From: an uncultured Clostridia bacterium
GTDB taxonomy: Bacteria; Bacillota; Clostridia; Christensenellales; Borkfalkiaceae
Direction of reading: 5' to 3'
NCBI GenBank assembly: GCA_947626575.1
Contig: CANQSR010000014.1
Coordinates: 1-50,132, forward strand
DNA length: 50,132 nt
Below, piece after piece: positions 1 to 50,132 of this stretch. The stretch's first letter is position 1. The number at the start of each line of letters is the position of its first letter. The notes beneath the pieces were generated by a model, which saw nothing but the letters and a program-made list of their open reading frames with translations, was not told the DNA's origin and searched no databases. The translations under genes were made by a program, and so were the position numbers.

Positions 1-80
1 TTACGAGAAAAGCTATGATTTCTACGAGTTAGCCTTCCCGTCTCAGCGTATTTGCTGTGTAGTTGTCAGTTTGCGGAAAA
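1..80 (+). other. 23S rRNA 3' trailer (processing-stem arm)
   Basis: No gene is visible here. Bases 52-76 are complementary, with four G-U wobbles and no mismatch, to bases 49946-49970 of the 16S leader at the other end of the window. In Bacillota the 16S and 23S leaders often share such a segment, and each pairs with the trailer of its own rRNA to form the RNase III processing stem. Together with the 5S gene downstream, this suggests that the window starts just beyond a 23S 3' end. The 23S gene itself is not present, so this is inference. Confidence 0.5.
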
Positions 81-474
81 GTTTTCGGCAACCCCTCGCT
101 GTCCCTTTTAGGGAAAGTGGCCGAATGCAATGAGGCCGAAAGGGTTTCCGAAATCCGCTTTGTACGGACAAGAAGCCGAAAGGGTTCGGCAAATTGGGTC
201 GCCCTACTTCGCGCTTTGCGCTCGTGACGCCCTTAGACGGCAAAGAATGTGCGGGCGGTCGGTGGAAATGAATTCCACCTAAGGCAAGCGATTGGAATGA
301 GTTTTTCAAACGCCATCCCCAAGGAACGAAGTCCGTACCCTTGCTGTCTCTCTCTTCTGTCATCCTGAACGGCCGAAGCTTCTGTTTATTATCGAAGGCC
401 GTCACGAGCCGGAGGCGAAGTAACGAAGTGAAGGATCTCAAAGAAAGGAACCGAAAGAAGCAAGGCCGCAAACC
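81..474. repeat. Mosaic repeat cluster between 23S trailer and 5S
   Basis: This stretch is a patchwork of interspersed repeat pieces. Bases 98-149 are one copy of a structured module (GCTGTCCC, short loop, AGGGAAAGTGG, stem-loop, CGAAAGGG) that recurs at 735-787, 2176-2230 and 32407-32457. The piece around 155-205 (GGACAAGAAG ... CAAATTGGGTCGCC) resembles 2521-2561, and 390-440 carries the GAGCCGGAGGCGAAGTAACGAAG motif seen in the other clusters. Open frames through it are low-complexity repeat translations and are not called. Confidence 0.7.
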
Positions 475-504
475 CGTCGTTAAAGGGGGAAACTTTTAAC
501 GACG
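475..504 (+). other. Hairpin upstream of 5S rRNA
   Basis: CGTCGTTAAA (475-484) and TTTAACGACG (495-504) form a perfect 10-bp stem around a 10-base loop. It lies about 40 bases upstream of the 5S gene and is not followed by a T-run. A processing signal for the 5S precursor is the likeliest role. Confidence 0.4.
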
Positions 505-542
505 CCATGTTGATATAACGCGCGGAAGCGTTTTATATACCA

Positions 543-658
543 TTCCGGTGACGATAGCAGAGAGGATCCACCTGTTCCCATCCCGAACACAGAAGTTAAG
601 CTCTCTTACGCCGAAAGTACTTGGTCTAACGACCCGGGAGGATAGGTAGTTGCCGGAT
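543..658 (+). rRNA. rrf: 5S ribosomal RNA
   Basis: This is a 5S rRNA of about 116 bases, a component of the large ribosomal subunit. The terminal helix is formed by TCCGGTG at 544-550 and TGCCGGA at 651-657. The conserved internal segments CCCATCCCGAACACAGAAG and GTTAAGCTC (near 578-605) and the GGGAGGATAGG box (near 636) are all present. A terminator follows within 12 bases, so it is the last gene of its rrn operon. The gap of about 460 bases from the inferred 23S end, filled with repeats, is unusually long. The ends are estimated from the helix and may be off by a base or two. Confidence 0.95.
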
Positions 659-668
659 TTCAAACACG

Positions 669-696
669 AAAAGAGGTATCATTCGATACCTCTTTT
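669..696 (+). terminator. Terminator of the rrn operon
   Basis: AAAAGAGGTAT and ATACCTCTTTT form a stem around a short CATTCG loop, and the 3' arm ends in a T-run. It starts 11 bases after the 5S gene. Confidence 0.85.
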
Positions 697-1248
697 CTCA
701 TAGAGCTTAACTTTTGGGGCAAGCCTTCTCTCTTGCTGTCCCTGAAAGGGAAAGTGGCGCGCGGTCTTGCGCGCCGAAAGGGTTTCCACGTCATTCCGAC
801 GACCATCGGGAGGAGGGATCCCGACGTTTGAGATTTCTCACTTCGTTCGAAATGACGTAGAGGGGCGACCAATCCCTAGATAATCAGCCCCCAAGAGCCT
901 TCCCCTTGCGAGGGGAAGGTGCCTGCCGAATGGCAGACGGATGAGGTGCCATTTTAATAATGCCCCTCATCTGTCACTTTTGGTGACAGCTTCCCCCGAT
1001 GGGGGGAAGCCTTGCAAAGCGCCTCCTTGGGGAGGAGCTGTCACGCTTACGCGTGACTGAGGTGGGGAGTAATCGTCATTCCGAGCGGAGTACGAGCCGC
1101 AGGCGAAGTAACGAAGTCGAGGAATCACCTTATTATAATCATGTGACCCTTCGACGCGCTCAGGGTGACGGATTTACTCCCCACCCTACCATCTCCCAAG
1201 GAGAGGGTAGGGGTGGCAAAGCGTCTGCCACGCATGGGTGCGTGGCAG
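697..1248. repeat. Mosaic interspersed repeat cluster
   Basis: There is no credible gene. Recognisable pieces are a structured module at 735-787 whose stem is GGCGCGC/GCGCGCC; a GTCATTCCGA-type repeat near 790-860 and again at 1074-1128; a GAAGCCTTGCAAAGCGCCTCC ... GTCACGC ... GCGTGACTGAGG repeat near 1006-1062 that reappears inverted at 10222-10272 and 14576-14626; and an inverted copy of the ACCCTGAGC ... GAAGGGTCACA repeat at 1143-1170. A hairpin CTGCCACGC/GCGTGGCAG lies at 1225-1248, next to the marR terminator. Confidence 0.75.
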
Positions 1249-1280
1249 CAAAAAAGCCGCCCGATGGGGCGGCTTTTTGT
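1249..1280 (-). terminator. Terminator after the MarR regulator
   Basis: AAAAAGCCGCCC and GGGGCGGCTTTTT form a strong stem with a minimal GAT loop. It lies about 20 bases beyond the marR stop. T-runs are present in both directions, so it could work bidirectionally. Confidence 0.85.
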
Positions 1281-1300
1281 TATAAAGTGCAGGATGGGGT

Positions 1301-1738
1301 CTACAAATTGGCCGCCGTGATCTTATCCGCAAGGCGCACGAAGGTCTCCGCGTCCTTCTTGCCGATCAGCGCGATGATGCGCTTTACGATATCCAGCGTG
1401 CGCTCGTGGACGGCCAAATACGTCGAGAGATTTTCCGGAACGGGCCTTACGAACGTCGTACGGCGGTCGAGTTCGCCGTCGCTGCGCACCAGCATACCCT
1501 TGCGTACCAGCGAATCGATGGTGCGGTTGACGAGGCTTTTGAGCATACCCGTTTCGGTCACGATGTCCTTAAAGGAGACGGAGCCGACGCCGTCCTCCTC
1601 GTATTTCCTGTTCACGATCATCATCACGATGGCCTCGTTGTAGATCATGCCCTTCGTCAGACGCGTGTTTTTCAGTAGTCCCGTGAGCCGCACCCACGCG
1701 GCGATCACGTTTTCTTCCAACTGCAAATCTTCGTTCAT
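1301..1738 (-). CDS. MarR-family transcriptional regulator
   Basis: This is a 145-residue cytoplasmic DNA-binding protein of MarR length and pattern. N-terminal helices (residues 1-45) precede a winged helix (about 50-100) containing FKDIVTETGMLKSLVNRTID as the recognition region and a wing with LVRSDGELDRRTTFVRP. C-terminal helices (105-145) would complete the dimerisation domain. The ATG at 1738 follows an AAGGGG ribosome site. A perfect promoter lies 40 bases upstream and a terminator follows the stop, so the gene is monocistronic. The ligand and targets are unknown. Local MarR genes often control themselves or a divergent neighbour, and here the divergent neighbour is the small acidic protein at 1944. 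The family call is strong and the biological role is not inferable. Confidence 0.85.
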   Translation of the reverse strand: MNEDLQLEENVIAAWVRLTGLLKNTRLTKGMIYNEAIVMMIVNRKYEEDGVGSVSFKDIVTETGMLKSLVNRTIDSLVRKGMLVRSDGELDRRTTFVRPVPENLSTYLAVHERTLDIVKRIIALIGKKDAETFVRLADKITAANL

Positions 1739-1778
1739 ATTTTTCCCCTTGTTATCTTTTTTGTGAAACCATGACCGT

Positions 1779-1807
1779 ATTATATCACAGATAATTTAAT
1801 TTGTCAA
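1779..1807 (-). promoter_or_regulatory. Consensus promoter of the MarR gene
   Basis: On the minus strand, TTGACA (1807-1802) and TATAAT (1784-1779) are separated by 17 bases. A TGTGA/TCACA inverted pair (1762-1789) brackets the -10 region and could be an autoregulatory site. Confidence 0.85.
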
Positions 1808-1853
1808 GTTTTTTAGAAAAAATTCAGGGGGTTTTTGTGAAAAAGAGAAATGC

Positions 1854-1882
1854 TTGCATTTCCGCGGAGATTATGATACAAT
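1854..1882 (+). promoter_or_regulatory. Promoter of the small acidic protein gene
   Basis: TTGCAT (1854-1859), a 17-base spacer and TACAAT (1877-1882). The predicted start near 1889 leaves a leader of about 55 bases before the ATG at 1944. Confidence 0.7.
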
Positions 1883-1943
1883 GGAACAACGTCCGCAAGG
1901 GGGGAAGACCTCTTCCGGGCGGCGAAACACGGGACGGTGCGGC

Positions 1944-2144
1944 ATGGACCAATTGCAACTCATGAGATTGTTTTCCGAGTACGAAGAATTCTCGGAGGGG
2001 GACTTTACGCCCGAAGAACTCGAAGCGTATCTTGCTTACCGGGAGGGGGAACCGCATCCGCTTTCGCCCTACGAATGGAAAGCGGCCTATTTCGACTACT
2101 ATGACGACGTGAAGGACCCTTCGAGAAAGAAACAGGATTGGTAG
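1944..2144 (+). CDS. Small acidic hypothetical protein (66 aa)
   Basis: I do not recognise this protein. It has 66 residues, is acidic and rich in aromatics, with no signal peptide, membrane segment or cysteine pair. It begins MDQLQLMRLF and contains FTPEELEAYLAY and the aromatic stretch WKAAYFDYYDD before a basic tail. A good promoter at 1854-1882 reads into it. Upstream in-frame starts would lie before the predicted transcription start, so the ATG at 1944 is preferred, although only a weak ribosome site precedes it. A GGGGGGAAG box lies about 35 bases too far upstream. A repeat element begins three bases after the stop. Promoter and composition support a real gene, and the function is unknown. 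Confidence 0.6.
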   Translation: MDQLQLMRLFSEYEEFSEGDFTPEELEAYLAYREGEPHPLSPYEWKAAYFDYYDDVKDPSRKKQDW

Positions 2145-2147
2145 GGG

Positions 2148-2371
2148 TTCACGAAATTTGTTTTGCTATATTCTCGCTGTCCCCTTGAGGGGAAAGTGTC
2201 GCGCCGTCTTTGCGCGACCAAAGGGGTGTCGTAAGTCCGCAAAACAAATTTCCGTGAGGGAAATGGGCGTTGCCGCCTTAATAGGCTTATCCTCTCATTC
2301 GTTTCAACGGACAAGAAGCGCTTGACGCGCAAATTGAGGGCGAAAACCAAAATGCGATTTTGGTTATTCGC
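2148..2371 (+). repeat. Inverted-repeat-bounded mosaic element, copy 1
   Basis: The left arm, TTCACGAAATTTGTTTTGC (2148-2166), pairs with the right arm, GCAAAACAAATTT then CCGTGAG (2239-2258). Between them lies a structured module (2176-2230). A conserved tail follows and ends in a perfect hairpin, AACCAAAAT GCG ATTTTGGTT (2345-2365), then TATTCGC. It begins directly after the stop of the preceding gene. The same architecture recurs at 2383, 2606, 10330-10568 (inverted) and 43822. Confidence 0.8.
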
Positions 2372-2382
2372 ATGAGATTTTA

Positions 2383-2605
2383 TTCACGAAATTTGTTTTG
2401 CAGGTGTATACGTCATTCTGAGCGAAGCGAAGAATCCCGATGAACGAAGTCCGCAAAACAAATTTCCGTGAGGGAAATGGGCATTGACGCCTTAATAGGC
2501 AGATCCTCTCATACGTTTTAACGGACAACAAGCAGACAGGGCGCTGCAAATTGGGTCGCCCACGCCCGAAATCAATTCGGGCTAAGGCAAGTGATTGAAC
2601 GATTT
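2383..2605 (+). repeat. Mosaic element, copy 2
   Basis: The arms at 2383-2401 and 2453-2472 match copy 1, but the insert is a piece of a different family (GTCATTCTGAGCGAAGCGAAG). The tail keeps the segment through ACGGACAACAAG, then switches to CAAATTGGGTCGCCCACGCCCG and loses the terminal AACCAAAAT hairpin. Confidence 0.75.
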
Positions 2606-2775
2606 CGTAAATTTCTATCATATAGAAGCTCCTTAAAAATAAGGGCATAGAAATTTACGAGCCGATTTTGCTTTTGATTTTTACGGGCTTTGCCCCGATA
2701 AGATGTTCTCGCGGACAACAAGCCGCAAGCTGGCAAATTGAGGGCGAAAACCAAAATGCGATTTTGGTTATTCGC
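2606..2775 (+). repeat. Mosaic element, divergent copy 3
   Basis: The arms differ in sequence from copies 1 and 2 but are again perfectly complementary: CGTAAATTTCTAT (2606-2618) and ATAGAAATTTACG (2647-2659). The insert is only 28 bases. The tail ends in the same AACCAAAAT GCG ATTTTGGTT hairpin (2749-2769). Confidence 0.7.
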
Positions 2776-3227
2776 AGTGAATTAGAATTGGTTCACGACG
2801 TCATTTCGCCCGCGCGAGGCTTCTATTGTAATCTAAGCGCGTCACGAGCCGCAGGCGAAGTAGGAGCAAAGCGACGAGAAATCTTACAGTTGAGATTTCT
2901 CACCCCTGCGGGGTTCGAAATGACGCGTTCCTCGCCCACCCATTGAGGGTGGCGCGAGCAACGCGATCGGCGAAAGGAATGTCATGCAATGTGATGCACC
3001 CCCTCCCCTACCCCTCCCCCTCTGGTAAAAGGGGGAGGGCGGATAGCAGGGCCCGAAGCCTCCCCCCAAGGGGGGTAGGCCCTCGAAACCCCTCAGGCAC
3101 CTGCGGTGCCAGCTCCCCTACAAGGGGCGCCAAGGCGACGAGAAGCCTTCCCATAAGGGGAAGGCCGCCATCATCGCCGAAAGAGTAGCAACTCATTTCA
3201 AAGGCTTGGGTTCGGACATGGGTGGCA
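2776..3227. repeat. Interspersed repeat cluster
   Basis: This stretch holds no credible gene. It contains CGCGAGGCTTCTATTGTAATC with CACGAGCCGCAGGCGAAGTAG (near 2813-2865, also at 9953-10005 and 44173-44230), a GAGATTTCTC ... GGGGTTCGAAATGACG piece, and gene-poor GC-rich blocks with CCCCTCCCC/GGGGGAGGG self-complementarity near 2999-3040 and 3062-3165. One copy of the CGGACATGG word lies at 3213-3221. Confidence 0.65.
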
Positions 3228-3330
3228 CGGAGACGATGTAAAGCCATAAAACAAGCAGGTACGGAGAACGGTTCAGAGCCGTAAAAACGGACAGGACGGA
3301 GACGGTTCAGGGTCATAAAAACGGGCAGGG
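3228..3330. repeat. Three tandem 34-35 bp repeats
   Basis: The units are 3228-3261, 3262-3296 and 3297-3330. Each begins CGGAGA and contains a TAAAA core and an AGG near the end (for example CGGAGACGGTTCAGGG then TCATAAAAACGGGCAGG). A decayed partial fourth unit seems to run into the start codon of the gene at 3347. There are too few units, with no unique spacers, for this to be a CRISPR. Confidence 0.7.
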
Positions 3331-3346
3331 CGCGCATACTGCGGTC

Positions 3347-3556
3347 ATGAAAATTACGACCATCGTATGTTGCACCCTGCTCATTTTATACGGTCTGTTT
3401 GCCGCCGTGTTTGCCCTCACGGGCTTCAACATTCTCCTGTTCGCAACGGCGGGCTTTCTCCCCGTCTACCGCGCGCTCCTATCACTTGCGGGCGTTGCGG
3501 CGCTCTGGCTCCTCTTCTGGCTCGTCGCCTTCCGCCCCATGAAATTTTTAAGCTAA
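3347..3556 (+). CDS. Small two-helix membrane protein (69 aa)
   Basis: I do not recognise a family. The 69 residues contain two hydrophobic segments, about 4-30 (TIVCCTLLILYGLFAAVFAL) and 40-62 (ALLSLAGVAALWLLFWLVAF), with a short basic end (RPMKFLS), so it should sit in the membrane as a hairpin. There is no clear ribosome site, and the ATG lies in what looks like a worn-down tandem repeat unit. The stop overlaps, tail to tail by four bases, the stop of the gene on the opposite strand. The composition is protein-like, but the expression signals are poor. Confidence 0.5.
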   Translation: MKITTIVCCTLLILYGLFAAVFALTGFNILLFATAGFLPVYRALLSLAGVAALWLLFWLVAFRPMKFLS

Positions 3557-3810
3557 CCGATATTTTCGAGGACCAGCTTTTCAAAGGGGACGGGTTCCAT
3601 GAAATCGCCCGCGCGGAACACGACGTGCCGGAACTTCGCATAGTTGAAGATATGCGTTTTCAAAAGCACGGGCGTGGGGACGTCCAACGCATCGCAGATC
3701 GCGGAAAGATAGGAAAAGAATTGCGAATAGGTGAACTTCTCCTCGCTCTCATAGGTTGTTTGCCGCGCGATGCGGTCTTCCTGGTAGACTTTGGCCCAAA
3801 TACGGAACAT
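3553..3810 (-). CDS. Conserved clostridial hypothetical protein (85 aa)
   Basis: This is an 85-residue soluble protein starting MFRIWAKVY and containing FFSYLSAICDALDVPTPVLL and ending FEKLVLENIG. The opening and the pattern (a strand MxRIWAK, then a helix, then PxxL...H...F) resemble a small uncharacterised protein family common in Clostridia that I recall without a functional name. There are no catalytic motifs, cysteines or membrane segments. The promoter lies so close that the transcript would begin at or next to the ATG (leaderless), with no ribosome site at a normal distance. It is transcribed divergently from greA. Confidence 0.7.
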   Translation of the reverse strand: MFRIWAKVYQEDRIARQTTYESEEKFTYSQFFSYLSAICDALDVPTPVLLKTHIFNYAKFRHVVFRAGDFMEPVPFEKLVLENIG

Positions 3811-3816
3811 ATCGTC

Positions 3817-3845
3817 ATTATACTCCCTCTGCGCAAAAAAGGCAA
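3817..3845 (-). promoter_or_regulatory. Promoter placed for leaderless transcription
   Basis: On the minus strand, TTGCCT (3845-3840), a 17-base spacer and TATAAT (3822-3817). Only six bases separate the -10 box from the ATG at 3810, so the predicted transcription start is at the start codon. Confidence 0.75.
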
Positions 3846-3869
3846 GCGTTTACGCGCATAAGGTATTTC

Positions 3870-3937
3870 TGCGGCGGGGCGCCGTCTTTTTTTGACGGCG
3901 CCCCGCCGCAAACTTCCCCGCGGTGCGCCGCGGGAAG
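3870..3937. repeat. Two GC-rich hairpins in the divergent gap
   Basis: The first is a perfect 17-bp stem (3870-3886 with 3894-3910) with a T7 loop; its arm begins TGCGGCGGGGCGCC. The second, 3914-3937, pairs CTTCCCCGCGG with CCGCGGGAAG around TGCG with one bulge. Both lie between two divergent promoters and have no T-run after the stem, so they are not ordinary terminators. Confidence 0.7.
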
Positions 3938-3970
3938 CGGGATTTTCGCAAAAGCGTTGCCCGAAAGTAA

Positions 3971-3999
3971 TTGACAAACGCCCGACCTTTGCGTATAAT
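3971..3999 (+). promoter_or_regulatory. Consensus promoter of the greA-lysS operon
   Basis: TTGACA (3971-3976), a 17-base spacer and TATAAT (3994-3999), a perfect match to the housekeeping consensus. Confidence 0.92.
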
Positions 4000-4009
4000 A
4001 GGGAATAAG

Positions 4010-4042
4010 CCGTGGTTTACGATCACGGTTATTCTCGTAAAC
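4010..4042 (+). other. Overlapping alternative hairpins in greA leader
   Basis: Hairpin A pairs CCGTG (4010-4014) with CACGG (4024-4028). Hairpin B pairs GTTTACGA (4015-4022) with TCGTAAAC (4035-4042). The 5' arm of B lies in the loop of A, and the 3' arm of A lies in the loop of B, so the two would compete or form a pseudoknot. Both precede the AAAGGGG ribosome site. Confidence 0.5.
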
Positions 4043-4074
4043 AACCGCAAACGCGGAAAAAAGGGGTATCATTT

Positions 4075-4542
4075 ATGGCAGAAAAGTTCTATATGACGAG
4101 CGAAGCGAAGAAGAAGGCGGAAGAACGCCTCAAATATCTCACGACCGTCAAGCGCGCGGAGATCATCGAGCGCATCCAGGAGGCGCGCAGCCACGGCGAC
4201 CTCTCCGAGAACGCCGAATACGACGCCGCCCGCAACGAGCAGGCCGCCAACGAGGGCGAGATCGCCGAACTCGACTATCAGATCAAAAACGCCGTCATCA
4301 TCGAGGAGAGCGACGATAATTCCGTCGTCCACATCGGCTCCTGCGTCACCGTCTATGACGACGAACTCGAAGAGGAGGCCGCCTATACCATCATGGGGAC
4401 CACCGAGGCCGATCCCATGAAGAACATCATCTCCAACGAATCGCCCGTCGGGGCCGCGCTTCTCCGCCACAAAAAGGGCGACCGCGTCACCGTAAAGGCG
4501 CCCGACGGCGAATATACGCTCAAAATCCTTAAAATCGAATAA
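4075..4542 (+). CDS. greA: Transcription elongation factor GreA
   Basis: GreA inserts its coiled coil into the secondary channel of RNA polymerase and stimulates cleavage of the backtracked transcript. The protein has the usual length (155 aa). The N-terminal coiled coil covers residues 1-75, with the tip motif GDLSENAEYDAARNEQ (D42 and E45 are the metal-coordinating acidic residues). The C-terminal FKBP-like domain follows, ending GDRVTVKAPDGEYTLKI. The ATG at 4075 is chosen because AAAGGGG precedes it at normal distance and it gives the family's start; a longer in-frame extension has no support. It heads a tight operon with lysS 18 bases downstream, an arrangement common in Bacillota. Confidence 0.97.
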   Translation: MAEKFYMTSEAKKKAEERLKYLTTVKRAEIIERIQEARSHGDLSENAEYDAARNEQAANEGEIAELDYQIKNAVIIEESDDNSVVHIGSCVTVYDDELEEEAAYTIMGTTEADPMKNIISNESPVGAALLRHKKGDRVTVKAPDGEYTLKILKIE

Positions 4543-4560
4543 CAGGCGAAAAGGGTGACC

Positions 4561-6042
4561 ATGGAAGAATTCAGAGAAGAGGCGGAACTCGCCGAACAGG
4601 CGCGCATCCGCCGTGAAAAGTTATCCAAACTGCAACAGGAAGGCCGCGATCCCTATGCCGTCACGAGCTTCCCCGTAAATGCCGGCTCCGCATGTATCAA
4701 GGGAGATTTTGCGGCGTGGGAAGGCAAGACGGTCACCGTCGCGGGGCGCATGATGTCCCGCCGCGTCATGGGCAAGGCTTCGTTCTCCCACATTGCCGAC
4801 CGCGACGGACAGCTCCAAATCTATGTCACGCGGCAGGACGTCGGCGAGGACGTCTATACCGCCTACAAGAAGGACTTCGACATCGGCGACATCGTCGGCG
4901 TCGAGGGCTTCGTCTTTAAGACGCAGACGGGCGAAGTGAGCATCCACGCGACCAAGTTCGTCATGCTCTCCAAGGCGCTCCTGCCCCTTCCTGAGAAGTA
5001 CAACGGCCTGCAAAACGTGGATACCAAATACCGTCTCCGCCACATCGACCTCATCGTCAACCAGGATGTGCGCGAGACGTTTTTCAAGCGCGCCAAGATC
5101 GTCCGTGCGATACGGGCGTTTTTGGACGGGCGCGGCTTTATCGAGGCGGAGACGCCCATCCTTCTGCCCCTTGAGATCGGCGCGGATGCGCGCCCCTTCA
5201 AGACGCACCACAACGCCCTCGACCTCGATATGTATCTCCGCATCGAGACGGAACTCTATTTGAAGCGCCTCATCGTGGGCGGGTTCGAAAAAGTTTACGA
5301 GATGGGCCGCATCTTCCGCAACGAGGGCATGGATAGCAAGCACAACCCGGAGTTTACCACCGTCGAGATCTATCAGGCGTATGCCGATTATCACGCCGTG
5401 ATGGATTTCGTCGAGGACCTCTACCGCTATGTGGCGCAGGAGGCCTGCAATACGGTGAAGATCTCCTACCAGGGCGTGGAGCTCGATTTCGGGCATTGGG
5501 AAAAACTCACCATGGCGGAGGCGGTCAAGAAGTATTCGGGCGTGGATTTTGCCGCGATCTCTTCGGATGAAGAGGCGCGCGCCGTTGCCGCGGAAAAGGG
5601 CGTGGAACTCGAAAAGGGGAAGGATAGCAAGGGGCATATCCTCGCGGCCTTCTTCGATGCCTTCGTGGAGGACAAGCTCATCCGGCCCACGTTCATCTAT
5701 GATTATCCCGTGGAGATCTCCCCGCTCGCAAAGCGCAAGCCCGAAGATCCCTCGATGACGGAGCGGTTCGAGTATTTCATGATGGGGATGGAGATGGGGA
5801 ACGCCTTTTCCGAACTCAATGACCCCATCGACCAGGAAAAGCGCATGGCAGAACAGGCCGAAAGAAAGCGTGCGCAGGGGACGAACGCGCAGGTGGACGG
5901 CGACTTCATCGACGCCCTCAATCACGGCATGCCCCCCACGGGCGGGCTGGGCCTCGGCGTAGACCGCCTCGTCATGCTGCTCACCGACAGCGCATCCATC
6001 CGCGACGTTTTGCTGTTCCCGACGATGAAACCCAAGAAGTAA
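4561..6042 (+). CDS. lysS: Lysine--tRNA ligase (class II)
   Basis: LysS charges tRNA-Lys with lysine using ATP. The protein has 493 residues, the normal length. An N-terminal helix leads into the OB-fold anticodon-binding domain (about 55-150, TVTVAGRMMSRR ... FSHIADRDGQLQIYV). The class II catalytic domain follows, with motif 2 (YEMGRIFRNEGMDSKHNPEF) and motif 3 near the C-terminus (GGLGLGVDRLVMLL). The ATG at 4561 is preferred over the GTG at 4555 because AAAGGG lies five bases before it. There is no T-box in the short gap after greA, so expression depends on the greA promoter. The next gene starts 10 bases after the stop with its own GGGAG site. Confidence 0.97.
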   Translation: MEEFREEAELAEQARIRREKLSKLQQEGRDPYAVTSFPVNAGSACIKGDFAAWEGKTVTVAGRMMSRRVMGKASFSHIADRDGQLQIYVTRQDVGEDVYTAYKKDFDIGDIVGVEGFVFKTQTGEVSIHATKFVMLSKALLPLPEKYNGLQNVDTKYRLRHIDLIVNQDVRETFFKRAKIVRAIRAFLDGRGFIEAETPILLPLEIGADARPFKTHHNALDLDMYLRIETELYLKRLIVGGFEKVYEMGRIFRNEGMDSKHNPEFTTVEIYQAYADYHAVMDFVEDLYRYVAQEACNTVKISYQGVELDFGHWEKLTMAEAVKKYSGVDFAAISSDEEARAVAAEKGVELEKGKDSKGHILAAFFDAFVEDKLIRPTFIYDYPVEISPLAKRKPEDPSMTERFEYFMMGMEMGNAFSELNDPIDQEKRMAEQAERKRAQGTNAQVDGDFIDALNHGMPPTGGLGLGVDRLVMLLTDSASIRDVLLFPTMKPKK

Positions 6043-6052
6043 GGGAGAGACC

Positions 6053-7003
6053 ATGGACGCAAAGATCACCAAACCGAGGCTGGGAAATTTTCTTTCCTAT
6101 GAATGGATCAGGATCCTCGTGGCGCTTGTTGCCGTGATCGGCGTTTTGTGCATCTTTTTTACGACGATCTCCACCCAGCCGCGCAACGACCAGCAATACG
6201 AACTCTATTGCTATACGGGTCTCTCCATGGGGCCGGATTCCCGCCGCTTCGACGATATCCTCACCGATGAGGACGTGTTTTCTTACGATATCCTCGTCGC
6301 GCAGATGGAATCTTTGGATACCGCAGGCGTTTACGGCGGCTCCGCCTATGCCGCGCGCCGCGCCGCGGGGCAGGGCGAGGCCATGTTCGTCTCCTCCGAA
6401 CGCTATACCGAGACGGACGGCGAGGGCAACGAACAGGAGCGCGACCGCCTGACCGACTTCATCGAGGAAAGCCTCTCCGACAAGGGGGAGTCCACGGAAA
6501 ACATCGACGCATTCTTGGATTTTCCCGCCTATATGCGCGACTGCGAGCAGTATCTCGCGGGCGTATTCGGCGCAGATTGGAAGCAAAACGACGTTCCCGA
6601 CGACGATGCCGTCCGCAAGATCTTCACGGCGCGCAACGGCGGGGATAAGCGGTTCCGCTCGGCGGAAAGACAGGAAGAGGGCGTCGCCCTCGAACGCGCC
6701 CGCCTCATCGGGTTGCGCAAGGACTATTTAGAGGTCTCCGCGCTCATCGAACGGGGGGTGTATTCCTACACGGAATATACTTCGCAGGAGACGGGCAAGA
6801 CGTACACCGTTGCCCTCGGATTGGACGGGCTGACCCGTCTCAACAACTTGGTCTACTATTCTGCAACGGATGAAAACGGGGCCACGGTGCGCGCTTCGGA
6901 GGGCATCCATCTCGTCCTGTTCAGAAACGGAAGGCCTTCAAGCGATCTGGTCTATGAGAGCATTTCGCTCCTCAGATGGCTGTATGAGGTATACGGGGCA
7001 TGA
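6053..7003 (+). CDS. Membrane-anchored extracytoplasmic protein, unknown
   Basis: This is a 316-residue protein with one N-terminal membrane segment (about 19-40, IRILVALVAVIGVLCIFFTTI) preceded by basic residues, so the bulk should face outward. The exposed part is acidic and rich in E, D and R, without a motif I recognise, and contains a YSYTEYTSQETGKTYTVALG strand pair near residue 245 and a hydrophobic C-terminus. There are no cysteine pairs. It sits in the greA-lysS operon, and its stop overlaps the start of the next gene by ATGA. Co-transcription with replication and translation genes gives no clear functional hint. Confidence 0.75.
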   Translation: MDAKITKPRLGNFLSYEWIRILVALVAVIGVLCIFFTTISTQPRNDQQYELYCYTGLSMGPDSRRFDDILTDEDVFSYDILVAQMESLDTAGVYGGSAYAARRAAGQGEAMFVSSERYTETDGEGNEQERDRLTDFIEESLSDKGESTENIDAFLDFPAYMRDCEQYLAGVFGADWKQNDVPDDDAVRKIFTARNGGDKRFRSAERQEEGVALERARLIGLRKDYLEVSALIERGVYSYTEYTSQETGKTYTVALGLDGLTRLNNLVYYSATDENGATVRASEGIHLVLFRNGRPSSDLVYESISLLRWLYEVYGA

Positions 7004-8070
7004 GGCCTCCCGCATACAGGTTGAAGGGGCAAACACTGCACATCGCAGACATGTTGAAGGCACAGCCCCGCCACATCTCATTCCATACGCCGGGGCATAA
7101 GCGCGCGGGCGCGGACATCACAGAACTCTCTTATTCGGATTGTCTCGCGCATCCCGAAGGCGTTTTGGCGGCGGCGGAGCGCGATATTGCAAAGATCCTT
7201 GGGGCGGCGGCGAGCTTCATCCTCACCGACGGCAGCACGTCGGGCGTCTTTGCCATGGTCTATGCCCTCAGGGCGGCGGGGGCAACAAGCCTCGCCGTTC
7301 CCGCTTTTTCCCATCCGAGCGTGTGGCATGCTTGCGGCGTGATGGGGATAAAAACGCACCCCATCCCCCAAATTACGCGCTTCGGGATCCCCCAACAGCC
7401 GCAGGAAGAGGATATTGCGGAGGCCCTCGCGCAGGCGGACGCCCTGCTTCTCACTTCCCCCGATTATTACGGCAACTTCCCGCCGCTCGCGGCGGCGCGG
7501 CGGCTCGCGGACGGGGCGGGGAAACCGCTCCTAATTGACGGCGCGCACGGCGCGCATCTGCATTTCGGCGAACTCTATGCGGGGCGGTATGCCGACCTCT
7601 GGGTGGACGGCGTCCACAAATCGCTCCCCGCGCTCACGCAGGGGGCCGTCGTCTCGGCGAAGGAACCTATGTGGGCGGAAAAGCTGAAAAAGGGCGTCCT
7701 TACCTTCCGCACGACGTCGCCCTCGTACCCCGTCATGGCGAGCGTGGAATATGCCGTAAAATATCCGCGCAATCTTGCCGTCGAAGAGGCTTCCGAAGCC
7801 TTCAAACGCAGACATGGGTGCCTCGGAAACCGTGATTGGAGCAAGATCCTCATCCCGTTTGCCTCCCCGTGCGATGCGCAGAGATATTTGGAGGCGCGGG
7901 GCGTATATCCCGAATTTAACGACGGAAACTATCTGATGTTCTACCTTTCCCCCTGCACCAAGGTGGGGGAACTCAAAAAGCTCGGACGGCTCATCGGCGG
8001 CCTTCCCCTTGGGGAGGTCCCGCAGGATGCGCCGGCGGGGGTCATCCCCATGTATTCGGAGGAACCGTGA
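7000..8070 (+). CDS. Short Orn/Lys/Arg decarboxylase-family PLP protein
   Basis: This is a PLP-dependent fold-type I protein of 356 residues. FHTPGHK (28-34) is the family's N-terminal signature. LTDGSTSG (75-82) matches the phosphate-binding loop, and LIDGAHGAHLHFG (178-190) carries the cofactor-contacting aspartate D180 in a DGAHG variant of the usual DEAHG. VDGVHKSLPALTQ (202-214) supplies the Schiff-base lysine K207. Full-length relatives are about 450-490 residues, and here the C-terminal domain is mostly missing. In Bacillus the same position upstream of the tmk-holB region holds yaaO, a member of this family, so context supports the assignment, though no tmk is visible here. The substrate is unknown. 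Confidence 0.85.
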   Translation: MRPPAYRLKGQTLHIADMLKAQPRHISFHTPGHKRAGADITELSYSDCLAHPEGVLAAAERDIAKILGAAASFILTDGSTSGVFAMVYALRAAGATSLAVPAFSHPSVWHACGVMGIKTHPIPQITRFGIPQQPQEEDIAEALAQADALLLTSPDYYGNFPPLAAARRLADGAGKPLLIDGAHGAHLHFGELYAGRYADLWVDGVHKSLPALTQGAVVSAKEPMWAEKLKKGVLTFRTTSPSYPVMASVEYAVKYPRNLAVEEASEAFKRRHGCLGNRDWSKILIPFASPCDAQRYLEARGVYPEFNDGNYLMFYLSPCTKVGELKKLGRLIGGLPLGEVPQDAPAGVIPMYSEEP

Positions 8071-8999
8071 AAACGCTCCTGCACAGCACCATGGCCTATC
8101 GGCTCTTTGCGGCCGAAGCGGCGCGCGGCGAGGCCGCGCAGACGTCGCTCGTCCTCTTCCCCGACGGGGAGTATCTGAGGATGCTGCTCAAAGAGTTGGC
8201 CTCCGCCTTTTTCGGCGACGCGCGCATCTCGTCCCTCATCGGGCGGGAGAGCTTTTCCGATTGCCATATCTACCCCGCCGCGGGGCAGAAATATACGGTG
8301 GACGTGGCCGAAGCTATCGTGGAGGAGAGCGCGCTGAGGCCCGTCGAGGGGGGAAAGATGCTCTTCGTCCTCGATGCGTTCCACACGGCCATGCCCGTTG
8401 TGCAGAACAAACTTCTGAAACTCTTCGAAGAGCCGCCCGCGGGCGTCTATTTCCTCATCGGGGCGACGGCGGAACATGCCATCCTGCCCACCGTGCTTTC
8501 CCGCGCGGAGAAGTTTTCCATCCAACCCTTTTCCGAACAGGAGATACGAGGCGCGCTCGGCCGTACCCATGCCGGGGAGGCGGGGATCGCGGAAGCGGCG
8601 GCGGCGAGCGGCGGAATCTATTCCGCGGCGGAAAAATTGCTCACGGGCGGCGGGAAGGAATTTGCCGAAGCCGAGGATTTTTTCGCGGGGAAGAATATCG
8701 AGGCGCTCGCAAGGAGCGTGGGGGAGAAGAAGGATAAAACGGCCTTCTTTGCGGCCTTGAAGCTGGTCGCGCGGGACCTCATGTTGCTTTCGGCGGGGCA
8801 GGGCGCGTATTGCGCGCGCAGGACGCCCGCGATGGAGCGCATCGCGCGGGAGTACCCGACGGGCGCGCTCATTTCGGCGGTCGCCTTCATCGGAGAGGCC
8901 GAACGGGACATAAAATTCAACGCCAATCCCGCACAGGCGGCGCTTGCGCTGTATGTGCGCATCCAAAAGGAGTGTAAGACGTGGCAAAAGTTGTCGTGA
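8067..8999 (+). CDS. holB: DNA polymerase III delta' subunit
   Basis: The delta' subunit is a rigid part of the clamp loader that loads the sliding clamp at the fork. The 310-residue protein shows the family's central stretch VVQNKLLKLFEEPPAGVYFLI (about 112-132), followed by ILPTVLSRAEKFSI (138-151). No functional Walker A is present, which is normal for delta' proteins outside the DnaX type, and the N-terminal part is divergent. The start is a GTG overlapping the previous stop (GTGA), and the end overlaps ricT by 19 bases. The holB-ricT pair is typical of Bacillota. Confidence 0.88.
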   Translation: MKTLLHSTMAYRLFAAEAARGEAAQTSLVLFPDGEYLRMLLKELASAFFGDARISSLIGRESFSDCHIYPAAGQKYTVDVAEAIVEESALRPVEGGKMLFVLDAFHTAMPVVQNKLLKLFEEPPAGVYFLIGATAEHAILPTVLSRAEKFSIQPFSEQEIRGALGRTHAGEAGIAEAAAASGGIYSAAEKLLTGGGKEFAEAEDFFAGKNIEALARSVGEKKDKTAFFAALKLVARDLMLLSAGQGAYCARRTPAMERIAREYPTGALISAVAFIGEAERDIKFNANPAQAALALYVRIQKECKTWQKLS

Positions 9000-9832
9000 T
9001 AAAATTCAAGGGCAATCCCAAACCCTATTATTTCGCATGCAGCGAGCTGGAACTCAAACGCGGGCAGAACGTCGTCGTGGAGACGTCGCGCGGCCTCGAA
9101 TTCGGCACGGTGATCCAGCCGGAGTTCGAAGTGGGGGCGGAAAAGATCGTATCGCCGCTCAAACCCGTTCTCCGCGTGGCGACGCCGCAGGACGAGGAGA
9201 CGGTGCGCCGCAACGAGGCGCGCCGCGGCGACGCGATGAAGATCTGCAAGGAGAAGATCGCGGCGCACGGCCTCCCCATGAAGCTCATCGACTGCGAATT
9301 TACCTTCGACGGGAGCAAGGTGATCTTCACGTTTACCGCCGAGAACCGCGTGGACTTCCGTGAACTCGTCAAAGATCTCGCCTCGGTATTCCGCATCCGC
9401 ATCGAACTGAGGCAGGTGGGGAGCCGCGACGAAGTGAAGTCATTGGGCGGCATTGCGCCGTGCGGGCGGGTATGCTGTTGTGCGGGCGCCATGCCCGATT
9501 TCAACAAAGTAAGCATCAAGATGGCAAAAAACCAAGGCCTTTCGCTCAATCCCACCAAGATTTCGGGGCTTTGCGGCAGACTGATGTGTTGCCTTGCCTA
9601 TGAGAACGAGTACTATGCGGGCGCATGCAAGAAGATGCCCAAGCTGGGGTCGATGGTCGGCTCGCCCGAAGGCAAGGGCGCGGTCATTGCGGTGGACATG
9701 CTCAAAATGACGGTGCGCATCAAGATCGAGAAGGACGGGGCGGTATTTTACCGTGATTACCCCGTTTCGGAGCTTTCGTTCAAGGCGGCGGGGAAGGACG
9801 AACCGCAGGACGGCGACGACCCCGCAGAGTGA
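8981..9832 (+). CDS. ricT: PSP1 / YaaT-family Fe-S protein RicT
   Basis: RicT (YaaT) is part of the Y-complex with RicA and RicF. In Bacillus this complex promotes RNase Y-dependent mRNA maturation and affects sporulation and competence. The 283-residue protein has the PSP1 domain (about 55-150) followed by the cysteine-rich region: C161, C165-C167, then C198, C203, C204 and C216 (CGRVCCC ... CGRLMCC). These cysteines are the likely Fe-S ligands. A GTG at 8981 preceded by AAGGAG is the start. It is the last gene of the greA operon. A 54-bp hairpin repeat, not a classical terminator, begins 55 bases beyond the stop. Confidence 0.93.
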   Translation: MAKVVVIKFKGNPKPYYFACSELELKRGQNVVVETSRGLEFGTVIQPEFEVGAEKIVSPLKPVLRVATPQDEETVRRNEARRGDAMKICKEKIAAHGLPMKLIDCEFTFDGSKVIFTFTAENRVDFRELVKDLASVFRIRIELRQVGSRDEVKSLGGIAPCGRVCCCAGAMPDFNKVSIKMAKNQGLSLNPTKISGLCGRLMCCLAYENEYYAGACKKMPKLGSMVGSPEGKGAVIAVDMLKMTVRIKIEKDGAVFYRDYPVSELSFKAAGKDEPQDGDDPAE

Positions 9833-9887
9833 TACGAGCGCTTGGCGCCCCCACAAGTAGGGGCAGGTCTCGTCGCCCCTTATAGGT

Positions 9888-9941
9888 CGCAAAACGCGCT
9901 TCTCGCACATCAGCACAGTGTGCTGTGGGCGGCGTTTTGCG
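9888..9941 (+). repeat. 54-bp double-hairpin element, copy A
   Basis: The outer arms are CGCAAAACGC (9888-9897) and GCGTTTTGCG (9932-9941), and the inner hairpin is CAGCACA G TGTGCTG (9911-9925). An essentially identical copy lies inverted at 32610-32663. Both copies are 35-55 bases beyond the stop of a gene and in the same orientation as that gene. Confidence 0.8.
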
Positions 9942-10329
9942 GTGAGTGTCCGCGCGAGGTTTCTATTGTCATCTAAGCGCGTCACGAGTCATAGGCGAAG
10001 TAGCGCATCGCAAGGCACGAACGGTGACCGTCCGACCGAAGCTTCTATTGTGGACCAAGGTCGTCACAAGCCGAAGGCGAAGTAACGCGGGGTTCTACCC
10101 GCGTGAGACAGCTCCGCCCGCAGGACGGTGGTGGGGGCCCCCCCCCTCCTTGGGGAGTGGGGTAGGGGAGTGGGGAATAAATCCGTCACCCTGAGCCTGC
10201 CGAAGGGTCACATTATTATTATCCCCACCTCAGTCACGCTCGCGCGTGACAGCTCCTCCCCAAGGAGGCGCTTTTCACCCCCCCCATCCGTCACTCGCTC
10301 CGCTCGTGCCACCCTCCCCCCGTTAGGGG

Positions 10330-10568
10330 TAGGGCTATCAATTATTTGCCTTAGCCCGAATTTACTTCGGGCGTGGGCGACCCAATTTGCAGAGCCCTGT
10401 CTGCTTGTTGTCCGTTGGAACGATTAAGAGGGCCAAGAAAGGTAAGCCGTCAACGCACATTTCCCTCACGGAAATTTGTTTGGGGCATGTTGATGCACCC
10501 CCTACCTAAATCCTCCCCCCTCATGTATAAGGGGGGAGGCTCGGTTATACCCAAACAAATTTCGTGAA
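10330..10568 (-). repeat. Mosaic element, inverted copy 4
   Basis: This is the reverse complement of the element type at 2148. The arms are 10465-10483 (CTCACGGAAATTTGTTTGG) and 10551-10568 (CCAAACAAATTTCGTGAA). The inner bases of the arms are TTTGG/CCAAA, where copies 1 and 2 have TTTTGC/GCAAAA, so pairing is kept by compensating change. The insert contains CCTCCCCCC ... GGGGGGAGG, itself a hairpin. Confidence 0.75.
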
Positions 10569-10586
10569 ACTTTTTGCCGAAAACTC

Positions 10587-10615
10587 TTTACGCCCGTTTC
10601 AAGATGTGATATAAT
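10587..10615 (+). promoter_or_regulatory. Promoter of the ferredoxin gene
   Basis: TTTACG (10587-10592), a 17-base spacer and a perfect TATAAT (10610-10615). The ferredoxin ATG lies 28 bases downstream, after GGAGGT. Confidence 0.8.
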
Positions 10616-10643
10616 ACGGATAAGAATTTATGGAGGTGGACCC

Positions 10644-10811
10644 ATGGCTCATACCATTTCGGACGCATGTGTGGCCTGCGGCGCTTGCGCAGACACTTGC
10701 CCCGTCGGTGCGATCTCTGCGGGCGATCCGACGTACGTCGTCGATCCCGACGTCTGCATCGACTGCGGTGCTTGCGAGGACGGATGCCCTACGGGAGCGA
10801 TCACCGCGTAA
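10644..10811 (+). CDS. 2[4Fe-4S] ferredoxin (55 aa)
   Basis: This is a clostridial-type 8Fe ferredoxin, a small soluble one-electron carrier used by oxidoreductases such as PFOR and hydrogenases. The two cluster motifs are complete: C9-x2-C12-x2-C15-x3-C19-P and C38-x2-C41-x2-C44-x3-C48-P, separated by the usual short hairpin. The length (55 aa) is exactly that of the family. It has GGAGGT seven bases upstream, its own promoter and its own terminator, so it is an independent unit. Its presence supports an anaerobic, fermentative host. Confidence 0.97.
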   Translation: MAHTISDACVACGACADTCPVGAISAGDPTYVVDPDVCIDCGACEDGCPTGAITA

Positions 10812-10819
10812 AGCAAAAC

Positions 10820-10853
10820 AAAAGAGGGCGCGGGCGTTCCCGCGCTCTTTTTT
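10820..10853 (+). terminator. Terminator of the ferredoxin gene
   Basis: AAAGAG(G)GCGCGGG and CCCGCGCTCTTT form a stem with one bulged G and a CGTT loop, followed by TTT. It begins nine bases after the stop. Confidence 0.88.
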
Positions 10854-10898
10854 ACTGCTTTTCATCTCCGCCCCTTGGGCCGCCACGTCAATATAAGT

Positions 10899-11576
10899 AT
10901 GCAAGTCATTGAACCGCTCCTCATCGGAAATTACCGCATCATACAGGATACCGAACGCTACCGCTTCACGTCGGATGCGGTGCTTTTGGCGCGCTTCGTG
11001 AAGGCAAAGAGAGGGGAGAACGTCGCCGATTTCTGCGCGGGAAGCGGCGTCGTCGGCCTGCATTTCTATGCCGAAAACCACAGCGTCTCCCGCGTTACCT
11101 TCTTCGAAGCCGACCCATACCTTGCCGAAATGAGCAGGCAGACCGTCGCCTTAAACGGACTCGATGACGTCATCGGGGTGGAGCATGTCCGCGTTCAGGA
11201 CATCGGAAAGGAGTTTTGCGAACAGTTTTCGCTCATCCTCTGCAACCCGCCTTATGAGCGCGCGGCGGGCGGTTTTGCGAATGCAGACAGCGCCAAGGCC
11301 CCCTGCCGCAAAGAGCTTACGCTCTCCCTCGGCGAACTCGCGGCAAGCGCCGTCCGTTGCCTGAAATTCGGGGGAAGATTTGCGCTGATCCACCGCGCGG
11401 ACCGCGTCGCCGAACTGCTCTATACCTTAAAGGCCAACGCGCTCGAACCCAAGAAATTGCAATTCGTTGCGGGAAGGAGCTATAAAAAGCCCTATGCCGT
11501 CATGGTCATGGCGGTAAAGGGGGGAAAGGAGGGTGTGGACGTTTTGCCCACCCTCGCCAATCAAGGAGAAGTATGA
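10899..11576 (+). CDS. TrmN6/YfiC-like SAM-dependent methyltransferase
   Basis: This is a class I methyltransferase of 225 residues, like Bacillus YabB and E. coli TrmN6, which methylates N6 of A37 in tRNA1(Val). Visible motifs are FTSDAVLLARF (23-33), the SAM loop DFCAGSGVVGL (44-54), the acidic residues FFEADPY that end strand 2 (68-74), and the catalytic NPPY (116-119), which is specific for N6-adenine and related methylation. The ATG at 10899 gives the family start; there is no good ribosome site and no clear promoter. It overlaps rsmI by ATGA, the same pairing as yabB-yabC in Bacillus. Confidence 0.88.
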   Translation: MQVIEPLLIGNYRIIQDTERYRFTSDAVLLARFVKAKRGENVADFCAGSGVVGLHFYAENHSVSRVTFFEADPYLAEMSRQTVALNGLDDVIGVEHVRVQDIGKEFCEQFSLILCNPPYERAAGGFANADSAKAPCRKELTLSLGELAASAVRCLKFGGRFALIHRADRVAELLYTLKANALEPKKLQFVAGRSYKKPYAVMVMAVKGGKEGVDVLPTLANQGEV

Positions 11577-12367
11577 TCACATTCGTCGCAACGCCCATCG
11601 GGAATTTGAAGGATATCACGCTGCGCGCGCTCGAAGAACTGCGCGCCGCAGACGTTGTGTTTTGCGAGGATACCCGCAACACCATACGCCTGCTCTCCGC
11701 TTACGACATCAGAAAGCCGCTCGTCGCCTGCCATAAGTTCAACGAGCGCGAGGCGGCGGAAAAGCTCATTGCCCTCTCGCGGGAAGGGAAGCGCATCGCC
11801 GTCGTATCGGATGCGGGCATGCCCGTCATTTCCGATCCCGGCAACACCGTCTGCCGCATGCTGCGCGAGGCGGGGGAGGCCTACACCGTCCTCCCCGGCC
11901 CCTGCGCCTTCGTCTGCGCGCTCGTCCTCTCCGCCTTCCCCGCCGACGGGTTCACCTTTATCGGCTTTCTTCCCGAAAAGACTTCCAAACGGCGCGAAGA
12001 ACTCAAACGGCATACCCATGTCCGAGGTAGCCTCATCTTTCACGTCGCCCCGCAGGATATCGACGACTATGTTTCGCTCATGTATGAGGCGTTCGGCGAC
12101 CGCCGCGCCTGTCTGGTGCGCGAGATCTCCAAGATCCACGAACAGGCGCAGGATTTTACGCTCGCGGAGGGGTACCGCGGCGAGAAGCGGGGGGAGTGCA
12201 TCCTCATCGTGGAGGGCGCGCCCGAAGAGCGGCCGTCGGGGACGCCGCGAGAACGCATTGCCGCGTATATGCAGGATGGGTGCGAGAAAAAAGAGGCGTT
12301 GAAGCGCGTCGCCAAGGAGTTCGGCATCTCCAAGAGCGAACTCTATAAGGAGACGCTCGACCTTTGA
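11573..12367 (+). CDS. rsmI: 16S rRNA (cytidine(1402)-2'-O)-methyltransferase
   Basis: RsmI adds the 2'-O-methyl group on C1402 of 16S rRNA in the decoding centre. The 264-residue protein has the tetrapyrrole-methylase-like fold: VATPIGNLKDIT at the N-terminus, CEDTRNT (about 31-37), VVSDAGMPVISDPG (77-90), LPGPCAF (103-109) and ISKIHEQ near residue 186. The C-terminus carries a helical extension ending with a predicted helix-turn-helix (KRVAKEFGISKSELYKETL). GGAGA precedes the ATG. One CGGACATGG word lies inside (12016-12024). Confidence 0.96.
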   Translation: MITFVATPIGNLKDITLRALEELRAADVVFCEDTRNTIRLLSAYDIRKPLVACHKFNEREAAEKLIALSREGKRIAVVSDAGMPVISDPGNTVCRMLREAGEAYTVLPGPCAFVCALVLSAFPADGFTFIGFLPEKTSKRREELKRHTHVRGSLIFHVAPQDIDDYVSLMYEAFGDRRACLVREISKIHEQAQDFTLAEGYRGEKRGECILIVEGAPEERPSGTPRERIAAYMQDGCEKKEALKRVAKEFGISKSELYKETLDL

Positions 12368-12470
12368 GCCGTCACCCTCCGCGAAGCAAAATCTATTGAG
12401 CGGATGCGCGGGGAAAATTCTTAAAAGTGTGAATTTTTTCGGAAAATTTTATTGAACGGCCTTTTTTTGG

Positions 12471-12499
12471 TTGCCAAGAAGGGGCCGTCTTGTTATAAT
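12471..12499 (+). promoter_or_regulatory. Promoter placed for leaderless transcription
   Basis: TTGCCA (12471-12476), a 17-base spacer and TATAAT (12494-12499). The ATG of the next gene is at 12506, six bases beyond the -10 box, so transcription should start at the start codon. Confidence 0.8.
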
Positions 12500-12505
12500 G
12501 GCGCT

Positions 12506-13981
12506 ATGCTTTTACAGGCGTTTCCGGGCATCAGGAAGGTCGTTGCGCCCCTGCATCTCGGCGAATTTTTCCGCTCTCCCATGTACTGCGTTCTCATCGT
12601 GGCGCTCATGCTCATCTCCGAGCTGTTCGCGGTGGAACTCGCGGTATTTTATTGTATGCTCCTTCTCACGGCCATCGGATTTTTGCTGACGGAGGAGACG
12701 GTCTGCGGGCTTCCCGTCGCCTGTTGCGCATATATGACCATTGCGCTCAAAAACAATCCCATCAAGCATCCTGAGACCACTATTTTCGCGCAGCCCGTGT
12801 TTATGGTCCAGCTCTTCTTTATCGTCGGCGTTTTAGCCCTTCTCGTCGTCGTGAAGTTTGCGATGCACCTCATCGCGCGGGACGGGCGCGTGCCGTGGCC
12901 GCGGCTATTCGGGGGGCTTGCCGTTCTCGGCGCCGCATACGTGTTGGGCGGCGCGTGCAGTTCGCACTATTCCGCCGGCACCGCCCTCTTCGGCGCGGGG
13001 CAGTTCCTTTCGCTCTCCCTGCTCTATGTGTTTTTCTCCTGCACGGTGGATTTCAAAACGCTCCCGCGCTCCTATCTTCCCGCGCTGTTTACGCTCATCG
13101 GATGCGCGATGTGCGCGGAGATCGCGGACATGTATATCACGAACCGCGTCTTTTCCGCGGCGACGGTGGACCGCGGTCTGCTCTATACGGGCTGGGGTGT
13201 CTATAACAACGTGGCGTGCGTCATGGCGATGTGCATCTCCGCGCCCGCGTACTTTGCTGTCAAAAAGCAGAGATGGGGTTGGGTTTTTACCGCCTTGGCG
13301 GCGCTCTTTTACGTGGCGACCTGCTTCACGCAGAGCCGCGGGGGCATCCTGTTCGGCACCGTCGTCGCGCTGTGCTGTGCGGCCTATATTCTGATCGCTT
13401 CGGGAAGGTACAGGCGGCAGCACATTGCAGTATGTATCTTTGTGGTATTGGCGGGGCTGGTGTTTATGTGCATCTGCCGCGAGGTATTCGAGACCATTTT
13501 CCGCTCCGTCCTCGATAAGGGCGCCGATCCGAGTTACCGCGATACGCTCTATGCCCGCTGTTGGGAGGCGTATTTGGGGTGTCCCTATTTCGGCGTGGGA
13601 TTTTACGATACGCCGGGCTTCACCTTTGTGACGGGGGCCTATCACTTCATGCCGCCGCGCTCGCACGATACCTATATCCAACTCTTGGCCTCGTGCGGGA
13701 CGCTGGGCCTTGCGGCGTACCTCATCCACCGTGCAGATACGTTGGTTTTGCTGTTGCGGCGGCGGTCGCACGAGAAGGTATTTGTGCTGTTTTCCATTGC
13801 GGCGCTCATGCTGACGAGCATCGTGGACTGCAATTTCTTCAACTTCGGGCCGGGGATCATTTACAGCATCCTGCTCGCCTATGCGGAGTGGGAGGACCGC
13901 AGAACGTTTGCGGAACGGGCGTCGCTGCATTTTGCGGAGATGTCGCGGGCCTGCGATAGGCGTTCCCTGCGGTCTCTATAA
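12506..13981 (+). CDS. O-antigen ligase/polymerase-like membrane protein
   Basis: This is a 491-residue polytopic membrane protein with about 12 hydrophobic segments from residue 28 to the C-terminus. It fits the Wzy/WaaL superfamily (O-antigen ligase domain). Conserved features are QSRGG (near residue 288), a large extracytoplasmic loop with YWEAYLGCPYFGVGFYDTPG-like character (near 350-370; here CWEAYLGCPYFGVGF), and SHDTYIQLLASCGTLGL (near 389). Members transfer or polymerise undecaprenyl-linked glycans, and the substrate is unknown here. The gene stands alone without glycan genes nearby. No ribosome site precedes the ATG, and the promoter spacing predicts a leaderless mRNA. Confidence 0.8.
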   Translation: MLLQAFPGIRKVVAPLHLGEFFRSPMYCVLIVALMLISELFAVELAVFYCMLLLTAIGFLLTEETVCGLPVACCAYMTIALKNNPIKHPETTIFAQPVFMVQLFFIVGVLALLVVVKFAMHLIARDGRVPWPRLFGGLAVLGAAYVLGGACSSHYSAGTALFGAGQFLSLSLLYVFFSCTVDFKTLPRSYLPALFTLIGCAMCAEIADMYITNRVFSAATVDRGLLYTGWGVYNNVACVMAMCISAPAYFAVKKQRWGWVFTALAALFYVATCFTQSRGGILFGTVVALCCAAYILIASGRYRRQHIAVCIFVVLAGLVFMCICREVFETIFRSVLDKGADPSYRDTLYARCWEAYLGCPYFGVGFYDTPGFTFVTGAYHFMPPRSHDTYIQLLASCGTLGLAAYLIHRADTLVLLLRRRSHEKVFVLFSIAALMLTSIVDCNFFNFGPGIIYSILLAYAEWEDRRTFAERASLHFAEMSRACDRRSLRSL

Positions 13982-14650
13982 GGGACGAACGGCCTACCCT
14001 CTCCCTGGGGAGAGGGATTCAGGGAGTGGGGATAAATCCGTCACCCTGAGCTTGCCGAAGGGTCACATTATTACATTAAGGAGATTCCTCGTCGCTCCGC
14101 TCCTCGGAATGACGTGATAGACGTCTCGCCCACCCCTTGAGGGGTGGGTGTCACGAGCTTGCGAGTGACGGAAGGGGTGTCATACAAATCACCCCCACCT
14201 GACGCGGCAAAGCCGCGCCACCCGCCCCCTTAAAAAGGGGGCAGGTCTTGTCGCCCCTTGTAGGGGAGATGTCGAGCGATAGCGAGGCAGAGGGGTTTTG
14301 AAATCCTTTCGGCCGCTCGCCCCCACGTCATTTCGAACCCCGCAGGGGTGAGGAATCTCAACTTTGAGATTCCTCGTCGCTCCGCTCCTCGGAATGACGT
14401 ATAGAAGCTTCGGTCGGACGGAATGACGTATAGAAGCTTCGGTCGGACGGAATGACGTATGGAAGCCTCGGTCGGACGGAATGACGAACGGGTTACCCTC
14501 TCCCTGGGGAGAGGGATTCAGGGAGTGGGGGGTAAAAACCGTCACCCTGAGCTTGTCGAAGGGTCACATTATGACCCCCCCTCAGTCACGCTCGCGCGTG
14601 ACAGCTCCTCCCCAAGGAGGCGCTTTCCTCATCCGTCACGGCTACCGTGT
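13982..14650. repeat. Interspersed repeat cluster
   Basis: There is no credible gene. Two copies of CCCTCTCCCTGGGGAGAGGG (near 13998 and 14495) are each followed by a TTCAGGGAGTGGGG segment and an ACCCTGAGCTTG ... GAAGGGTCACATTAT repeat (14041-14073 and 14541-14572). Three tandem copies of a GGAATGACGTATAGAAGC/TTCGGTCGGAC unit occupy 14391-14487. A CCTCAGTCACGCTCGCG ... GGAGGCGC repeat lies at 14580-14626. The order of families matches 10130-10272, so whole segments of the mosaic are duplicated. Confidence 0.78.
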
Positions 14651-14754
14651 TTTTGCCGCAAGGCCCGTGTTTTTCATTTCATAGTGTTAATAAATAACAA
14701 GTCTTGTCACGAAGTTTTGGAAAAATACTTTTTGAAAATTTATCGGAAATTTGT

Positions 14755-14783
14755 TTTACAATCCGCGCCGTACGCGATATAAT
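14755..14783 (+). promoter_or_regulatory. Orphan promoter upstream of a non-coding unit
   Basis: TTTACA (14755-14760), a 17-base spacer and TATAAT (14778-14783). No plus-strand gene follows for more than 1.3 kb, only a terminator-like hairpin at 14849-14890. Confidence 0.75.
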
Positions 14784-14789
14784 GGGAGC

Positions 14790-14890
14790 ATAAAAGGTTG
14801 CGGAAGCGGCCGTCGAATACAGCTCATAATTTTCCCCCTTATCATATAGTAAACCACTCCGAGGCGCAAGTTTCGGGGTGGTTTACTTTT
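14790..14890 (+). ncRNA. Candidate small RNA (about 100 nt)
   Basis: An orphan promoter is followed about 65 bases later by a strong hairpin with a T-run, and nothing between them encodes a protein with a ribosome site. The predicted transcript starts near 14790 with AGCATAAAAGG. It contains a GGTTGCGGAAGCGGCCG self-complementary stretch and a pyrimidine-rich segment (TTTTCCCCCTTATC) near 14830-14844 that could pair with ribosome sites. I do not recognise it as 6S RNA, SRP RNA, tmRNA or RNase P RNA. Its product is predicted only. Confidence 0.5.
14849..14890 (+). terminator. Terminator of the candidate small RNA
   Basis: AGTAAACCACTCCGA (14849-14863) and TCGGGGTGGTTTACT (14873-14887) form a 15-bp stem with one G-U pair and a nine-base loop, followed by TTT. 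It also lies just past the spmB stop and may end that transcript, though the minus-strand T-run is poor. Confidence 0.75.
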
Positions 14891-14897
14891 ACCGCGC

Positions 14898-15407
14898 TTA
14901 CATCACCCTGCACAGCAGACACCCCGCGACGACGCCCAAAAAATTCGCGAGCAGGGTGATCGCGATGGGGCGCACGAGTTTCTTCCCGCTCCCCGCGAAG
15001 TAGACCGCGGAGATATAGAATACCGTCTCGCTCGAACCGTATGCGACGGCCGCGCACCGTCCGATATAGCTGTCCGCGCCATACACCGAGAGCAGTTCGG
15101 AAAGGAGCGCGGTGGACCCGCTCCCCGAAAAGGGCTTGACGAGTACCAGCGGGGAAATTTCGGGCGGGATCCCGCAGAATTTGAAACATGGGGTAAGAAA
15201 ATCCGTGATCATTGCCGAAAGTCCGCTCGCGGAAAACAGTTCGGAAAGGATGAGCATGGCCGCAAGATAGGGGAAGATGGAGAGGATGAGCGGCACGGCG
15301 TCCTTCGCGCCCGCCGTAAAGCAGTCGTATAGCTTAACTTTTTTCAGGAGCGCGATACAAAAGACCCCCAAAAACAGCGCGGGGATGAGGTAAGAGACGA
15401 GGTTCAC
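14898..15407 (-). CDS. spmB: Spore maturation protein B
   Basis: SpmB is a polytopic membrane protein that acts with SpmA in spore core dehydration and heat resistance. It belongs to the nucleoside-recognition (Gate) domain family. The 169-residue protein begins NLVSYLIPALFLGVF and shows four to five hydrophobic segments. The conserved Gate region is PLILSIFPYLAAMLILSELF and VKPFSGSGSTALLSEL, and a GSSETVFYI motif follows. The GTG at 15407 is chosen because it overlaps the spmA stop (GTGA), has AGAGG upstream and gives the normal length; a longer reading frame back to 15488 is not needed. It indicates a spore-forming host. Confidence 0.9.
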   Translation of the reverse strand: MNLVSYLIPALFLGVFCIALLKKVKLYDCFTAGAKDAVPLILSIFPYLAAMLILSELFSASGLSAMITDFLTPCFKFCGIPPEISPLVLVKPFSGSGSTALLSELLSVYGADSYIGRCAAVAYGSSETVFYISAVYFAGSGKKLVRPIAITLLANFLGVVAGCLLCRVM

Positions 15408-16012
15408 TGCGGATGGCCTCTTTGGAGGAGTAGACCGCGTTTCCCCATACCATGTCCGCGTCTTGCGCGCCGTTTTGCCGTCAGCCATACCAAAACCGCT
15501 CCGCAGAGGGTGGAGAGAAGCGTGGATAAAAGCGTCGGCAAGAAGATATCGGCGGGCGAAGCGCTCCCCGCGGTGAGGCGCAGGGCGATGGCCGTCGTCG
15601 GCAAAAGCTGCAAGCTCGTCGCATTGAGGACGAACAGCATATCCGCCGCATAGCCGTTGCCCTTATCGAGAAAGGCCTTTGTGGCGCGGATGCCGAGGGG
15701 CGTCGGCGCGCCAGGCAGGCCCAGAAGGTTGGCGGAGAGGTTGCCGCAGGCGAGTTCGAGCGCGGCCCCGTCGTCCGAGCGGAAGAGCTTCCCCGCGAGG
15801 GGGCGTACGCGGCGGGAAAGTTTGGCGGAAAGCCCGCTCCCTTCGAGCGCGCGGAAAAATCCCAGCCACACGCAGTAGACGGAGAGGAGGGAGAGCGCGA
15901 GTACGGCGGCCTTCTCCGCGCCCGCAAGCATGGCGGGCAAAAAGCCGTCGGGATGGGTGAACAAAAAAAGACAACACGCGGCAAGAAATACCGCCGTAAA
16001 CACGGCGTTCAT
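15404..16012 (-). CDS. spmA: Spore maturation protein A
   Basis: SpmA is the partner of SpmB in spore maturation, an integral membrane protein of the mother cell. The 202-residue protein shows the Gate domain: AVLALSLLSVYCVWLGFFRALEGSGL, then the family motif ACGNLSANLLGLPGAPTPLGIRA-type stretch (about 88-110), then FLDKGNGYAADMLFVLNATSLQLLPTT. The C-terminus is basic and encodes one CGGACATGG word (15450-15458). The ATG at 16012 lacks a clear ribosome site and I see no clear promoter; sporulation sigma factors could be responsible. Confidence 0.9.
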   Translation of the reverse strand: MNAVFTAVFLAACCLFLFTHPDGFLPAMLAGAEKAAVLALSLLSVYCVWLGFFRALEGSGLSAKLSRRVRPLAGKLFRSDDGAALELACGNLSANLLGLPGAPTPLGIRATKAFLDKGNGYAADMLFVLNATSLQLLPTTAIALRLTAGSASPADIFLPTLLSTLLSTLCGAVLVWLTAKRRARRGHGMGKRGLLLQRGHPQ

Positions 16013-16124
16013 GCGCTATTTGTATGCGGAAGGCATGGGCGTTATGCCCGTCCGCCCCGCCGCGCGCCGATTTGCCCCTGTCTGCGGGCGTGCGCAAGTT
16101 TTCCGCTTTGGGGCGAGAATCTTA

Positions 16125-16153
16125 TTGACTTTCCCGCAGATTTCGGGTAAAAT
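16125..16153 (+). promoter_or_regulatory. Promoter of the metG-tatD operon
   Basis: TTGACT (16125-16130), a 17-base spacer and TAAAAT (16148-16153), with the metG ATG 20 bases downstream. The leader is too short for a T-box or SAM riboswitch. Confidence 0.85.
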
Positions 16154-16172
16154 ATTGGAAAAGAGGTACGAT

Positions 16173-18125
16173 ATGGCACAGAAATATTACATTACCACGC
16201 CCATTTACTATCCGAGCGGCAATTGGCACATCGGCCATTGCTATACGACGGTCATTTGCGACGCCCTCGCGCGCTTCCATAAGCTCAAAGGCGAGGAAGT
16301 CTTTTTCCTCACGGGGACCGACGAACACGGGCAAAAGGTGGAAAAAGAGGCGAAGAGCCGCGGCATCACGCCCCGCGCGTTCATCGACCCGCTCGTTGAG
16401 CGGCTCCAAGATATGTGGCGGCTCTTGGACATCGGGTACGACCGCTTCATCCGCACCACCGACGCCGACCACGTCGCCTGCGTACAGCGCATCTACCAAA
16501 AACTCTATGAGAGCGGCGACATCTATAAATCGGAGTACAGCGGCTACTACTGCACCCCTTGCGAAGCGTTCTGGACGGAAGCCCAGCTCGCGGGCGGCAA
16601 ATGTCCCGATTGCGGCAGGGAAGTCACCCTCCAAAAAGAGGAGAGCTATTTCTTCCGCCTCTCCAAATACGCGCCCCGCATCCTCAAACTCTATGAGGAC
16701 AACCCCGGATTTTTGAGCCCCAAGTCGCGCGTCAACGAGATGGTCAACAACTTTTTGAAGGCGGGCCTCACCGATCTCTCCGTCTCGCGCACGACGGTGA
16801 AGTGGGGCATCCCCCTTCCCTTCGACGAGAAGCACACCGCTTACGTCTGGATCGACGCTCTCTCCAACTACATCTCCGCGCTCGGCTATCTCTCGGAGGA
16901 CGACAGCCTTTACAGGAAATTCTGGCCCGCCGATCTTCACCTCGTGGGGAAGGAGATCGTGCGCTTCCACGCCATCATCTGGCCCGCCATTCTGATGGCC
17001 CTCGGCGAACCCGTTCCGCATGAGATCTACGGGCATGGGTGGCTGCTCATCGGCGGGGAGAAGCTCTCCAAGTCCAAGGAGAACGCCCGCCCCGAACTCA
17101 CCGATCCCTATGAACTCGTCAAGCGTTACGGCGCGGACGCGGTGCGGTACTATCTGCTCCGCGAGATCCCCTTCGGCAGCGACGGGGAATATACCACCGA
17201 GCGGTTCTTGAAGCGGATCAACGCCGACCTCGCCAACGACCTCGGCAATCTCGTCTCGCGCACGCAGGCGATGATCGTGCAGAATTTCGATGGGAAGGTG
17301 CCGCCGCACGCGGCGCCGGAGGGTCCCGACGGGGAACTCATTTCCATGTGCGAAGGGCTTTTCAAACGCGTGGATGCGGACATGGGTGCCCTCAATGCGC
17401 CCGATGCCCTTGCGGATATCTTCGCCGTCGTCTCGCGCGCGAATAAATATATCGACGAGACGGCGCCGTGGATCCTCGCAAAGGATGCCGCCAAACGGGA
17501 GCGGCTCGGAACGGTACTCTATACGCTCGCGGAGACCGTGCGCGTCTGCGCGGTACTCTTGAAGCCCTTCCTGACGCAGGCGACGGAGCGCATTCTGAGG
17601 AGTTTCGGCGCGGAAAACGACGGCCTCGAAAGCCTTACGTTCGGCCGTCTCCGCGAGGGAAGCCAAATCGAGAAACTTCCGCCCGTGTTCCCGCGCATGG
17701 ATATTCCCAAGGAGCTTGCGGAGGTGGAAAAGCTGCTCTCGGCCAAGAAAGAGGAGAACAAGGCGGAGCCGCACGGCGCGGCCCCTGCGGAGGCCAAACC
17801 GCCCGTCGGCTTTGAAGATTTTACCAAACTCGAATTCAAAGTGGGCGAAGTCATCGCGTGCGAAAAGGTCAAAAAGAGCGAAAAACTTCTGCACGAGACG
17901 GTGAAGATCGGCGGGGAAGTCCGTTCCGTCGTATCGGGCATCGCCAAATTCTATTCACCCGAAGAGATGGTGGGCAAAAAAGTCGTCGTCGTGACCAACT
18001 TGAAGCCCGTCAAGCTGTGCGGCGTCCTCTCCGAGGGCATGATCCTCTGCGCCGAGGACGGCGAAGGGCGGATCTCGCTCATCTCGCCCGAAAAATTCGT
18101 CGAGAGCGGGGCGACGGTGCGGTGA
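16173..18125 (+). CDS. metG: Methionine--tRNA ligase
   Basis: MetG charges tRNA-Met. The 650-residue protein has the class I signature HIGH at NWHIGH (residues 17-22 region), a zinc-knuckle insert with two CxxC pairs (YCTPCEAFW and KCPDCGREV), and the KLSKSKEN version of KMSKS. An anticodon-binding helical domain follows. A C-terminal tRNA-binding (EMAP-like) domain covers about 540-650 (FTKLEFKVGEVIACEKVKKSEKL), as in Bacillus-type enzymes. The ATG at 16173 has AGAGG upstream and lies just after the promoter. The stop overlaps the tatD GTG. Confidence 0.97.
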   Translation: MAQKYYITTPIYYPSGNWHIGHCYTTVICDALARFHKLKGEEVFFLTGTDEHGQKVEKEAKSRGITPRAFIDPLVERLQDMWRLLDIGYDRFIRTTDADHVACVQRIYQKLYESGDIYKSEYSGYYCTPCEAFWTEAQLAGGKCPDCGREVTLQKEESYFFRLSKYAPRILKLYEDNPGFLSPKSRVNEMVNNFLKAGLTDLSVSRTTVKWGIPLPFDEKHTAYVWIDALSNYISALGYLSEDDSLYRKFWPADLHLVGKEIVRFHAIIWPAILMALGEPVPHEIYGHGWLLIGGEKLSKSKENARPELTDPYELVKRYGADAVRYYLLREIPFGSDGEYTTERFLKRINADLANDLGNLVSRTQAMIVQNFDGKVPPHAAPEGPDGELISMCEGLFKRVDADMGALNAPDALADIFAVVSRANKYIDETAPWILAKDAAKRERLGTVLYTLAETVRVCAVLLKPFLTQATERILRSFGAENDGLESLTFGRLREGSQIEKLPPVFPRMDIPKELAEVEKLLSAKKEENKAEPHGAAPAEAKPPVGFEDFTKLEFKVGEVIACEKVKKSEKLLHETVKIGGEVRSVVSGIAKFYSPEEMVGKKVVVVTNLKPVKLCGVLSEGMILCAEDGEGRISLISPEKFVESGATVR

Positions 18126-18865
18126 TCGACGTCCACTGCCACTTCGCCGAAGAGGGTTACGGCCCGCAGGAGTGGGAAACAATCAGGGCGGCGGGCGTGG
18201 ACAAGGTGATCCTCGCTTCGGATACGCTCGCCCATGCAAGGATGCACAGCGAGCTATCCCCCGCGGACATGGTATGCGCGTTTACCGTCGGTGTGCATCC
18301 CGAATATGCGCGGGAGGCCTTCGATGAAGCCGGGTTCCGCGCGCTTGCCGCGCTGAAAAATTGTGCCGCGGTGGGGGAGATCGGCCTCGATTATCACTAT
18401 GAAGGATATGACAGGGCGGCCCAGCGTGCGCTCTTCGTGCGGCAGATCTTGCTTGCAGACGAGCTGGGATTGCCCGTCCAGATCCACTCCCGCGACGCCT
18501 GCGCCGATACGCTCGCCATCCTGCGCGAAATGCGCCCGCATCTCAGGCGCGGGTTTTTGATGCACTGCTATTCGTACGGTGCGGAAGTTTTGGATGATTT
18601 TGCAGACATGGGGTCGTATTTTTCCTTCGGCGGCGTCGTCTGCTTCAAGAATGCGCGCCGCGCCGTCGAGAGCGTTTCGGCCTGTCCCATGGGACGCATC
18701 CTCTCCGAGACGGATAGCCCCTATCTTTCCCCGTTCCGCGGGGAGAAGAACACGCCCGCGAACATCCCCGTCATCGTGCGCCGCCTCGCGGAAATCAAAA
18801 ACGTCCCGTTCGAAGAGATGGCGGCCGCCATCGGCGAAAACGCAAGCCGCCTGTTCGGCGTTTGA
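18122..18865 (+). CDS. tatD: TatD-family metal-dependent deoxyribonuclease
   Basis: TatD proteins are metal-dependent hydrolases with 3'-5' DNase activity and a TIM-barrel fold. The 247-residue protein begins IDVHCHF (first metal pair H5 and H7). It carries GEIGLDYHY (metal-bridging glutamate), QIHSRDA and LMHCYSYG (metal histidines) and SETDSPYL (catalytic aspartate). It starts with GTG overlapping the metG stop and is translated from the same transcript. metG-tatD-rsmA is a familiar order in Bacillota, although the usual RNase M5 gene is missing here. It contains one CGGACATGG word (18264). Confidence 0.93.
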   Translation: MIDVHCHFAEEGYGPQEWETIRAAGVDKVILASDTLAHARMHSELSPADMVCAFTVGVHPEYAREAFDEAGFRALAALKNCAAVGEIGLDYHYEGYDRAAQRALFVRQILLADELGLPVQIHSRDACADTLAILREMRPHLRRGFLMHCYSYGAEVLDDFADMGSYFSFGGVVCFKNARRAVESVSACPMGRILSETDSPYLSPFRGEKNTPANIPVIVRRLAEIKNVPFEEMAAAIGENASRLFGV

Positions 18866-18883
18866 GCGCGCCCGTAACATTAA

Positions 18884-18912
18884 AAACCGCCCTCCCCGCG
18901 GGGAGGGTTTCT
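18884..18912 (+). terminator. Terminator after tatD
   Basis: AAACCGCCCTCCCC and GGGGAGGGTTT form a stem with a minimal loop and a TTT tail, 18 bases after the tatD stop. The rsmA gene therefore probably has its own promoter, which I cannot identify. Confidence 0.75.
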
Positions 18913-18977
18913 CATGAGTAAGGAGACGTCTCACACATAATTTGGGCATACCATGTCCGCAACATGCGAGGAGATTT

Positions 18978-19805
18978 ATGGAAATCCGTGAAATTCTCAA
19001 CCGCCACGGCTTCGGGTTCAAGAAGCAGTTCGGGCAAAATTTTATCACCGATACCAACCTGCTGCGCGCCATCGCGGAAGATGCGGGCGTGGACGAAAAC
19101 ACTTGCGTGCTTGAAATCGGGGCGGGCGCGGGTACGCTGACGCGCGCGCTCGCGGAGCGGGCGAGGCGCGTCGTCTCCTTCGAGATAGACAGGGCGCTCA
19201 AACCCGTCCTCGCCGAGACGCTCGCGGGGCTTGAAAATACAGAGGTCATCTTTGCGGATTTCGAGCGGTACGACCTCGCCGCGCTCGAAAGCGAGCTGGG
19301 GGAGTACGTCGTCGTCGCAAATCTTCCTTACTACATCACGACCCCCGTCGTCATGCGCTTCGTGGAGGAGAGCAGGGCGTGCCGCGGACTCACCGTGATG
19401 GTGCAAGAGGAGGTGGCGGCGCGCTTTTCGGCGACGGCGGGAACGCCCGACTACGGCGCCGTGACGGCGGCCATCGCCCTGCGCGGGCGGGCGGAGACCG
19501 TGCGGAAGGTCTCCCGCGAGCTGTTCACGCCCCGCCCCAACGTGGATTCCGCCATCATGCGCATCCGTTTCGAAGAGGGGCGGCTCCCCGTGAAAGACCT
19601 CGCCATGTATCGCGCCGCGGTGCGCGCGGCCTTCTCCTCCCGCAGAAAGACGCTGGAAAACAACCTGATGTCCGCGTTCCGTTTGCCGCGCGGGCGGGTG
19701 CGGGAGATCCTCGCGCGGGCGGGCGTTCCCGAAGGGGTGCGCGGGGAAACGCTCTCCCCGCCCATGTTCGCACGCCTTGCCGACGTGCTTTCCGAAGAGC
19801 TGTGA
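18978..19805 (+). CDS. rsmA: 16S rRNA dimethyladenosine transferase
   Basis: RsmA (KsgA) dimethylates A1518 and A1519 of 16S rRNA. The 275-residue protein shows KKQFGQNFITD (16-26), the SAM loop EIGAGAGTLTRAL (46-58), FEIDRAL (68-74) and the catalytic NLPYYITTPVV (115-125). VPRPNVDS is represented by FTPRPNVDSAI further along. The ATG at 18978 follows GAGGAG at good distance. A CGGACATGG word lies in the upstream gap (18951-18959). Confidence 0.96.
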   Translation: MEIREILNRHGFGFKKQFGQNFITDTNLLRAIAEDAGVDENTCVLEIGAGAGTLTRALAERARRVVSFEIDRALKPVLAETLAGLENTEVIFADFERYDLAALESELGEYVVVANLPYYITTPVVMRFVEESRACRGLTVMVQEEVAARFSATAGTPDYGAVTAAIALRGRAETVRKVSRELFTPRPNVDSAIMRIRFEEGRLPVKDLAMYRAAVRAAFSSRRKTLENNLMSAFRLPRGRVREILARAGVPEGVRGETLSPPMFARLADVLSEEL

Positions 19806-19826
19806 ACTTGTAAAAGTCTCAATTTA

Positions 19827-19861
19827 GGCGCGGCGCCCGCATAGGATGCGGGCGCCGCGCC
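19827..19861. terminator. Bidirectional terminator between convergent genes
   Basis: GGCGCGGCGCCCGCA (19827-19841) and TGCGGGCGCCGCGCC (19847-19861) make a perfect 15-bp stem with a five-base loop between rsmA and the NlpC gene. T-runs are weak on both sides, but the stem is very stable. Confidence 0.7.
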
Positions 19862-19884
19862 CTTTCGGCATCGTGCGCGCGCGT

Positions 19885-20736
19885 TCATCCGAGAATGCGC
19901 CGCGCTTCGAGGAAGTAGCTTTGGCGCAGGGGGGAAATTTTCTCGATCTTGGCGAAATCGGAGGCGGTGTGCAGGATGTAGCCGCCGCCGAGATAGAGCG
20001 CGACGTGTCCCACGCGCTCCACGCCCGACTTGTTTTTGCGCGAGGCGTTGGTGAAGAACATGAGATCGCCGCGCCGCAAGTCCTCCCCGTCCACATGCAC
20101 GCCCTGCGCGATCTGCGTGCGCGTCGTCACGTCCAAAAGTACGCCCGCCCCGCGGTAAAAGATGTACTGCATGAGTGAGGAACAGTCGAATTTTTCCGCC
20201 GTGAACCCGCCAAGGAGATGCCCCTTGCCGTCGTGCAGGCGCGTCGCGCCATAGACGTAGGGCGTGCCGAGAAGGCGGCACCCTTCGCGGATGACGGCCT
20301 CGATGGTCTCTTCGGCGCACGCCAAGCTGCGGGGGGAAGTGTACCGCGCGCTCACATAGGCCGTCTTGCCGCAGTAGCGCGTCTCGCACCAGCCGTTTTC
20401 TTCGCCGCAGAAGGGAAGAAGGGTATCCCTTTGCGCCTGTCCGAGCGTTTTATGATCTGTTCCCGCCCCCGCGCGCACGTTCAGGCCGTCGGCTTCCACG
20501 GCAAGATAATGGGCGAGCGCGGGCTGCTGAGGCTGCTCCGTCTCCCCCTCTTTTTCGTCTGCGGGCGTATGTACTTCGGGCGTTTCCGAAGGGTCCTCTT
20601 CGGACATGGGTGGCTCGTTTTGCGTCGTATCCTCTATGAAAGGGGGAAGTTCTCCTTCGGGGGCCGAGGGCTTCGAACAGGCCGCAAGCGGGACGAGAAG
20701 CATGGCGACAGCGAGAAGGACCGCGATTTTTTTCAT
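19885..20736 (-). CDS. NlpC/P60 lipoprotein with SH3 domain
   Basis: This is a secreted lipoprotein and probable cell-wall gamma-D-glutamyl-diamino acid endopeptidase. The signal peptide ends in LAAC (lipidated C20). An acidic, proline-rich linker (21-75) is followed by a bacterial SH3 domain (about 76-132, GLNVRAGAGTDHKTLG) and the NlpC/P60 domain (145-283). Catalytic residues are C185 in FDCSSLMQY and H244 in GHVALYLG, with H256 as the third member. GGAGG precedes the start. It is convergent with rsmA and divergent from the hydrolase. Confidence 0.92.
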   Translation of the reverse strand: MKKIAVLLAVAMLLVPLAACSKPSAPEGELPPFIEDTTQNEPPMSEEDPSETPEVHTPADEKEGETEQPQQPALAHYLAVEADGLNVRAGAGTDHKTLGQAQRDTLLPFCGEENGWCETRYCGKTAYVSARYTSPRSLACAEETIEAVIREGCRLLGTPYVYGATRLHDGKGHLLGGFTAEKFDCSSLMQYIFYRGAGVLLDVTTRTQIAQGVHVDGEDLRRGDLMFFTNASRKNKSGVERVGHVALYLGGGYILHTASDFAKIEKISPLRQSYFLEARRILG

Positions 20737-20766
20737 TCATAAGACCTCCGTTTGTGCTTTCGGCTC

Positions 20767-20795
20767 ATTATACCATGCGGCGGCCGCCAAGGCAA
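20767..20795 (-). promoter_or_regulatory. Promoter of the NlpC/P60 gene
   Basis: On the minus strand, TTGCCT (20795-20790), a 17-base spacer and TATAAT (20772-20767). Confidence 0.8.
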
Positions 20796-20829
20796 GAGGC
20801 GGATTTTTGGGCCGACTTCCAAAAACAGG

Positions 20830-20857
20830 TTGATTTTTGCGGCAAATGTGCTATAAT
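20830..20857 (+). promoter_or_regulatory. Promoter of the hydrolase-tilS-hpt unit
   Basis: TTGATT (20830-20835), a 16-base spacer and TATAAT (20852-20857). Confidence 0.75.
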
Positions 20858-20888
20858 GAAGAAAAAGCCCGCGAGGGCGGAGGTCGCG

Positions 20889-21776
20889 ATGAAACTGAAA
20901 AGTTTTGACGGGAAAGAAATTTATCTGCACGTATGGGACGAGGTAGAGTCGCCGCGGGCCGCCGTGCAGATCGTACACGGCATGGCCGAGCATGCGGGGC
21001 GTTACGACGCCTTTGCGCGGCATTTGAATGCGCACGGCTTCATCGTGATAGCCGACGACCACCGCGGCCACGGCAGGACGGACGAGGAGACCCTGGGCTA
21101 TGCGGAGGGCAACATGTTTGCGGATACCGTGCGCGACGAGGGCATCATCACCGATTGGTGCAAAGAAAAATACGGCCTGCCCGTGATCCTCTTCGGCTTT
21201 TCTTACGGCTCCTTTCTTGCGCAGCGCTACCTTGCCGACCACGGCGATAAGATCGCGGCGGCCGTCATCGCGGGGAGCAGCCATAAAAAGGACTTCGAAG
21301 TGTATCTCGGAAGCCTTGTTGCGGGCATGGGGTGCCTCTTTTCGCCCAAGAAGCCCGCAAAGTTCATCGAAAAGCTGTCCTTCGGCGCGTACGCGAAGAA
21401 ATTCGAGGACCGCGAATGGCTGTCTGTGGACGCGGAAAACAACGCCGCATACAAGAACGACCCCTATTGCGCGTTCACCTGCTCCAACCGCTTTTATAAG
21501 GACTTCTTCAAGGGGCTTCGTTCGCTGTACACCAAGGAATATATCAGGCGTCTGCCGAAAGATCTGCCCGTCTTGCTCGTGTCCGGCGAGAGCGATCCCG
21601 TGGGCAACATGGGCAAGGGCGTCAAGAAACTCTATCGGTTCTATACGGAGAAGGCCGCCATGTCGGATGTTTCGCTCATCCTCTTCGAGAACAGCCGCCA
21701 TGAATTTTTGAACGAGCAGGAGGGCCGCGCCGAAAAGTGGGGCGCAGTCGTAAGTTTTTTGCAAGAAAATTGCTGA
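20889..21776 (+). CDS. Alpha/beta hydrolase (lysophospholipase-like)
   Basis: This is a 295-residue serine hydrolase of the Hydrolase_4 / monoacylglycerol lipase type, with no signal peptide and thus cytoplasmic. IVHGMAEHAGRYD (28-40) is the oxyanion-hole loop. DHRGHGRT (57-64) follows, with the nucleophile S105 in GFSYGS, the acid D236 in SGESDPVG and the histidine H271 in SRHEFLNE. The set matches the family precisely. The ATG at 20889 is preferred because GGAGGTCGCG precedes it; the earlier in-frame ATG overlaps the -10 box. The physiological ester is unknown. Confidence 0.88.
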   Translation: MKLKSFDGKEIYLHVWDEVESPRAAVQIVHGMAEHAGRYDAFARHLNAHGFIVIADDHRGHGRTDEETLGYAEGNMFADTVRDEGIITDWCKEKYGLPVILFGFSYGSFLAQRYLADHGDKIAAAVIAGSSHKKDFEVYLGSLVAGMGCLFSPKKPAKFIEKLSFGAYAKKFEDREWLSVDAENNAAYKNDPYCAFTCSNRFYKDFFKGLRSLYTKEYIRRLPKDLPVLLVSGESDPVGNMGKGVKKLYRFYTEKAAMSDVSLILFENSRHEFLNEQEGRAEKWGAVVSFLQENC

Positions 21777-21807
21777 CGCGCTCCGAAAATTGGGGTAAGC
21801 CTTTTCG

Positions 21808-23181
21808 ATGAAACTTTTCAATGCGGAAAATTACAGGGGCAAACGGGTGTGCGTCGCGCTCTCCGGCGGCGTCGATTCCGTATGCCTTCTGCACGCTTTC
21901 AAGACCCAAGCCGCGGACATGGGTATCACGCTTTCCGCCATCCACGTCGAACACGGCATCCGCGGGGAGGAATCTTTGCGCGATATGCGCTTCTGCGAAA
22001 CGCTGTGCGGGGAGTGGGGCATTCCCCTCAAAACCGTGCGCGCGGACGTTCCCAACCTTGCGAAAAAGCTCGGCGAGGGCGTGGAAGAGACCGCCCGCGG
22101 CGTGCGCTACGGCGCGTTCGATGAACTCCTCGAAGGGGAGGAGGCCGATCTTGTTGCGACGGCGCACCACGCCGACGACGTCGCCGAGACCGTTCTCTTC
22201 CGTCTCGCCCGCGGCACGGGGACTGCGGGCATGAGGGCGATCACGGAGTACGGCGGCATCGTGCGGCCGCTTCTTTCCTGCACGCGCGCCGAGATCGAGG
22301 CGTATGCCGCCGAAAAAAACCTACCCCATGTTGAAGATTCGACCAACGCGGACCAAAATTATACCAGAAATTACATCCGCCACACGGTACTTCCCGCCTT
22401 TGAAAGGATCCACGGGAACGCCGTAAAACATCTCGTGGAATTTGCCGCGCTCGCCGCGGAGGAGGACGGGTTTTTGCAGACGCTTGCGGAGAGCAAGATC
22501 GTGCGCATCGCGGGGGAAGAGCGGGTGCCTGTGGACCTTCCCGACGTCCTCTTTGCCCGCGCCTGCCTCTTCTGTATGCGGCGGCATGCGCAGGGCGGGG
22601 GCTTCACGCGCGCCAATCTCGACGAGGTCGCCAAATTGCGGTCGGCGCAGAGCGGAAAGAAGATCGCAGTTCCCCTTCCCTACGACGCGCACGGGACCGT
22701 CAAGCTCTATGCCTTCCGCGAGGGGAGCGATATCGTCTTTGACATGCAGTTCAAAAAAACAGACCCCGTTCCCGACGAAACGCCCTTCGTCGCGGGGCGG
22801 CGGAGGATGGACCATCTTCCGGGTACGCTGTTGGAGATGGGGCTATATACCGAGCCTTCCCCCTTCTCGGTCAGGGAGCTGGAAGAGGACGGGCAGGAAG
22901 AGGTTCGCAGCCTGAACGGGAAAAAGCTCTTCGTCGATCTCGACGCCTTCCCCGAAGGCTGCGTCGTGCGCACGAGAAGGGAGGGGGACGTCATTACCCC
23001 ATACCATGCCCAAAGAAAGACCCTCAAAAAGTTCCTGACGGATAGAAAGATCTCCGCGCGGCTGGGGAGAAAACTCCCCGTCATCGCGAAGGGAAACGAG
23101 ATCTTCGCCGTCGTGGGCGTGGAGATCGCAGACAGCGTCAAAGTGACCCCGTCCACCAAGCGCAAGGGCGTCATCGGCTGA
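21808..23181 (+). CDS. tilS: tRNA(Ile)-lysidine synthase
   Basis: TilS attaches lysine to C34 of the minor tRNA-Ile so that it decodes AUA. The 457-residue protein has the PP-loop SGGVDS (19-24), HVEHGIRGEES (about 47-57), ATAHHADDVAETVLFRLARGTG (about 112-133) and the EDSTNADQNYTRNYIRH tRNA-binding stretch (near 172-188). A C-terminal TilS domain ends near KKFLTDRKI. The length is normal. It overlaps nothing and starts 31 bases after the hydrolase, with only a weak GGGGTAAG site. It is followed by hpt, as in many Bacillota (tilS-hpt-ftsH), although ftsH is absent here. It contains one CGGACATGG word (21914). Confidence 0.96.
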   Translation: MKLFNAENYRGKRVCVALSGGVDSVCLLHAFKTQAADMGITLSAIHVEHGIRGEESLRDMRFCETLCGEWGIPLKTVRADVPNLAKKLGEGVEETARGVRYGAFDELLEGEEADLVATAHHADDVAETVLFRLARGTGTAGMRAITEYGGIVRPLLSCTRAEIEAYAAEKNLPHVEDSTNADQNYTRNYIRHTVLPAFERIHGNAVKHLVEFAALAAEEDGFLQTLAESKIVRIAGEERVPVDLPDVLFARACLFCMRRHAQGGGFTRANLDEVAKLRSAQSGKKIAVPLPYDAHGTVKLYAFREGSDIVFDMQFKKTDPVPDETPFVAGRRRMDHLPGTLLEMGLYTEPSPFSVRELEEDGQEEVRSLNGKKLFVDLDAFPEGCVVRTRREGDVITPYHAQRKTLKKFLTDRKISARLGRKLPVIAKGNEIFAVVGVEIADSVKVTPSTKRKGVIG

Positions 23182-23225
23182 ACATTGAGAGAAAAGCAAA
23201 CAAATCTTACTTACGGAGGATAACT

Positions 23226-23765
23226 ATGCACAAGGATTGCGAACGCATCATGCTCACCGAGGAGCAACTTCGCACGCGCGTCAAGGAGGTCGCCCTCGCC
23301 GTGGATGCCCGCTACCAAGGCAAGCGGCCGCTCGTCGTGGGCATCTTGAAGGGGAGCATCATTTTCTATGCGGATTTCATCCGCCACCTCTCCTGCCCCG
23401 TGGAACTCGACTTCATGGCCGTCTCTTCATACGGTTCGGGGACGGTCTCTTCGGGCAAGCTGAACATCAAAAAGGACCTCGATAAGGACGTAAGGGGGCG
23501 GGACGTCATCATCGTGGAGGACATCATCGACAGCGGGTTTACGCTCGCCAACCTCAAAGCGCTTCTCTTGGAGCGCGGGGCGGCGACCGTCGCCATCGTC
23601 ACCCTGCTCAACAAAAAGGAGCGGCGGGAATACGATATCGCGCCCGACTACAACTGTTTCGATATCGAGAACGAATTTGTCATCGGGTACGGCCTCGATT
23701 ACGACGAGCAGTACAGAAACCTCCCCTACATCGGCATCTTGAAGAGGGAAGTCTATGAAAAATGA
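23226..23765 (+). CDS. hpt: Hypoxanthine phosphoribosyltransferase
   Basis: Hpt salvages hypoxanthine and guanine to IMP and GMP using PRPP. The 179-residue protein carries LVVGILKGSIIFYADFIRHL (36-55), the flexible-loop region SSYGSGTVSSGK (67-78), the PRPP motif VIIVEDIIDSGFTL (94-107; E98, D99, D102) and the base-binding FVIGYGLDYDEQYRNLPYIGIL C-terminus. GGAGG precedes the ATG. It probably shares the hydrolase/tilS transcript and ends at the hairpin at 23808. Confidence 0.96.
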   Translation: MHKDCERIMLTEEQLRTRVKEVALAVDARYQGKRPLVVGILKGSIIFYADFIRHLSCPVELDFMAVSSYGSGTVSSGKLNIKKDLDKDVRGRDVIIVEDIIDSGFTLANLKALLLERGAATVAIVTLLNKKERREYDIAPDYNCFDIENEFVIGYGLDYDEQYRNLPYIGILKREVYEK

Positions 23766-23807
23766 GGAAGGCGGCGCGGCCTTTTGACTGTTTTCCAAAA
23801 TAAAGAA

Positions 23808-23846
23808 CGCCATGCGCGCCCGTTCTCGGAACGGGCGCGCATGGCG
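23808..23846. terminator. 18-bp perfect hairpin between convergent genes
   Basis: The arms at 23808-23825 and 23829-23846 are fully complementary (the first begins CGCCATGCGCGCC) with a three-base TCG loop. On the minus strand it is followed by TTCTTTATTTT, a usable tail for the lipoprotein gene. On the plus strand the tail is poor. Confidence 0.8.
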
Positions 23847-23916
23847 CAAAAAAAGTTTTTGGTTTGCAACAACGTAAACGCAGGATATCTGCCGTTCGCC
23901 GTAGGGCGAGCGGCAA

Positions 23917-24906
23917 TTATTTTTCAATGTTGAACGTCGCTTCTTTTAGGTCGAAGTTGTAGGTGCCGAGGTCATAGATCATACTGCTCTCCATGTGGAG
24001 AAGTACGTTGCGGAACTCGTTGGCATTGGGGTCGACGCACCGCGCATAGACAAGCTCCTGCGTGTTGCCGGGGTTGGAACCGCCGTACCCGATGGAGACG
24101 CGGTAGCTCTCGATATCCCGCTTTGCTTCTTCGCCGTTCAGCGCGAACGTGCATCCGTATTTTTCGAGCGTGGGCGTCCCGGAGGAGGCCAGCGTCGCCA
24201 CGGCGAGTTTGGAGGGGTTGACCGTGCGGAAACTGAACGCGGCAGAGGGGTCTATCCCGCGGAGTACGAAGAGGATCTGCTCGTTATCGAAGAAGCTCCC
24301 GCCGCCGCCCACGTTCAGCGTGGTGACGGAAGGCTCATAGCCCTCCGTTCCCACCCGTTCGGGATAGGTGAGCGTCACCGTGGAAGTGGTGAGGGCCGCG
24401 TCGTACGAAGCGACGTATTGGTAATGATATTTTACGGTGACGTCCTCTTTTTTGGCCGCGGCCGTACGGGGCAGGTTGCTCGTCACTTCCCGTTCGCTGC
24501 GCACGGGGCGAAGCCCGTCCGAAACGCCCAAAAACCACACCTTTGCGGTGATGCTGTCCGTAAAGTCGCCGCAGCTCTCGTTTTTGAAGTAATACCGCCC
24601 CGTGATCGTATATTTGGTTTCGAGATAGTACCCCACGGGCTTGCCTTCGGCGTAGGGAATGTTCACGGCGAGAAGGTTCGTGGTGTACGTTCCCGCGTCG
24701 AGTTCGGCGCGCACGTCGCCGCCGCTGTCCTTGGGGGTAAACGTGACCGTGTAACTGAGCTGTTCGCTCGTTCCCGTGAGGCCGCCGTAGTTATTCGTGG
24801 AGGAATACCAATTGGCCGAGATGGGAACGGAGGGCTGGGCAGCACACGCCGCAAAGAGGAGAACGGGGGCGAGAACGAGCGCGCCCGCGAGTTTTTTTGC
24901 TTTCAT
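23917..24906 (-). CDS. Lipoprotein of unknown function (329 aa)
   Basis: This is a predicted lipoprotein with a signal peptide ending LLFAAC (lipid attachment at about C22), then a 300-residue extracellular part rich in Y, T, V and S with alternating hydrophobic pattern, suggesting a beta-rich fold. There are no catalytic motifs I recognise and only two further cysteine positions (NESCGDF and KYGCTFAL, plus YARCVD). The ATG at 24906 has GGAG upstream; a longer start at 24936 would remove the signal peptide from the N-terminus. It has its own promoter and ends at the shared hairpin. Confidence 0.75.
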   Translation of the reverse strand: MKAKKLAGALVLAPVLLFAACAAQPSVPISANWYSSTNNYGGLTGTSEQLSYTVTFTPKDSGGDVRAELDAGTYTTNLLAVNIPYAEGKPVGYYLETKYTITGRYYFKNESCGDFTDSITAKVWFLGVSDGLRPVRSEREVTSNLPRTAAAKKEDVTVKYHYQYVASYDAALTTSTVTLTYPERVGTEGYEPSVTTLNVGGGGSFFDNEQILFVLRGIDPSAAFSFRTVNPSKLAVATLASSGTPTLEKYGCTFALNGEEAKRDIESYRVSIGYGGSNPGNTQELVYARCVDPNANEFRNVLLHMESSMIYDLGTYNFDLKEATFNIEK

Positions 24907-24934
24907 GATCGCTCCTTCGAGGTGCTTTTCCGCC

Positions 24935-24963
24935 ATTATAGCACAAATTTACGGATTTGTAAA
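24935..24963 (-). promoter_or_regulatory. Promoter of the lipoprotein gene
   Basis: On the minus strand, TTTACA (24963-24958), a 17-base spacer and TATAAT (24940-24935). Confidence 0.8.
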
Positions 24964-25016
24964 AATAAAACGGTGAAATCGCGGGAAAATTTTCGTAAAT
25001 CTGCCCGCAAATATGC

Positions 25017-25022
25017 TATAAT
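25017..25022 (+). promoter_or_regulatory. -10 box of the addB-addA operon
   Basis: A TATAAT hexamer preceded by ATATGC lies 27 bases before the addB ATG. No good -35 box is visible at 16-18 bases upstream (CGTAAA at best), so the promoter may be weak or depend on an activator. Confidence 0.5.
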
Positions 25023-25049
25023 GTAGAAAATCCTTTCACGGAGAAGAAC

Positions 25050-28000
25050 ATGACGAAGATCATCGGCGCCCCCACCCTCGACGATGCGCTCCAAGCGCTC
25101 ACGGCGGCGGTGGCGGCAAATGAAGCGCGGGGCGAGGCCACGCTGGTCTTTTGCGAGGACAGGCTGACTTTGCTCGCCGAACAGGCCGTTTTAGACGCAA
25201 ACGGCGCGAGTTTTCTGACCGAAGTCACTACCTTCCGCCGCTTCTTGAACAGGACGGGGGAGAAATGCACGATCGGAAAGCACGGGTCCGTTCTCGCCAC
25301 GGCCGCGCTGCTCGGAAAATATGCGGATTCGCTCGGATGCTTCAAGCGCAATGCGGCGCAGGCCGTCTATGAGACGCTCGCCCAGCTCGCGGCTTCGCGC
25401 GTGACGGAAGAACTTCTCTTGGAGAGCGCGGCGGAAGTGGAGGGGCTGTTGCAGAGAAAGCTCAAAGATCTCGCCCTGCTCCTCGAAAAATACAACGGCT
25501 TTTTGAAGGAAAACGGCCTCACCGACGAAAACGGCTATCTCGCCCTTCTTCCCGCGCGCATCGGGGAACTCCCGCCGCAGAACGTCATCTTTTTCGCCTT
25601 TCCCTCCTTCACGCGGCAGGCGCAGGCGTGTATCCGCGCGGCCATCTCCCGCCACCGCGTGACGGGCATCTTCCTCGCGGGCAGGGAGGCCTTTTACGAC
25701 CCCGAAGCGGCGCACATCTTCCGCAAGGTGGCCGAAGAATGCGGGCGCGCGGAGGTTGCGCTTTTGCCCGTATCCCTGCAAGGCGACGCCCTTCACATGC
25801 ACCGCACGCTGTATGCCGCCGTCCATACGTTCGGCAAGAAACGCACGGACCATGTCCGCATCTCCGCCCCCCGCGATGAGACGGAGGAGATGAACGCGGT
25901 CGCCGCGCGCATCCGTATGCTTGCGGCGGGCGGTCGGCGTTACAGGGACATCGCGTTGCTCGTCGGCGGGCAGGAATATTTCTTTGCCGTCCGCAAGGCC
26001 TTCGAGGCCTATAAGATCCCTTACTATGCCGATATCAAGCGGAAATTTTCCGAACATCCCTTCTGCATCTTCGTGCTTTCGCTTCTGGGGGCGGCGGCAA
26101 GCGGCCTTCTTCCCGACGATGCGGACGCCATCGCCTCCTCCGTCTATTTCGGCGAGAGCGGGGCTTACCGCAACTATCTGAGGCGGTACGGGGCCTTCCG
26201 CGGCGGCGCATTGCGCGAGATCCGCGAGGCCGACTGCGCGGACTATGCCGATTTTGCCGTCCTCGACGCCTGCCGCGAGCGCATGAAAATTGTGTACGGC
26301 CTCTTCCGCATGAAGGGCCGCCGTGCGCGCGGCAATGAATATACGGCCGCCATCCGCGCCCTCTGGAAGGCGGTGGACGGCGAGCGCGTGACGCAGGACC
26401 TTGCGGCGCGGCTCCCCGCCGAGGAGCGCGCCTTCCTCGATATCTCCCGCCTCGAAACCATGCTCTCGGAGACCGAGCGCGTGGTGGGGGAGGAGACCTT
26501 CGACGCGCGGGAATTTGCCTCCATTTTGAAGAGCGGCATGGATGCGCTCACCGTCTCGGTGTTGCCCCGCTGTGCGGACGCCGTCTTTGTGGGCGACGTC
26601 ACCGAGAGCAGGATCCGCCGCTCGCCCGTACTGTTCATCGCCGGCCTCACCGAGGAGCTTCCCCGCGTCTCGCAGGATACCGCCGTCATCAGCGACGGGG
26701 AGATCCGTGTACTCGGAAAGCTCCAAGTGGAGCTGGACCCCGAAATCGCCGTCGTCAACGCCCGCGCGAAGGAGGCCTTCGCGCTCAATCTGTGCGCCTT
26801 TTCCGAAGAGCTGTATCTGAGCTGTCCCGTGCGCAAGGGCGGCAAGGAGACGGCGCGCAGCGATGCCTTCTATTACATCGAACGCGCATTCGAAGCGGCA
26901 CCCATGTCTGAGGTGTACCCCTTCGATTGCTGTGAATATACGCCCGCCCTGCTCGCATTTTTCCGCGATCTCGATGCGGCGGGGAAGGGGGCGGAGCGCA
27001 TCGCGCGGTGTTCCTCGGTGCGGGCGGTCCTCATGGACCCGCCGCGAAAGGATTGGCCGTCGGGCGACCCCGACCTTCTGCGCGCGCGGCGGGAGAAGGG
27101 AGAGAGCGAAGAGGCGGGAGAGCTGTGGAAGGGGCTGAGCCTTTCGCCCACGCAACTCGAAACGTACTTCGATTGTCCCTACAAGGGCTTTGCGATGCGG
27201 GCATTGCGCATCTCGGAAACGGAGGAGAGAACGCTCCTCGACGGCGCCGAGCGGGGTACCTTTTTGCATGCGGTTCTGGAACAGATGGGCCGCAGGTTCA
27301 ACGAGATCGCGGAGGAGGAGACGGTGCGGAAGGAGACGCGGCAGGCCGCCGAAGCTCTTCTGCAAACGCCCCGTTTTGCCGCCGTCGCCGATACCAAGGC
27401 CGGCGCGTACATGGGCGTGCGGCTCGTGGAGGACGCCGTCAACGTCACTGCGGCCGCCTACCTCCAACTCAAAGGCTCCGCCTATGAATTTGCGAGCGGC
27501 GAGGTCCCCATCGAGGTCCCCTCGCTCGGCCTCAAAGGCAAGGCCGACCGCGTGGATATCGCGCGGGAACAGGGGGGCGAAGGCAAGTATGTGCGCGTCA
27601 TCGACTACAAGACGGGAAGCATCGGCAAGGACGCCGCCGATTACTATACGGGCAGAAAGTTACAGCTCCCGCTGTATCTCCGCGCCGTCTCCGAGGCCGA
27701 AGGCGGCAGGGCGGCGGGCGCCTTCTACTTCCCCGCCGCCGATAACTTTACGGAGGACGCCAAGAACAAATTCCGCATGAAGGGCTTCTTCTGCAAGGAT
27801 GAGGACGTCGTCATGGGCATGGACTGTACCCGCGCCCAAAGGGTGAGCAAGGAGGGCAAGGTGATCTATGAGGCGAGCAAGTTCTTCGAGAGCGGAAGCG
27901 GCGATGCGCTCCCGCGCGAGGACTTCGAGCGGTTCCTCGATTACGCCGGCCTCGTCGCCGTGCAGGCAAAAGCAGAGATGGGGTCGGGAAATATCGCCCC

Positions 28001-28187
28001 GTCGCCCTATGAAAACGCCTGCGGCCACTGCAAGCTCAAAGGCATGTGCGGGTTCGTGGGCGATGCGCGCGGCGAGGGCGCCGTCACGGCGGCGGAGATC
28101 GCAGACATTGCGGGGCGCGCGGAAGCGGCAGGGCAGGAGGCCGCCGCGGCCGAAGCGGGATCAAGCACAGGGGAGGAAGAACAATGA
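25050..28187 (+). CDS. addB: AddB subunit of helicase-nuclease AddAB
   Basis: AddAB resects double-strand breaks and loads RecA, the Bacillota counterpart of RecBCD. AddB (1045 aa, slightly short) has an inactivated UvrD-like N-terminal half and a C-terminal PD-(D/E)XK nuclease that stabilises Chi binding. The Fe-S cluster ligands are visible: one cysteine in YFDCPYKGF before the nuclease, then CGHCKLKGMC (C-x2-C-x5-C) near residue 990. The nuclease core is KGKADRVD ... VRVIDYKTGS. The tail is alanine- and glutamate-rich. The stop overlaps the addA ATG. It contains one CGGACATGG word at 25850. Confidence 0.95.
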   Translation: MTKIIGAPTLDDALQALTAAVAANEARGEATLVFCEDRLTLLAEQAVLDANGASFLTEVTTFRRFLNRTGEKCTIGKHGSVLATAALLGKYADSLGCFKRNAAQAVYETLAQLAASRVTEELLLESAAEVEGLLQRKLKDLALLLEKYNGFLKENGLTDENGYLALLPARIGELPPQNVIFFAFPSFTRQAQACIRAAISRHRVTGIFLAGREAFYDPEAAHIFRKVAEECGRAEVALLPVSLQGDALHMHRTLYAAVHTFGKKRTDHVRISAPRDETEEMNAVAARIRMLAAGGRRYRDIALLVGGQEYFFAVRKAFEAYKIPYYADIKRKFSEHPFCIFVLSLLGAAASGLLPDDADAIASSVYFGESGAYRNYLRRYGAFRGGALREIREADCADYADFAVLDACRERMKIVYGLFRMKGRRARGNEYTAAIRALWKAVDGERVTQDLAARLPAEERAFLDISRLETMLSETERVVGEETFDAREFASILKSGMDALTVSVLPRCADAVFVGDVTESRIRRSPVLFIAGLTEELPRVSQDTAVISDGEIRVLGKLQVELDPEIAVVNARAKEAFALNLCAFSEELYLSCPVRKGGKETARSDAFYYIERAFEAAPMSEVYPFDCCEYTPALLAFFRDLDAAGKGAERIARCSSVRAVLMDPPRKDWPSGDPDLLRARREKGESEEAGELWKGLSLSPTQLETYFDCPYKGFAMRALRISETEERTLLDGAERGTFLHAVLEQMGRRFNEIAEEETVRKETRQAAEALLQTPRFAAVADTKAGAYMGVRLVEDAVNVTAAAYLQLKGSAYEFASGEVPIEVPSLGLKGKADRVDIAREQGGEGKYVRVIDYKTGSIGKDAADYYTGRKLQLPLYLRAVSEAEGGRAAGAFYFPAADNFTEDAKNKFRMKGFFCKDEDVVMGMDCTRAQRVSKEGKVIYEASKFFESGSGDALPREDFERFLDYAGLVAVQAKAEMGSGNIAPSPYENACGHCKLKGMCGFVGDARGEGAVTAAEIADIAGRAEAAGQEAAAAEAGSSTGEEEQ

Positions 28188-31100
28188 GCCTTACGCCGCA
28201 ACAGCAAAGGGCCGTAGAGGCCCACGGCAAGACCATCGTCTCGGCCGCCGCAGGCAGCGGAAAGACGCACGTCATGGTCAGCCGTTTCGTGCGCCTCATC
28301 ATCGAAGAACACGCCGATATCCGCGATATGCTTGCCGTCACGTTCACCAACAAGGCGGCGGCGCAGATGCGCGACCGCATCCGCCGCGCCCTGCTCGAAG
28401 CCATCGCCGCGGAAAAGGGCGAAGCGCGGGAATTTTTGACCCGCCAGCTCAAAAATCTGCCCCTTGCGGACATCTGCACCATCCACGCCTTCTGCGGGCG
28501 GCTGCTCCGCACCTATTTTTACCTCGCGGACCTCGACCCCGCCTTCCGCATCACGGGGGACGAGGACGCCGAGTGCGCGGCGCTTTCGGGGCGCGCCATG
28601 GACCGCGCCTTCGAGGAGGCCTATGAGGGCAACGTGGAGGGGTTCGAACGCCTCCTCGCCGTCTACTTCCGCAAGAAGGACAGCGATCTAAGGGACCTCG
28701 TCGGGATGATGTATGCAAGCGTAAGGTGCGATGCGCATTACCGCGATACGCTCAACGCCATCGCCTCGAACAGTGAAGATACCTTCGACGAGGCGGCCGA
28801 AGTCATCAAATGCGAGGCCGTGCGCAAACTGCGGCGGCTCTACGCCGACCTTCTGCGCGTGGGCAAAGACCTTTCCGCGGTCTCCAATTCCAAGCTCGCG
28901 CATTACTATAAAGAACTCGAAGCGGCGCTTTCCTATATCATGGAGGCCGCCGACCTCTTCGACCTCGCGGGGCGCATCTCCGAGCGCATCAAGGGGTCGC
29001 TCCCCTCGGAAAAGGAGCTGAAAAACGATGCCGAGCGCGATATCGCGGCGCGTCTGTATGACATCCGTTCCGAGCGTCTGAAAAGCATACGGGAAAGCGT
29101 CAAGCGGTACCATGCCCGCGATGAGGAGTACGAAAAGTACGATAACGGCAGAAAACAGGCCGCCGCGCTCGCCGCGCTCACGCTCGTGTATGACGACATG
29201 TACACGGCGGAAAAACGGGAGGCGGGCGTCCTCGATTACGAGGATCTCGAACACCTCACCATACAGCTTTTGGGAAACGAAGAGGTGCGGGATGCGCTCC
29301 GCAAGCGGTACGGATACATCTTTGTGGACGAGTATCAGGACGTCAACCCCATGCAGGAGGAGATCGTCTCGCTGCTTTCGGGGAAGGACGTGTTTCTCGT
29401 CGGCGACCTCAAACAGGCCATCTATGGCTTCCGCGGCAGCAAGTCGCAATATTTTGCCGAGAAGGAGCGCGAATTTGAAACGGAGGGCAACTGCCTTCCG
29501 CTCAGCGCCAACTTCCGTTCGGCAAAGGCCATTCTCGACGCCGTCAACACCGTGTTCACTGCCGCCCTTCCGGGGTATGCCGCGCTGAACGGCGGGGAAC
29601 TTTACGGCGGCTATACGGGCGAAGTCGTCCTGCACGAACTGCCCGCATGCGAGGAGGAGGCCGCAAGGGAGCGCGGCGTTTACTCGGTAAAAGAGGCGGC
29701 GGCAATGGCGCGCGCCGACCGCACGGCGGAGCGCGTCGTCGCCATCGTCGAGGAGGAGTGCGGCAGGCGCATCGGGTGCGGCAAGCAGTATTTCGATACC
29801 GAGACGCACGAGTTCAAAGAGGTCACTTACGGCGATATCGCCGTCCTCGTGCGCAAGAAGAAGGAGACGACGGCGGCCGTGGTGCGTATGCTCTCCGAGC
29901 GCGGGATCCCCGTCACCACGGATGCAAAGATCAACATCTGCGATTACTTCGAAGTGCGGCTCATCCTCGATTGGCTCTCCCTGCTCGACGACCCCGAACA
30001 GGATATCCCGCTCGCCTCCGCCATGCTCTCCGTCATCGGGGGATTTTCCGACGGCGACCTCGCGCACATCCGCATTTGGGCGGACGGCGCGGGCATAAGA
30101 GGCAGCTTCCGTGCCGTCTGCCGTCTCTATGCGGCGCGGCACGGCAAGGGGGACGCGCAAGCGGAAAAACTCCGCGCGTTTTCGGAGCGGGTGTCCGCAT
30201 ACCGCGACCTCATGCGCGTGCGCACGGCTTCGGAAATGATCGCCCTGCTTCTTGCAGACGGGCTGGAAGCGCAGATCGCGGCGAAGGGGGAGAGCGCGAT
30301 GCGGTTGGGGCGCGTCCGCCGTCTGATCGCCGAGAGCGAGACGTGCGGCGACGTACACAGCTTCCTCGCGCGCCTCAGAAATTGCGGCTATGAAGTGGAC
30401 CTCTCCGAGGCGGGCGGCGAAAACGCCGTCCACATCGCCACGATGCACGCCTCCAAGGGCCTCGAATTTCCCGTCGTCATCCTCATCGACCTCGATACCG
30501 CCATACAGGGCGTTTTCAAGCGCAACGAGTTTTTGTGGACGGATAAGTTTCACTTCGCTCCCCGCTGCTATGACCTCGAAAAGAAGGTGTACAAGAATAC
30601 GCTATTGAGGGACGCCACCGCGCTCTATGCCATGCAGGAGGCCATCGACGGCGAGCGCAATCTCCTGTACGTGGCCATGACCCGCGCGCGTTGCCGCCTG
30701 CACATGGTTTTTTCCGACGGCCCGTGCAAATACCAAAGCGCGGAAGAGGAGATGGAGCATTACTCCGTCCCCGATGCGAAGAGCCTCGCAGACCTCATTC
30801 CCCGCCTTTCGCTTCATGCGGAAAAGGGGACGGCCGAAGAGGCGGGCGAGCCTGCGGCAGCCTCGGCTCCTCTCTACCGCCCCTCGGCAGAGCTTGTGGA
30901 AAAGATCCGCGAAGCGGCGCGGCCCTATGCCCATGCGGAGAGTACGCTGATCCCCGTGAAGGACTCGGCCTCAGGGCTTCTCGGAAGAAAGACCCCACCC
31001 ATGTACAGGGAAGAGGAGGAAGAAGAGACGGATACCATGTCCGAGATGAGTACGGAAGATGCGGGCATGGGTGGGGGATATTCTACCGAAGTCGGCACGG

Positions 31101-31576
31101 CGTATCACGCCTTTTTGGAGCATGCGGAGTTCGGCGCAGACGCCGATGCGGAGTTCGAGAGGATGCGCGGCATCCTGCCCCCCGAACAGCTCGCCTTGCT
31201 CGACCCCGCGCGCGTGCGCGCCATCCTGAACATGCCGCTTCTCAGAGGGCTTGCGGGCAAAAAGACTTATCGCGAACAGCGCTTCCTTGCGCGTTTCCCC
31301 GCGCGGGAATTTGCTTCGAGTTACGGCGCGGCGACGGACGACGAGGTCATGTATCAGGGCGCCATCGACCTGCTCGTGGACGAGGGGGACGGCCGTTACA
31401 GCGTGATCGACTATAAATTTTCCTCGCTCTCCGCCGAAAAACTCCTGCGGCACTATGCCGTCCAGCTCAAACTCTACCGCATGACGGTGGCGCGCGTCAT
31501 GAAATGCGGGCTTTCGCAGGTGGGCGTCTATCTCGTGAACATCGCGCAGGGATACGTCGCGCCCTGTCCGCTCTGA
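28184..31576 (+). CDS. addA: AddA subunit, ATP-dependent helicase/nuclease
   Basis: AddA is the motor and nuclease subunit, with 1130 residues. LTPQQQRAVEAHGKTIVSAA-type Q motif and Walker A (AAAGSGKTHVM) open the protein, VTFTNKAAAQM (motif Ia) follows, and FVDEYQDVNPMQ is the DExx motif II. GDLKQAIYGFRGS is motif III and VAMTRARCRLHM motif VI. The C-terminal nuclease shows AIDLLVDEGDGRYSVIDYKFSS with GTAYHAFLEH before it. The ATG at 28184 overlaps the addB stop and follows GGGAGGAAG. A 40-residue acidic region near residues 935-975, encoded at about 30990-31080, holds one exact and two near copies of the CGGACATGG word. Confidence 0.96.
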   Translation: MSLTPQQQRAVEAHGKTIVSAAAGSGKTHVMVSRFVRLIIEEHADIRDMLAVTFTNKAAAQMRDRIRRALLEAIAAEKGEAREFLTRQLKNLPLADICTIHAFCGRLLRTYFYLADLDPAFRITGDEDAECAALSGRAMDRAFEEAYEGNVEGFERLLAVYFRKKDSDLRDLVGMMYASVRCDAHYRDTLNAIASNSEDTFDEAAEVIKCEAVRKLRRLYADLLRVGKDLSAVSNSKLAHYYKELEAALSYIMEAADLFDLAGRISERIKGSLPSEKELKNDAERDIAARLYDIRSERLKSIRESVKRYHARDEEYEKYDNGRKQAAALAALTLVYDDMYTAEKREAGVLDYEDLEHLTIQLLGNEEVRDALRKRYGYIFVDEYQDVNPMQEEIVSLLSGKDVFLVGDLKQAIYGFRGSKSQYFAEKEREFETEGNCLPLSANFRSAKAILDAVNTVFTAALPGYAALNGGELYGGYTGEVVLHELPACEEEAARERGVYSVKEAAAMARADRTAERVVAIVEEECGRRIGCGKQYFDTETHEFKEVTYGDIAVLVRKKKETTAAVVRMLSERGIPVTTDAKINICDYFEVRLILDWLSLLDDPEQDIPLASAMLSVIGGFSDGDLAHIRIWADGAGIRGSFRAVCRLYAARHGKGDAQAEKLRAFSERVSAYRDLMRVRTASEMIALLLADGLEAQIAAKGESAMRLGRVRRLIAESETCGDVHSFLARLRNCGYEVDLSEAGGENAVHIATMHASKGLEFPVVILIDLDTAIQGVFKRNEFLWTDKFHFAPRCYDLEKKVYKNTLLRDATALYAMQEAIDGERNLLYVAMTRARCRLHMVFSDGPCKYQSAEEEMEHYSVPDAKSLADLIPRLSLHAEKGTAEEAGEPAAASAPLYRPSAELVEKIREAARPYAHAESTLIPVKDSASGLLGRKTPPMYREEEEEETDTMSEMSTEDAGMGGGYSTEVGTAYHAFLEHAEFGADADAEFERMRGILPPEQLALLDPARVRAILNMPLLRGLAGKKTYREQRFLARFPAREFASSYGAATDDEVMYQGAIDLLVDEGDGRYSVIDYKFSSLSAEKLLRHYAVQLKLYRMTVARVMKCGLSQVGVYLVNIAQGYVAPCPL

Positions 31577-31609
31577 CCCCGCATTCGCCAAATATAGACA
31601 AATTACGGC

Positions 31610-31664
31610 AAAAACTCCCCTGCACCGATGTGCCGCGTTGGCAATCCTTGCAAGGGAGTTTTTT
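31610..31664 (+). terminator. Terminator-like hairpin carrying next gene's RBS
   Basis: AAAAACTCCC (31610-31619) pairs with GGGAGTTTTT (31654-31663), extended inside by TGCA/TGCA with one mismatch between. A six-base T-run ends directly at the ATG at 31665. The 3' arm contains AAGGGAG, the ribosome site of the downstream gene. It may terminate addBA and at the same time mask translation of the next gene. The same design occurs at 43368-43401. Confidence 0.7.
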
Positions 31665-32234
31665 ATGAATGTTTTCCATGATGCCGTACGCGCCTTCGGC
31701 GCCATACCCGATTGGGGGCTGATGTTGCTCCCCGCGCTTCTTGCCCTCTACACCTTGGCCACCGTGCTGTTCGGGGGCAGGAAGGCCTACCCTTACGTTG
31801 CGTTTTCCGCGTTGCCGCTCGCGGCGGTGCTGGGCGCGGGGCGGGGCGCGGCGGCCGATCTCGTCTACGTCGGGTGTACGGCCGCGTTTGCGGGGGTACT
31901 AAGGATGACGCTCTTTTTGCCGCGGCGAAAGCGGGCGATGCCGGATACGGGCCTGACGCCCGCGGGACCTGCGGCCGCGCGGGCGGAGCGGACGGTCGTG
32001 GAGACGCCCGCATACATCCCCATCGGGCAATGCGGGCTGGATATGGCGCAGGCGGAGGAATATTTGGCGCGGTTGAAGCGTGCGCCGCTGAGCGCGGGCG
32101 ACCGCCTCGAAGTGGAAGTGTTGGGTCGCATCTTAGACGGGGCGAACCGCGCCGCTTTGACCGAGGAAGAGCTGGCGCGCGTCAACGACGGCCTCGCCTC
32201 CATGATCAAGATCGCCGCGAAGTATAAGATATAG
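31665..32234 (+). CDS. Membrane protein of unknown function (189 aa)
   Basis: I do not recognise this protein. The 189 residues have two to three N-terminal hydrophobic segments (about 16-38, 46-62 and 66-84, then basic RRKRA) and a soluble C-terminal half with a helical, coiled-coil-like DMAQAEEYLARLKRA and LTEEELARVNDGLASMI. The topology suggests a membrane anchor with a cytoplasmic helical domain. The ATG is preceded by AAGGGAG held in the terminator-like hairpin described above. No separate promoter is seen. Expression may depend on readthrough from addBA. A repeat cluster follows. Confidence 0.65.
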   Translation: MNVFHDAVRAFGAIPDWGLMLLPALLALYTLATVLFGGRKAYPYVAFSALPLAAVLGAGRGAAADLVYVGCTAAFAGVLRMTLFLPRRKRAMPDTGLTPAGPAAARAERTVVETPAYIPIGQCGLDMAQAEEYLARLKRAPLSAGDRLEVEVLGRILDGANRAALTEEELARVNDGLASMIKIAAKYKI

Positions 32235-32698
32235 AATAAGAAATCGAAACCAAACAGCGGGGAAGGCAAGGAGAAAACTTGCCCACCCCTTGAGGGGTGG
32301 GTGTCACCGAAGGTGACGGAAGGGGTGTCATACAAATACACCACCCCCTCAGACCCGCAAGGGCGCGGGTCAGCTCCCCCTCAAGGGGGCGCCGAGACCT
32401 GCCCTTGCTGTCCCTTTTAGGGAAAGTGGCCGAATGAAATGAGGCCGAAAGGGTTTCGAAACCCCCTCAGTCTCGGCCTATGGCCTCGCCAGCGTCTCAC
32501 GCGGGTAGAACCCCGCGTTACATCGCCTGCGGCTCGTGGCGACCTTCGATAATAAATAGAAGCCTCGGTTGGACGGTCATCGTTCGCGCCTTCCGATGCG
32601 CTCACTCACCGCAAAACGCCGCCCACAGCACACTGTGCTGATGTGCGAGAAGCGCGTTTTGCGACCTACAAGGGGCGCCAAGCCCCCCGGTCTCCCTT
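32235..32698. repeat. Interspersed repeat cluster
   Basis: No gene is visible. It contains GCCCACCCCTTGAGGGGTGGGTGTCAC (near 32280, also near 14129), GC-rich CTCAAGGGGGCGCC pieces, a structured module (32407-32457), a CCTCGGTTGGACGGTCATC piece and the inverted 54-bp double hairpin. Confidence 0.75.
32610..32663 (-). repeat. 54-bp double-hairpin element, copy B
   Basis: This is the reverse complement of 9888-9941 with essentially no change, and the flanking CTTGGCGCCCC and GGTGAGTG are also shared. It lies 36 bases beyond the stop of the PRC-barrel gene, in the orientation of that gene. Confidence 0.8.
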
Positions 32699-33454
32699 TC
32701 AGTACTGCGTCAGCGTATTCACGGCGAGCGCGAGGAGCTTGCCCGCGCGGCGCGCCGATGCAATGAGCGCGGGCGTGACGCGGTCTCCCGTCTGCGCAAT
32801 GGCCACGCCCGTGTTGTCATACACGGGCCGTTTTACGTACCGCCCCAAAAGGTCGGTGCGAAGGGCAAGCCCCTTCGGTACGGGCGGATCGGCGGCGGGC
32901 GGCGTAGGCGACGGCTCTTTGAGCGGCGGGATGACGTCGGGCAGGTCCACGGCGGGTTCTTCCCCCGGCCTGTGCGGAACTTCCCGCTTCGCCTTTGCCT
33001 TTCGTGCGGCGGACGGCTTGGCTGCGCCCGCCGTTTTTTTGCAGCGCGCGCGTTCCTCTTCACTCGCATAGACGATCACCGTTTCGGCGACCGAGACGAG
33101 CGAGGCGGGTACCATGTCCGCGATGTTGCCGTTGGAAATCAAAAAACAGGGGGCTTCGCCGAAGTAGACGTCGCCGACGGCGCCCAACTCTTTTCCTTCG
33201 GCCGAATAGACGCGCTTGCCGATGGGGGAACCGATCCCCGCGGGCGATGCGAGCCGCGCCCTGCCCGCGATGACGGCGTCTGAAACGGACTTTATCGCAT
33301 GCGGGGGCAGAAAGGCTTCCTCTTCCTCGGCATCCGCGATCACGATGCACGAGAGCTTTTTGAAGTCGCGGGAGAGCCGTACGTCGGTGATGTAGCCGTA
33401 GGCTTCCCCGCCCGGTGAAAGAACGGGCTTTCCGATGAGCGTTGAAATCTGCAT
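32699..33454 (-). CDS. PRC-barrel domain protein
   Basis: This is a 251-residue soluble protein with at least one PRC-barrel at residues 1-75 (QISTLIGKPVLSPGGEAYGYITDVRLSRDFKKL, written here as two pieces around KPVLSPGG and GYITDVRL). A second barrel-like unit at about 75-130 contains IGKRVYSAEGKELGAVGDV. A basic, proline-rich linker (about 140-195) leads to a C-terminal domain with RYVKRPVYDNTGVAIAQ. PRC-barrels bind RNA or proteins (RimM) or occur in sporulation proteins such as YlmC/YmxH. AAGAGGT precedes the ATG. It is divergent from tex across a gap with a 16-bp palindrome. One CGGACATGG word lies at 33112. Confidence 0.82.
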   Translation of the reverse strand: MQISTLIGKPVLSPGGEAYGYITDVRLSRDFKKLSCIVIADAEEEEAFLPPHAIKSVSDAVIAGRARLASPAGIGSPIGKRVYSAEGKELGAVGDVYFGEAPCFLISNGNIADMVPASLVSVAETVIVYASEEERARCKKTAGAAKPSAARKAKAKREVPHRPGEEPAVDLPDVIPPLKEPSPTPPAADPPVPKGLALRTDLLGRYVKRPVYDNTGVAIAQTGDRVTPALIASARRAGKLLALAVNTLTQY

Positions 33455-33531
33455 ATGATACCTCTTATCCTATGGTATTCCCGCATGCGGGTGCGATGCG
33501 GATTGCCTTTTGCAAAAATTTGGGAGATTTT

Positions 33532-33547
33532 GTCAAAACGTTTTGAC
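33532..33547. promoter_or_regulatory. 16-bp palindrome between PRC-barrel gene and tex
   Basis: GTCAAAACGTTTTGAC is a perfect palindrome. It lies 20 bases upstream of the tex -35 box and 78 bases before the PRC-barrel start, a good place for an operator acting on either gene. Confidence 0.55.
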
Positions 33548-33566
33548 GGAAATTTTTGGGCATCGC

Positions 33567-33595
33567 TTGTCAATTTGCCGCGGTTGTGATAAAAT
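33567..33595 (+). promoter_or_regulatory. Promoter of tex
   Basis: TTGTCA (33567-33572), a 17-base spacer and TAAAAT (33590-33595). A small GAGTG/CACTC hairpin lies in the leader before the GGAGG site. Confidence 0.75.
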
Positions 33596-33627
33596 AATCG
33601 GGAGTGTATGCACTCACGGAGGAAATT

Positions 33628-35802
33628 ATGCTGTCGATCGTAAAGACCCTCGCCGCAGAACTCGGCCGCAGCGAGGAACATGTGGGAAACGTCGTAAAAC
33701 TGCTCGACGAAGGCAACACCGTACCCTTCATCGCGCGTTACAGAAAGGAAATGCACGGGACGATGGACGACCAGACCATCCGCACCCTTGCCGACCGCCT
33801 CGGCTATCTGCGCAACCTTGAAACCCGCAAGGAAGAAGTGAAAAATTCCATCGAGGCGCAGGGCAAGCTCACCCCCGAACTTTCCGAGGCCATCGAAAAC
33901 GCCGCAACGCTCGCCGAAGTGGAGGACTTATACCGCCCCTACAAGCAGAAGCGGAGGACCCGCGCCACCGTCGCAAAGGAGAAGGGTCTCGAACCGCTCG
34001 CACAGCTCCTCTATGCGCAGGAACGCGATTGCCCCGTTCCCGAAGAGGAGGCCCAAAAATACATCGACCCCGAAAAGAAGGTGGAGACGGCGGCCGACGC
34101 CCTCGCGGGCGCGAGCGATATCATCGCCGAGTGGATCTCCGATGACGCCGCCATCCGCAAGCATTTGCGGGCGCTCTTCGTCCAATGCGCCGACGTCGTT
34201 TCCGTCGCGGCGAAGAAGGACCCGGAGGACACCGTCTACCGCAATTATTACAATTTTTCCGCCCCCGTGTGCAAAGTTCAGGGCCATCAGGTGCTTGCGT
34301 TCAACCGCGGCGAGCGCGAAGAAGTCTTAAAAGTGGGCATCTCCATGAACCGCGAAGCGGCGCTCAACGTGGTGTGCCGCTATGCGGTGAAAAGTCCCGC
34401 CTGCCGCTCCACGGCCTTTGTGCGCGCGGCGGCGGAGGATGCTTACGACCGCCTCATCTTCCCCTCGGTGGAGCGCGAGATCCGCACCATGCTCACCGAT
34501 TCGGCCTCGGAGGGCGCGATCGGGCAGTTCGCCTTGAACCTGCGCCCGCTCCTCATGCAGCGGCCCGTCAAGGGCTTTGTGACGATGGGGCTGGACCCCG
34601 GCTACCGCATGGGCTGCAAGGTGGCCGTCGTGGACGGAACGGGCAAAGTTCTCGATACCGCCGTCGTCTATCCCACCTATGGCGAACGCCAGAAGCAGGA
34701 GTGCATCGTAAAACTTGCCGCGCTCATCAAAAAACACGCCGTGCGCCACATCGCCATCGGCAACGGCACGGCGAGCCGCGAAACCGAGCAGATGACCGTC
34801 GAACTCATCGCTTCCCTCGGACATGGTATGGACGTTTCTTATGCGATCGTCAACGAAGCGGGGGCTTCGGTGTATTCTGCTTCCCCGCTTGCGGCCAAGG
34901 AATTTCCCGAATACGACGTCAATCTCCGCTCGGCCGTCTCCATCGCGCGCAGGCTGCAAGACCCGCTCGCCGAACTCGTGAAGATCGACCCCAAGTCCAT
35001 CGGCGTGGGGCAATATCAGCACGATATGCCCGAAAAGCGGCTCTCGGAGGCGCTCGACGCCGTCGTGGAGGACTGCGTCAACGCCGTCGGCGTGGACGTG
35101 AACACGGCTTCCGCGCCCCTTCTCTCCCGCGTGGCGGGGCTGAATGCGGGCGTTGCGGCGGGCATCGTCAAATACCGCGAGGAGAACGGCATGTTCACGG
35201 CGCGCCGCCAGCTCCTCAAAGTCCCCAAGCTCGGCGAGAAGGCATTCGAGCAATGCGCGGGCTTCTTGCGCGTACCCGAAAGCAAGAACGTTCTGGATAA
35301 CACCGCCGTACACCCCGAAAGTTATGCGGCGGCGGAGAAACTGCTCGCGCTGTGCGGCTACACCGAGGAGGACGTGAGAACGGGCAAACTTGCGGGCATC
35401 CGCGACCGCATCAAGGAGGAGGGCGGCGCGGCAAAAGTGGCCGAAAAGTGCGGCGTGGGCGTGCCGACGCTCAACGACGTCGCCGGCGAACTCATGAAGC
35501 CGGGGCGCGACCCCCGCGACGAACTCCCCGCGCCCGTGCTCCGCACCGACGTCCTCTCCATCAAGGACTTGAAGCCGGGGATGGAACTCAAAGGCACGGT
35601 GCGCAACGTCATCGATTTCGGCGCATTCGTGGATATCGGCGTGCATCAGGACGGGCTGGTCCACATCTCGCGCATCGCCGATAGGTATATCCGCCACCCC
35701 TCGGAGGTCGTCTCGGTGGGGGACGTGGTCACGGTATGGGTCCTCGAAGTGGACGAAAAGAAGAACCGCATCTCGCTGACGATGAAGAAGCCGAAGGCGT
35801 AA
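33628..35802 (+). CDS. tex: Tex-family S1 RNA-binding protein
   Basis: Tex is a conserved nucleic-acid-binding protein related to eukaryotic Spt6. The 724-residue protein follows the family order. The N-terminal helical domain contains GNTVPFIARYRKE, and EVEDLYRPYKQKRRTRATVAKEKGLEPLA follows (given as family signature in pieces: LYRPYKQK and RATVAKEKG). The YqgF-like nuclease domain is GLDPGYRMGCKVAVVD, helix-hairpin-helix units are SRVAGLNAGVAAGIVKYRE and VPKLGEKAFEQCAGFLR, and the C-terminal S1 domain is GMELKGTVRNVIDFGAFVDIG with VHISRI. GGAGG precedes the ATG at 33628. It contains one CGGACATGG word at 34818. Confidence 0.96.
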   Translation: MLSIVKTLAAELGRSEEHVGNVVKLLDEGNTVPFIARYRKEMHGTMDDQTIRTLADRLGYLRNLETRKEEVKNSIEAQGKLTPELSEAIENAATLAEVEDLYRPYKQKRRTRATVAKEKGLEPLAQLLYAQERDCPVPEEEAQKYIDPEKKVETAADALAGASDIIAEWISDDAAIRKHLRALFVQCADVVSVAAKKDPEDTVYRNYYNFSAPVCKVQGHQVLAFNRGEREEVLKVGISMNREAALNVVCRYAVKSPACRSTAFVRAAAEDAYDRLIFPSVEREIRTMLTDSASEGAIGQFALNLRPLLMQRPVKGFVTMGLDPGYRMGCKVAVVDGTGKVLDTAVVYPTYGERQKQECIVKLAALIKKHAVRHIAIGNGTASRETEQMTVELIASLGHGMDVSYAIVNEAGASVYSASPLAAKEFPEYDVNLRSAVSIARRLQDPLAELVKIDPKSIGVGQYQHDMPEKRLSEALDAVVEDCVNAVGVDVNTASAPLLSRVAGLNAGVAAGIVKYREENGMFTARRQLLKVPKLGEKAFEQCAGFLRVPESKNVLDNTAVHPESYAAAEKLLALCGYTEEDVRTGKLAGIRDRIKEEGGAAKVAEKCGVGVPTLNDVAGELMKPGRDPRDELPAPVLRTDVLSIKDLKPGMELKGTVRNVIDFGAFVDIGVHQDGLVHISRIADRYIRHPSEVVSVGDVVTVWVLEVDEKKNRISLTMKKPKA

Positions 35803-35820
35803 CGAAGGCATAAAGACGCA

Positions 35821-35854
35821 CCCCCCTGTCCGCGGCGGACGGGGGGATTTTTTG
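35821..35854 (+). terminator. Terminator of tex
   Basis: CCCCCCTGTCCGC pairs with GGACGGGGGG around a short loop and is followed by ATTTTTT, 18 bases after the stop. Confidence 0.88.
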
Positions 35855-35905
35855 TGCGCGTGTCAAAATTTGTCATAAAATGTTGTTACACAAATGCGCA
35901 CAACC

Positions 35906-35934
35906 TTGACATCTGCCGAAAAAATCAGTATAAT
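35906..35934 (+). promoter_or_regulatory. Consensus promoter of the epimerase-EFR1 operon
   Basis: TTGACA (35906-35911), a 17-base spacer and TATAAT (35929-35934). Confidence 0.9.
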
Positions 35935-35952
35935 GGGGAAAATAAGAGAAAT

Positions 35953-35968
35953 TCCCAACGCGTTGGGA
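35953..35968. promoter_or_regulatory. 16-bp palindromic operator candidate
   Basis: TCCCAACGCGTTGGGA is a perfect palindrome 18 bases downstream of the -10 box, in the untranslated leader of the epimerase gene. A repressor bound there would block transcription. As RNA it would be a short hairpin, too tight to be a terminator. Confidence 0.6.
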
Positions 35969-35986
35969 CCGTCACGGGAGAAACCG

Positions 35987-37522
35987 ATGATCAAGATCGC
36001 AATGACAGGCGCGAGCGGCAACATGGGCAGGGAGGCCCTCCGCCAAACGCTCGAACTCGATAGCGTTGCGCTGGTGCGCGTGCTTTTGACCCTCCGCAAG
36101 CGCAACGATAAACTTGCGAAGAAGATGAAAAAACAGTACGGGGCGCGCATCGAGATCGTGCGCGGCACAGTCGCCGACAGGGCGGTCTGCGACCGTCTGG
36201 TCGCGGACATGGATTACGTCGTTCACATGGCGGCGGTCATTCCGCCCGCTTCTGATGCGAGCCATGCGTGGAGCGAGGAATGCAACAGGCGGGGCGCGGT
36301 CTCCCTCATCGACGCCGTCAAGGCGGCGCATCCCCAGCCCAAATATATCCACATCTCCACCGTCGCGCTCTATGGCAACCGCAACGAAAAGCACCCCTTC
36401 GGGCGGGTGGGGGACCCCCTCGCCGTCTCGCCCTTCGACCGCTATGCCATGGACAAGCTCTACGGCGAACGGTATTGCCTCGATGCGGAACTTGAAACGT
36501 GGGCGGTCCTCAGGCAGACGGCCATGTTGCACCCCAACATGATGAAGGACAACGTCTCCGACGGCCTCATGTTCCACACCGCTCTCAACGCGCCCCTCGA
36601 ATGGGTGAGCGCGCGGGACAGCGGGTATCTCATCAAGCGCATTTTGGAGCGGGACAGCGCGTGCGAGATCGGAGATTTTTGGAAGAAGATCTATAACATC
36701 GGCGCGGGGAAGAAGGGCATGGAGACGGGGTACGATACCTTCAACGACGGCTTTGCCATCATCGGCGGGTCCGCGGAGAAGTTCTTCAAGCCGCATTGGC
36801 TCGCCTCGCGCAACTTCCACGGACTGTGGTTTTACGACGGGGACGAACTCGAAAAACTCTTTCATTACCAGCGCGACGACGTCCGCGGCTATTGGCAGGA
36901 GATCGCGCGGCATCATAAAATCTATGCGCTCGGAAAACTCGTCCCCGCGCCCCTCATCGACCTGTTCCTGTTCAGGCGGCTGAGGAACCACCCCAATTCG
37001 CCCTACCGCTGGGTGAAGGACAAGGATACGGCGCGCGTCGTTGCAACATTCGGCTCGCAGGAGGCGGCGGAGAGCCTTTCCCACGATTGGAAGGACTATC
37101 AGCTCATGGCCAAGGGCGACTTCGGCGATTACGGCGCGATGCGCGATAAGAAAAACGCCGCGCTCCTCTCCCACGGGTACGACGAGACCAAACCCCTGGA
37201 AGCGCTCTCCTTGGAGGAACTTCGCTCCGCGGCCGCGTTCCGCGGCGGGGATTGCCTCGCGGAGCGCTATGACGGCGATCCCTACCGTAAGATCTCGTGG
37301 CGGTGCCACGACGGGCATTGCTTTGAAGCGGGCGTCTACACCGTCTTGAAGGGCGGGCATTGGTGTCCCGTATGCCACCAGCCCGCGCCGTGGGATTTCG
37401 ACCGCATCGCAAAACACAGCCCCTTTCTCGCGCAGGTCTGGTATGATTCGCACGGCAAGGACGAAAACCGCGTCTATGACCTTGCCCCCGACGGCCGCGC
37501 GGTCATGAAGGAGACGGAATGA
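35987..37522 (+). CDS. NAD-dependent epimerase with C-terminal zinc ribbon
   Basis: This is a 511-residue fusion. Residues 1-300 form an extended SDR / NAD-dependent epimerase: MTGASGNMG (6-14) is the nucleotide-binding loop, VVHMAAV (78-84) the family's strand 4, S124 and YxxxK with Y153 and K157 the catalytic set. A middle region (300-430) has no motif I know. The C-terminal part has W-x-C-H-D-G-H (C440, H444 or C445) and HWCPVC (C460, C463), a treble-clef or zinc-ribbon of the kind found in DUF4379-like domains. GGGAG precedes the ATG. It overlaps the flavodoxin-ferredoxin gene by ATGA, so the pair is co-translated. The substrate is unknown; a redox task supplied by the partner is inference. 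One CGGACATGG word lies at 36204. Confidence 0.8.
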   Translation: MIKIAMTGASGNMGREALRQTLELDSVALVRVLLTLRKRNDKLAKKMKKQYGARIEIVRGTVADRAVCDRLVADMDYVVHMAAVIPPASDASHAWSEECNRRGAVSLIDAVKAAHPQPKYIHISTVALYGNRNEKHPFGRVGDPLAVSPFDRYAMDKLYGERYCLDAELETWAVLRQTAMLHPNMMKDNVSDGLMFHTALNAPLEWVSARDSGYLIKRILERDSACEIGDFWKKIYNIGAGKKGMETGYDTFNDGFAIIGGSAEKFFKPHWLASRNFHGLWFYDGDELEKLFHYQRDDVRGYWQEIARHHKIYALGKLVPAPLIDLFLFRRLRNHPNSPYRWVKDKDTARVVATFGSQEAAESLSHDWKDYQLMAKGDFGDYGAMRDKKNAALLSHGYDETKPLEALSLEELRSAAAFRGGDCLAERYDGDPYRKISWRCHDGHCFEAGVYTVLKGGHWCPVCHQPAPWDFDRIAKHSPFLAQVWYDSHGKDENRVYDLAPDGRAVMKETE

Positions 37523-38367
37523 ACATCCTTTTTTGCGTCTTTTCGGGGACGGGCAACACCCGCCGCGTCGCGGAGACGCTCGCGGCGCGCCTCGCGGAGT
37601 TCGGGCATACCTCCGACCTCCATATGATCAAAAGCGGGGTACCCATGCCCGCGGTCGGGGGCTACGATCTGCTGATCGCGGGCTATCCCGTGCATGCCTT
37701 CAATGCGCCCACGGCCGCCCTCAAATTCCTCAAACAGCTGCCGCCCTCGGCGGGTATGCCCGTCTACCTTCTGCGCACTTCCGGCGAACCCTCCAAGCTT
37801 AACGATGCTTCGGGCATCGAGCCGCGCCGCATCCTGAAAAAGAAGGGGTACGAAGTCAAGGGCGAATTTACCTATGTCATGCCGTATAATATCATCTTCC
37901 GCCATTCAGACGGCATGGTCGCGCGCATGTGGCAGGCGGCGCTTGCGCGCATCGCGCGCGACGCGCGCACGGTGGATAAGTTGGAGGGCGAACTCCGCAA
38001 AGTCGGCCCCATCCGCCGTTCGGCGGCGTTCGTTCTCAGGATCGAACATCCCGCCATGCCTCTCATCGGCAAGACCTTTCGCGTCTCCAAAAAACAATGC
38101 GTGGGTTGCGGCGCGTGCGCCGACCTCTGTCCGAGCGGGAATATCCGCATGGAGAACGGCCATCCCAAGTTCGGGATGCACTGCGTCGGCTGTATGGGGT
38201 GCGCGTTTTCCTGCCCGCAGGACGCCGTGCGCATCTCCGTTCTGAACCTTTGGCGGGTCAACGGCAAGTATGCCTTCACGGGCGAGGCCTCCACCGACGA
38301 GGAGACCTGCCGCTACCTGCACGGCATGTATAACCGCTATTTCCACGAGTCCGAAGATAAGATTTGA
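37519..38367 (+). CDS. EFR1-type flavodoxin-ferredoxin protein
   Basis: This is a 282-residue electron-transfer protein of the EFR1 family. An N-terminal flavodoxin-like domain has the FMN phosphate loop FSGTGNT (8-14) and a LLIAGYPVHAF strand (51-61). A two-cluster ferredoxin domain is at 190-240: C194, C197, C200, C204 (CVGCGACADLCP) and C222, C225, C228, C232 (CVGCMGCAFSCP). It starts on the ATGA shared with the epimerase gene and ends at its own terminator. Soluble and probably cytoplasmic, it can move electrons between flavin and Fe-S partners. The operon partner suggests that it serves the epimerase-like enzyme. Confidence 0.88.
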   Translation: MNILFCVFSGTGNTRRVAETLAARLAEFGHTSDLHMIKSGVPMPAVGGYDLLIAGYPVHAFNAPTAALKFLKQLPPSAGMPVYLLRTSGEPSKLNDASGIEPRRILKKKGYEVKGEFTYVMPYNIIFRHSDGMVARMWQAALARIARDARTVDKLEGELRKVGPIRRSAAFVLRIEHPAMPLIGKTFRVSKKQCVGCGACADLCPSGNIRMENGHPKFGMHCVGCMGCAFSCPQDAVRISVLNLWRVNGKYAFTGEASTDEETCRYLHGMYNRYFHESEDKI

Positions 38368-38404
38368 ACGGGCAAACCCGCGAAAAACTTGACCCCATCC
38401 CGAT

Positions 38405-38441
38405 AAAAACCCTCCCGCTTTGCCAAAAGGGGAGGGTTTTT
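38405..38441. terminator. Bidirectional terminator
   Basis: AAAAACCCTCCC (38405-38416) and GGGAGGGTTTTT (38430-38441) pair perfectly around 13 bases. T-runs on both ends serve the EFR1 gene (plus) and the purine permease (minus). Confidence 0.88.
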
Positions 38442-38474
38442 CATGCGCTTTGGGTTAAGACCCGCGGGCGGGGC

Positions 38475-39995
38475 TTATGTCACGAGGAAGGTGAGCAAAA
38501 ACAGCGCGCCGAGGATGACGGTGGGGATGTTGATCTTCTTTGCCTTGCCCGTACACAGCATGACGAGGATGTAGGCGAGGATGCCCACCCCGATGCCCTT
38601 AGCGATGGAGTAGCCGAGCAGCATCACCGTAAACGTCAGAAATCCCACGACGGCCTCGGCGGGGTCCGACCAATCGATCTTGACGACGGAGGACATCATG
38701 AGTACTCCGACCCAGATGAGCGCGGATGCCGTGGCGGGCGCGGGAATGAGCCGCGAGACGGGGAAGAGGAACATCGCCGCCACAAACAGCAGTCCCGTCA
38801 CGAAGGAAGTAAGCCCTGTCTTGCCGCCCGCCGCAACGCCTGCGGAGGACTCCGAGAGCGTCGTGACGGTAGAAGTCCCCGCCACCGCGCCGATGCAGGT
38901 CGCAACGGCGTCGGAGAGCATCATCCTGTTCATGCGCACGGGCATGCCCCGCTCATCGAGCAGGTCCGCCTTGGCGCAGGCGGCGTAGAGCGTGCCGATG
39001 CTGTCGAACAGGCCGATCATGCACAGGGACAGCGCGGAGGTGACGAGCAAAACGGCGAGCGTCCCCGCCGTATTGCCCTCCGCCGCGAGGTAATGGGTGA
39101 AATCGAACCCGCTTTGAAAGACGGCTCCGAAGGAGTATTTTCCCCACGCCTCGAAGGCCGTGAAGGGGTTGGGGAAGGAAAAGCCCGCGTAAAATTCCCT
39201 GCACGCCGCCGAGCCGCAGGCCGCGCCGATGCCCGTGAGCGCATAGTAGAGCGCGGCAGAACCCAGGATGCCCCATAAAATGGCGCCCTTGACGTTGCGC
39301 TTGGCCATCACGGCGATGGCCACCGTTCCGAGCAGCGCAACGAGCGCGCCCGCCATGTTGAAAAAGGTATTGCTCCCCAAGGTATTGAAGGAGACGAACC
39401 CGACGAGGGTGGAGGGGTCGTCCACGATGATGCCCGCGTTCTGCATCCCGATGAAGGCGATGAAGAGGCCGATGCCGACGGCGATGGCGTGCTTCACCCC
39501 CGCGGGAATGGCCTCGAAGATCTTCTTCCGAAGGCCCGTCACCGTGAGAAGGATGAAGATGACGCCGTCGATGAAGGTAAACACGAGGCAATTCGCATAG
39601 CTGAGTCCCGTGCCGCCGAGGATGACGGTGTAGACGATGAATGCGCTCATGCCAAGCCCCGAAGCCTGCGCGAGCGGCATCTTGGCGAAAAACGCCATGA
39701 GCATGGTCCCCGCGACCGCGCCGATCGCCGTTGCGATATAGCCCGCGCCATAGGCGAGCGCGGGGTCCCCTGCGGGGATGACGTTTTCAAACATGCCCGC
39801 GTTGACCATGAGGATATAGACCATCGCCACGAACGTCGTGAGACCCGCGAGGATCTCCCGCTTGAAGCAGGACCCCGCGGCGGTGACGCCGAAAAACTTA
39901 TCTACTTTGCCGAGGAAGCCCGTATGCCGCGGCGGCTCCCTTAGGGCGGTCTCGTCCCGCTCTTCCGTCTGCGCGGGACGCTGTTCTTCACGCAT
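38475..39995 (-). CDS. Purine permease, AzgA/PbuG family
   Basis: This is a proton-coupled importer of adenine, guanine or hypoxanthine, with 506 residues and 12-14 hydrophobic segments. An N-terminal soluble stretch (1-28) is followed by LDKFFGVTAAGS-like (VDKFFGVTAAGSCFKRE) and the family signature AGLTTFVAMVYILMVN. QASGLGMSAFIVYTV, GVKHAIAVGIGLFIAFIGMQNAGI and GTSTVTTLSESSAGVAAGGKTGL follow in order. The ATG at 39995 has AAGAGAGG upstream; the open frame continues far upstream into prmA, but that is antisense. It is linked functionally to hpt at 23226 (purine salvage). The leader of about 25 bases is too short for a purine riboswitch. Confidence 0.92.
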   Translation of the reverse strand: MREEQRPAQTEERDETALREPPRHTGFLGKVDKFFGVTAAGSCFKREILAGLTTFVAMVYILMVNAGMFENVIPAGDPALAYGAGYIATAIGAVAGTMLMAFFAKMPLAQASGLGMSAFIVYTVILGGTGLSYANCLVFTFIDGVIFILLTVTGLRKKIFEAIPAGVKHAIAVGIGLFIAFIGMQNAGIIVDDPSTLVGFVSFNTLGSNTFFNMAGALVALLGTVAIAVMAKRNVKGAILWGILGSAALYYALTGIGAACGSAACREFYAGFSFPNPFTAFEAWGKYSFGAVFQSGFDFTHYLAAEGNTAGTLAVLLVTSALSLCMIGLFDSIGTLYAACAKADLLDERGMPVRMNRMMLSDAVATCIGAVAGTSTVTTLSESSAGVAAGGKTGLTSFVTGLLFVAAMFLFPVSRLIPAPATASALIWVGVLMMSSVVKIDWSDPAEAVVGFLTFTVMLLGYSIAKGIGVGILAYILVMLCTGKAKKINIPTVILGALFLLTFLVT

Positions 39996-40026
39996 AAAAA
40001 CCTCTCTTCCCCTGTGGGGGGACATG

Positions 40027-40055
40027 ATTATAGCACATTTTTTGAAGATTTTCAA
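40027..40055 (-). promoter_or_regulatory. Promoter of the purine permease
   Basis: On the minus strand, TTGAAA (40055-40050), a 17-base spacer and TATAAT (40032-40027). It lies back to back with the prmA promoter, with -35 boxes only six bases apart, so the two promoters may compete for polymerase. Confidence 0.75.
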
Positions 40056-40061
40056 GGGTTC

Positions 40062-40090
40062 TTGACATTTTCCCGCAAAGCGGATATAAT
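40062..40090 (+). promoter_or_regulatory. Consensus promoter for leaderless prmA
   Basis: TTGACA (40062-40067), a 17-base spacer and TATAAT (40085-40090). The prmA ATG at 40098 is seven bases beyond the -10 box, at the predicted transcription start. Confidence 0.85.
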
Positions 40091-40097
40091 CATTTGC

Positions 40098-41036
40098 ATG
40101 AAATACATCGAACTTACCGTCCGCACGACTTCCGAGGCGAGCGAAGTCGTCGCCGACGTCCTCTGGGGCTATACCGAGGGCGGCGTGGCCGTCTCCGATT
40201 ATGCCGACGTCGTCATGCTCCAATCGGGCAGGAGCGGCGTCTATTGGGACTATCTCGACGAAGCGCTCACCGCGCCCCGCACCGACGTACTCGTGAAGGC
40301 CTTTTTGGACCCCGCGCGGGAGGGGGACATCCCCTCCGTCATGCAAGAACTCTATGCCTGCCGTGACCGCGCGCAAGGCTCGCTTGATTTCGGCACCCTC
40401 GAAGAGAGCAAAAAACTCATCGACGGCGACGATTGGCTGGAAATCTGGAAAAAGCATTTCCGCCCCATCCATATCGGGCATGTCGTCGTCGTACCCGAAT
40501 GGATCGAGTACCGCAAACAGCCGGATGAAGAGATCATCCTGCTCGATTCCAACATGGCCTTCGGCACGGGCGAACACGAGACGACGGCCATGTGCGTCGG
40601 ACTCATGCAGGAGTATCTCCGAGCGGGGGATACCGTGCTGGATGTGGGGTGCGGGAGCGGCATTTTGGGCATCGCGGCCGCCAAACTCGGCGCGAAACTC
40701 TGCTACCTCACGGATATCGACCCCGTGGCCGTGGCGAGCGCCAAGCACAATGCGCAAAAAAACGGTGTGGAAGAAAAGGTCGTCGTCTCCGAGACCAACC
40801 TTGTAGACGATACTTCGCTCAAAGCCCATCTCCTTCTCGCCAACATTACGGCGGAAGTCCTCGCCATGCTCGCGCCCGCCGCGTTTTCGCACCTTCACGC
40901 GGGCGGGACTGCCATCCTTTCGGGCATCATCGAGGACCGCCTTCCCGCCGTCAAGGAGGCCTTTGAGAAGGCGGGCTTCACGCTCCTCAAAGAGCGGCGC
41001 GAGGGCGCGTGGTACGCGCTCGTTTGGAGAAGTTGA
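40098..41036 (+). CDS. prmA: Ribosomal protein L11 methyltransferase
   Basis: PrmA trimethylates lysines and the N-terminus of ribosomal protein L11. The 312-residue protein begins MKYIELTVRTTSEASEVVADVL. It has AFGTGEHETT (near 160-169), the SAM loop DVGCGSGILGIAAAKLG (near 183-199), the strand-2 acid TDIDP and ANITAEVLAML. The ATG at 40098 gives the family start, but no ribosome site is possible because the promoter lies directly before it. Longer frames start inside or upstream of the promoter. It is followed by rsmE two bases after the stop, the usual order in Bacillota. Confidence 0.95.
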   Translation: MKYIELTVRTTSEASEVVADVLWGYTEGGVAVSDYADVVMLQSGRSGVYWDYLDEALTAPRTDVLVKAFLDPAREGDIPSVMQELYACRDRAQGSLDFGTLEESKKLIDGDDWLEIWKKHFRPIHIGHVVVVPEWIEYRKQPDEEIILLDSNMAFGTGEHETTAMCVGLMQEYLRAGDTVLDVGCGSGILGIAAAKLGAKLCYLTDIDPVAVASAKHNAQKNGVEEKVVVSETNLVDDTSLKAHLLLANITAEVLAMLAPAAFSHLHAGGTAILSGIIEDRLPAVKEAFEKAGFTLLKERREGAWYALVWRS

Positions 41037-41037
41037 T

Positions 41038-41754
41038 ATGTCTGCGCCCAAGCGGTTTTTTGTGGAAGAGATCAAGGAGGAAGTCGCGCTCACGGAGAAC
41101 GAATTCCGCCATGCGAAGAATGTGCTGCGGCTTGCCTGCGGCGACGAAGTGACCCTTCTCGACGGGAGCGGCAAGGCCTATACGGCCATCGTTTCGCGCG
41201 TCGAAAAGGCGCGCATGCTTCTGCATGTTACGGGGGAACAGACGGAAAACACCGAACCCATGTCCGCGATGTGCCTCATCGTAGGGCTTTTGAAGGGGGA
41301 TAAGACGGAACTCGTCGTGCAGAAGGCCGCCGAACTCGGCGCGGGCAAAGTGGTCGTCTTTTCCTCGCGTTACTCCTCGGCGTATATGAACGAAAACAAG
41401 CTCGAACGTCTCAAAAGGGTAGCGCAGGAGGCGGCCAAGCAATGCCGCCGCACCCGCGCCCCCGAAATCCTCTATCGCGATACCCTCGAAAAGGCGCTCG
41501 CCGAGGGGGATAGCTTCGATTGCAAGCTGTTCGCCTGTGAGTTTTTGAGCGAAAACGAGGGTACCATGTCCGAAGTCAAGGGTTCCTGCGCGCTCGTCGT
41601 GGGGAGCGAGGGGGGATTTTCCGAAGAGGAATTTGTCCTCGCGAAGGCGATGGGCTATCGCGGCATTACGTTGGGGAAGCGCATCCTGCGCGCCGAGACG
41701 GCGGCCATCGCCGTTCTTTCCGTCGCGGCTTACTTTTTGGGGGAACTCGGATGA
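41038..41754 (+). CDS. rsmE: 16S rRNA (uracil(1498)-N3)-methyltransferase
   Basis: RsmE methylates N3 of U1498 in 16S rRNA and is a SPOUT-class knotted methyltransferase. The 238-residue protein has an N-terminal PUA-like part (KRFFVEEI ... EFRHAKNVLRLACGDEVTLLDG), QKAAELGAGKVVVF, RVAQEAAKQCRRTRAPEI and the C-terminal knot VVGSEGGFSEEEF with GKRILRAETAA. It starts directly behind prmA and overlaps mtaB by ATGA. It carries two exact CGGACATGG words (41258 and 41564), the only gene here with two. Confidence 0.95.
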   Translation: MSAPKRFFVEEIKEEVALTENEFRHAKNVLRLACGDEVTLLDGSGKAYTAIVSRVEKARMLLHVTGEQTENTEPMSAMCLIVGLLKGDKTELVVQKAAELGAGKVVVFSSRYSSAYMNENKLERLKRVAQEAAKQCRRTRAPEILYRDTLEKALAEGDSFDCKLFACEFLSENEGTMSEVKGSCALVVGSEGGFSEEEFVLAKAMGYRGITLGKRILRAETAAIAVLSVAAYFLGELG

Positions 41755-42974
41755 AAGCGTGCGTCTTTACCCTCGGCTGCAAGCTGAACGAATCGGAGAG
41801 CGCGTCGCTCATGCGCGGCCTCGAAGAGATGGGGTACGAGGTGACCGATGCGCCCGGTGCGGCCGATCTATACCTTCTCAACACCTGCGCCGTGACCGCC
41901 GAGGCCGAGCGCAAGAGCAGGCAGGCCGTGGCGCGGATGCGCAAATTCAATCCCGCCGCGCCCGTCATCGTATTCGGCTGTGCCGCCGAGCATGACGCGG
42001 AGGCCTTTGCCGCCCGCGAGGGCGTCACGTTCGTCGCGGGCGCCATGCGCAAGGATAAGATCCTCTCCATGCTTCAAGAGCGGGGCGTCTGCATCGAGCG
42101 GGAAGAGGCCTTCTGCGAACTTCCCATGCCAAAAATGGCGCGTACGCGCGCTTTTTTGCGCGTGCAGGACGGATGCAACCGCTTTTGCTCGTATTGCCTC
42201 ATCCCCTATCTGAGGGGCAGGAGCCGTTCGCGGGCGGCGGCGAGCGTACTTGCGGAGGCGCGGGCATGCACGGCGAAGGAGATCGTTTTGACGGGCGTCG
42301 ACCTCTCCTCTTACCGTGACGGAGACGTCGGCCTCGACGGCCTCGTGCTTGCATTAAAAGATGTTCCCGCGCGCATCCGCTTGGGGTCGCTCGAAGTGAG
42401 CGCGGTGACGGACGCGCTGCTTTCGGCGATGCGGGCGGCAGGGACCGCGCCGCACTTCCACCTATCCTTGCAGAGCGGCTCCACGAAGGTCCTGCGCGCC
42501 ATGAACAGGCATTATACGCGGGAAGAATACCTTTCGGCCTGCCGAAAAATTTACGCGGCCTTCCCCGGCGCGGCCATCACGACGGATATCATCGTGGGCT
42601 TCCCTTCCGAAACGGAGGAGGACTTCGCCGAGTCGCTCTCCATCGTGGAGGAGGCGGGGTTTTCCAAGGTCCACGCCTTCCCGTTCTCCCCGCGCAAGGG
42701 GACGAACGCGGCCCGGCTCGAAGATATCCCGCCCGCCGTCAAATCCATGCGCATGGACCGCATGCTCGAAGCCGCCGCGGCCGCCGAAAAGCGGTATATA
42801 GAGAATAATCTCGGCAAGACCTTCACGGCGCTCTTCGAGGAGGACGGCGGCTATACCGAAAACTACATCCGTGTCTACAACAAGACCGCATCGGAGGGGG
42901 GCATGTACGAGGTGCGCCTGCTCAAACGGTGTGAAGGGGGCGCGGAATGCGAACTTCTCTCCCGCGTGGAGTAA
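41751..42974 (+). CDS. mtaB: tRNA t6A37 methylthiotransferase MtaB
   Basis: MtaB is a radical-SAM enzyme that converts t6A to ms2t6A at position 37 of tRNAs. The 407-residue protein has the N-terminal UPF0004 domain with cluster cysteines C10, C46 and C77, and the radical-SAM motif C142-x3-C146-x2-C149 (CNRFCSYC). LTGVDLSSY, HLSLQSGS and TDIIVGFPSETEEDF are the family blocks, and a C-terminal TRAM domain ends at RVE. The start overlaps rsmE. MtaB rather than MiaB is indicated by the LGCKLNE opening and LSLQSGS context. Confidence 0.92.
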   Translation: MKACVFTLGCKLNESESASLMRGLEEMGYEVTDAPGAADLYLLNTCAVTAEAERKSRQAVARMRKFNPAAPVIVFGCAAEHDAEAFAAREGVTFVAGAMRKDKILSMLQERGVCIEREEAFCELPMPKMARTRAFLRVQDGCNRFCSYCLIPYLRGRSRSRAAASVLAEARACTAKEIVLTGVDLSSYRDGDVGLDGLVLALKDVPARIRLGSLEVSAVTDALLSAMRAAGTAPHFHLSLQSGSTKVLRAMNRHYTREEYLSACRKIYAAFPGAAITTDIIVGFPSETEEDFAESLSIVEEAGFSKVHAFPFSPRKGTNAARLEDIPPAVKSMRMDRMLEAAAAAEKRYIENNLGKTFTALFEEDGGYTENYIRVYNKTASEGGMYEVRLLKRCEGGAECELLSRVE

Positions 42975-42988
42975 AATAAGGAGAAACC

Positions 42989-43324
42989 ATGGAGAACTGT
43001 ATTTTCTGCAAGATCGTCGCGGGGCAGCTTCCCGCATCCAAGGTCTATGAAGATGATGACATGATCGTCTTTAAGGACATCCGGCCCATCGCCAAGATCC
43101 ACCTTTTGGCCGTACCCAAGCAGCATTTCAAACTGCTTTCGGAGCTGAACGAAGAGCGCAGGGCGCTCGTGGGGCGTATGCTCGAAAAGATAGCTTCGAA
43201 CGCGCCCGCTTTCGGCCTCTCCGAGGGGTACCGCCTGATCATCAACCAGGGCGAGGAAGCGGGGCAAAGCGTACCCCATTTGCACATTCACATCCTCGGC
43301 GGGCAAAAACTCGGCTGGGAGTGA
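42989..43324 (+). CDS. HIT family nucleotide hydrolase
   Basis: This is an HIT/HINT protein of 111 residues. C4 and C7 (CIFCKIV) are the zinc ligands of the subgroup, FKDIRPIAKIHLLAVPKQH (28-46) is the dimer strand, and H97-x-H99-x-H101 (VPHLHIHILGG) is the catalytic histidine triad. Members hydrolyse purine-nucleoside phosphoramidates. GGAG precedes the ATG. It closes the prmA-rsmE-mtaB operon. A terminator-like hairpin follows at 43368. Confidence 0.94.
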   Translation: MENCIFCKIVAGQLPASKVYEDDDMIVFKDIRPIAKIHLLAVPKQHFKLLSELNEERRALVGRMLEKIASNAPAFGLSEGYRLIINQGEEAGQSVPHLHIHILGGQKLGWE

Positions 43325-43367
43325 AAGATAGGAAATCGTTCGTATAAAACGCGGCTTTGCCGTCCAT

Positions 43368-43401
43368 AATCCTTCCGTAATTTTCACGGGAGGATTTTTT
43401 T
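43368..43401 (+). terminator. Terminator-like hairpin carrying next gene's RBS
   Basis: AATCCTTCCGT (43368-43378) pairs with ACGGGAGGATT (43386-43396) with one G-U pair and a seven-base loop. Seven Ts follow and end at the base before the ATG at 43402. GGGAGGA in the 3' arm is the ribosome site of that gene. Its design is the same as at 31610-31664. Confidence 0.75.
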
Positions 43402-43821
43402 ATGCGCCTTGCACGGATAAAAATTTGCGCCGTTCTCATCGCGTCCGCGGTTCTGTGCCTGTTTTTGTGGGCGGCGCGGACCGCCCCCGTATTCGAAGGC
43501 GGCCTCTCCTATGAACTCTACACGGGGACGTCGTCCGCCGAGATCGTCTCCACAAACTGCCCCGCGCTTGCCAAGCTGTTCCGCGCGGACATCCGCGGCG
43601 AAAGCGTGCGCTACGCGGGCGACCGTCTGCACGACCTCATGGAGCGGTTTTCCCCCGAAATTTGTTTTACCGAGGAGGCCGCGGGCGTGACCAATTATTA
43701 TTGCTACACGCCCTCTCTCGGACATGGTATAGCCCTGCGCGGTCACACTGTCAACCTGCACATTGCGGTGGGCGAGGGATACACCGCGGCGGGTACGCCG
43801 CTGATCTTCGGCGGGTACTGA
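43402..43821 (+). CDS. YwmB-like secreted protein, tentative
   Basis: This is a 139-residue protein with an N-terminal membrane or signal segment (6-28, IKICAVLIASAVLCLFLWAA). The extracytoplasmic remainder ends with GVTNYYCYTPSL, VNLHIAVGEGY and TAAGTPLIFGGY. That C-terminal pattern resembles the YwmB/DUF1779 family as I remember it from Clostridia, but I hold this loosely. The start is set by GGGAGGA, which lies in the arm of a terminator-like hairpin. It is separated from the HIT gene by 77 bases and could be read by readthrough. It holds one CGGACATGG word at 43719. A mosaic repeat element begins at the base after the stop. Confidence 0.65.
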   Translation: MRLARIKICAVLIASAVLCLFLWAARTAPVFEGGLSYELYTGTSSAEIVSTNCPALAKLFRADIRGESVRYAGDRLHDLMERFSPEICFTEEAAGVTNYYCYTPSLGHGIALRGHTVNLHIAVGEGYTAAGTPLIFGGY

Positions 43822-44142
43822 TTCACGAAATTTGTTTGGCTGTAACCGTGCCTCCCCCCTTTTACCAGAGGGGTGGAACGGTGCAATTCTCATTCAACAG
43901 CCCTGTGGGCTGTGAATGGCACCGTGACAGGAGGCGTGGCCTTGCCGACGGGGTTTCGGCGGTCCCTGCCGCCGAAACAGGGTAGGGTAGGGGGTGTACA
44001 TCAACTTGCTCCAAACAAATTTCCGTGAGAGAAATGTACTTTTGCGCCTTAACCCGCTTATCCTCTCATTCGTTTCAACGGACAACAAGCGCTTGACGCG
44101 CAAATTGAGGGCGAAAACCAAAATGCGATTTTGGTTATTCGC
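43822..44142 (+). repeat. Mosaic element, copy 5 (large insert)
   Basis: The arms are TTCACGAAATTTGTTTGG (43822-43839) and CCAAACAAATTTCCGTGAG (44011-44029), with the CCAAA/TTTGG variant of copy 4. The insert of about 170 bases contains GTTTCGGCGG/CCGCCGAAAC (near 43954) and ACAGCCC/GGGCTGT hairpins. The tail ends with AACCAAAAT GCG ATTTTGGTT (44116-44136). It begins directly after a stop codon, like copy 1. Confidence 0.8.
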
Positions 44143-44490
44143 AGAAAATAGGAATGGGTTTACGGCGTCATTTCGCCCGCGCGAGGCTTCAATTGTAATC
44201 TAAGCGCGTCACGAGCCGCAGGCGAAGTAGGAGCAACGCGACGAAGTAGCCGAGCGTCATTCTGAGCCGAAACGGTTTGACTTTCAGCGAATTGCTCATC
44301 CGCGAAGAATCTTATTGCGACCAAGTATTGTGTAAAACGAGCATCGGACTTCGTACATCGGGATGTTTCGCTTACGCTCAACATGACGAGGGGGCATCGT
44401 CTGCGGCGCGGGCGCAAGAAAATTTTTGCGGGCATGTATAAACCGTGCGGAGGCGGTCAATCATCTACATACAAAATTCGGAGGCATGTC
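44143..44490. repeat. Repeat remnants before the M23 gene
   Basis: Repeat pieces at 44173-44400 match 2813-2870 (GCGCGAGGCTTC, then TAATC and CACGAGCCGCAGGCGAAG) and 47033-47170 (GTCATTCTGAGCCG and AACGGTTTG, GAATTGCTCATCCGCGAAGAATC, ATCGGACTTCGTACATCGGGAT). 44401-44490 looks unique and should hold the promoter of the M23 gene, but no clear -35/-10 pair is visible. Confidence 0.65.
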
Positions 44491-45135
44491 ATGGAAGAAA
44501 AAACAAAAAGCAAAAAGAGAGTGATCTACTATGCGGTCCTCGCGGCCTGCGCATTGCTGCTGATCACGGGCATCGTGCTGACGGTGTATTTCGTCACGCA
44601 GAGGAGCGAACCCATCGCGGATGATCCGCCCGTCGTGGAACCGGGCGGCGAGACCCCCGGCGGCGAAACGCCCCCCGCGGACGACCCGAATACGCCTTCG
44701 GGCGGCGAAGATGCGGTCAAGTTTGTCGCGCCGATCGACTATGAGGAGTACTCCGTCGTGTACGCGGACATCTATCACAACGAGACGACGGGGTGGTGGT
44801 ACCGCCATAACGCCATCGACTTCGACGCCGCGGCGGGGACCGAAGTAAGGTGCATGGCGGATGGCACCGTCGAATCGGTGAGCATCAGCAAGGAACTCGG
44901 CAACCTCATCGTCATCGACCACGGCGACGGCCTGAAAACCTTCTACCGCTTTGTGGAACCTACCGAAGGGCTTGCCGCAGGGCAGAAGGTGACGAAGGGC
45001 CAGAAGATCGGCGAAGTTGCCGCCGCGTACGGAAGCGAGGCGTGCGGCGGCGAGCATCTGCACCTCGAAATCACGCTGGGCGGCGACTATGTCGACCCCT
45101 CGGATTATTTGGAACCCGTCTTGGAAGAGAAGTGA
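44491..45135 (+). CDS. Membrane-anchored M23 peptidase (LytM domain)
   Basis: This is a 214-residue protein with one N-terminal membrane segment (11-36), a proline- and glycine-rich spacer with PGGETPGGETPP (50-72), and an extracytoplasmic M23 domain (80-205). The zinc ligands are intact: H106 and D110 (HNAIDF), and H189-x-H191 (HLHLE). It could be a peptidoglycan endopeptidase. Size, single anchor and LytM fold also fit SpoIIQ, the forespore channel protein, which keeps zinc ligands in Clostridia; spmAB in the window makes a sporulation role plausible but unproven. GGAGG precedes the ATG, and a strong terminator follows. Confidence 0.85.
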   Translation: MEEKTKSKKRVIYYAVLAACALLLITGIVLTVYFVTQRSEPIADDPPVVEPGGETPGGETPPADDPNTPSGGEDAVKFVAPIDYEEYSVVYADIYHNETTGWWYRHNAIDFDAAAGTEVRCMADGTVESVSISKELGNLIVIDHGDGLKTFYRFVEPTEGLAAGQKVTKGQKIGEVAAAYGSEACGGEHLHLEITLGGDYVDPSDYLEPVLEEK

Positions 45136-45141
45136 TCTTCC

Positions 45142-45179
45142 GCAAGGCGGCCGCAAGGTTTGCGGCCGCCTTGCTTTTT
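45142..45179 (+). terminator. Terminator of the M23 gene
   Basis: GCAAGGCGGCCGCAA (45142-45156) and TTGCGGCCGCCTTGC (45160-45174) pair perfectly with a GGT loop, followed by TTTTT. Confidence 0.95.
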
Positions 45180-45263
45180 GTCCGCCGTAAGACGTGCAAA
45201 GAAATACAAGCATAATGCGCGGGGCCGCGTCATACACATAATCCGATGATGAGGAGGTCCCGT

Positions 45264-46724
45264 ATGAAAAAAATCGTCTGTCTCGCGCTCACGGGGGCGC
45301 TGCTTCTGCCCGCCTTCGGGCTTGCCGCCTGCAACCGGCATTCCTGCGCCCGCAGCCACTATACCATCACGGGGGAATATTTCCCCGATACGCGCACGCT
45401 TTCGGCCGAGATGACCGTCGAGATGCCAAACGTGTCCGAAGTGAGCCTCGGCGAACTCAAATTCCAGCTCTGGCCCAACGCCTACCGCGAGGGCGCAAAG
45501 TTTACGCCCGTCTCCGAACGCTTTGCATCTCTCGCCTACTATGCGGGCAAGAATTACGGCGAGATCGAGATCAAGGGCGTCGGCGGCGCGGAGAGCTTCT
45601 GCGTGGAGGGCGAGGACGAAAACATCCTCTCGCTGAAACTCGCTTCCCCGCTTGCGCCGGGGGATTGCGCCACGGTCACCGTAAAATTCGAAACCGAGAT
45701 CGCGAAGATCAACCACCGCCTCGGCGTCACGGCGGATGCGGTCAATCTCGCGAATTTCTATCCCATCCTTTGCGACCTTGAAAAGGACGGCTTCCGCGAA
45801 TACGTCTATGCGTCGAGCGGCGACCCCTTCGTGAGCCTGCCCGCCGATTACGACGTCACGCTCACTATCCCCGAAACGTATGTGGCGGCCACGGGGTTTG
45901 CGGCCGAACAGCTCGCCGATGCCAATGCCGATGACGGAAAACAGGCATACCATGTCCGCGCCGAGGGGGTCAGAGACGTCGCCTTCATCCTCAGCAGCGG
46001 GTATGAAATCGCCACCGAAAAGGTGGGGGACGTCGAGGTCGCGTACTATCATTACAAGGACCAAGATCCCGCCGCGACGCTCCAAGCGGCGGCGGAGAGT
46101 TTGGCGTATTTCAGCGAGCAGTTCGGGCAGTATCCCTATCCGCGCTATGCGGTCGCCGAGACGGACCTTGCCTATGGGGGGATGGAATATCCCGCGCTGT
46201 CCTTCATTGCAACGGAGGCGGCGGGGGGCGACCGCGTGCAGGCCGTCGTCCACGAGACGGCCCACCAATGGTGGTATGCGATGGTCGGGAGCAACCAATT
46301 CGACGATGCGTGGCAGGATGAGGGGCTGGCGGAGTATTCCACGGCGATCTTCCTCGAAGCGCATCCCGATTACGGCGTCACATACGGCGATTTCATCCAA
46401 GCGTCGGAGCAGTCGTACCGCGCCTTTTTCTCGGTCTATTCGCAGGTCCACGGCGAGGCGAACACGGTGATGCACAGGCCGCTGACCTCGTTTTCGGGCG
46501 ACTATGAATACAGAAATATTGCGTACGATAAGGGGGTCATCCTGTTCGACCGCATCCGCGACGTGGCGGGGAGCAAGAAGCTGATGAGCGCATTGAAGCG
46601 GTATGCGGACACATGCAGTTGGAGCATTGCGGCGCCGGAGGACCTCATCAACTGTTTTACGAAGTCGGGTGCGAACGTCTCCGCGCTGTTCGATTCCTTC
46701 CTCGAAGGCAAATGCGTGATCTGA
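45264..46724 (+). CDS. M1-family metallopeptidase lipoprotein
   Basis: This is a secreted zinc aminopeptidase-like protein of 486 residues. The signal peptide ends LAAC (lipidated C23). A beta-rich N-terminal domain (30-250) precedes the gluzincin core: GGMEYP (305-310) is the substrate-binding exopeptidase motif, H330-E331-x2-H334 (HETAHQWW) with E353 (QDEGLAEY) the zinc site at the exact family spacing, and Y502-type tyrosine is probably in the NIAYDKGVILF region. The C-terminal armadillo domain of large M1 enzymes is absent, as in short bacterial members. The ATG at 45264 has GAGGAGG upstream. It contains one CGGACATGG word at 45950. Confidence 0.9.
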   Translation: MKKIVCLALTGALLLPAFGLAACNRHSCARSHYTITGEYFPDTRTLSAEMTVEMPNVSEVSLGELKFQLWPNAYREGAKFTPVSERFASLAYYAGKNYGEIEIKGVGGAESFCVEGEDENILSLKLASPLAPGDCATVTVKFETEIAKINHRLGVTADAVNLANFYPILCDLEKDGFREYVYASSGDPFVSLPADYDVTLTIPETYVAATGFAAEQLADANADDGKQAYHVRAEGVRDVAFILSSGYEIATEKVGDVEVAYYHYKDQDPAATLQAAAESLAYFSEQFGQYPYPRYAVAETDLAYGGMEYPALSFIATEAAGGDRVQAVVHETAHQWWYAMVGSNQFDDAWQDEGLAEYSTAIFLEAHPDYGVTYGDFIQASEQSYRAFFSVYSQVHGEANTVMHRPLTSFSGDYEYRNIAYDKGVILFDRIRDVAGSKKLMSALKRYADTCSWSIAAPEDLINCFTKSGANVSALFDSFLEGKCVI

Positions 46725-47232
46725 CCTCTTCGCCTCTCTCGTCGCCCCTTTGAGGGGAGATGTCACGAGTTTACGAGTGACAGAGGGGTTTTGAAGGCTT
46801 CCCCCTTTGGGGGGAAGCTGTCACCAAAGGTGACTGATGAGGGGCGTTATTTCTTGTCCCCATCTTCCACGTCATTCCGAACGCATGTGAGGAATCTCGT
46901 TCCGCTGTCAAGCGGCCGAGCCTGAGGTCTCGTCGCCCCTTTTAGGGGAGATGTCACGAGCTTGCGAGTGACAGAGGGGTTTTTGAAGGGGAGGCTCCGC
47001 CCGCAGGGCGGTGGTGGGGGGGGGACCCCCACGTCATTCTGAGCCGTAACGGTTTGTCTTTCAACGAACTGCTCATCCGCGAAGAATCCTATTGCGACTA
47101 AGCTCAGTGTAAGCGGACTTCGTAATTCGGGATCCTTCGCTTCGCTACTTCGCCTTCGGCTCGTGACGGCCTTCGATAATAAACAGAAGCATCGGCCGCT
47201 CAGGATGACGCCGTTTTCCTTTCCGAAAACAA
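46725..47232. repeat. Interspersed repeat cluster
   Basis: There is no gene. Two copies of a CTCGTCGCCCCTT ... AGGGGAGATGTCACGAG ... GTGACAGAGGGGTTTTGAAG repeat (46738-46797 and 46930-46987), a GAAGCTGTCACC ... GGTGACTGATGAGG piece, a GTGGGGGGGG GC-rich block, and GTCATTCTGAGCCG with CTCATCCGCGAAGAATCC shared with 44255-44312. GTGACGGCCTTCGATAATAA (47172) is shared with 389-412. Confidence 0.75.
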
Positions 47233-47261
47233 TTGCAATTTTCTTCCGCAAGGGGTATAAT
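47233..47261 (+). promoter_or_regulatory. Promoter of the FmdB-type gene
   Basis: TTGCAA (47233-47238), a 17-base spacer and TATAAT (47256-47261). Confidence 0.82.
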
Positions 47262-47290
47262 GGGCATGAATAAAGCGAGGAGGCTTGGTC

Positions 47291-47488
47291 ATGCCCATTC
47301 TTTCCTATCAATGTACGCAGTGCGGATTTGAATTTGAAGAACTCGTCAAGAGACACGATGAAGGGGTACCATGTCCGAAGTGCGGGGCCGCTTCCGTGCG
47401 GAAATGGTCGGGCGAGATGTACTCTTCCACGGGCAAGCCGCCCAAAAAATGCAACGGCAAATGTTCGGAGTGCAGCGGCTGCCATTGA
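47291..47488 (+). CDS. FmdB-family zinc-ribbon protein (65 aa)
   Basis: This is a small cytoplasmic zinc-ribbon protein. MPILSYQCTQCGFEFEEL with C8 and C11, then C28 and C31 (VPCPKCG) make the FmdB-type CxxC pair. The C-terminal tail adds five more cysteines/histidine in KKCNGKCSECSGCH, a possible second metal site. FmdB proteins have been called putative regulators on the basis of the methylotroph locus, but their role here is unknown. GAGGAGG precedes the ATG. The second CxxC is encoded by a CGGACATGG word (47369). Confidence 0.9.
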   Translation: MPILSYQCTQCGFEFEELVKRHDEGVPCPKCGAASVRKWSGEMYSSTGKPPKKCNGKCSECSGCH

Positions 47489-47496
47489 ATAAAACC

Positions 47497-47525
47497 GCCC
47501 CCGCATGCTACATGCCTGCGGGGGC
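47497..47525. terminator. Terminator between convergent genes
   Basis: GCCCCCGCA (47497-47505) and TGCGGGGGC (47517-47525) pair, extended inside by CATG/CATG. On the minus strand GGTTTTATT follows and ends the LRR gene; on the plus strand TTATAG is a weak tail. Confidence 0.8.
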
Positions 47526-47543
47526 TTATAGTTAGGCTTATAA

Positions 47544-49388
47544 TCAGTTGTCTGTTTTTTCGAGATACCAATCTCTGTTTGAGTATTGTTTCAAATAATT
47601 CGCCGCGTCGGCGTGATCCGAAAGCTGTGATTGCGTGAAATGGATGTCCTCGCCTCCGGCCGTCTCGCGTGAGACTTTCCAATTTCCGCCTCCCGTAAAG
47701 GTCGCGGAAGTGAGAGGACAATTTGCCAGCGCGCCCCGTTTGATACAGTTCAGCGCGCGGGGAAGAACGATTTCCGCGAGAGAAGTGCAGCCCGCAAAGG
47801 TATCGACTTGCAGCCAATCGACTTTTTCGGGGATCTCGATTTTCGTAAGTGCGGTACACCCCATGAAAGCTTCCAACTTGATCTCTTCCAATTGCGAGGG
47901 GAGAAGAATGTGTTCGAGCGCGGTGCAGTTTTCGAAGGCATTCATGCCGATCACCGTCACGCTTTCGGCGAGCGTTACGTCCGTAAGGGAAGCGCACCCG
48001 AAGAAGCACATGGTGGGGATCTCTTGCAATCCCGCCTCTATCGTGACGGCTTCGAGTCCGCTCTCCTTAAACGCCGCGTTGTCGATATAGGTTACTTCCG
48101 AGGGGATCGTGATGCTTTTAAGTCCTTTCCTTCCTGAGAACGCCCTGCCGTAAATATCCGTCACGGTTCCGTCGCTTGGAATGACGCTTGCGGCGCTCCC
48201 CCAAAGCAAGGCATGATCTTCCTTGCGGATGAGGTTGTTTCCCGCGCCGGAATAGACGGCGTTTTCTTCGTCCACTTCGATCGTTTCGAGGTCGCAACCG
48301 TCGAAAACATTCATGTCGATGAAACTGCATGCCGCGGGAATGCGGACGGACTTTAATCCCGTATCCTCAAAACATCTCCAACCGATAGACTGCACGCTAT
48401 CGGGAAGTACGGCGGTTTTGAGATTCTCACAGCAGTAGAACGCAAAATCCCCGATCGAAGTTACGCTGCTCCCGAAAGCCGCGCGTTCGAGTGAGCCGCA
48501 TTGCGTGAACGCATTCTCCGGAATGATTTTTACGTTTTCACCGAATGTCACGCTTCGTAAATTTGTACAGTTCTCAAAAACAGGATCCCAGCTATCCCCC
48601 GCTTCGGTGCAATTTTCCGCATTCCAGATGACGCTCGTAAGCCCTGTGCAATCTTTGAATGCGGAACAACCGATTGCGTTCACCGTCTCCGGGATCCACG
48701 CGAGTTTGATTTTTTCTGACGCACCGTCCGTTCCCGTTTTGGCAAAAGCACCTTCGCCGATTTCCTTGACAGGCTGGTCGTTATGGGTCGAAGGGATGAC
48801 GAGCGTGGCGGTGTCGGCGGTACCCATGCCCGTGACGATGTATCCCGATCCGTCCTTGGTCGGTTCATAGGCGAGTCCCTGCGTGTCTTGCAGAGTATAG
48901 CCGCATACCGTACAGCTTTTTCCGTCGAACGTATGCTCCGCCGTGTCTTTTTTTGTTTGGCAGACGGAGCATTCTTTATAATGTTCTGTGTCGTCGGAAA
49001 CCCAATCTCCGAATTGATGCCCCGCCGCATGTGCCGTAGTCTCGTCTTTCCCGATTTCCTGTTTTCCGTCCGCGTCGGAAAAGTACTTTCCGCAGACGTT
49101 ACACTCCCAATAATCGATCGTGCCGTCGTCGGTGCAGGTTGCGTCGCTTCCGGTGTGCTTTTTGAGGTCGTGTTTTCCTGTTGCGGGGATAATTTGCGTG
49201 TCTTTTTCCCCGCAGGCGCATTCACGTTCTTTTTCACCCGCCTCCGAACAGGTGGGTGCTTTCGTTTCCGACCATTCCGACCATACATGCGTATGTTCGG
49301 GTTCGGGCGATGGCGCAGTGGGGGCGCACCCATATAGGAAAGCCGCGCCCAACGCAAGGAAGCATGCAATTTGCTTGATTTTTTTCAT
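47544..49388 (-). CDS. BspA-type leucine-rich-repeat lipoprotein
   Basis: This is a 614-residue surface lipoprotein. The signal peptide ends FLYGC (lipidated C21). A region at about 30-165 carries three cysteine/tryptophan units of the kind common in gut Bacillota surface proteins (HVWSEWSETKAPTC, then ECACGEK; WECNVCGKYF; ECSVCQ and CTVCGY). A solenoid of LRR_5 (BspA/TpLRR) repeats from about 200 to 560 follows, with units such as SVTSIGDFAFYCCENLKTAVLP and EVTYIDNAAFKESGLEAVTI. These proteins mediate adhesion or host and polysaccharide contact. AAGGAG precedes the ATG. Base composition is visibly lower in GC than most neighbours, which suggests acquisition. It is divergent from an XRE repressor, with an operator on its promoter. 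Confidence 0.9.
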   Translation of the reverse strand: MKKIKQIACFLALGAAFLYGCAPTAPSPEPEHTHVWSEWSETKAPTCSEAGEKERECACGEKDTQIIPATGKHDLKKHTGSDATCTDDGTIDYWECNVCGKYFSDADGKQEIGKDETTAHAAGHQFGDWVSDDTEHYKECSVCQTKKDTAEHTFDGKSCTVCGYTLQDTQGLAYEPTKDGSGYIVTGMGTADTATLVIPSTHNDQPVKEIGEGAFAKTGTDGASEKIKLAWIPETVNAIGCSAFKDCTGLTSVIWNAENCTEAGDSWDPVFENCTNLRSVTFGENVKIIPENAFTQCGSLERAAFGSSVTSIGDFAFYCCENLKTAVLPDSVQSIGWRCFEDTGLKSVRIPAACSFIDMNVFDGCDLETIEVDEENAVYSGAGNNLIRKEDHALLWGSAASVIPSDGTVTDIYGRAFSGRKGLKSITIPSEVTYIDNAAFKESGLEAVTIEAGLQEIPTMCFFGCASLTDVTLAESVTVIGMNAFENCTALEHILLPSQLEEIKLEAFMGCTALTKIEIPEKVDWLQVDTFAGCTSLAEIVLPRALNCIKRGALANCPLTSATFTGGGNWKVSRETAGGEDIHFTQSQLSDHADAANYLKQYSNRDWYLEKTDN

Positions 49389-49417
49389 AAAGTGGCTCCT
49401 TTGAAGTATTTTCTACA

Positions 49418-49446
49418 ATTTTATCACAAAATGACACATATGTCAA
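49418..49446 (-). promoter_or_regulatory. Consensus promoter of the LRR lipoprotein gene
   Basis: On the minus strand, TTGACA (49446-49441), a 17-base spacer and TAAAAT (49423-49418). Confidence 0.88.
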
Positions 49447-49465
49447 TATCTCATTTTGAGATATT
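49445..49465. promoter_or_regulatory. Operator candidate between LRR and XRE genes
   Basis: AATATCTCA (49445-49453), three Ts and TGAGATATT (49457-49465) form a perfect 9-bp inverted repeat. It overlaps the first bases of the LRR gene's -35 box and ends 14 bases before the XRE start codon, so a bound dimer could repress both genes. Confidence 0.7.
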
Positions 49466-49479
49466 CTAAAATTATTTTC

Positions 49480-49701
49480 ATGGAGCTACAATTGAAAGCC
49501 ATTCGCCGTGAACGCGGAAAAACGCAGATGCAGGTTGCGGATTTTTTGCATATCAAACAGAATGCTTATTCACAATATGAAACGGGACGGCGCGAGATCC
49601 CGCTGATGCTCTTAGCGCGGCTATCGGAGTATTACGAGGTCTCCGTAGATTTTTTGCTCGGTCTCACGGATTACGAGGATCCCTATCCGAGGAAGAAATG
49701 A
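49480..49701 (+). CDS. XRE-family transcriptional repressor (73 aa)
   Basis: This is a helix-turn-helix protein of 73 residues, almost only the domain: LKAIRRERGKTQMQVADFLHIKQNAYSQYETG in pieces (RERGKTQMQVADFL as helix 2-3 and NAYSQYETGRREIP as recognition helix and turn), then LARLSEYYEVSVDFLLGLTDY, the usual end of this family. The ATG at 49480 is preferred over a TTG at 49456, which lies in the operator. There is no ribosome site, and a TAAAAT at 49467-49472 would place the transcript start near the ATG. It is divergent from the LRR gene, with a perfect inverted repeat between them. Confidence 0.88.
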   Translation: MELQLKAIRRERGKTQMQVADFLHIKQNAYSQYETGRREIPLMLLARLSEYYEVSVDFLLGLTDYEDPYPRKK

Positions 49702-49855
49702 ACGAAGCTGCCCCGCTTTTCGGTTCGCGGCATAGGCCGTATGGGCTCCCGTCCCCACATCTTGTGCCTTGGTGCGCGGGCGCGTAATATATATAGGAAT
49801 AGGGAAATTTTTCAGAAATTTCCGAAAAAAATCCGAGAAAATCTTCCGAAATTGC
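49702..49855 (+). promoter_or_regulatory. Upstream region of the rRNA promoter
   Basis: No gene is present. 49786-49850 is A/T-rich with phased A and T runs, as expected for an UP element or curved DNA before an rRNA promoter. GGAAATTT (49803-49810) and AAATTTCC (49816-49823) form an inverted repeat. Confidence 0.5.
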
Positions 49856-49884
49856 TTGACGAATACCTTTGCAAGTGTTATCAT
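49856..49884 (+). promoter_or_regulatory. rRNA operon promoter
   Basis: TTGACG (49856-49861), a 17-base spacer and TATCAT (49879-49884), about 235 bases before the 16S start. Confidence 0.85.
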
Positions 49885-50118
49885 ATGTAAGCTGTCCCGC
49901 GAGACAGACCGTTTCGCGCGTTCAGTATCTGCTGTTTGCAGATCCCCGCAGATTGACAACTGCATAGCAAGTACGAAGTAATCGAAGGATGTCCGAGAGG
50001 ACAAACGGAGATGAAACGAGACGTAAGGCAATCAGAATTCTTAGAATTACGGTTCTTTGGAGCCGTAAGACGAAAATTCAAGGTTAATACGAATTTGCAA
50101 GGTAGACGAAAGCGTCGA
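49885..50118 (+). other. 16S rRNA leader
   Basis: This is the transcribed leader of an rrn operon. It contains CCGCAGATTGACAACTGCATAGCAA-type conserved sequence (49946-49970; the segment typical of Bacillota rRNA leaders) and a TGTCC GAGA GGACA hairpin (49990-50003). No tRNA or protein gene is visible. The conserved segment is complementary to bases 52-76 at the start of the window. Confidence 0.75.
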
Positions 50119-50132
50119 ATTTTGTGAAGAGA
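50119..50132 (+). rRNA. 16S rRNA, 5' edge only
   Basis: The last bases, TTTTGTGAAGAGA, match the usual first bases of Bacillota 16S rRNA, which continue GTTTGATCCTGG. The gene runs off the window. Confidence 0.6.

Follow-up and report, generated by a model that had tools for sequence, protein, structure and literature searches.

The window, the whole 50,132-nucleotide stretch of DNA analysed here, carries the nine-base word CGGACATGG scattered through and between its genes. The exact word occurs 18 times (8 on the plus and 10 on the minus strand), always inside positions 3213-47377, against a mean of 0.45 and a maximum of 2 in 100 dinucleotide shuffles; this recount returned the copy number and strand split of the first-pass annotation, as well as its expectation of about 0.5 copies, and confirmed its observation of a scattered, over-represented word. 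Exact copies lie outside called genes at 3213..3221 (+), 18951..18959 (−) and 47369..47377 (−), the last in a putative small FmdB-like ORF proposed by that annotation; the home-made script used for gene calling overlooks small genes. Within called genes, the word was located in a TP_methylase gene (12016..12024, −), the gene at 15404-16012 (−) (15450..15458, −), metG (17377..17385, +), the gene at 18122-18865 (18264..18272, +), the gene at 19885-20736, in antisense (20601..20609, +; matrix score 38.5), a tilS-like gene (21914..21922, +), addB (25850..25858, −), a variable loop of addA (31035..31043, −), a PRC-barrel gene (33112..33120, −), tex (34818..34826, +), an NAD-dependent epimerase gene (36204..36212, +), an RNA methyltransferase gene (41258..41266 and 41564..41572, both −), the gene at 43402-43821 (43719..43727, +) and an M1 peptidase gene (45950..45958, −; score 38.5). 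Pfam supported the names metG, addB and M1 peptidase given earlier to three of these carriers.

One-change copies, likewise claimed before, are present, above all CGGGCATGG, with 8 copies in the window and 19 in C1 (220 kb). Using a weight matrix for which a Markov control gives about 1 match per 50 kb, we located CGGGCATGG at 21322..21330 (+; alpha/beta hydrolase gene, score 30.3), 29110..29118 (−; addA), 31062..31070 (+; addA variable loop), 37643..37651 (−; 29.9) and 48824..48832 (−; 25.3), and CAGACATGG at 7809..7817 (+; 25.5), 18603..18611 (+; 14.0, a low score) and 26902..26910 (−; addB). Further variants are CGGACATGC at 11183..11191 (−; 29.8), CGGACATGT at 13125..13133 (+; 18.1), TGGGCATGG at 23004..23012 (−; 24.3), CGGGCAGGG at 33259..33267 (−; 18.1), CGTACATGC at 42901..42909 (−; 22.0) and CGGACACGT at 45430..45438 (−; 20.2), together with a site at 7361..7369 (−), whose low score of 15.3 may reflect chance, and a low-scoring one (16.0) in addB at 25678..25686 (+). 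The gap reported between 3.3 and 12 kb therefore holds for exact copies but not for variants, given the matrix sites at 7361 (low-scoring), 7809 and 11183.

Across the whole genome, CGGACATGG occurs 316 times (151 plus, 165 minus), compared with 13 occurrences of the reversed word (6 plus, 7 minus), so the enrichment extends beyond the window. Neither a near-Markov count, nor enrichment confined to the window, nor a single codon context was seen in this genome, and strong enrichment of a short, non-palindromic word throughout the genome is a property of uptake sequences (DUS/USS). In C2 of the same genome, sites of this type are few, with a different word in their place. The genome also contains other dispersed repeats, such as TCGGAATGAC.

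The word proved to be the core of an asymmetric motif spanning about −17 to +25. Upstream lie AT at −17/−16, A at −12/−11 and Y-Y-K from −3 to −1; downstream, the core is followed by K (T/G) and W, then by C at 13 and 15, T/W at 17-19 and TC at 24-25, such that the continuation noted previously is real and reaches further than described. Flank positions out to +25 deviated from expectation in both coding and intergenic copies, and the extended motif persisted after codon-phase correction in a profile that includes orthologous, hence non-independent, copies; under this control, a core with extended AT-rich flanks, as in DUS/USS, was retained. The same flanks were found again in five related genomes, G447 and, in stretches chosen near listed sites, G034, G009, G249 and G238. 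A methylation site had been among the first suggestions. The conserved footprint of about 40-45 bp makes an ordinary methylation or restriction site, which would be short and exact with no long flanks, unlikely.

Part of the pattern could be imagined to arise from codon usage or a protein motif. The first-pass annotation stated that the word is read in different frames, which is true, although the frames are biased: 40 of the 49 exact in-gene copies in the window and C1 share one frame, and codon-order shuffling predicts a similar share (1104/1248). This frame bias, together with G/C at every third flank base, reflects codon effects; the flank periodicity is mostly a codon GC3 effect and was discarded as a signal, and in one species, G015, the word mostly occurs without the flanks and appears codon-driven. 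Synonymous shuffling, however, yielded a mean of only 11.8 in-gene copies against the 49 observed, about a quarter of them (in 200 shuffles the maximum was 12 for one orientation and 11 for the other), and the motif is clearest in 35 intergenic copies, with K9 in 35/35, W18 in 34 and T24 in 32. An artefact of this kind is refuted for the motif-rich species examined, and we give it practically no weight.

Matrix sites are distributed over both strands, 14 plus and 20 minus in the window and 41 plus and 44 minus in C1, where called genes are mostly on the plus strand, and no replication polarity was detected in the 270 kb of the window and C1. Such balance is also found in DUS/USS. The strong leading-strand bias expected of Chi or KOPS signals was not seen in these 270 kb, and the absence of polarity disfavours a Chi/KOPS-type polar signal, as the first-pass annotation had argued. 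Spacing was near random (coefficient of variation 0.72 in the window and 0.98 in C1), and only 3 opposite-strand neighbours within 200 bp were found among 119 matrix sites. Intergenic sites were frequent in convergent gaps (15/52, binomial p 0.04) and scarce in divergent ones (3/52, p 0.0036); with frames close to the codon-usage prediction, site placement avoids functional cost. The 331 in-gene matrix sites comprise 158 sense (27/25/36/36/34 by fifth of the gene) and 173 antisense ones (21/41/27/40/44), as raw counts. For Pasteurellaceae, the excerpted text of PMC2346458 describes uptake words biased to gene ends, with one orientation commoner in reading frame.

Individual sites persist between species. 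Two sister species retained 10/11 and 11/13 sites despite 62% identity at third codon positions, further motif-rich relatives retained 6/9, 5/7, 4/7 and 6/7, and motif-poor G470 retained 0/3; maintenance of sites at orthologous positions in relatives is a feature of DUS/USS as well. In the window, the tilS-like site is common to G469, G034 and G025 and absent in G465, the TGGGCATGG site is common to G469, G034, G465 and G025, and the exact addB site to G447, G469, G432, G465 and G025. The CAGACATGG site in addB is kept in 6/6 motif-rich relatives compared, whereas the low-scoring addB site has no counterpart (0/7 relatives). Sites in the PRC-barrel, tex and epimerase genes and the CGGGCATGG site at 37643 are common to G447 and G469, and, of 5 motif-rich relatives aligned, only G447 shares the CGGGCAGGG site. 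The addA sites correspond to alignment columns 670 (29110; 6 species), 1557 (31035; 10 species) and 1566 (31062; 16 species), and the loop at columns 1541-1566 differs in length between species. Over 30 addA loci with 70 sites in total, including antisense-frame rows for G034 (4 unshared sites) and G463 (0), we counted 213 pairs of shared sites, where random placement gave 0.67; that control ignores descent, to which site sharing is partly due. On an AddA tree built with the site-bearing loops included, the motif is clustered, with at least 4 changes forced.

These alignments also bear on whether the sites are remnants of a mobile repeat family. The genome does hold other dispersed repeats of the TCGGAATGAC kind, yet many sites lie within genes, sequence beyond the motif is diverse, some positions are degenerate two-letter ones, and at addA column 670 site-free species align across with a gap of at most one codon. 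This reading is disfavoured, and we consider it very improbable.

Among 396 genomes of the window's order, which the search covered, the extended pattern was found in number in the window's genus alone. Of its 103 species, each represented by one MAG, some incomplete, 20 have at least 40 copies, and in 40 the extended copies number fewer than 4; counts in other species lean towards this form of the motif because the matrix was trained on the window's genome. The carriers, uncultured Clostridia, apparently live in animal guts. Samples of 80-100 kb from G019, G012, G001, G036, G005, G470 and G442 established no other core; their top words, such as GACGCTGTC (13 copies in G001) and CGAAATGACA (15 in G005), were taken for putative other repeats. 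When a matrix of the flanks alone was used, it picked out the core in motif-rich G009 (a positive control) and nothing comparable in C2, G019, G012, G001, G036 or G005. Phage carriage of the motif was rejected, the viral contigs scanned giving 5 single matches, about chance level by an estimate with an assumed collection size.

The search for competence genes gave a divided answer. ComEC (35/37 genus genomes) and DprA (100/103 genus species) are common, and their presence, though shared with DUS/USS systems, is non-specific; both also occur in motif-poor species, so that none of the import genes tested follows the motif's distribution. Pilus genes are mostly missing: PilC over the cut-off was absent in 17/20 motif-rich species, the window's included, and in 13/15 of those at least 90% complete, and it was present in 3/20, with one match below cut-off in G166. 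No T2SSE-family ATPase exceeded the cut-off in the window's genome, which has two weak sub-threshold matches, and no pilus family was found among ten proteins scanned around its ComEC. When the 28 PilC-bearing genomes were split by score and length into 24 pilus-like and 4 Tad-like, a division of our own, pilus species carried, if anything, fewer motifs (Mann-Whitney p 0.018, kinship ignored; Fisher p 0.39). A type IV pilus as motif reader was rejected on this distribution, since pili do not track the motif. ComEA was likewise rejected, its model matching only Tex-sized proteins and no ComEA-sized one. The competence pilus with DNA receptor that accompanies DUS/USS was therefore not found in most carriers by these searches.

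Chi, KOPS and HIP1 are genome-wide over-represented words in coding DNA, as is the present word; Chi and KOPS are strand-biased, Chi is short and HIP1 is palindromic. To our knowledge, no chromosome word of this type has so long a footprint with AT blocks, and uptake sequences are established only in Neisseriaceae, Pasteurellaceae and near kin. DUS of Neisseriaceae exist in several dialects, ComP is a pilin, and inverted close pairs are usual for DUS; here, by contrast, inverted pairs are few and no alternative core was established in the species sampled. The literature comparisons below follow excerpts of the cited papers. Like the motif, DUS are over-represented words distributed in line with phylogeny (PMC3630211), and their receptor is ComP (PMC3868556). 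The Haemophilus influenzae (Pasteurellaceae) USS likewise combines a nine-base core, occurring 1,465 times, with AT tracts that help uptake (PMC7811141), on both strands and at many sites, and the pilus protein ComN/PpdA is predicted as its receptor (PMC12616744). Unlike the USS, the motif has an unrelated core, AT upstream too and fewer exact cores (316), and most carriers lack pilus gene matches. No uptake-sequence report for Clostridia was among the matches listed in the open-licence literature.

The chief rival explanation, to which we give real though minority weight, is that the sites bind a protein that shapes the chromosome, as a nucleoid, segregation or condensin-loading factor, and that requires hundreds of them to be available; weak selection per site would maintain them. 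The occurrence of sites on either strand at near-random intervals, the stability of single sites between species and the independence from pili and ComEA are consistent with it, and the AT blocks flanking the core might lend themselves to a bent or wrapped complex. Against it, no candidate protein was found, polarity is absent in the 270 kb, and fewer than 4 extended copies in 40/103 species would be odd for a core chromosome function. Alternatively, a nuclease or defence system might read the motif inside the cell as a self/non-self tag, with a Chi-like purpose independent of orientation. Three matrix sites each in addA and addB of the window's genome, near-chance viral contigs (under the same assumed collection size) and the low number of sites, 2 and 1, in two giant C1 genes for LRR surface proteins (3,583 and 2,562 aa) would accord with such a tag. 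We regard it as improbable: the known Chi words are both short and biased to one strand, motif-poor species also have AddA matches, and a footprint of about 40 bp with AT blocks is ill-suited to a helicase reading single strands.

We tentatively favour, at somewhat less than an even chance, a self-DNA tag of the uptake-sequence type whose reader is other than the known pilus/ComEA machine. The anatomy, a fixed core with AT blocks on both strands, within genes and in hundreds of copies, fits uptake sequences; the first-pass suggestion of such a sequence gains from this anatomy, the genus-limited distribution and the persistent sites, and loses from the machinery, with pilus matches mostly missing and no match of ComEA size. 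Many individually dispensable sites would be best explained by a self-favouring process. Under the self-DNA tag proposal, a sequence-specific protein would read the element (about −17 to +25) as double-stranded DNA, and copies bearing it would be favoured; point mutations would therefore create sites wherever protein sequences and promoters allow, and these would then be kept. Cells of the genus may use the tag to identify DNA of their kin for import or recombination, through a reader that would not be the type IV pilus/ComEA machine, and ComEC and DprA could act in later steps.

A strong, conserved motif of this kind in Clostridia that mostly lack pilus genes would point either to another route of kin-DNA recognition or to a new kind of protein site distributed over the whole chromosome. 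The fuller claim, which we think unlikely as it stands, is of a Bacillota DNA self-recognition system of uptake-sequence type without type IV pilus or ComEA, in which hundreds of tags of about 40-45 bp would be driven into genes across one gut-Clostridia genus, with protein loops such as that of AddA reshaped to accommodate them. The genus, in which 20 species are motif-rich and 40 have fewer than 4 copies, provides a natural experiment in which the gene for the reader could be sought.

The window holds 18 copies of the 9-base word CGGACATGG (8 forward and 10 reverse, with 0.45 expected), in agreement with the count and positions reported by the first-pass annotation. A whole-genome count in the draft (1.90 Mb in 35 contigs, among which the window is contig C14) gave 151 + 165 copies versus 6 + 7 of the reversed control word; 47 of the copies lie in a 220-kb portion of contig C1. 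When 9-mers of the window and C1 were ranked by z-score, CGGACATGG came second, and the top-ranked word, GACATGGTA, belonged to the same motif. An iterated weight matrix recovered 119 sites in 270 kb, versus 5 in a fourth-order Markov control at equal threshold, with CGGGCATGG as the main core variants; extrapolation from these 270 kb suggests approximately 700–800 matrix sites per genome. Among the matches listed from open-licence papers, none described such a motif in Clostridia, and none of the listed matches containing CGGACATGG or its complement concerned one.

Further dispersed repeats were observed in C1 (stretches L009–L019) and in the window: the 220-kb portion of C1 holds 34 copies of TCGGAATGAC, 20 of GGGACAGCAAG and 16 of AGGGTAGGG. 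Separately, GAAATTTGTTT (AAACAAATTTC) has 10 copies in the window versus 0.02 expected. Contig C2 of the same draft (L020–L028, covering 180 of its 195 kb) contains only 6 core words, and 21 matrix sites versus 3 in the Markov control. It lacks the TCGGAATGAC and AGGGTAGGG repeats found in C1, has its own repeated word, TGACATAGTAC, and is perhaps a contaminant from a related species, a point that tetranucleotide distances do not settle.

Alignment of the 65 exact copies in the window and C1 revealed conserved positions reaching far beyond the core. Most copies inside genes are fixed in a single codon frame, so that codon usage accounts for some of the flank signal (the recurrence of G or C at three-base intervals); in-gene copies were therefore judged against a codon-position expectation and intergenic copies were read separately. 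This comparison covered 154 in-gene and 35 intergenic copies, orthologous ones not being independent, in 909 kb from several motif-rich species (at least 40 copies of the extended pattern CGGACATGGKWNNC). The strongest upstream departures were AT at -26, -17, -16 and -14, A at -12 and -11, position -7, and Y-Y-K at -3 to -1; from the core onward they were the core itself, K9, W10, S12, C13, C15, T/W at 17–19, S22, G23, T24, C25 and AT at 37. Many of these are carried strongly by intergenic copies (K9 in 35/35, W18 in 34/35, T24 in 32/35), and the main flank positions recur in five other species (G034, G009, G249, G238 and G447; small samples of 10–25 copies each).

Called genes contain 49 of the 65 exact copies (28 sense, 21 antisense), whereas synonymous shuffling yields a mean of 11.8. 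One frame is shared by 40 of the 49, roughly as codon usage permits, given 1104/1248 under codon-order shuffling. Matrix sites within genes of the window and C1 are likewise distributed in both orientations (54 sense, 48 antisense), their spacing is near random, and the absence of strand polarity suspected from the window was borne out (14+/20- in the window, 41+/44- in C1). Two site-sparse stretches of C1 encode giant LRR surface proteins. In motif-rich sequence, 52 of 383 matrix sites fall between genes; 4 of these, at the end of a stretch, do not have a gene on each side. Convergent gaps hold 15 of the 52 versus ~9 predicted from gap lengths (binomial p 0.04), and divergent gaps hold 3 versus ~11 (p 0.0036), which argues against a promoter-regulatory role for the motif.

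Individual sites persist between species. At 62% identity of third codon positions, a site occupies the matching position for 10/11 aligned window sites in G447 and 11/13 in G469, both sister species; other motif-rich relatives retain 6/9, 5/7, 4/7 and 6/7, the motif-poor G470 retains 0/3, and random aligned positions share sites at a rate below 0.4%. Across 28 usable addA rows, 16 species share a variable-loop site, 10 share another site and 6 a third; the G034 row is antisense in the alignment, and the orthologous-site comparison assigns all three sites to this species. The addA loci contain 213 shared site pairs versus 0.67 under random placement. Neither this control nor that of random aligned positions takes common descent into account, so that the sharing shows persistence rather than independent gain. 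Two addA sites face away from each other at window positions 31035–31070, 27 bp start to start, the closest spacing among the pairs listed for the window and C1; both occur in 10 of the 28 rows. In another genome, G015, two core words are also oriented outward, with their starts 12 bp apart (L192:9472-9492); they lie in a larger inverted repeat that precedes a run of T, a terminator-like arrangement.

The extended pattern was counted in 396 genomes of the order. In the 382 outside the genus it occurs 0–6 times, the level of the reversed control; the bare 9-mer exceeds its control in a few of the order's genomes (e.g. 104 versus 34 in G058) without the extended pattern. Across 103 genus genomes the count ranges from 0 to 272: at least 40 in 20 species, 10–39 in 25, 4–9 in 18 and fewer than 4 in 40. 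The 18 loci with AddA 41–67% identical to that of the window are all labelled as uncultured Clostridia MAGs, 15 with 'Lapin' (taken as rabbit) in the label and one from sheep colon; counts include 272 in Lapin-032 bin10, 188 in Lapin-012 bin57, 158 in Lapin-032 bin107, 149 in Lapin-012 bin88 and 28 in the sheep-colon MAG RGIG5591. From their identical counts, these MAGs probably correspond to G447, G432, G469, G034 and G119, respectively. On an AddA tree of the 30 best matches, the motif-rich state requires 5 changes, 4 of them forced by well supported branches, and the motif-poor pair G470 and G012 is nested, with moderate support, among motif-rich species.

Among uptake components, ComEC was found in 35/37 genus genomes of the relatives set (633 aa by our gene call in the window's genome, adjoining a holA-like gene) and DprA in 100/103. 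The cut-off for a T2SSE-family ATPase was passed by 18/61 genus genomes; the window's genome had two weak matches and none over it. Full-length PilB is patchy, occurring in the motif-rich G447 and G025 and also in G012 and G442 (zero extended copies); G447 has a pilus cluster of PilB, PilC, a prepilin peptidase and N-methylated pilin-like proteins. PilC, equally patchy, exceeded the cut-off in 28/103 genomes, which we divided into 24 pilus-like and 4 Tad-like. Among the 15 motif-rich genomes with a completeness of 90% or more, 2 have PilC. Motif-rich genomes made up 3/24 of those with pilus-like PilC versus 17/79 of the others (Fisher p 0.39), and by count pili go, if anything, with fewer motifs (24 versus 79 genomes, Mann-Whitney p 0.018, uncorrected for kinship). 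In most genomes the ComEA model matched a single large protein (433–835 aa by open frame, mostly ~730), encoded in the window by the tex gene; no ComEA-sized match was found among the 103 genomes, 16 of which had no ComEA-model match, and the two matches over the cut-off (G016, G477) were Tex-sized.

Compared with accounts of Pasteurellaceae USS (PMC7811141) and of Neisseriaceae DUS (PMC3630211), the motif resembles uptake sequences in its core with AT blocks, strand symmetry, cost-avoiding placement, single-site retention and spread limited to the genus within the order sampled. The known uptake reader was not found in most motif carriers, and we therefore do not claim membership of the DUS/USS family; binding by a chromosome-structuring protein is only slightly less probable than an uptake-type tag. 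A process favouring tag-bearing copies would explain the persistence of hundreds of individually dispensable sites.
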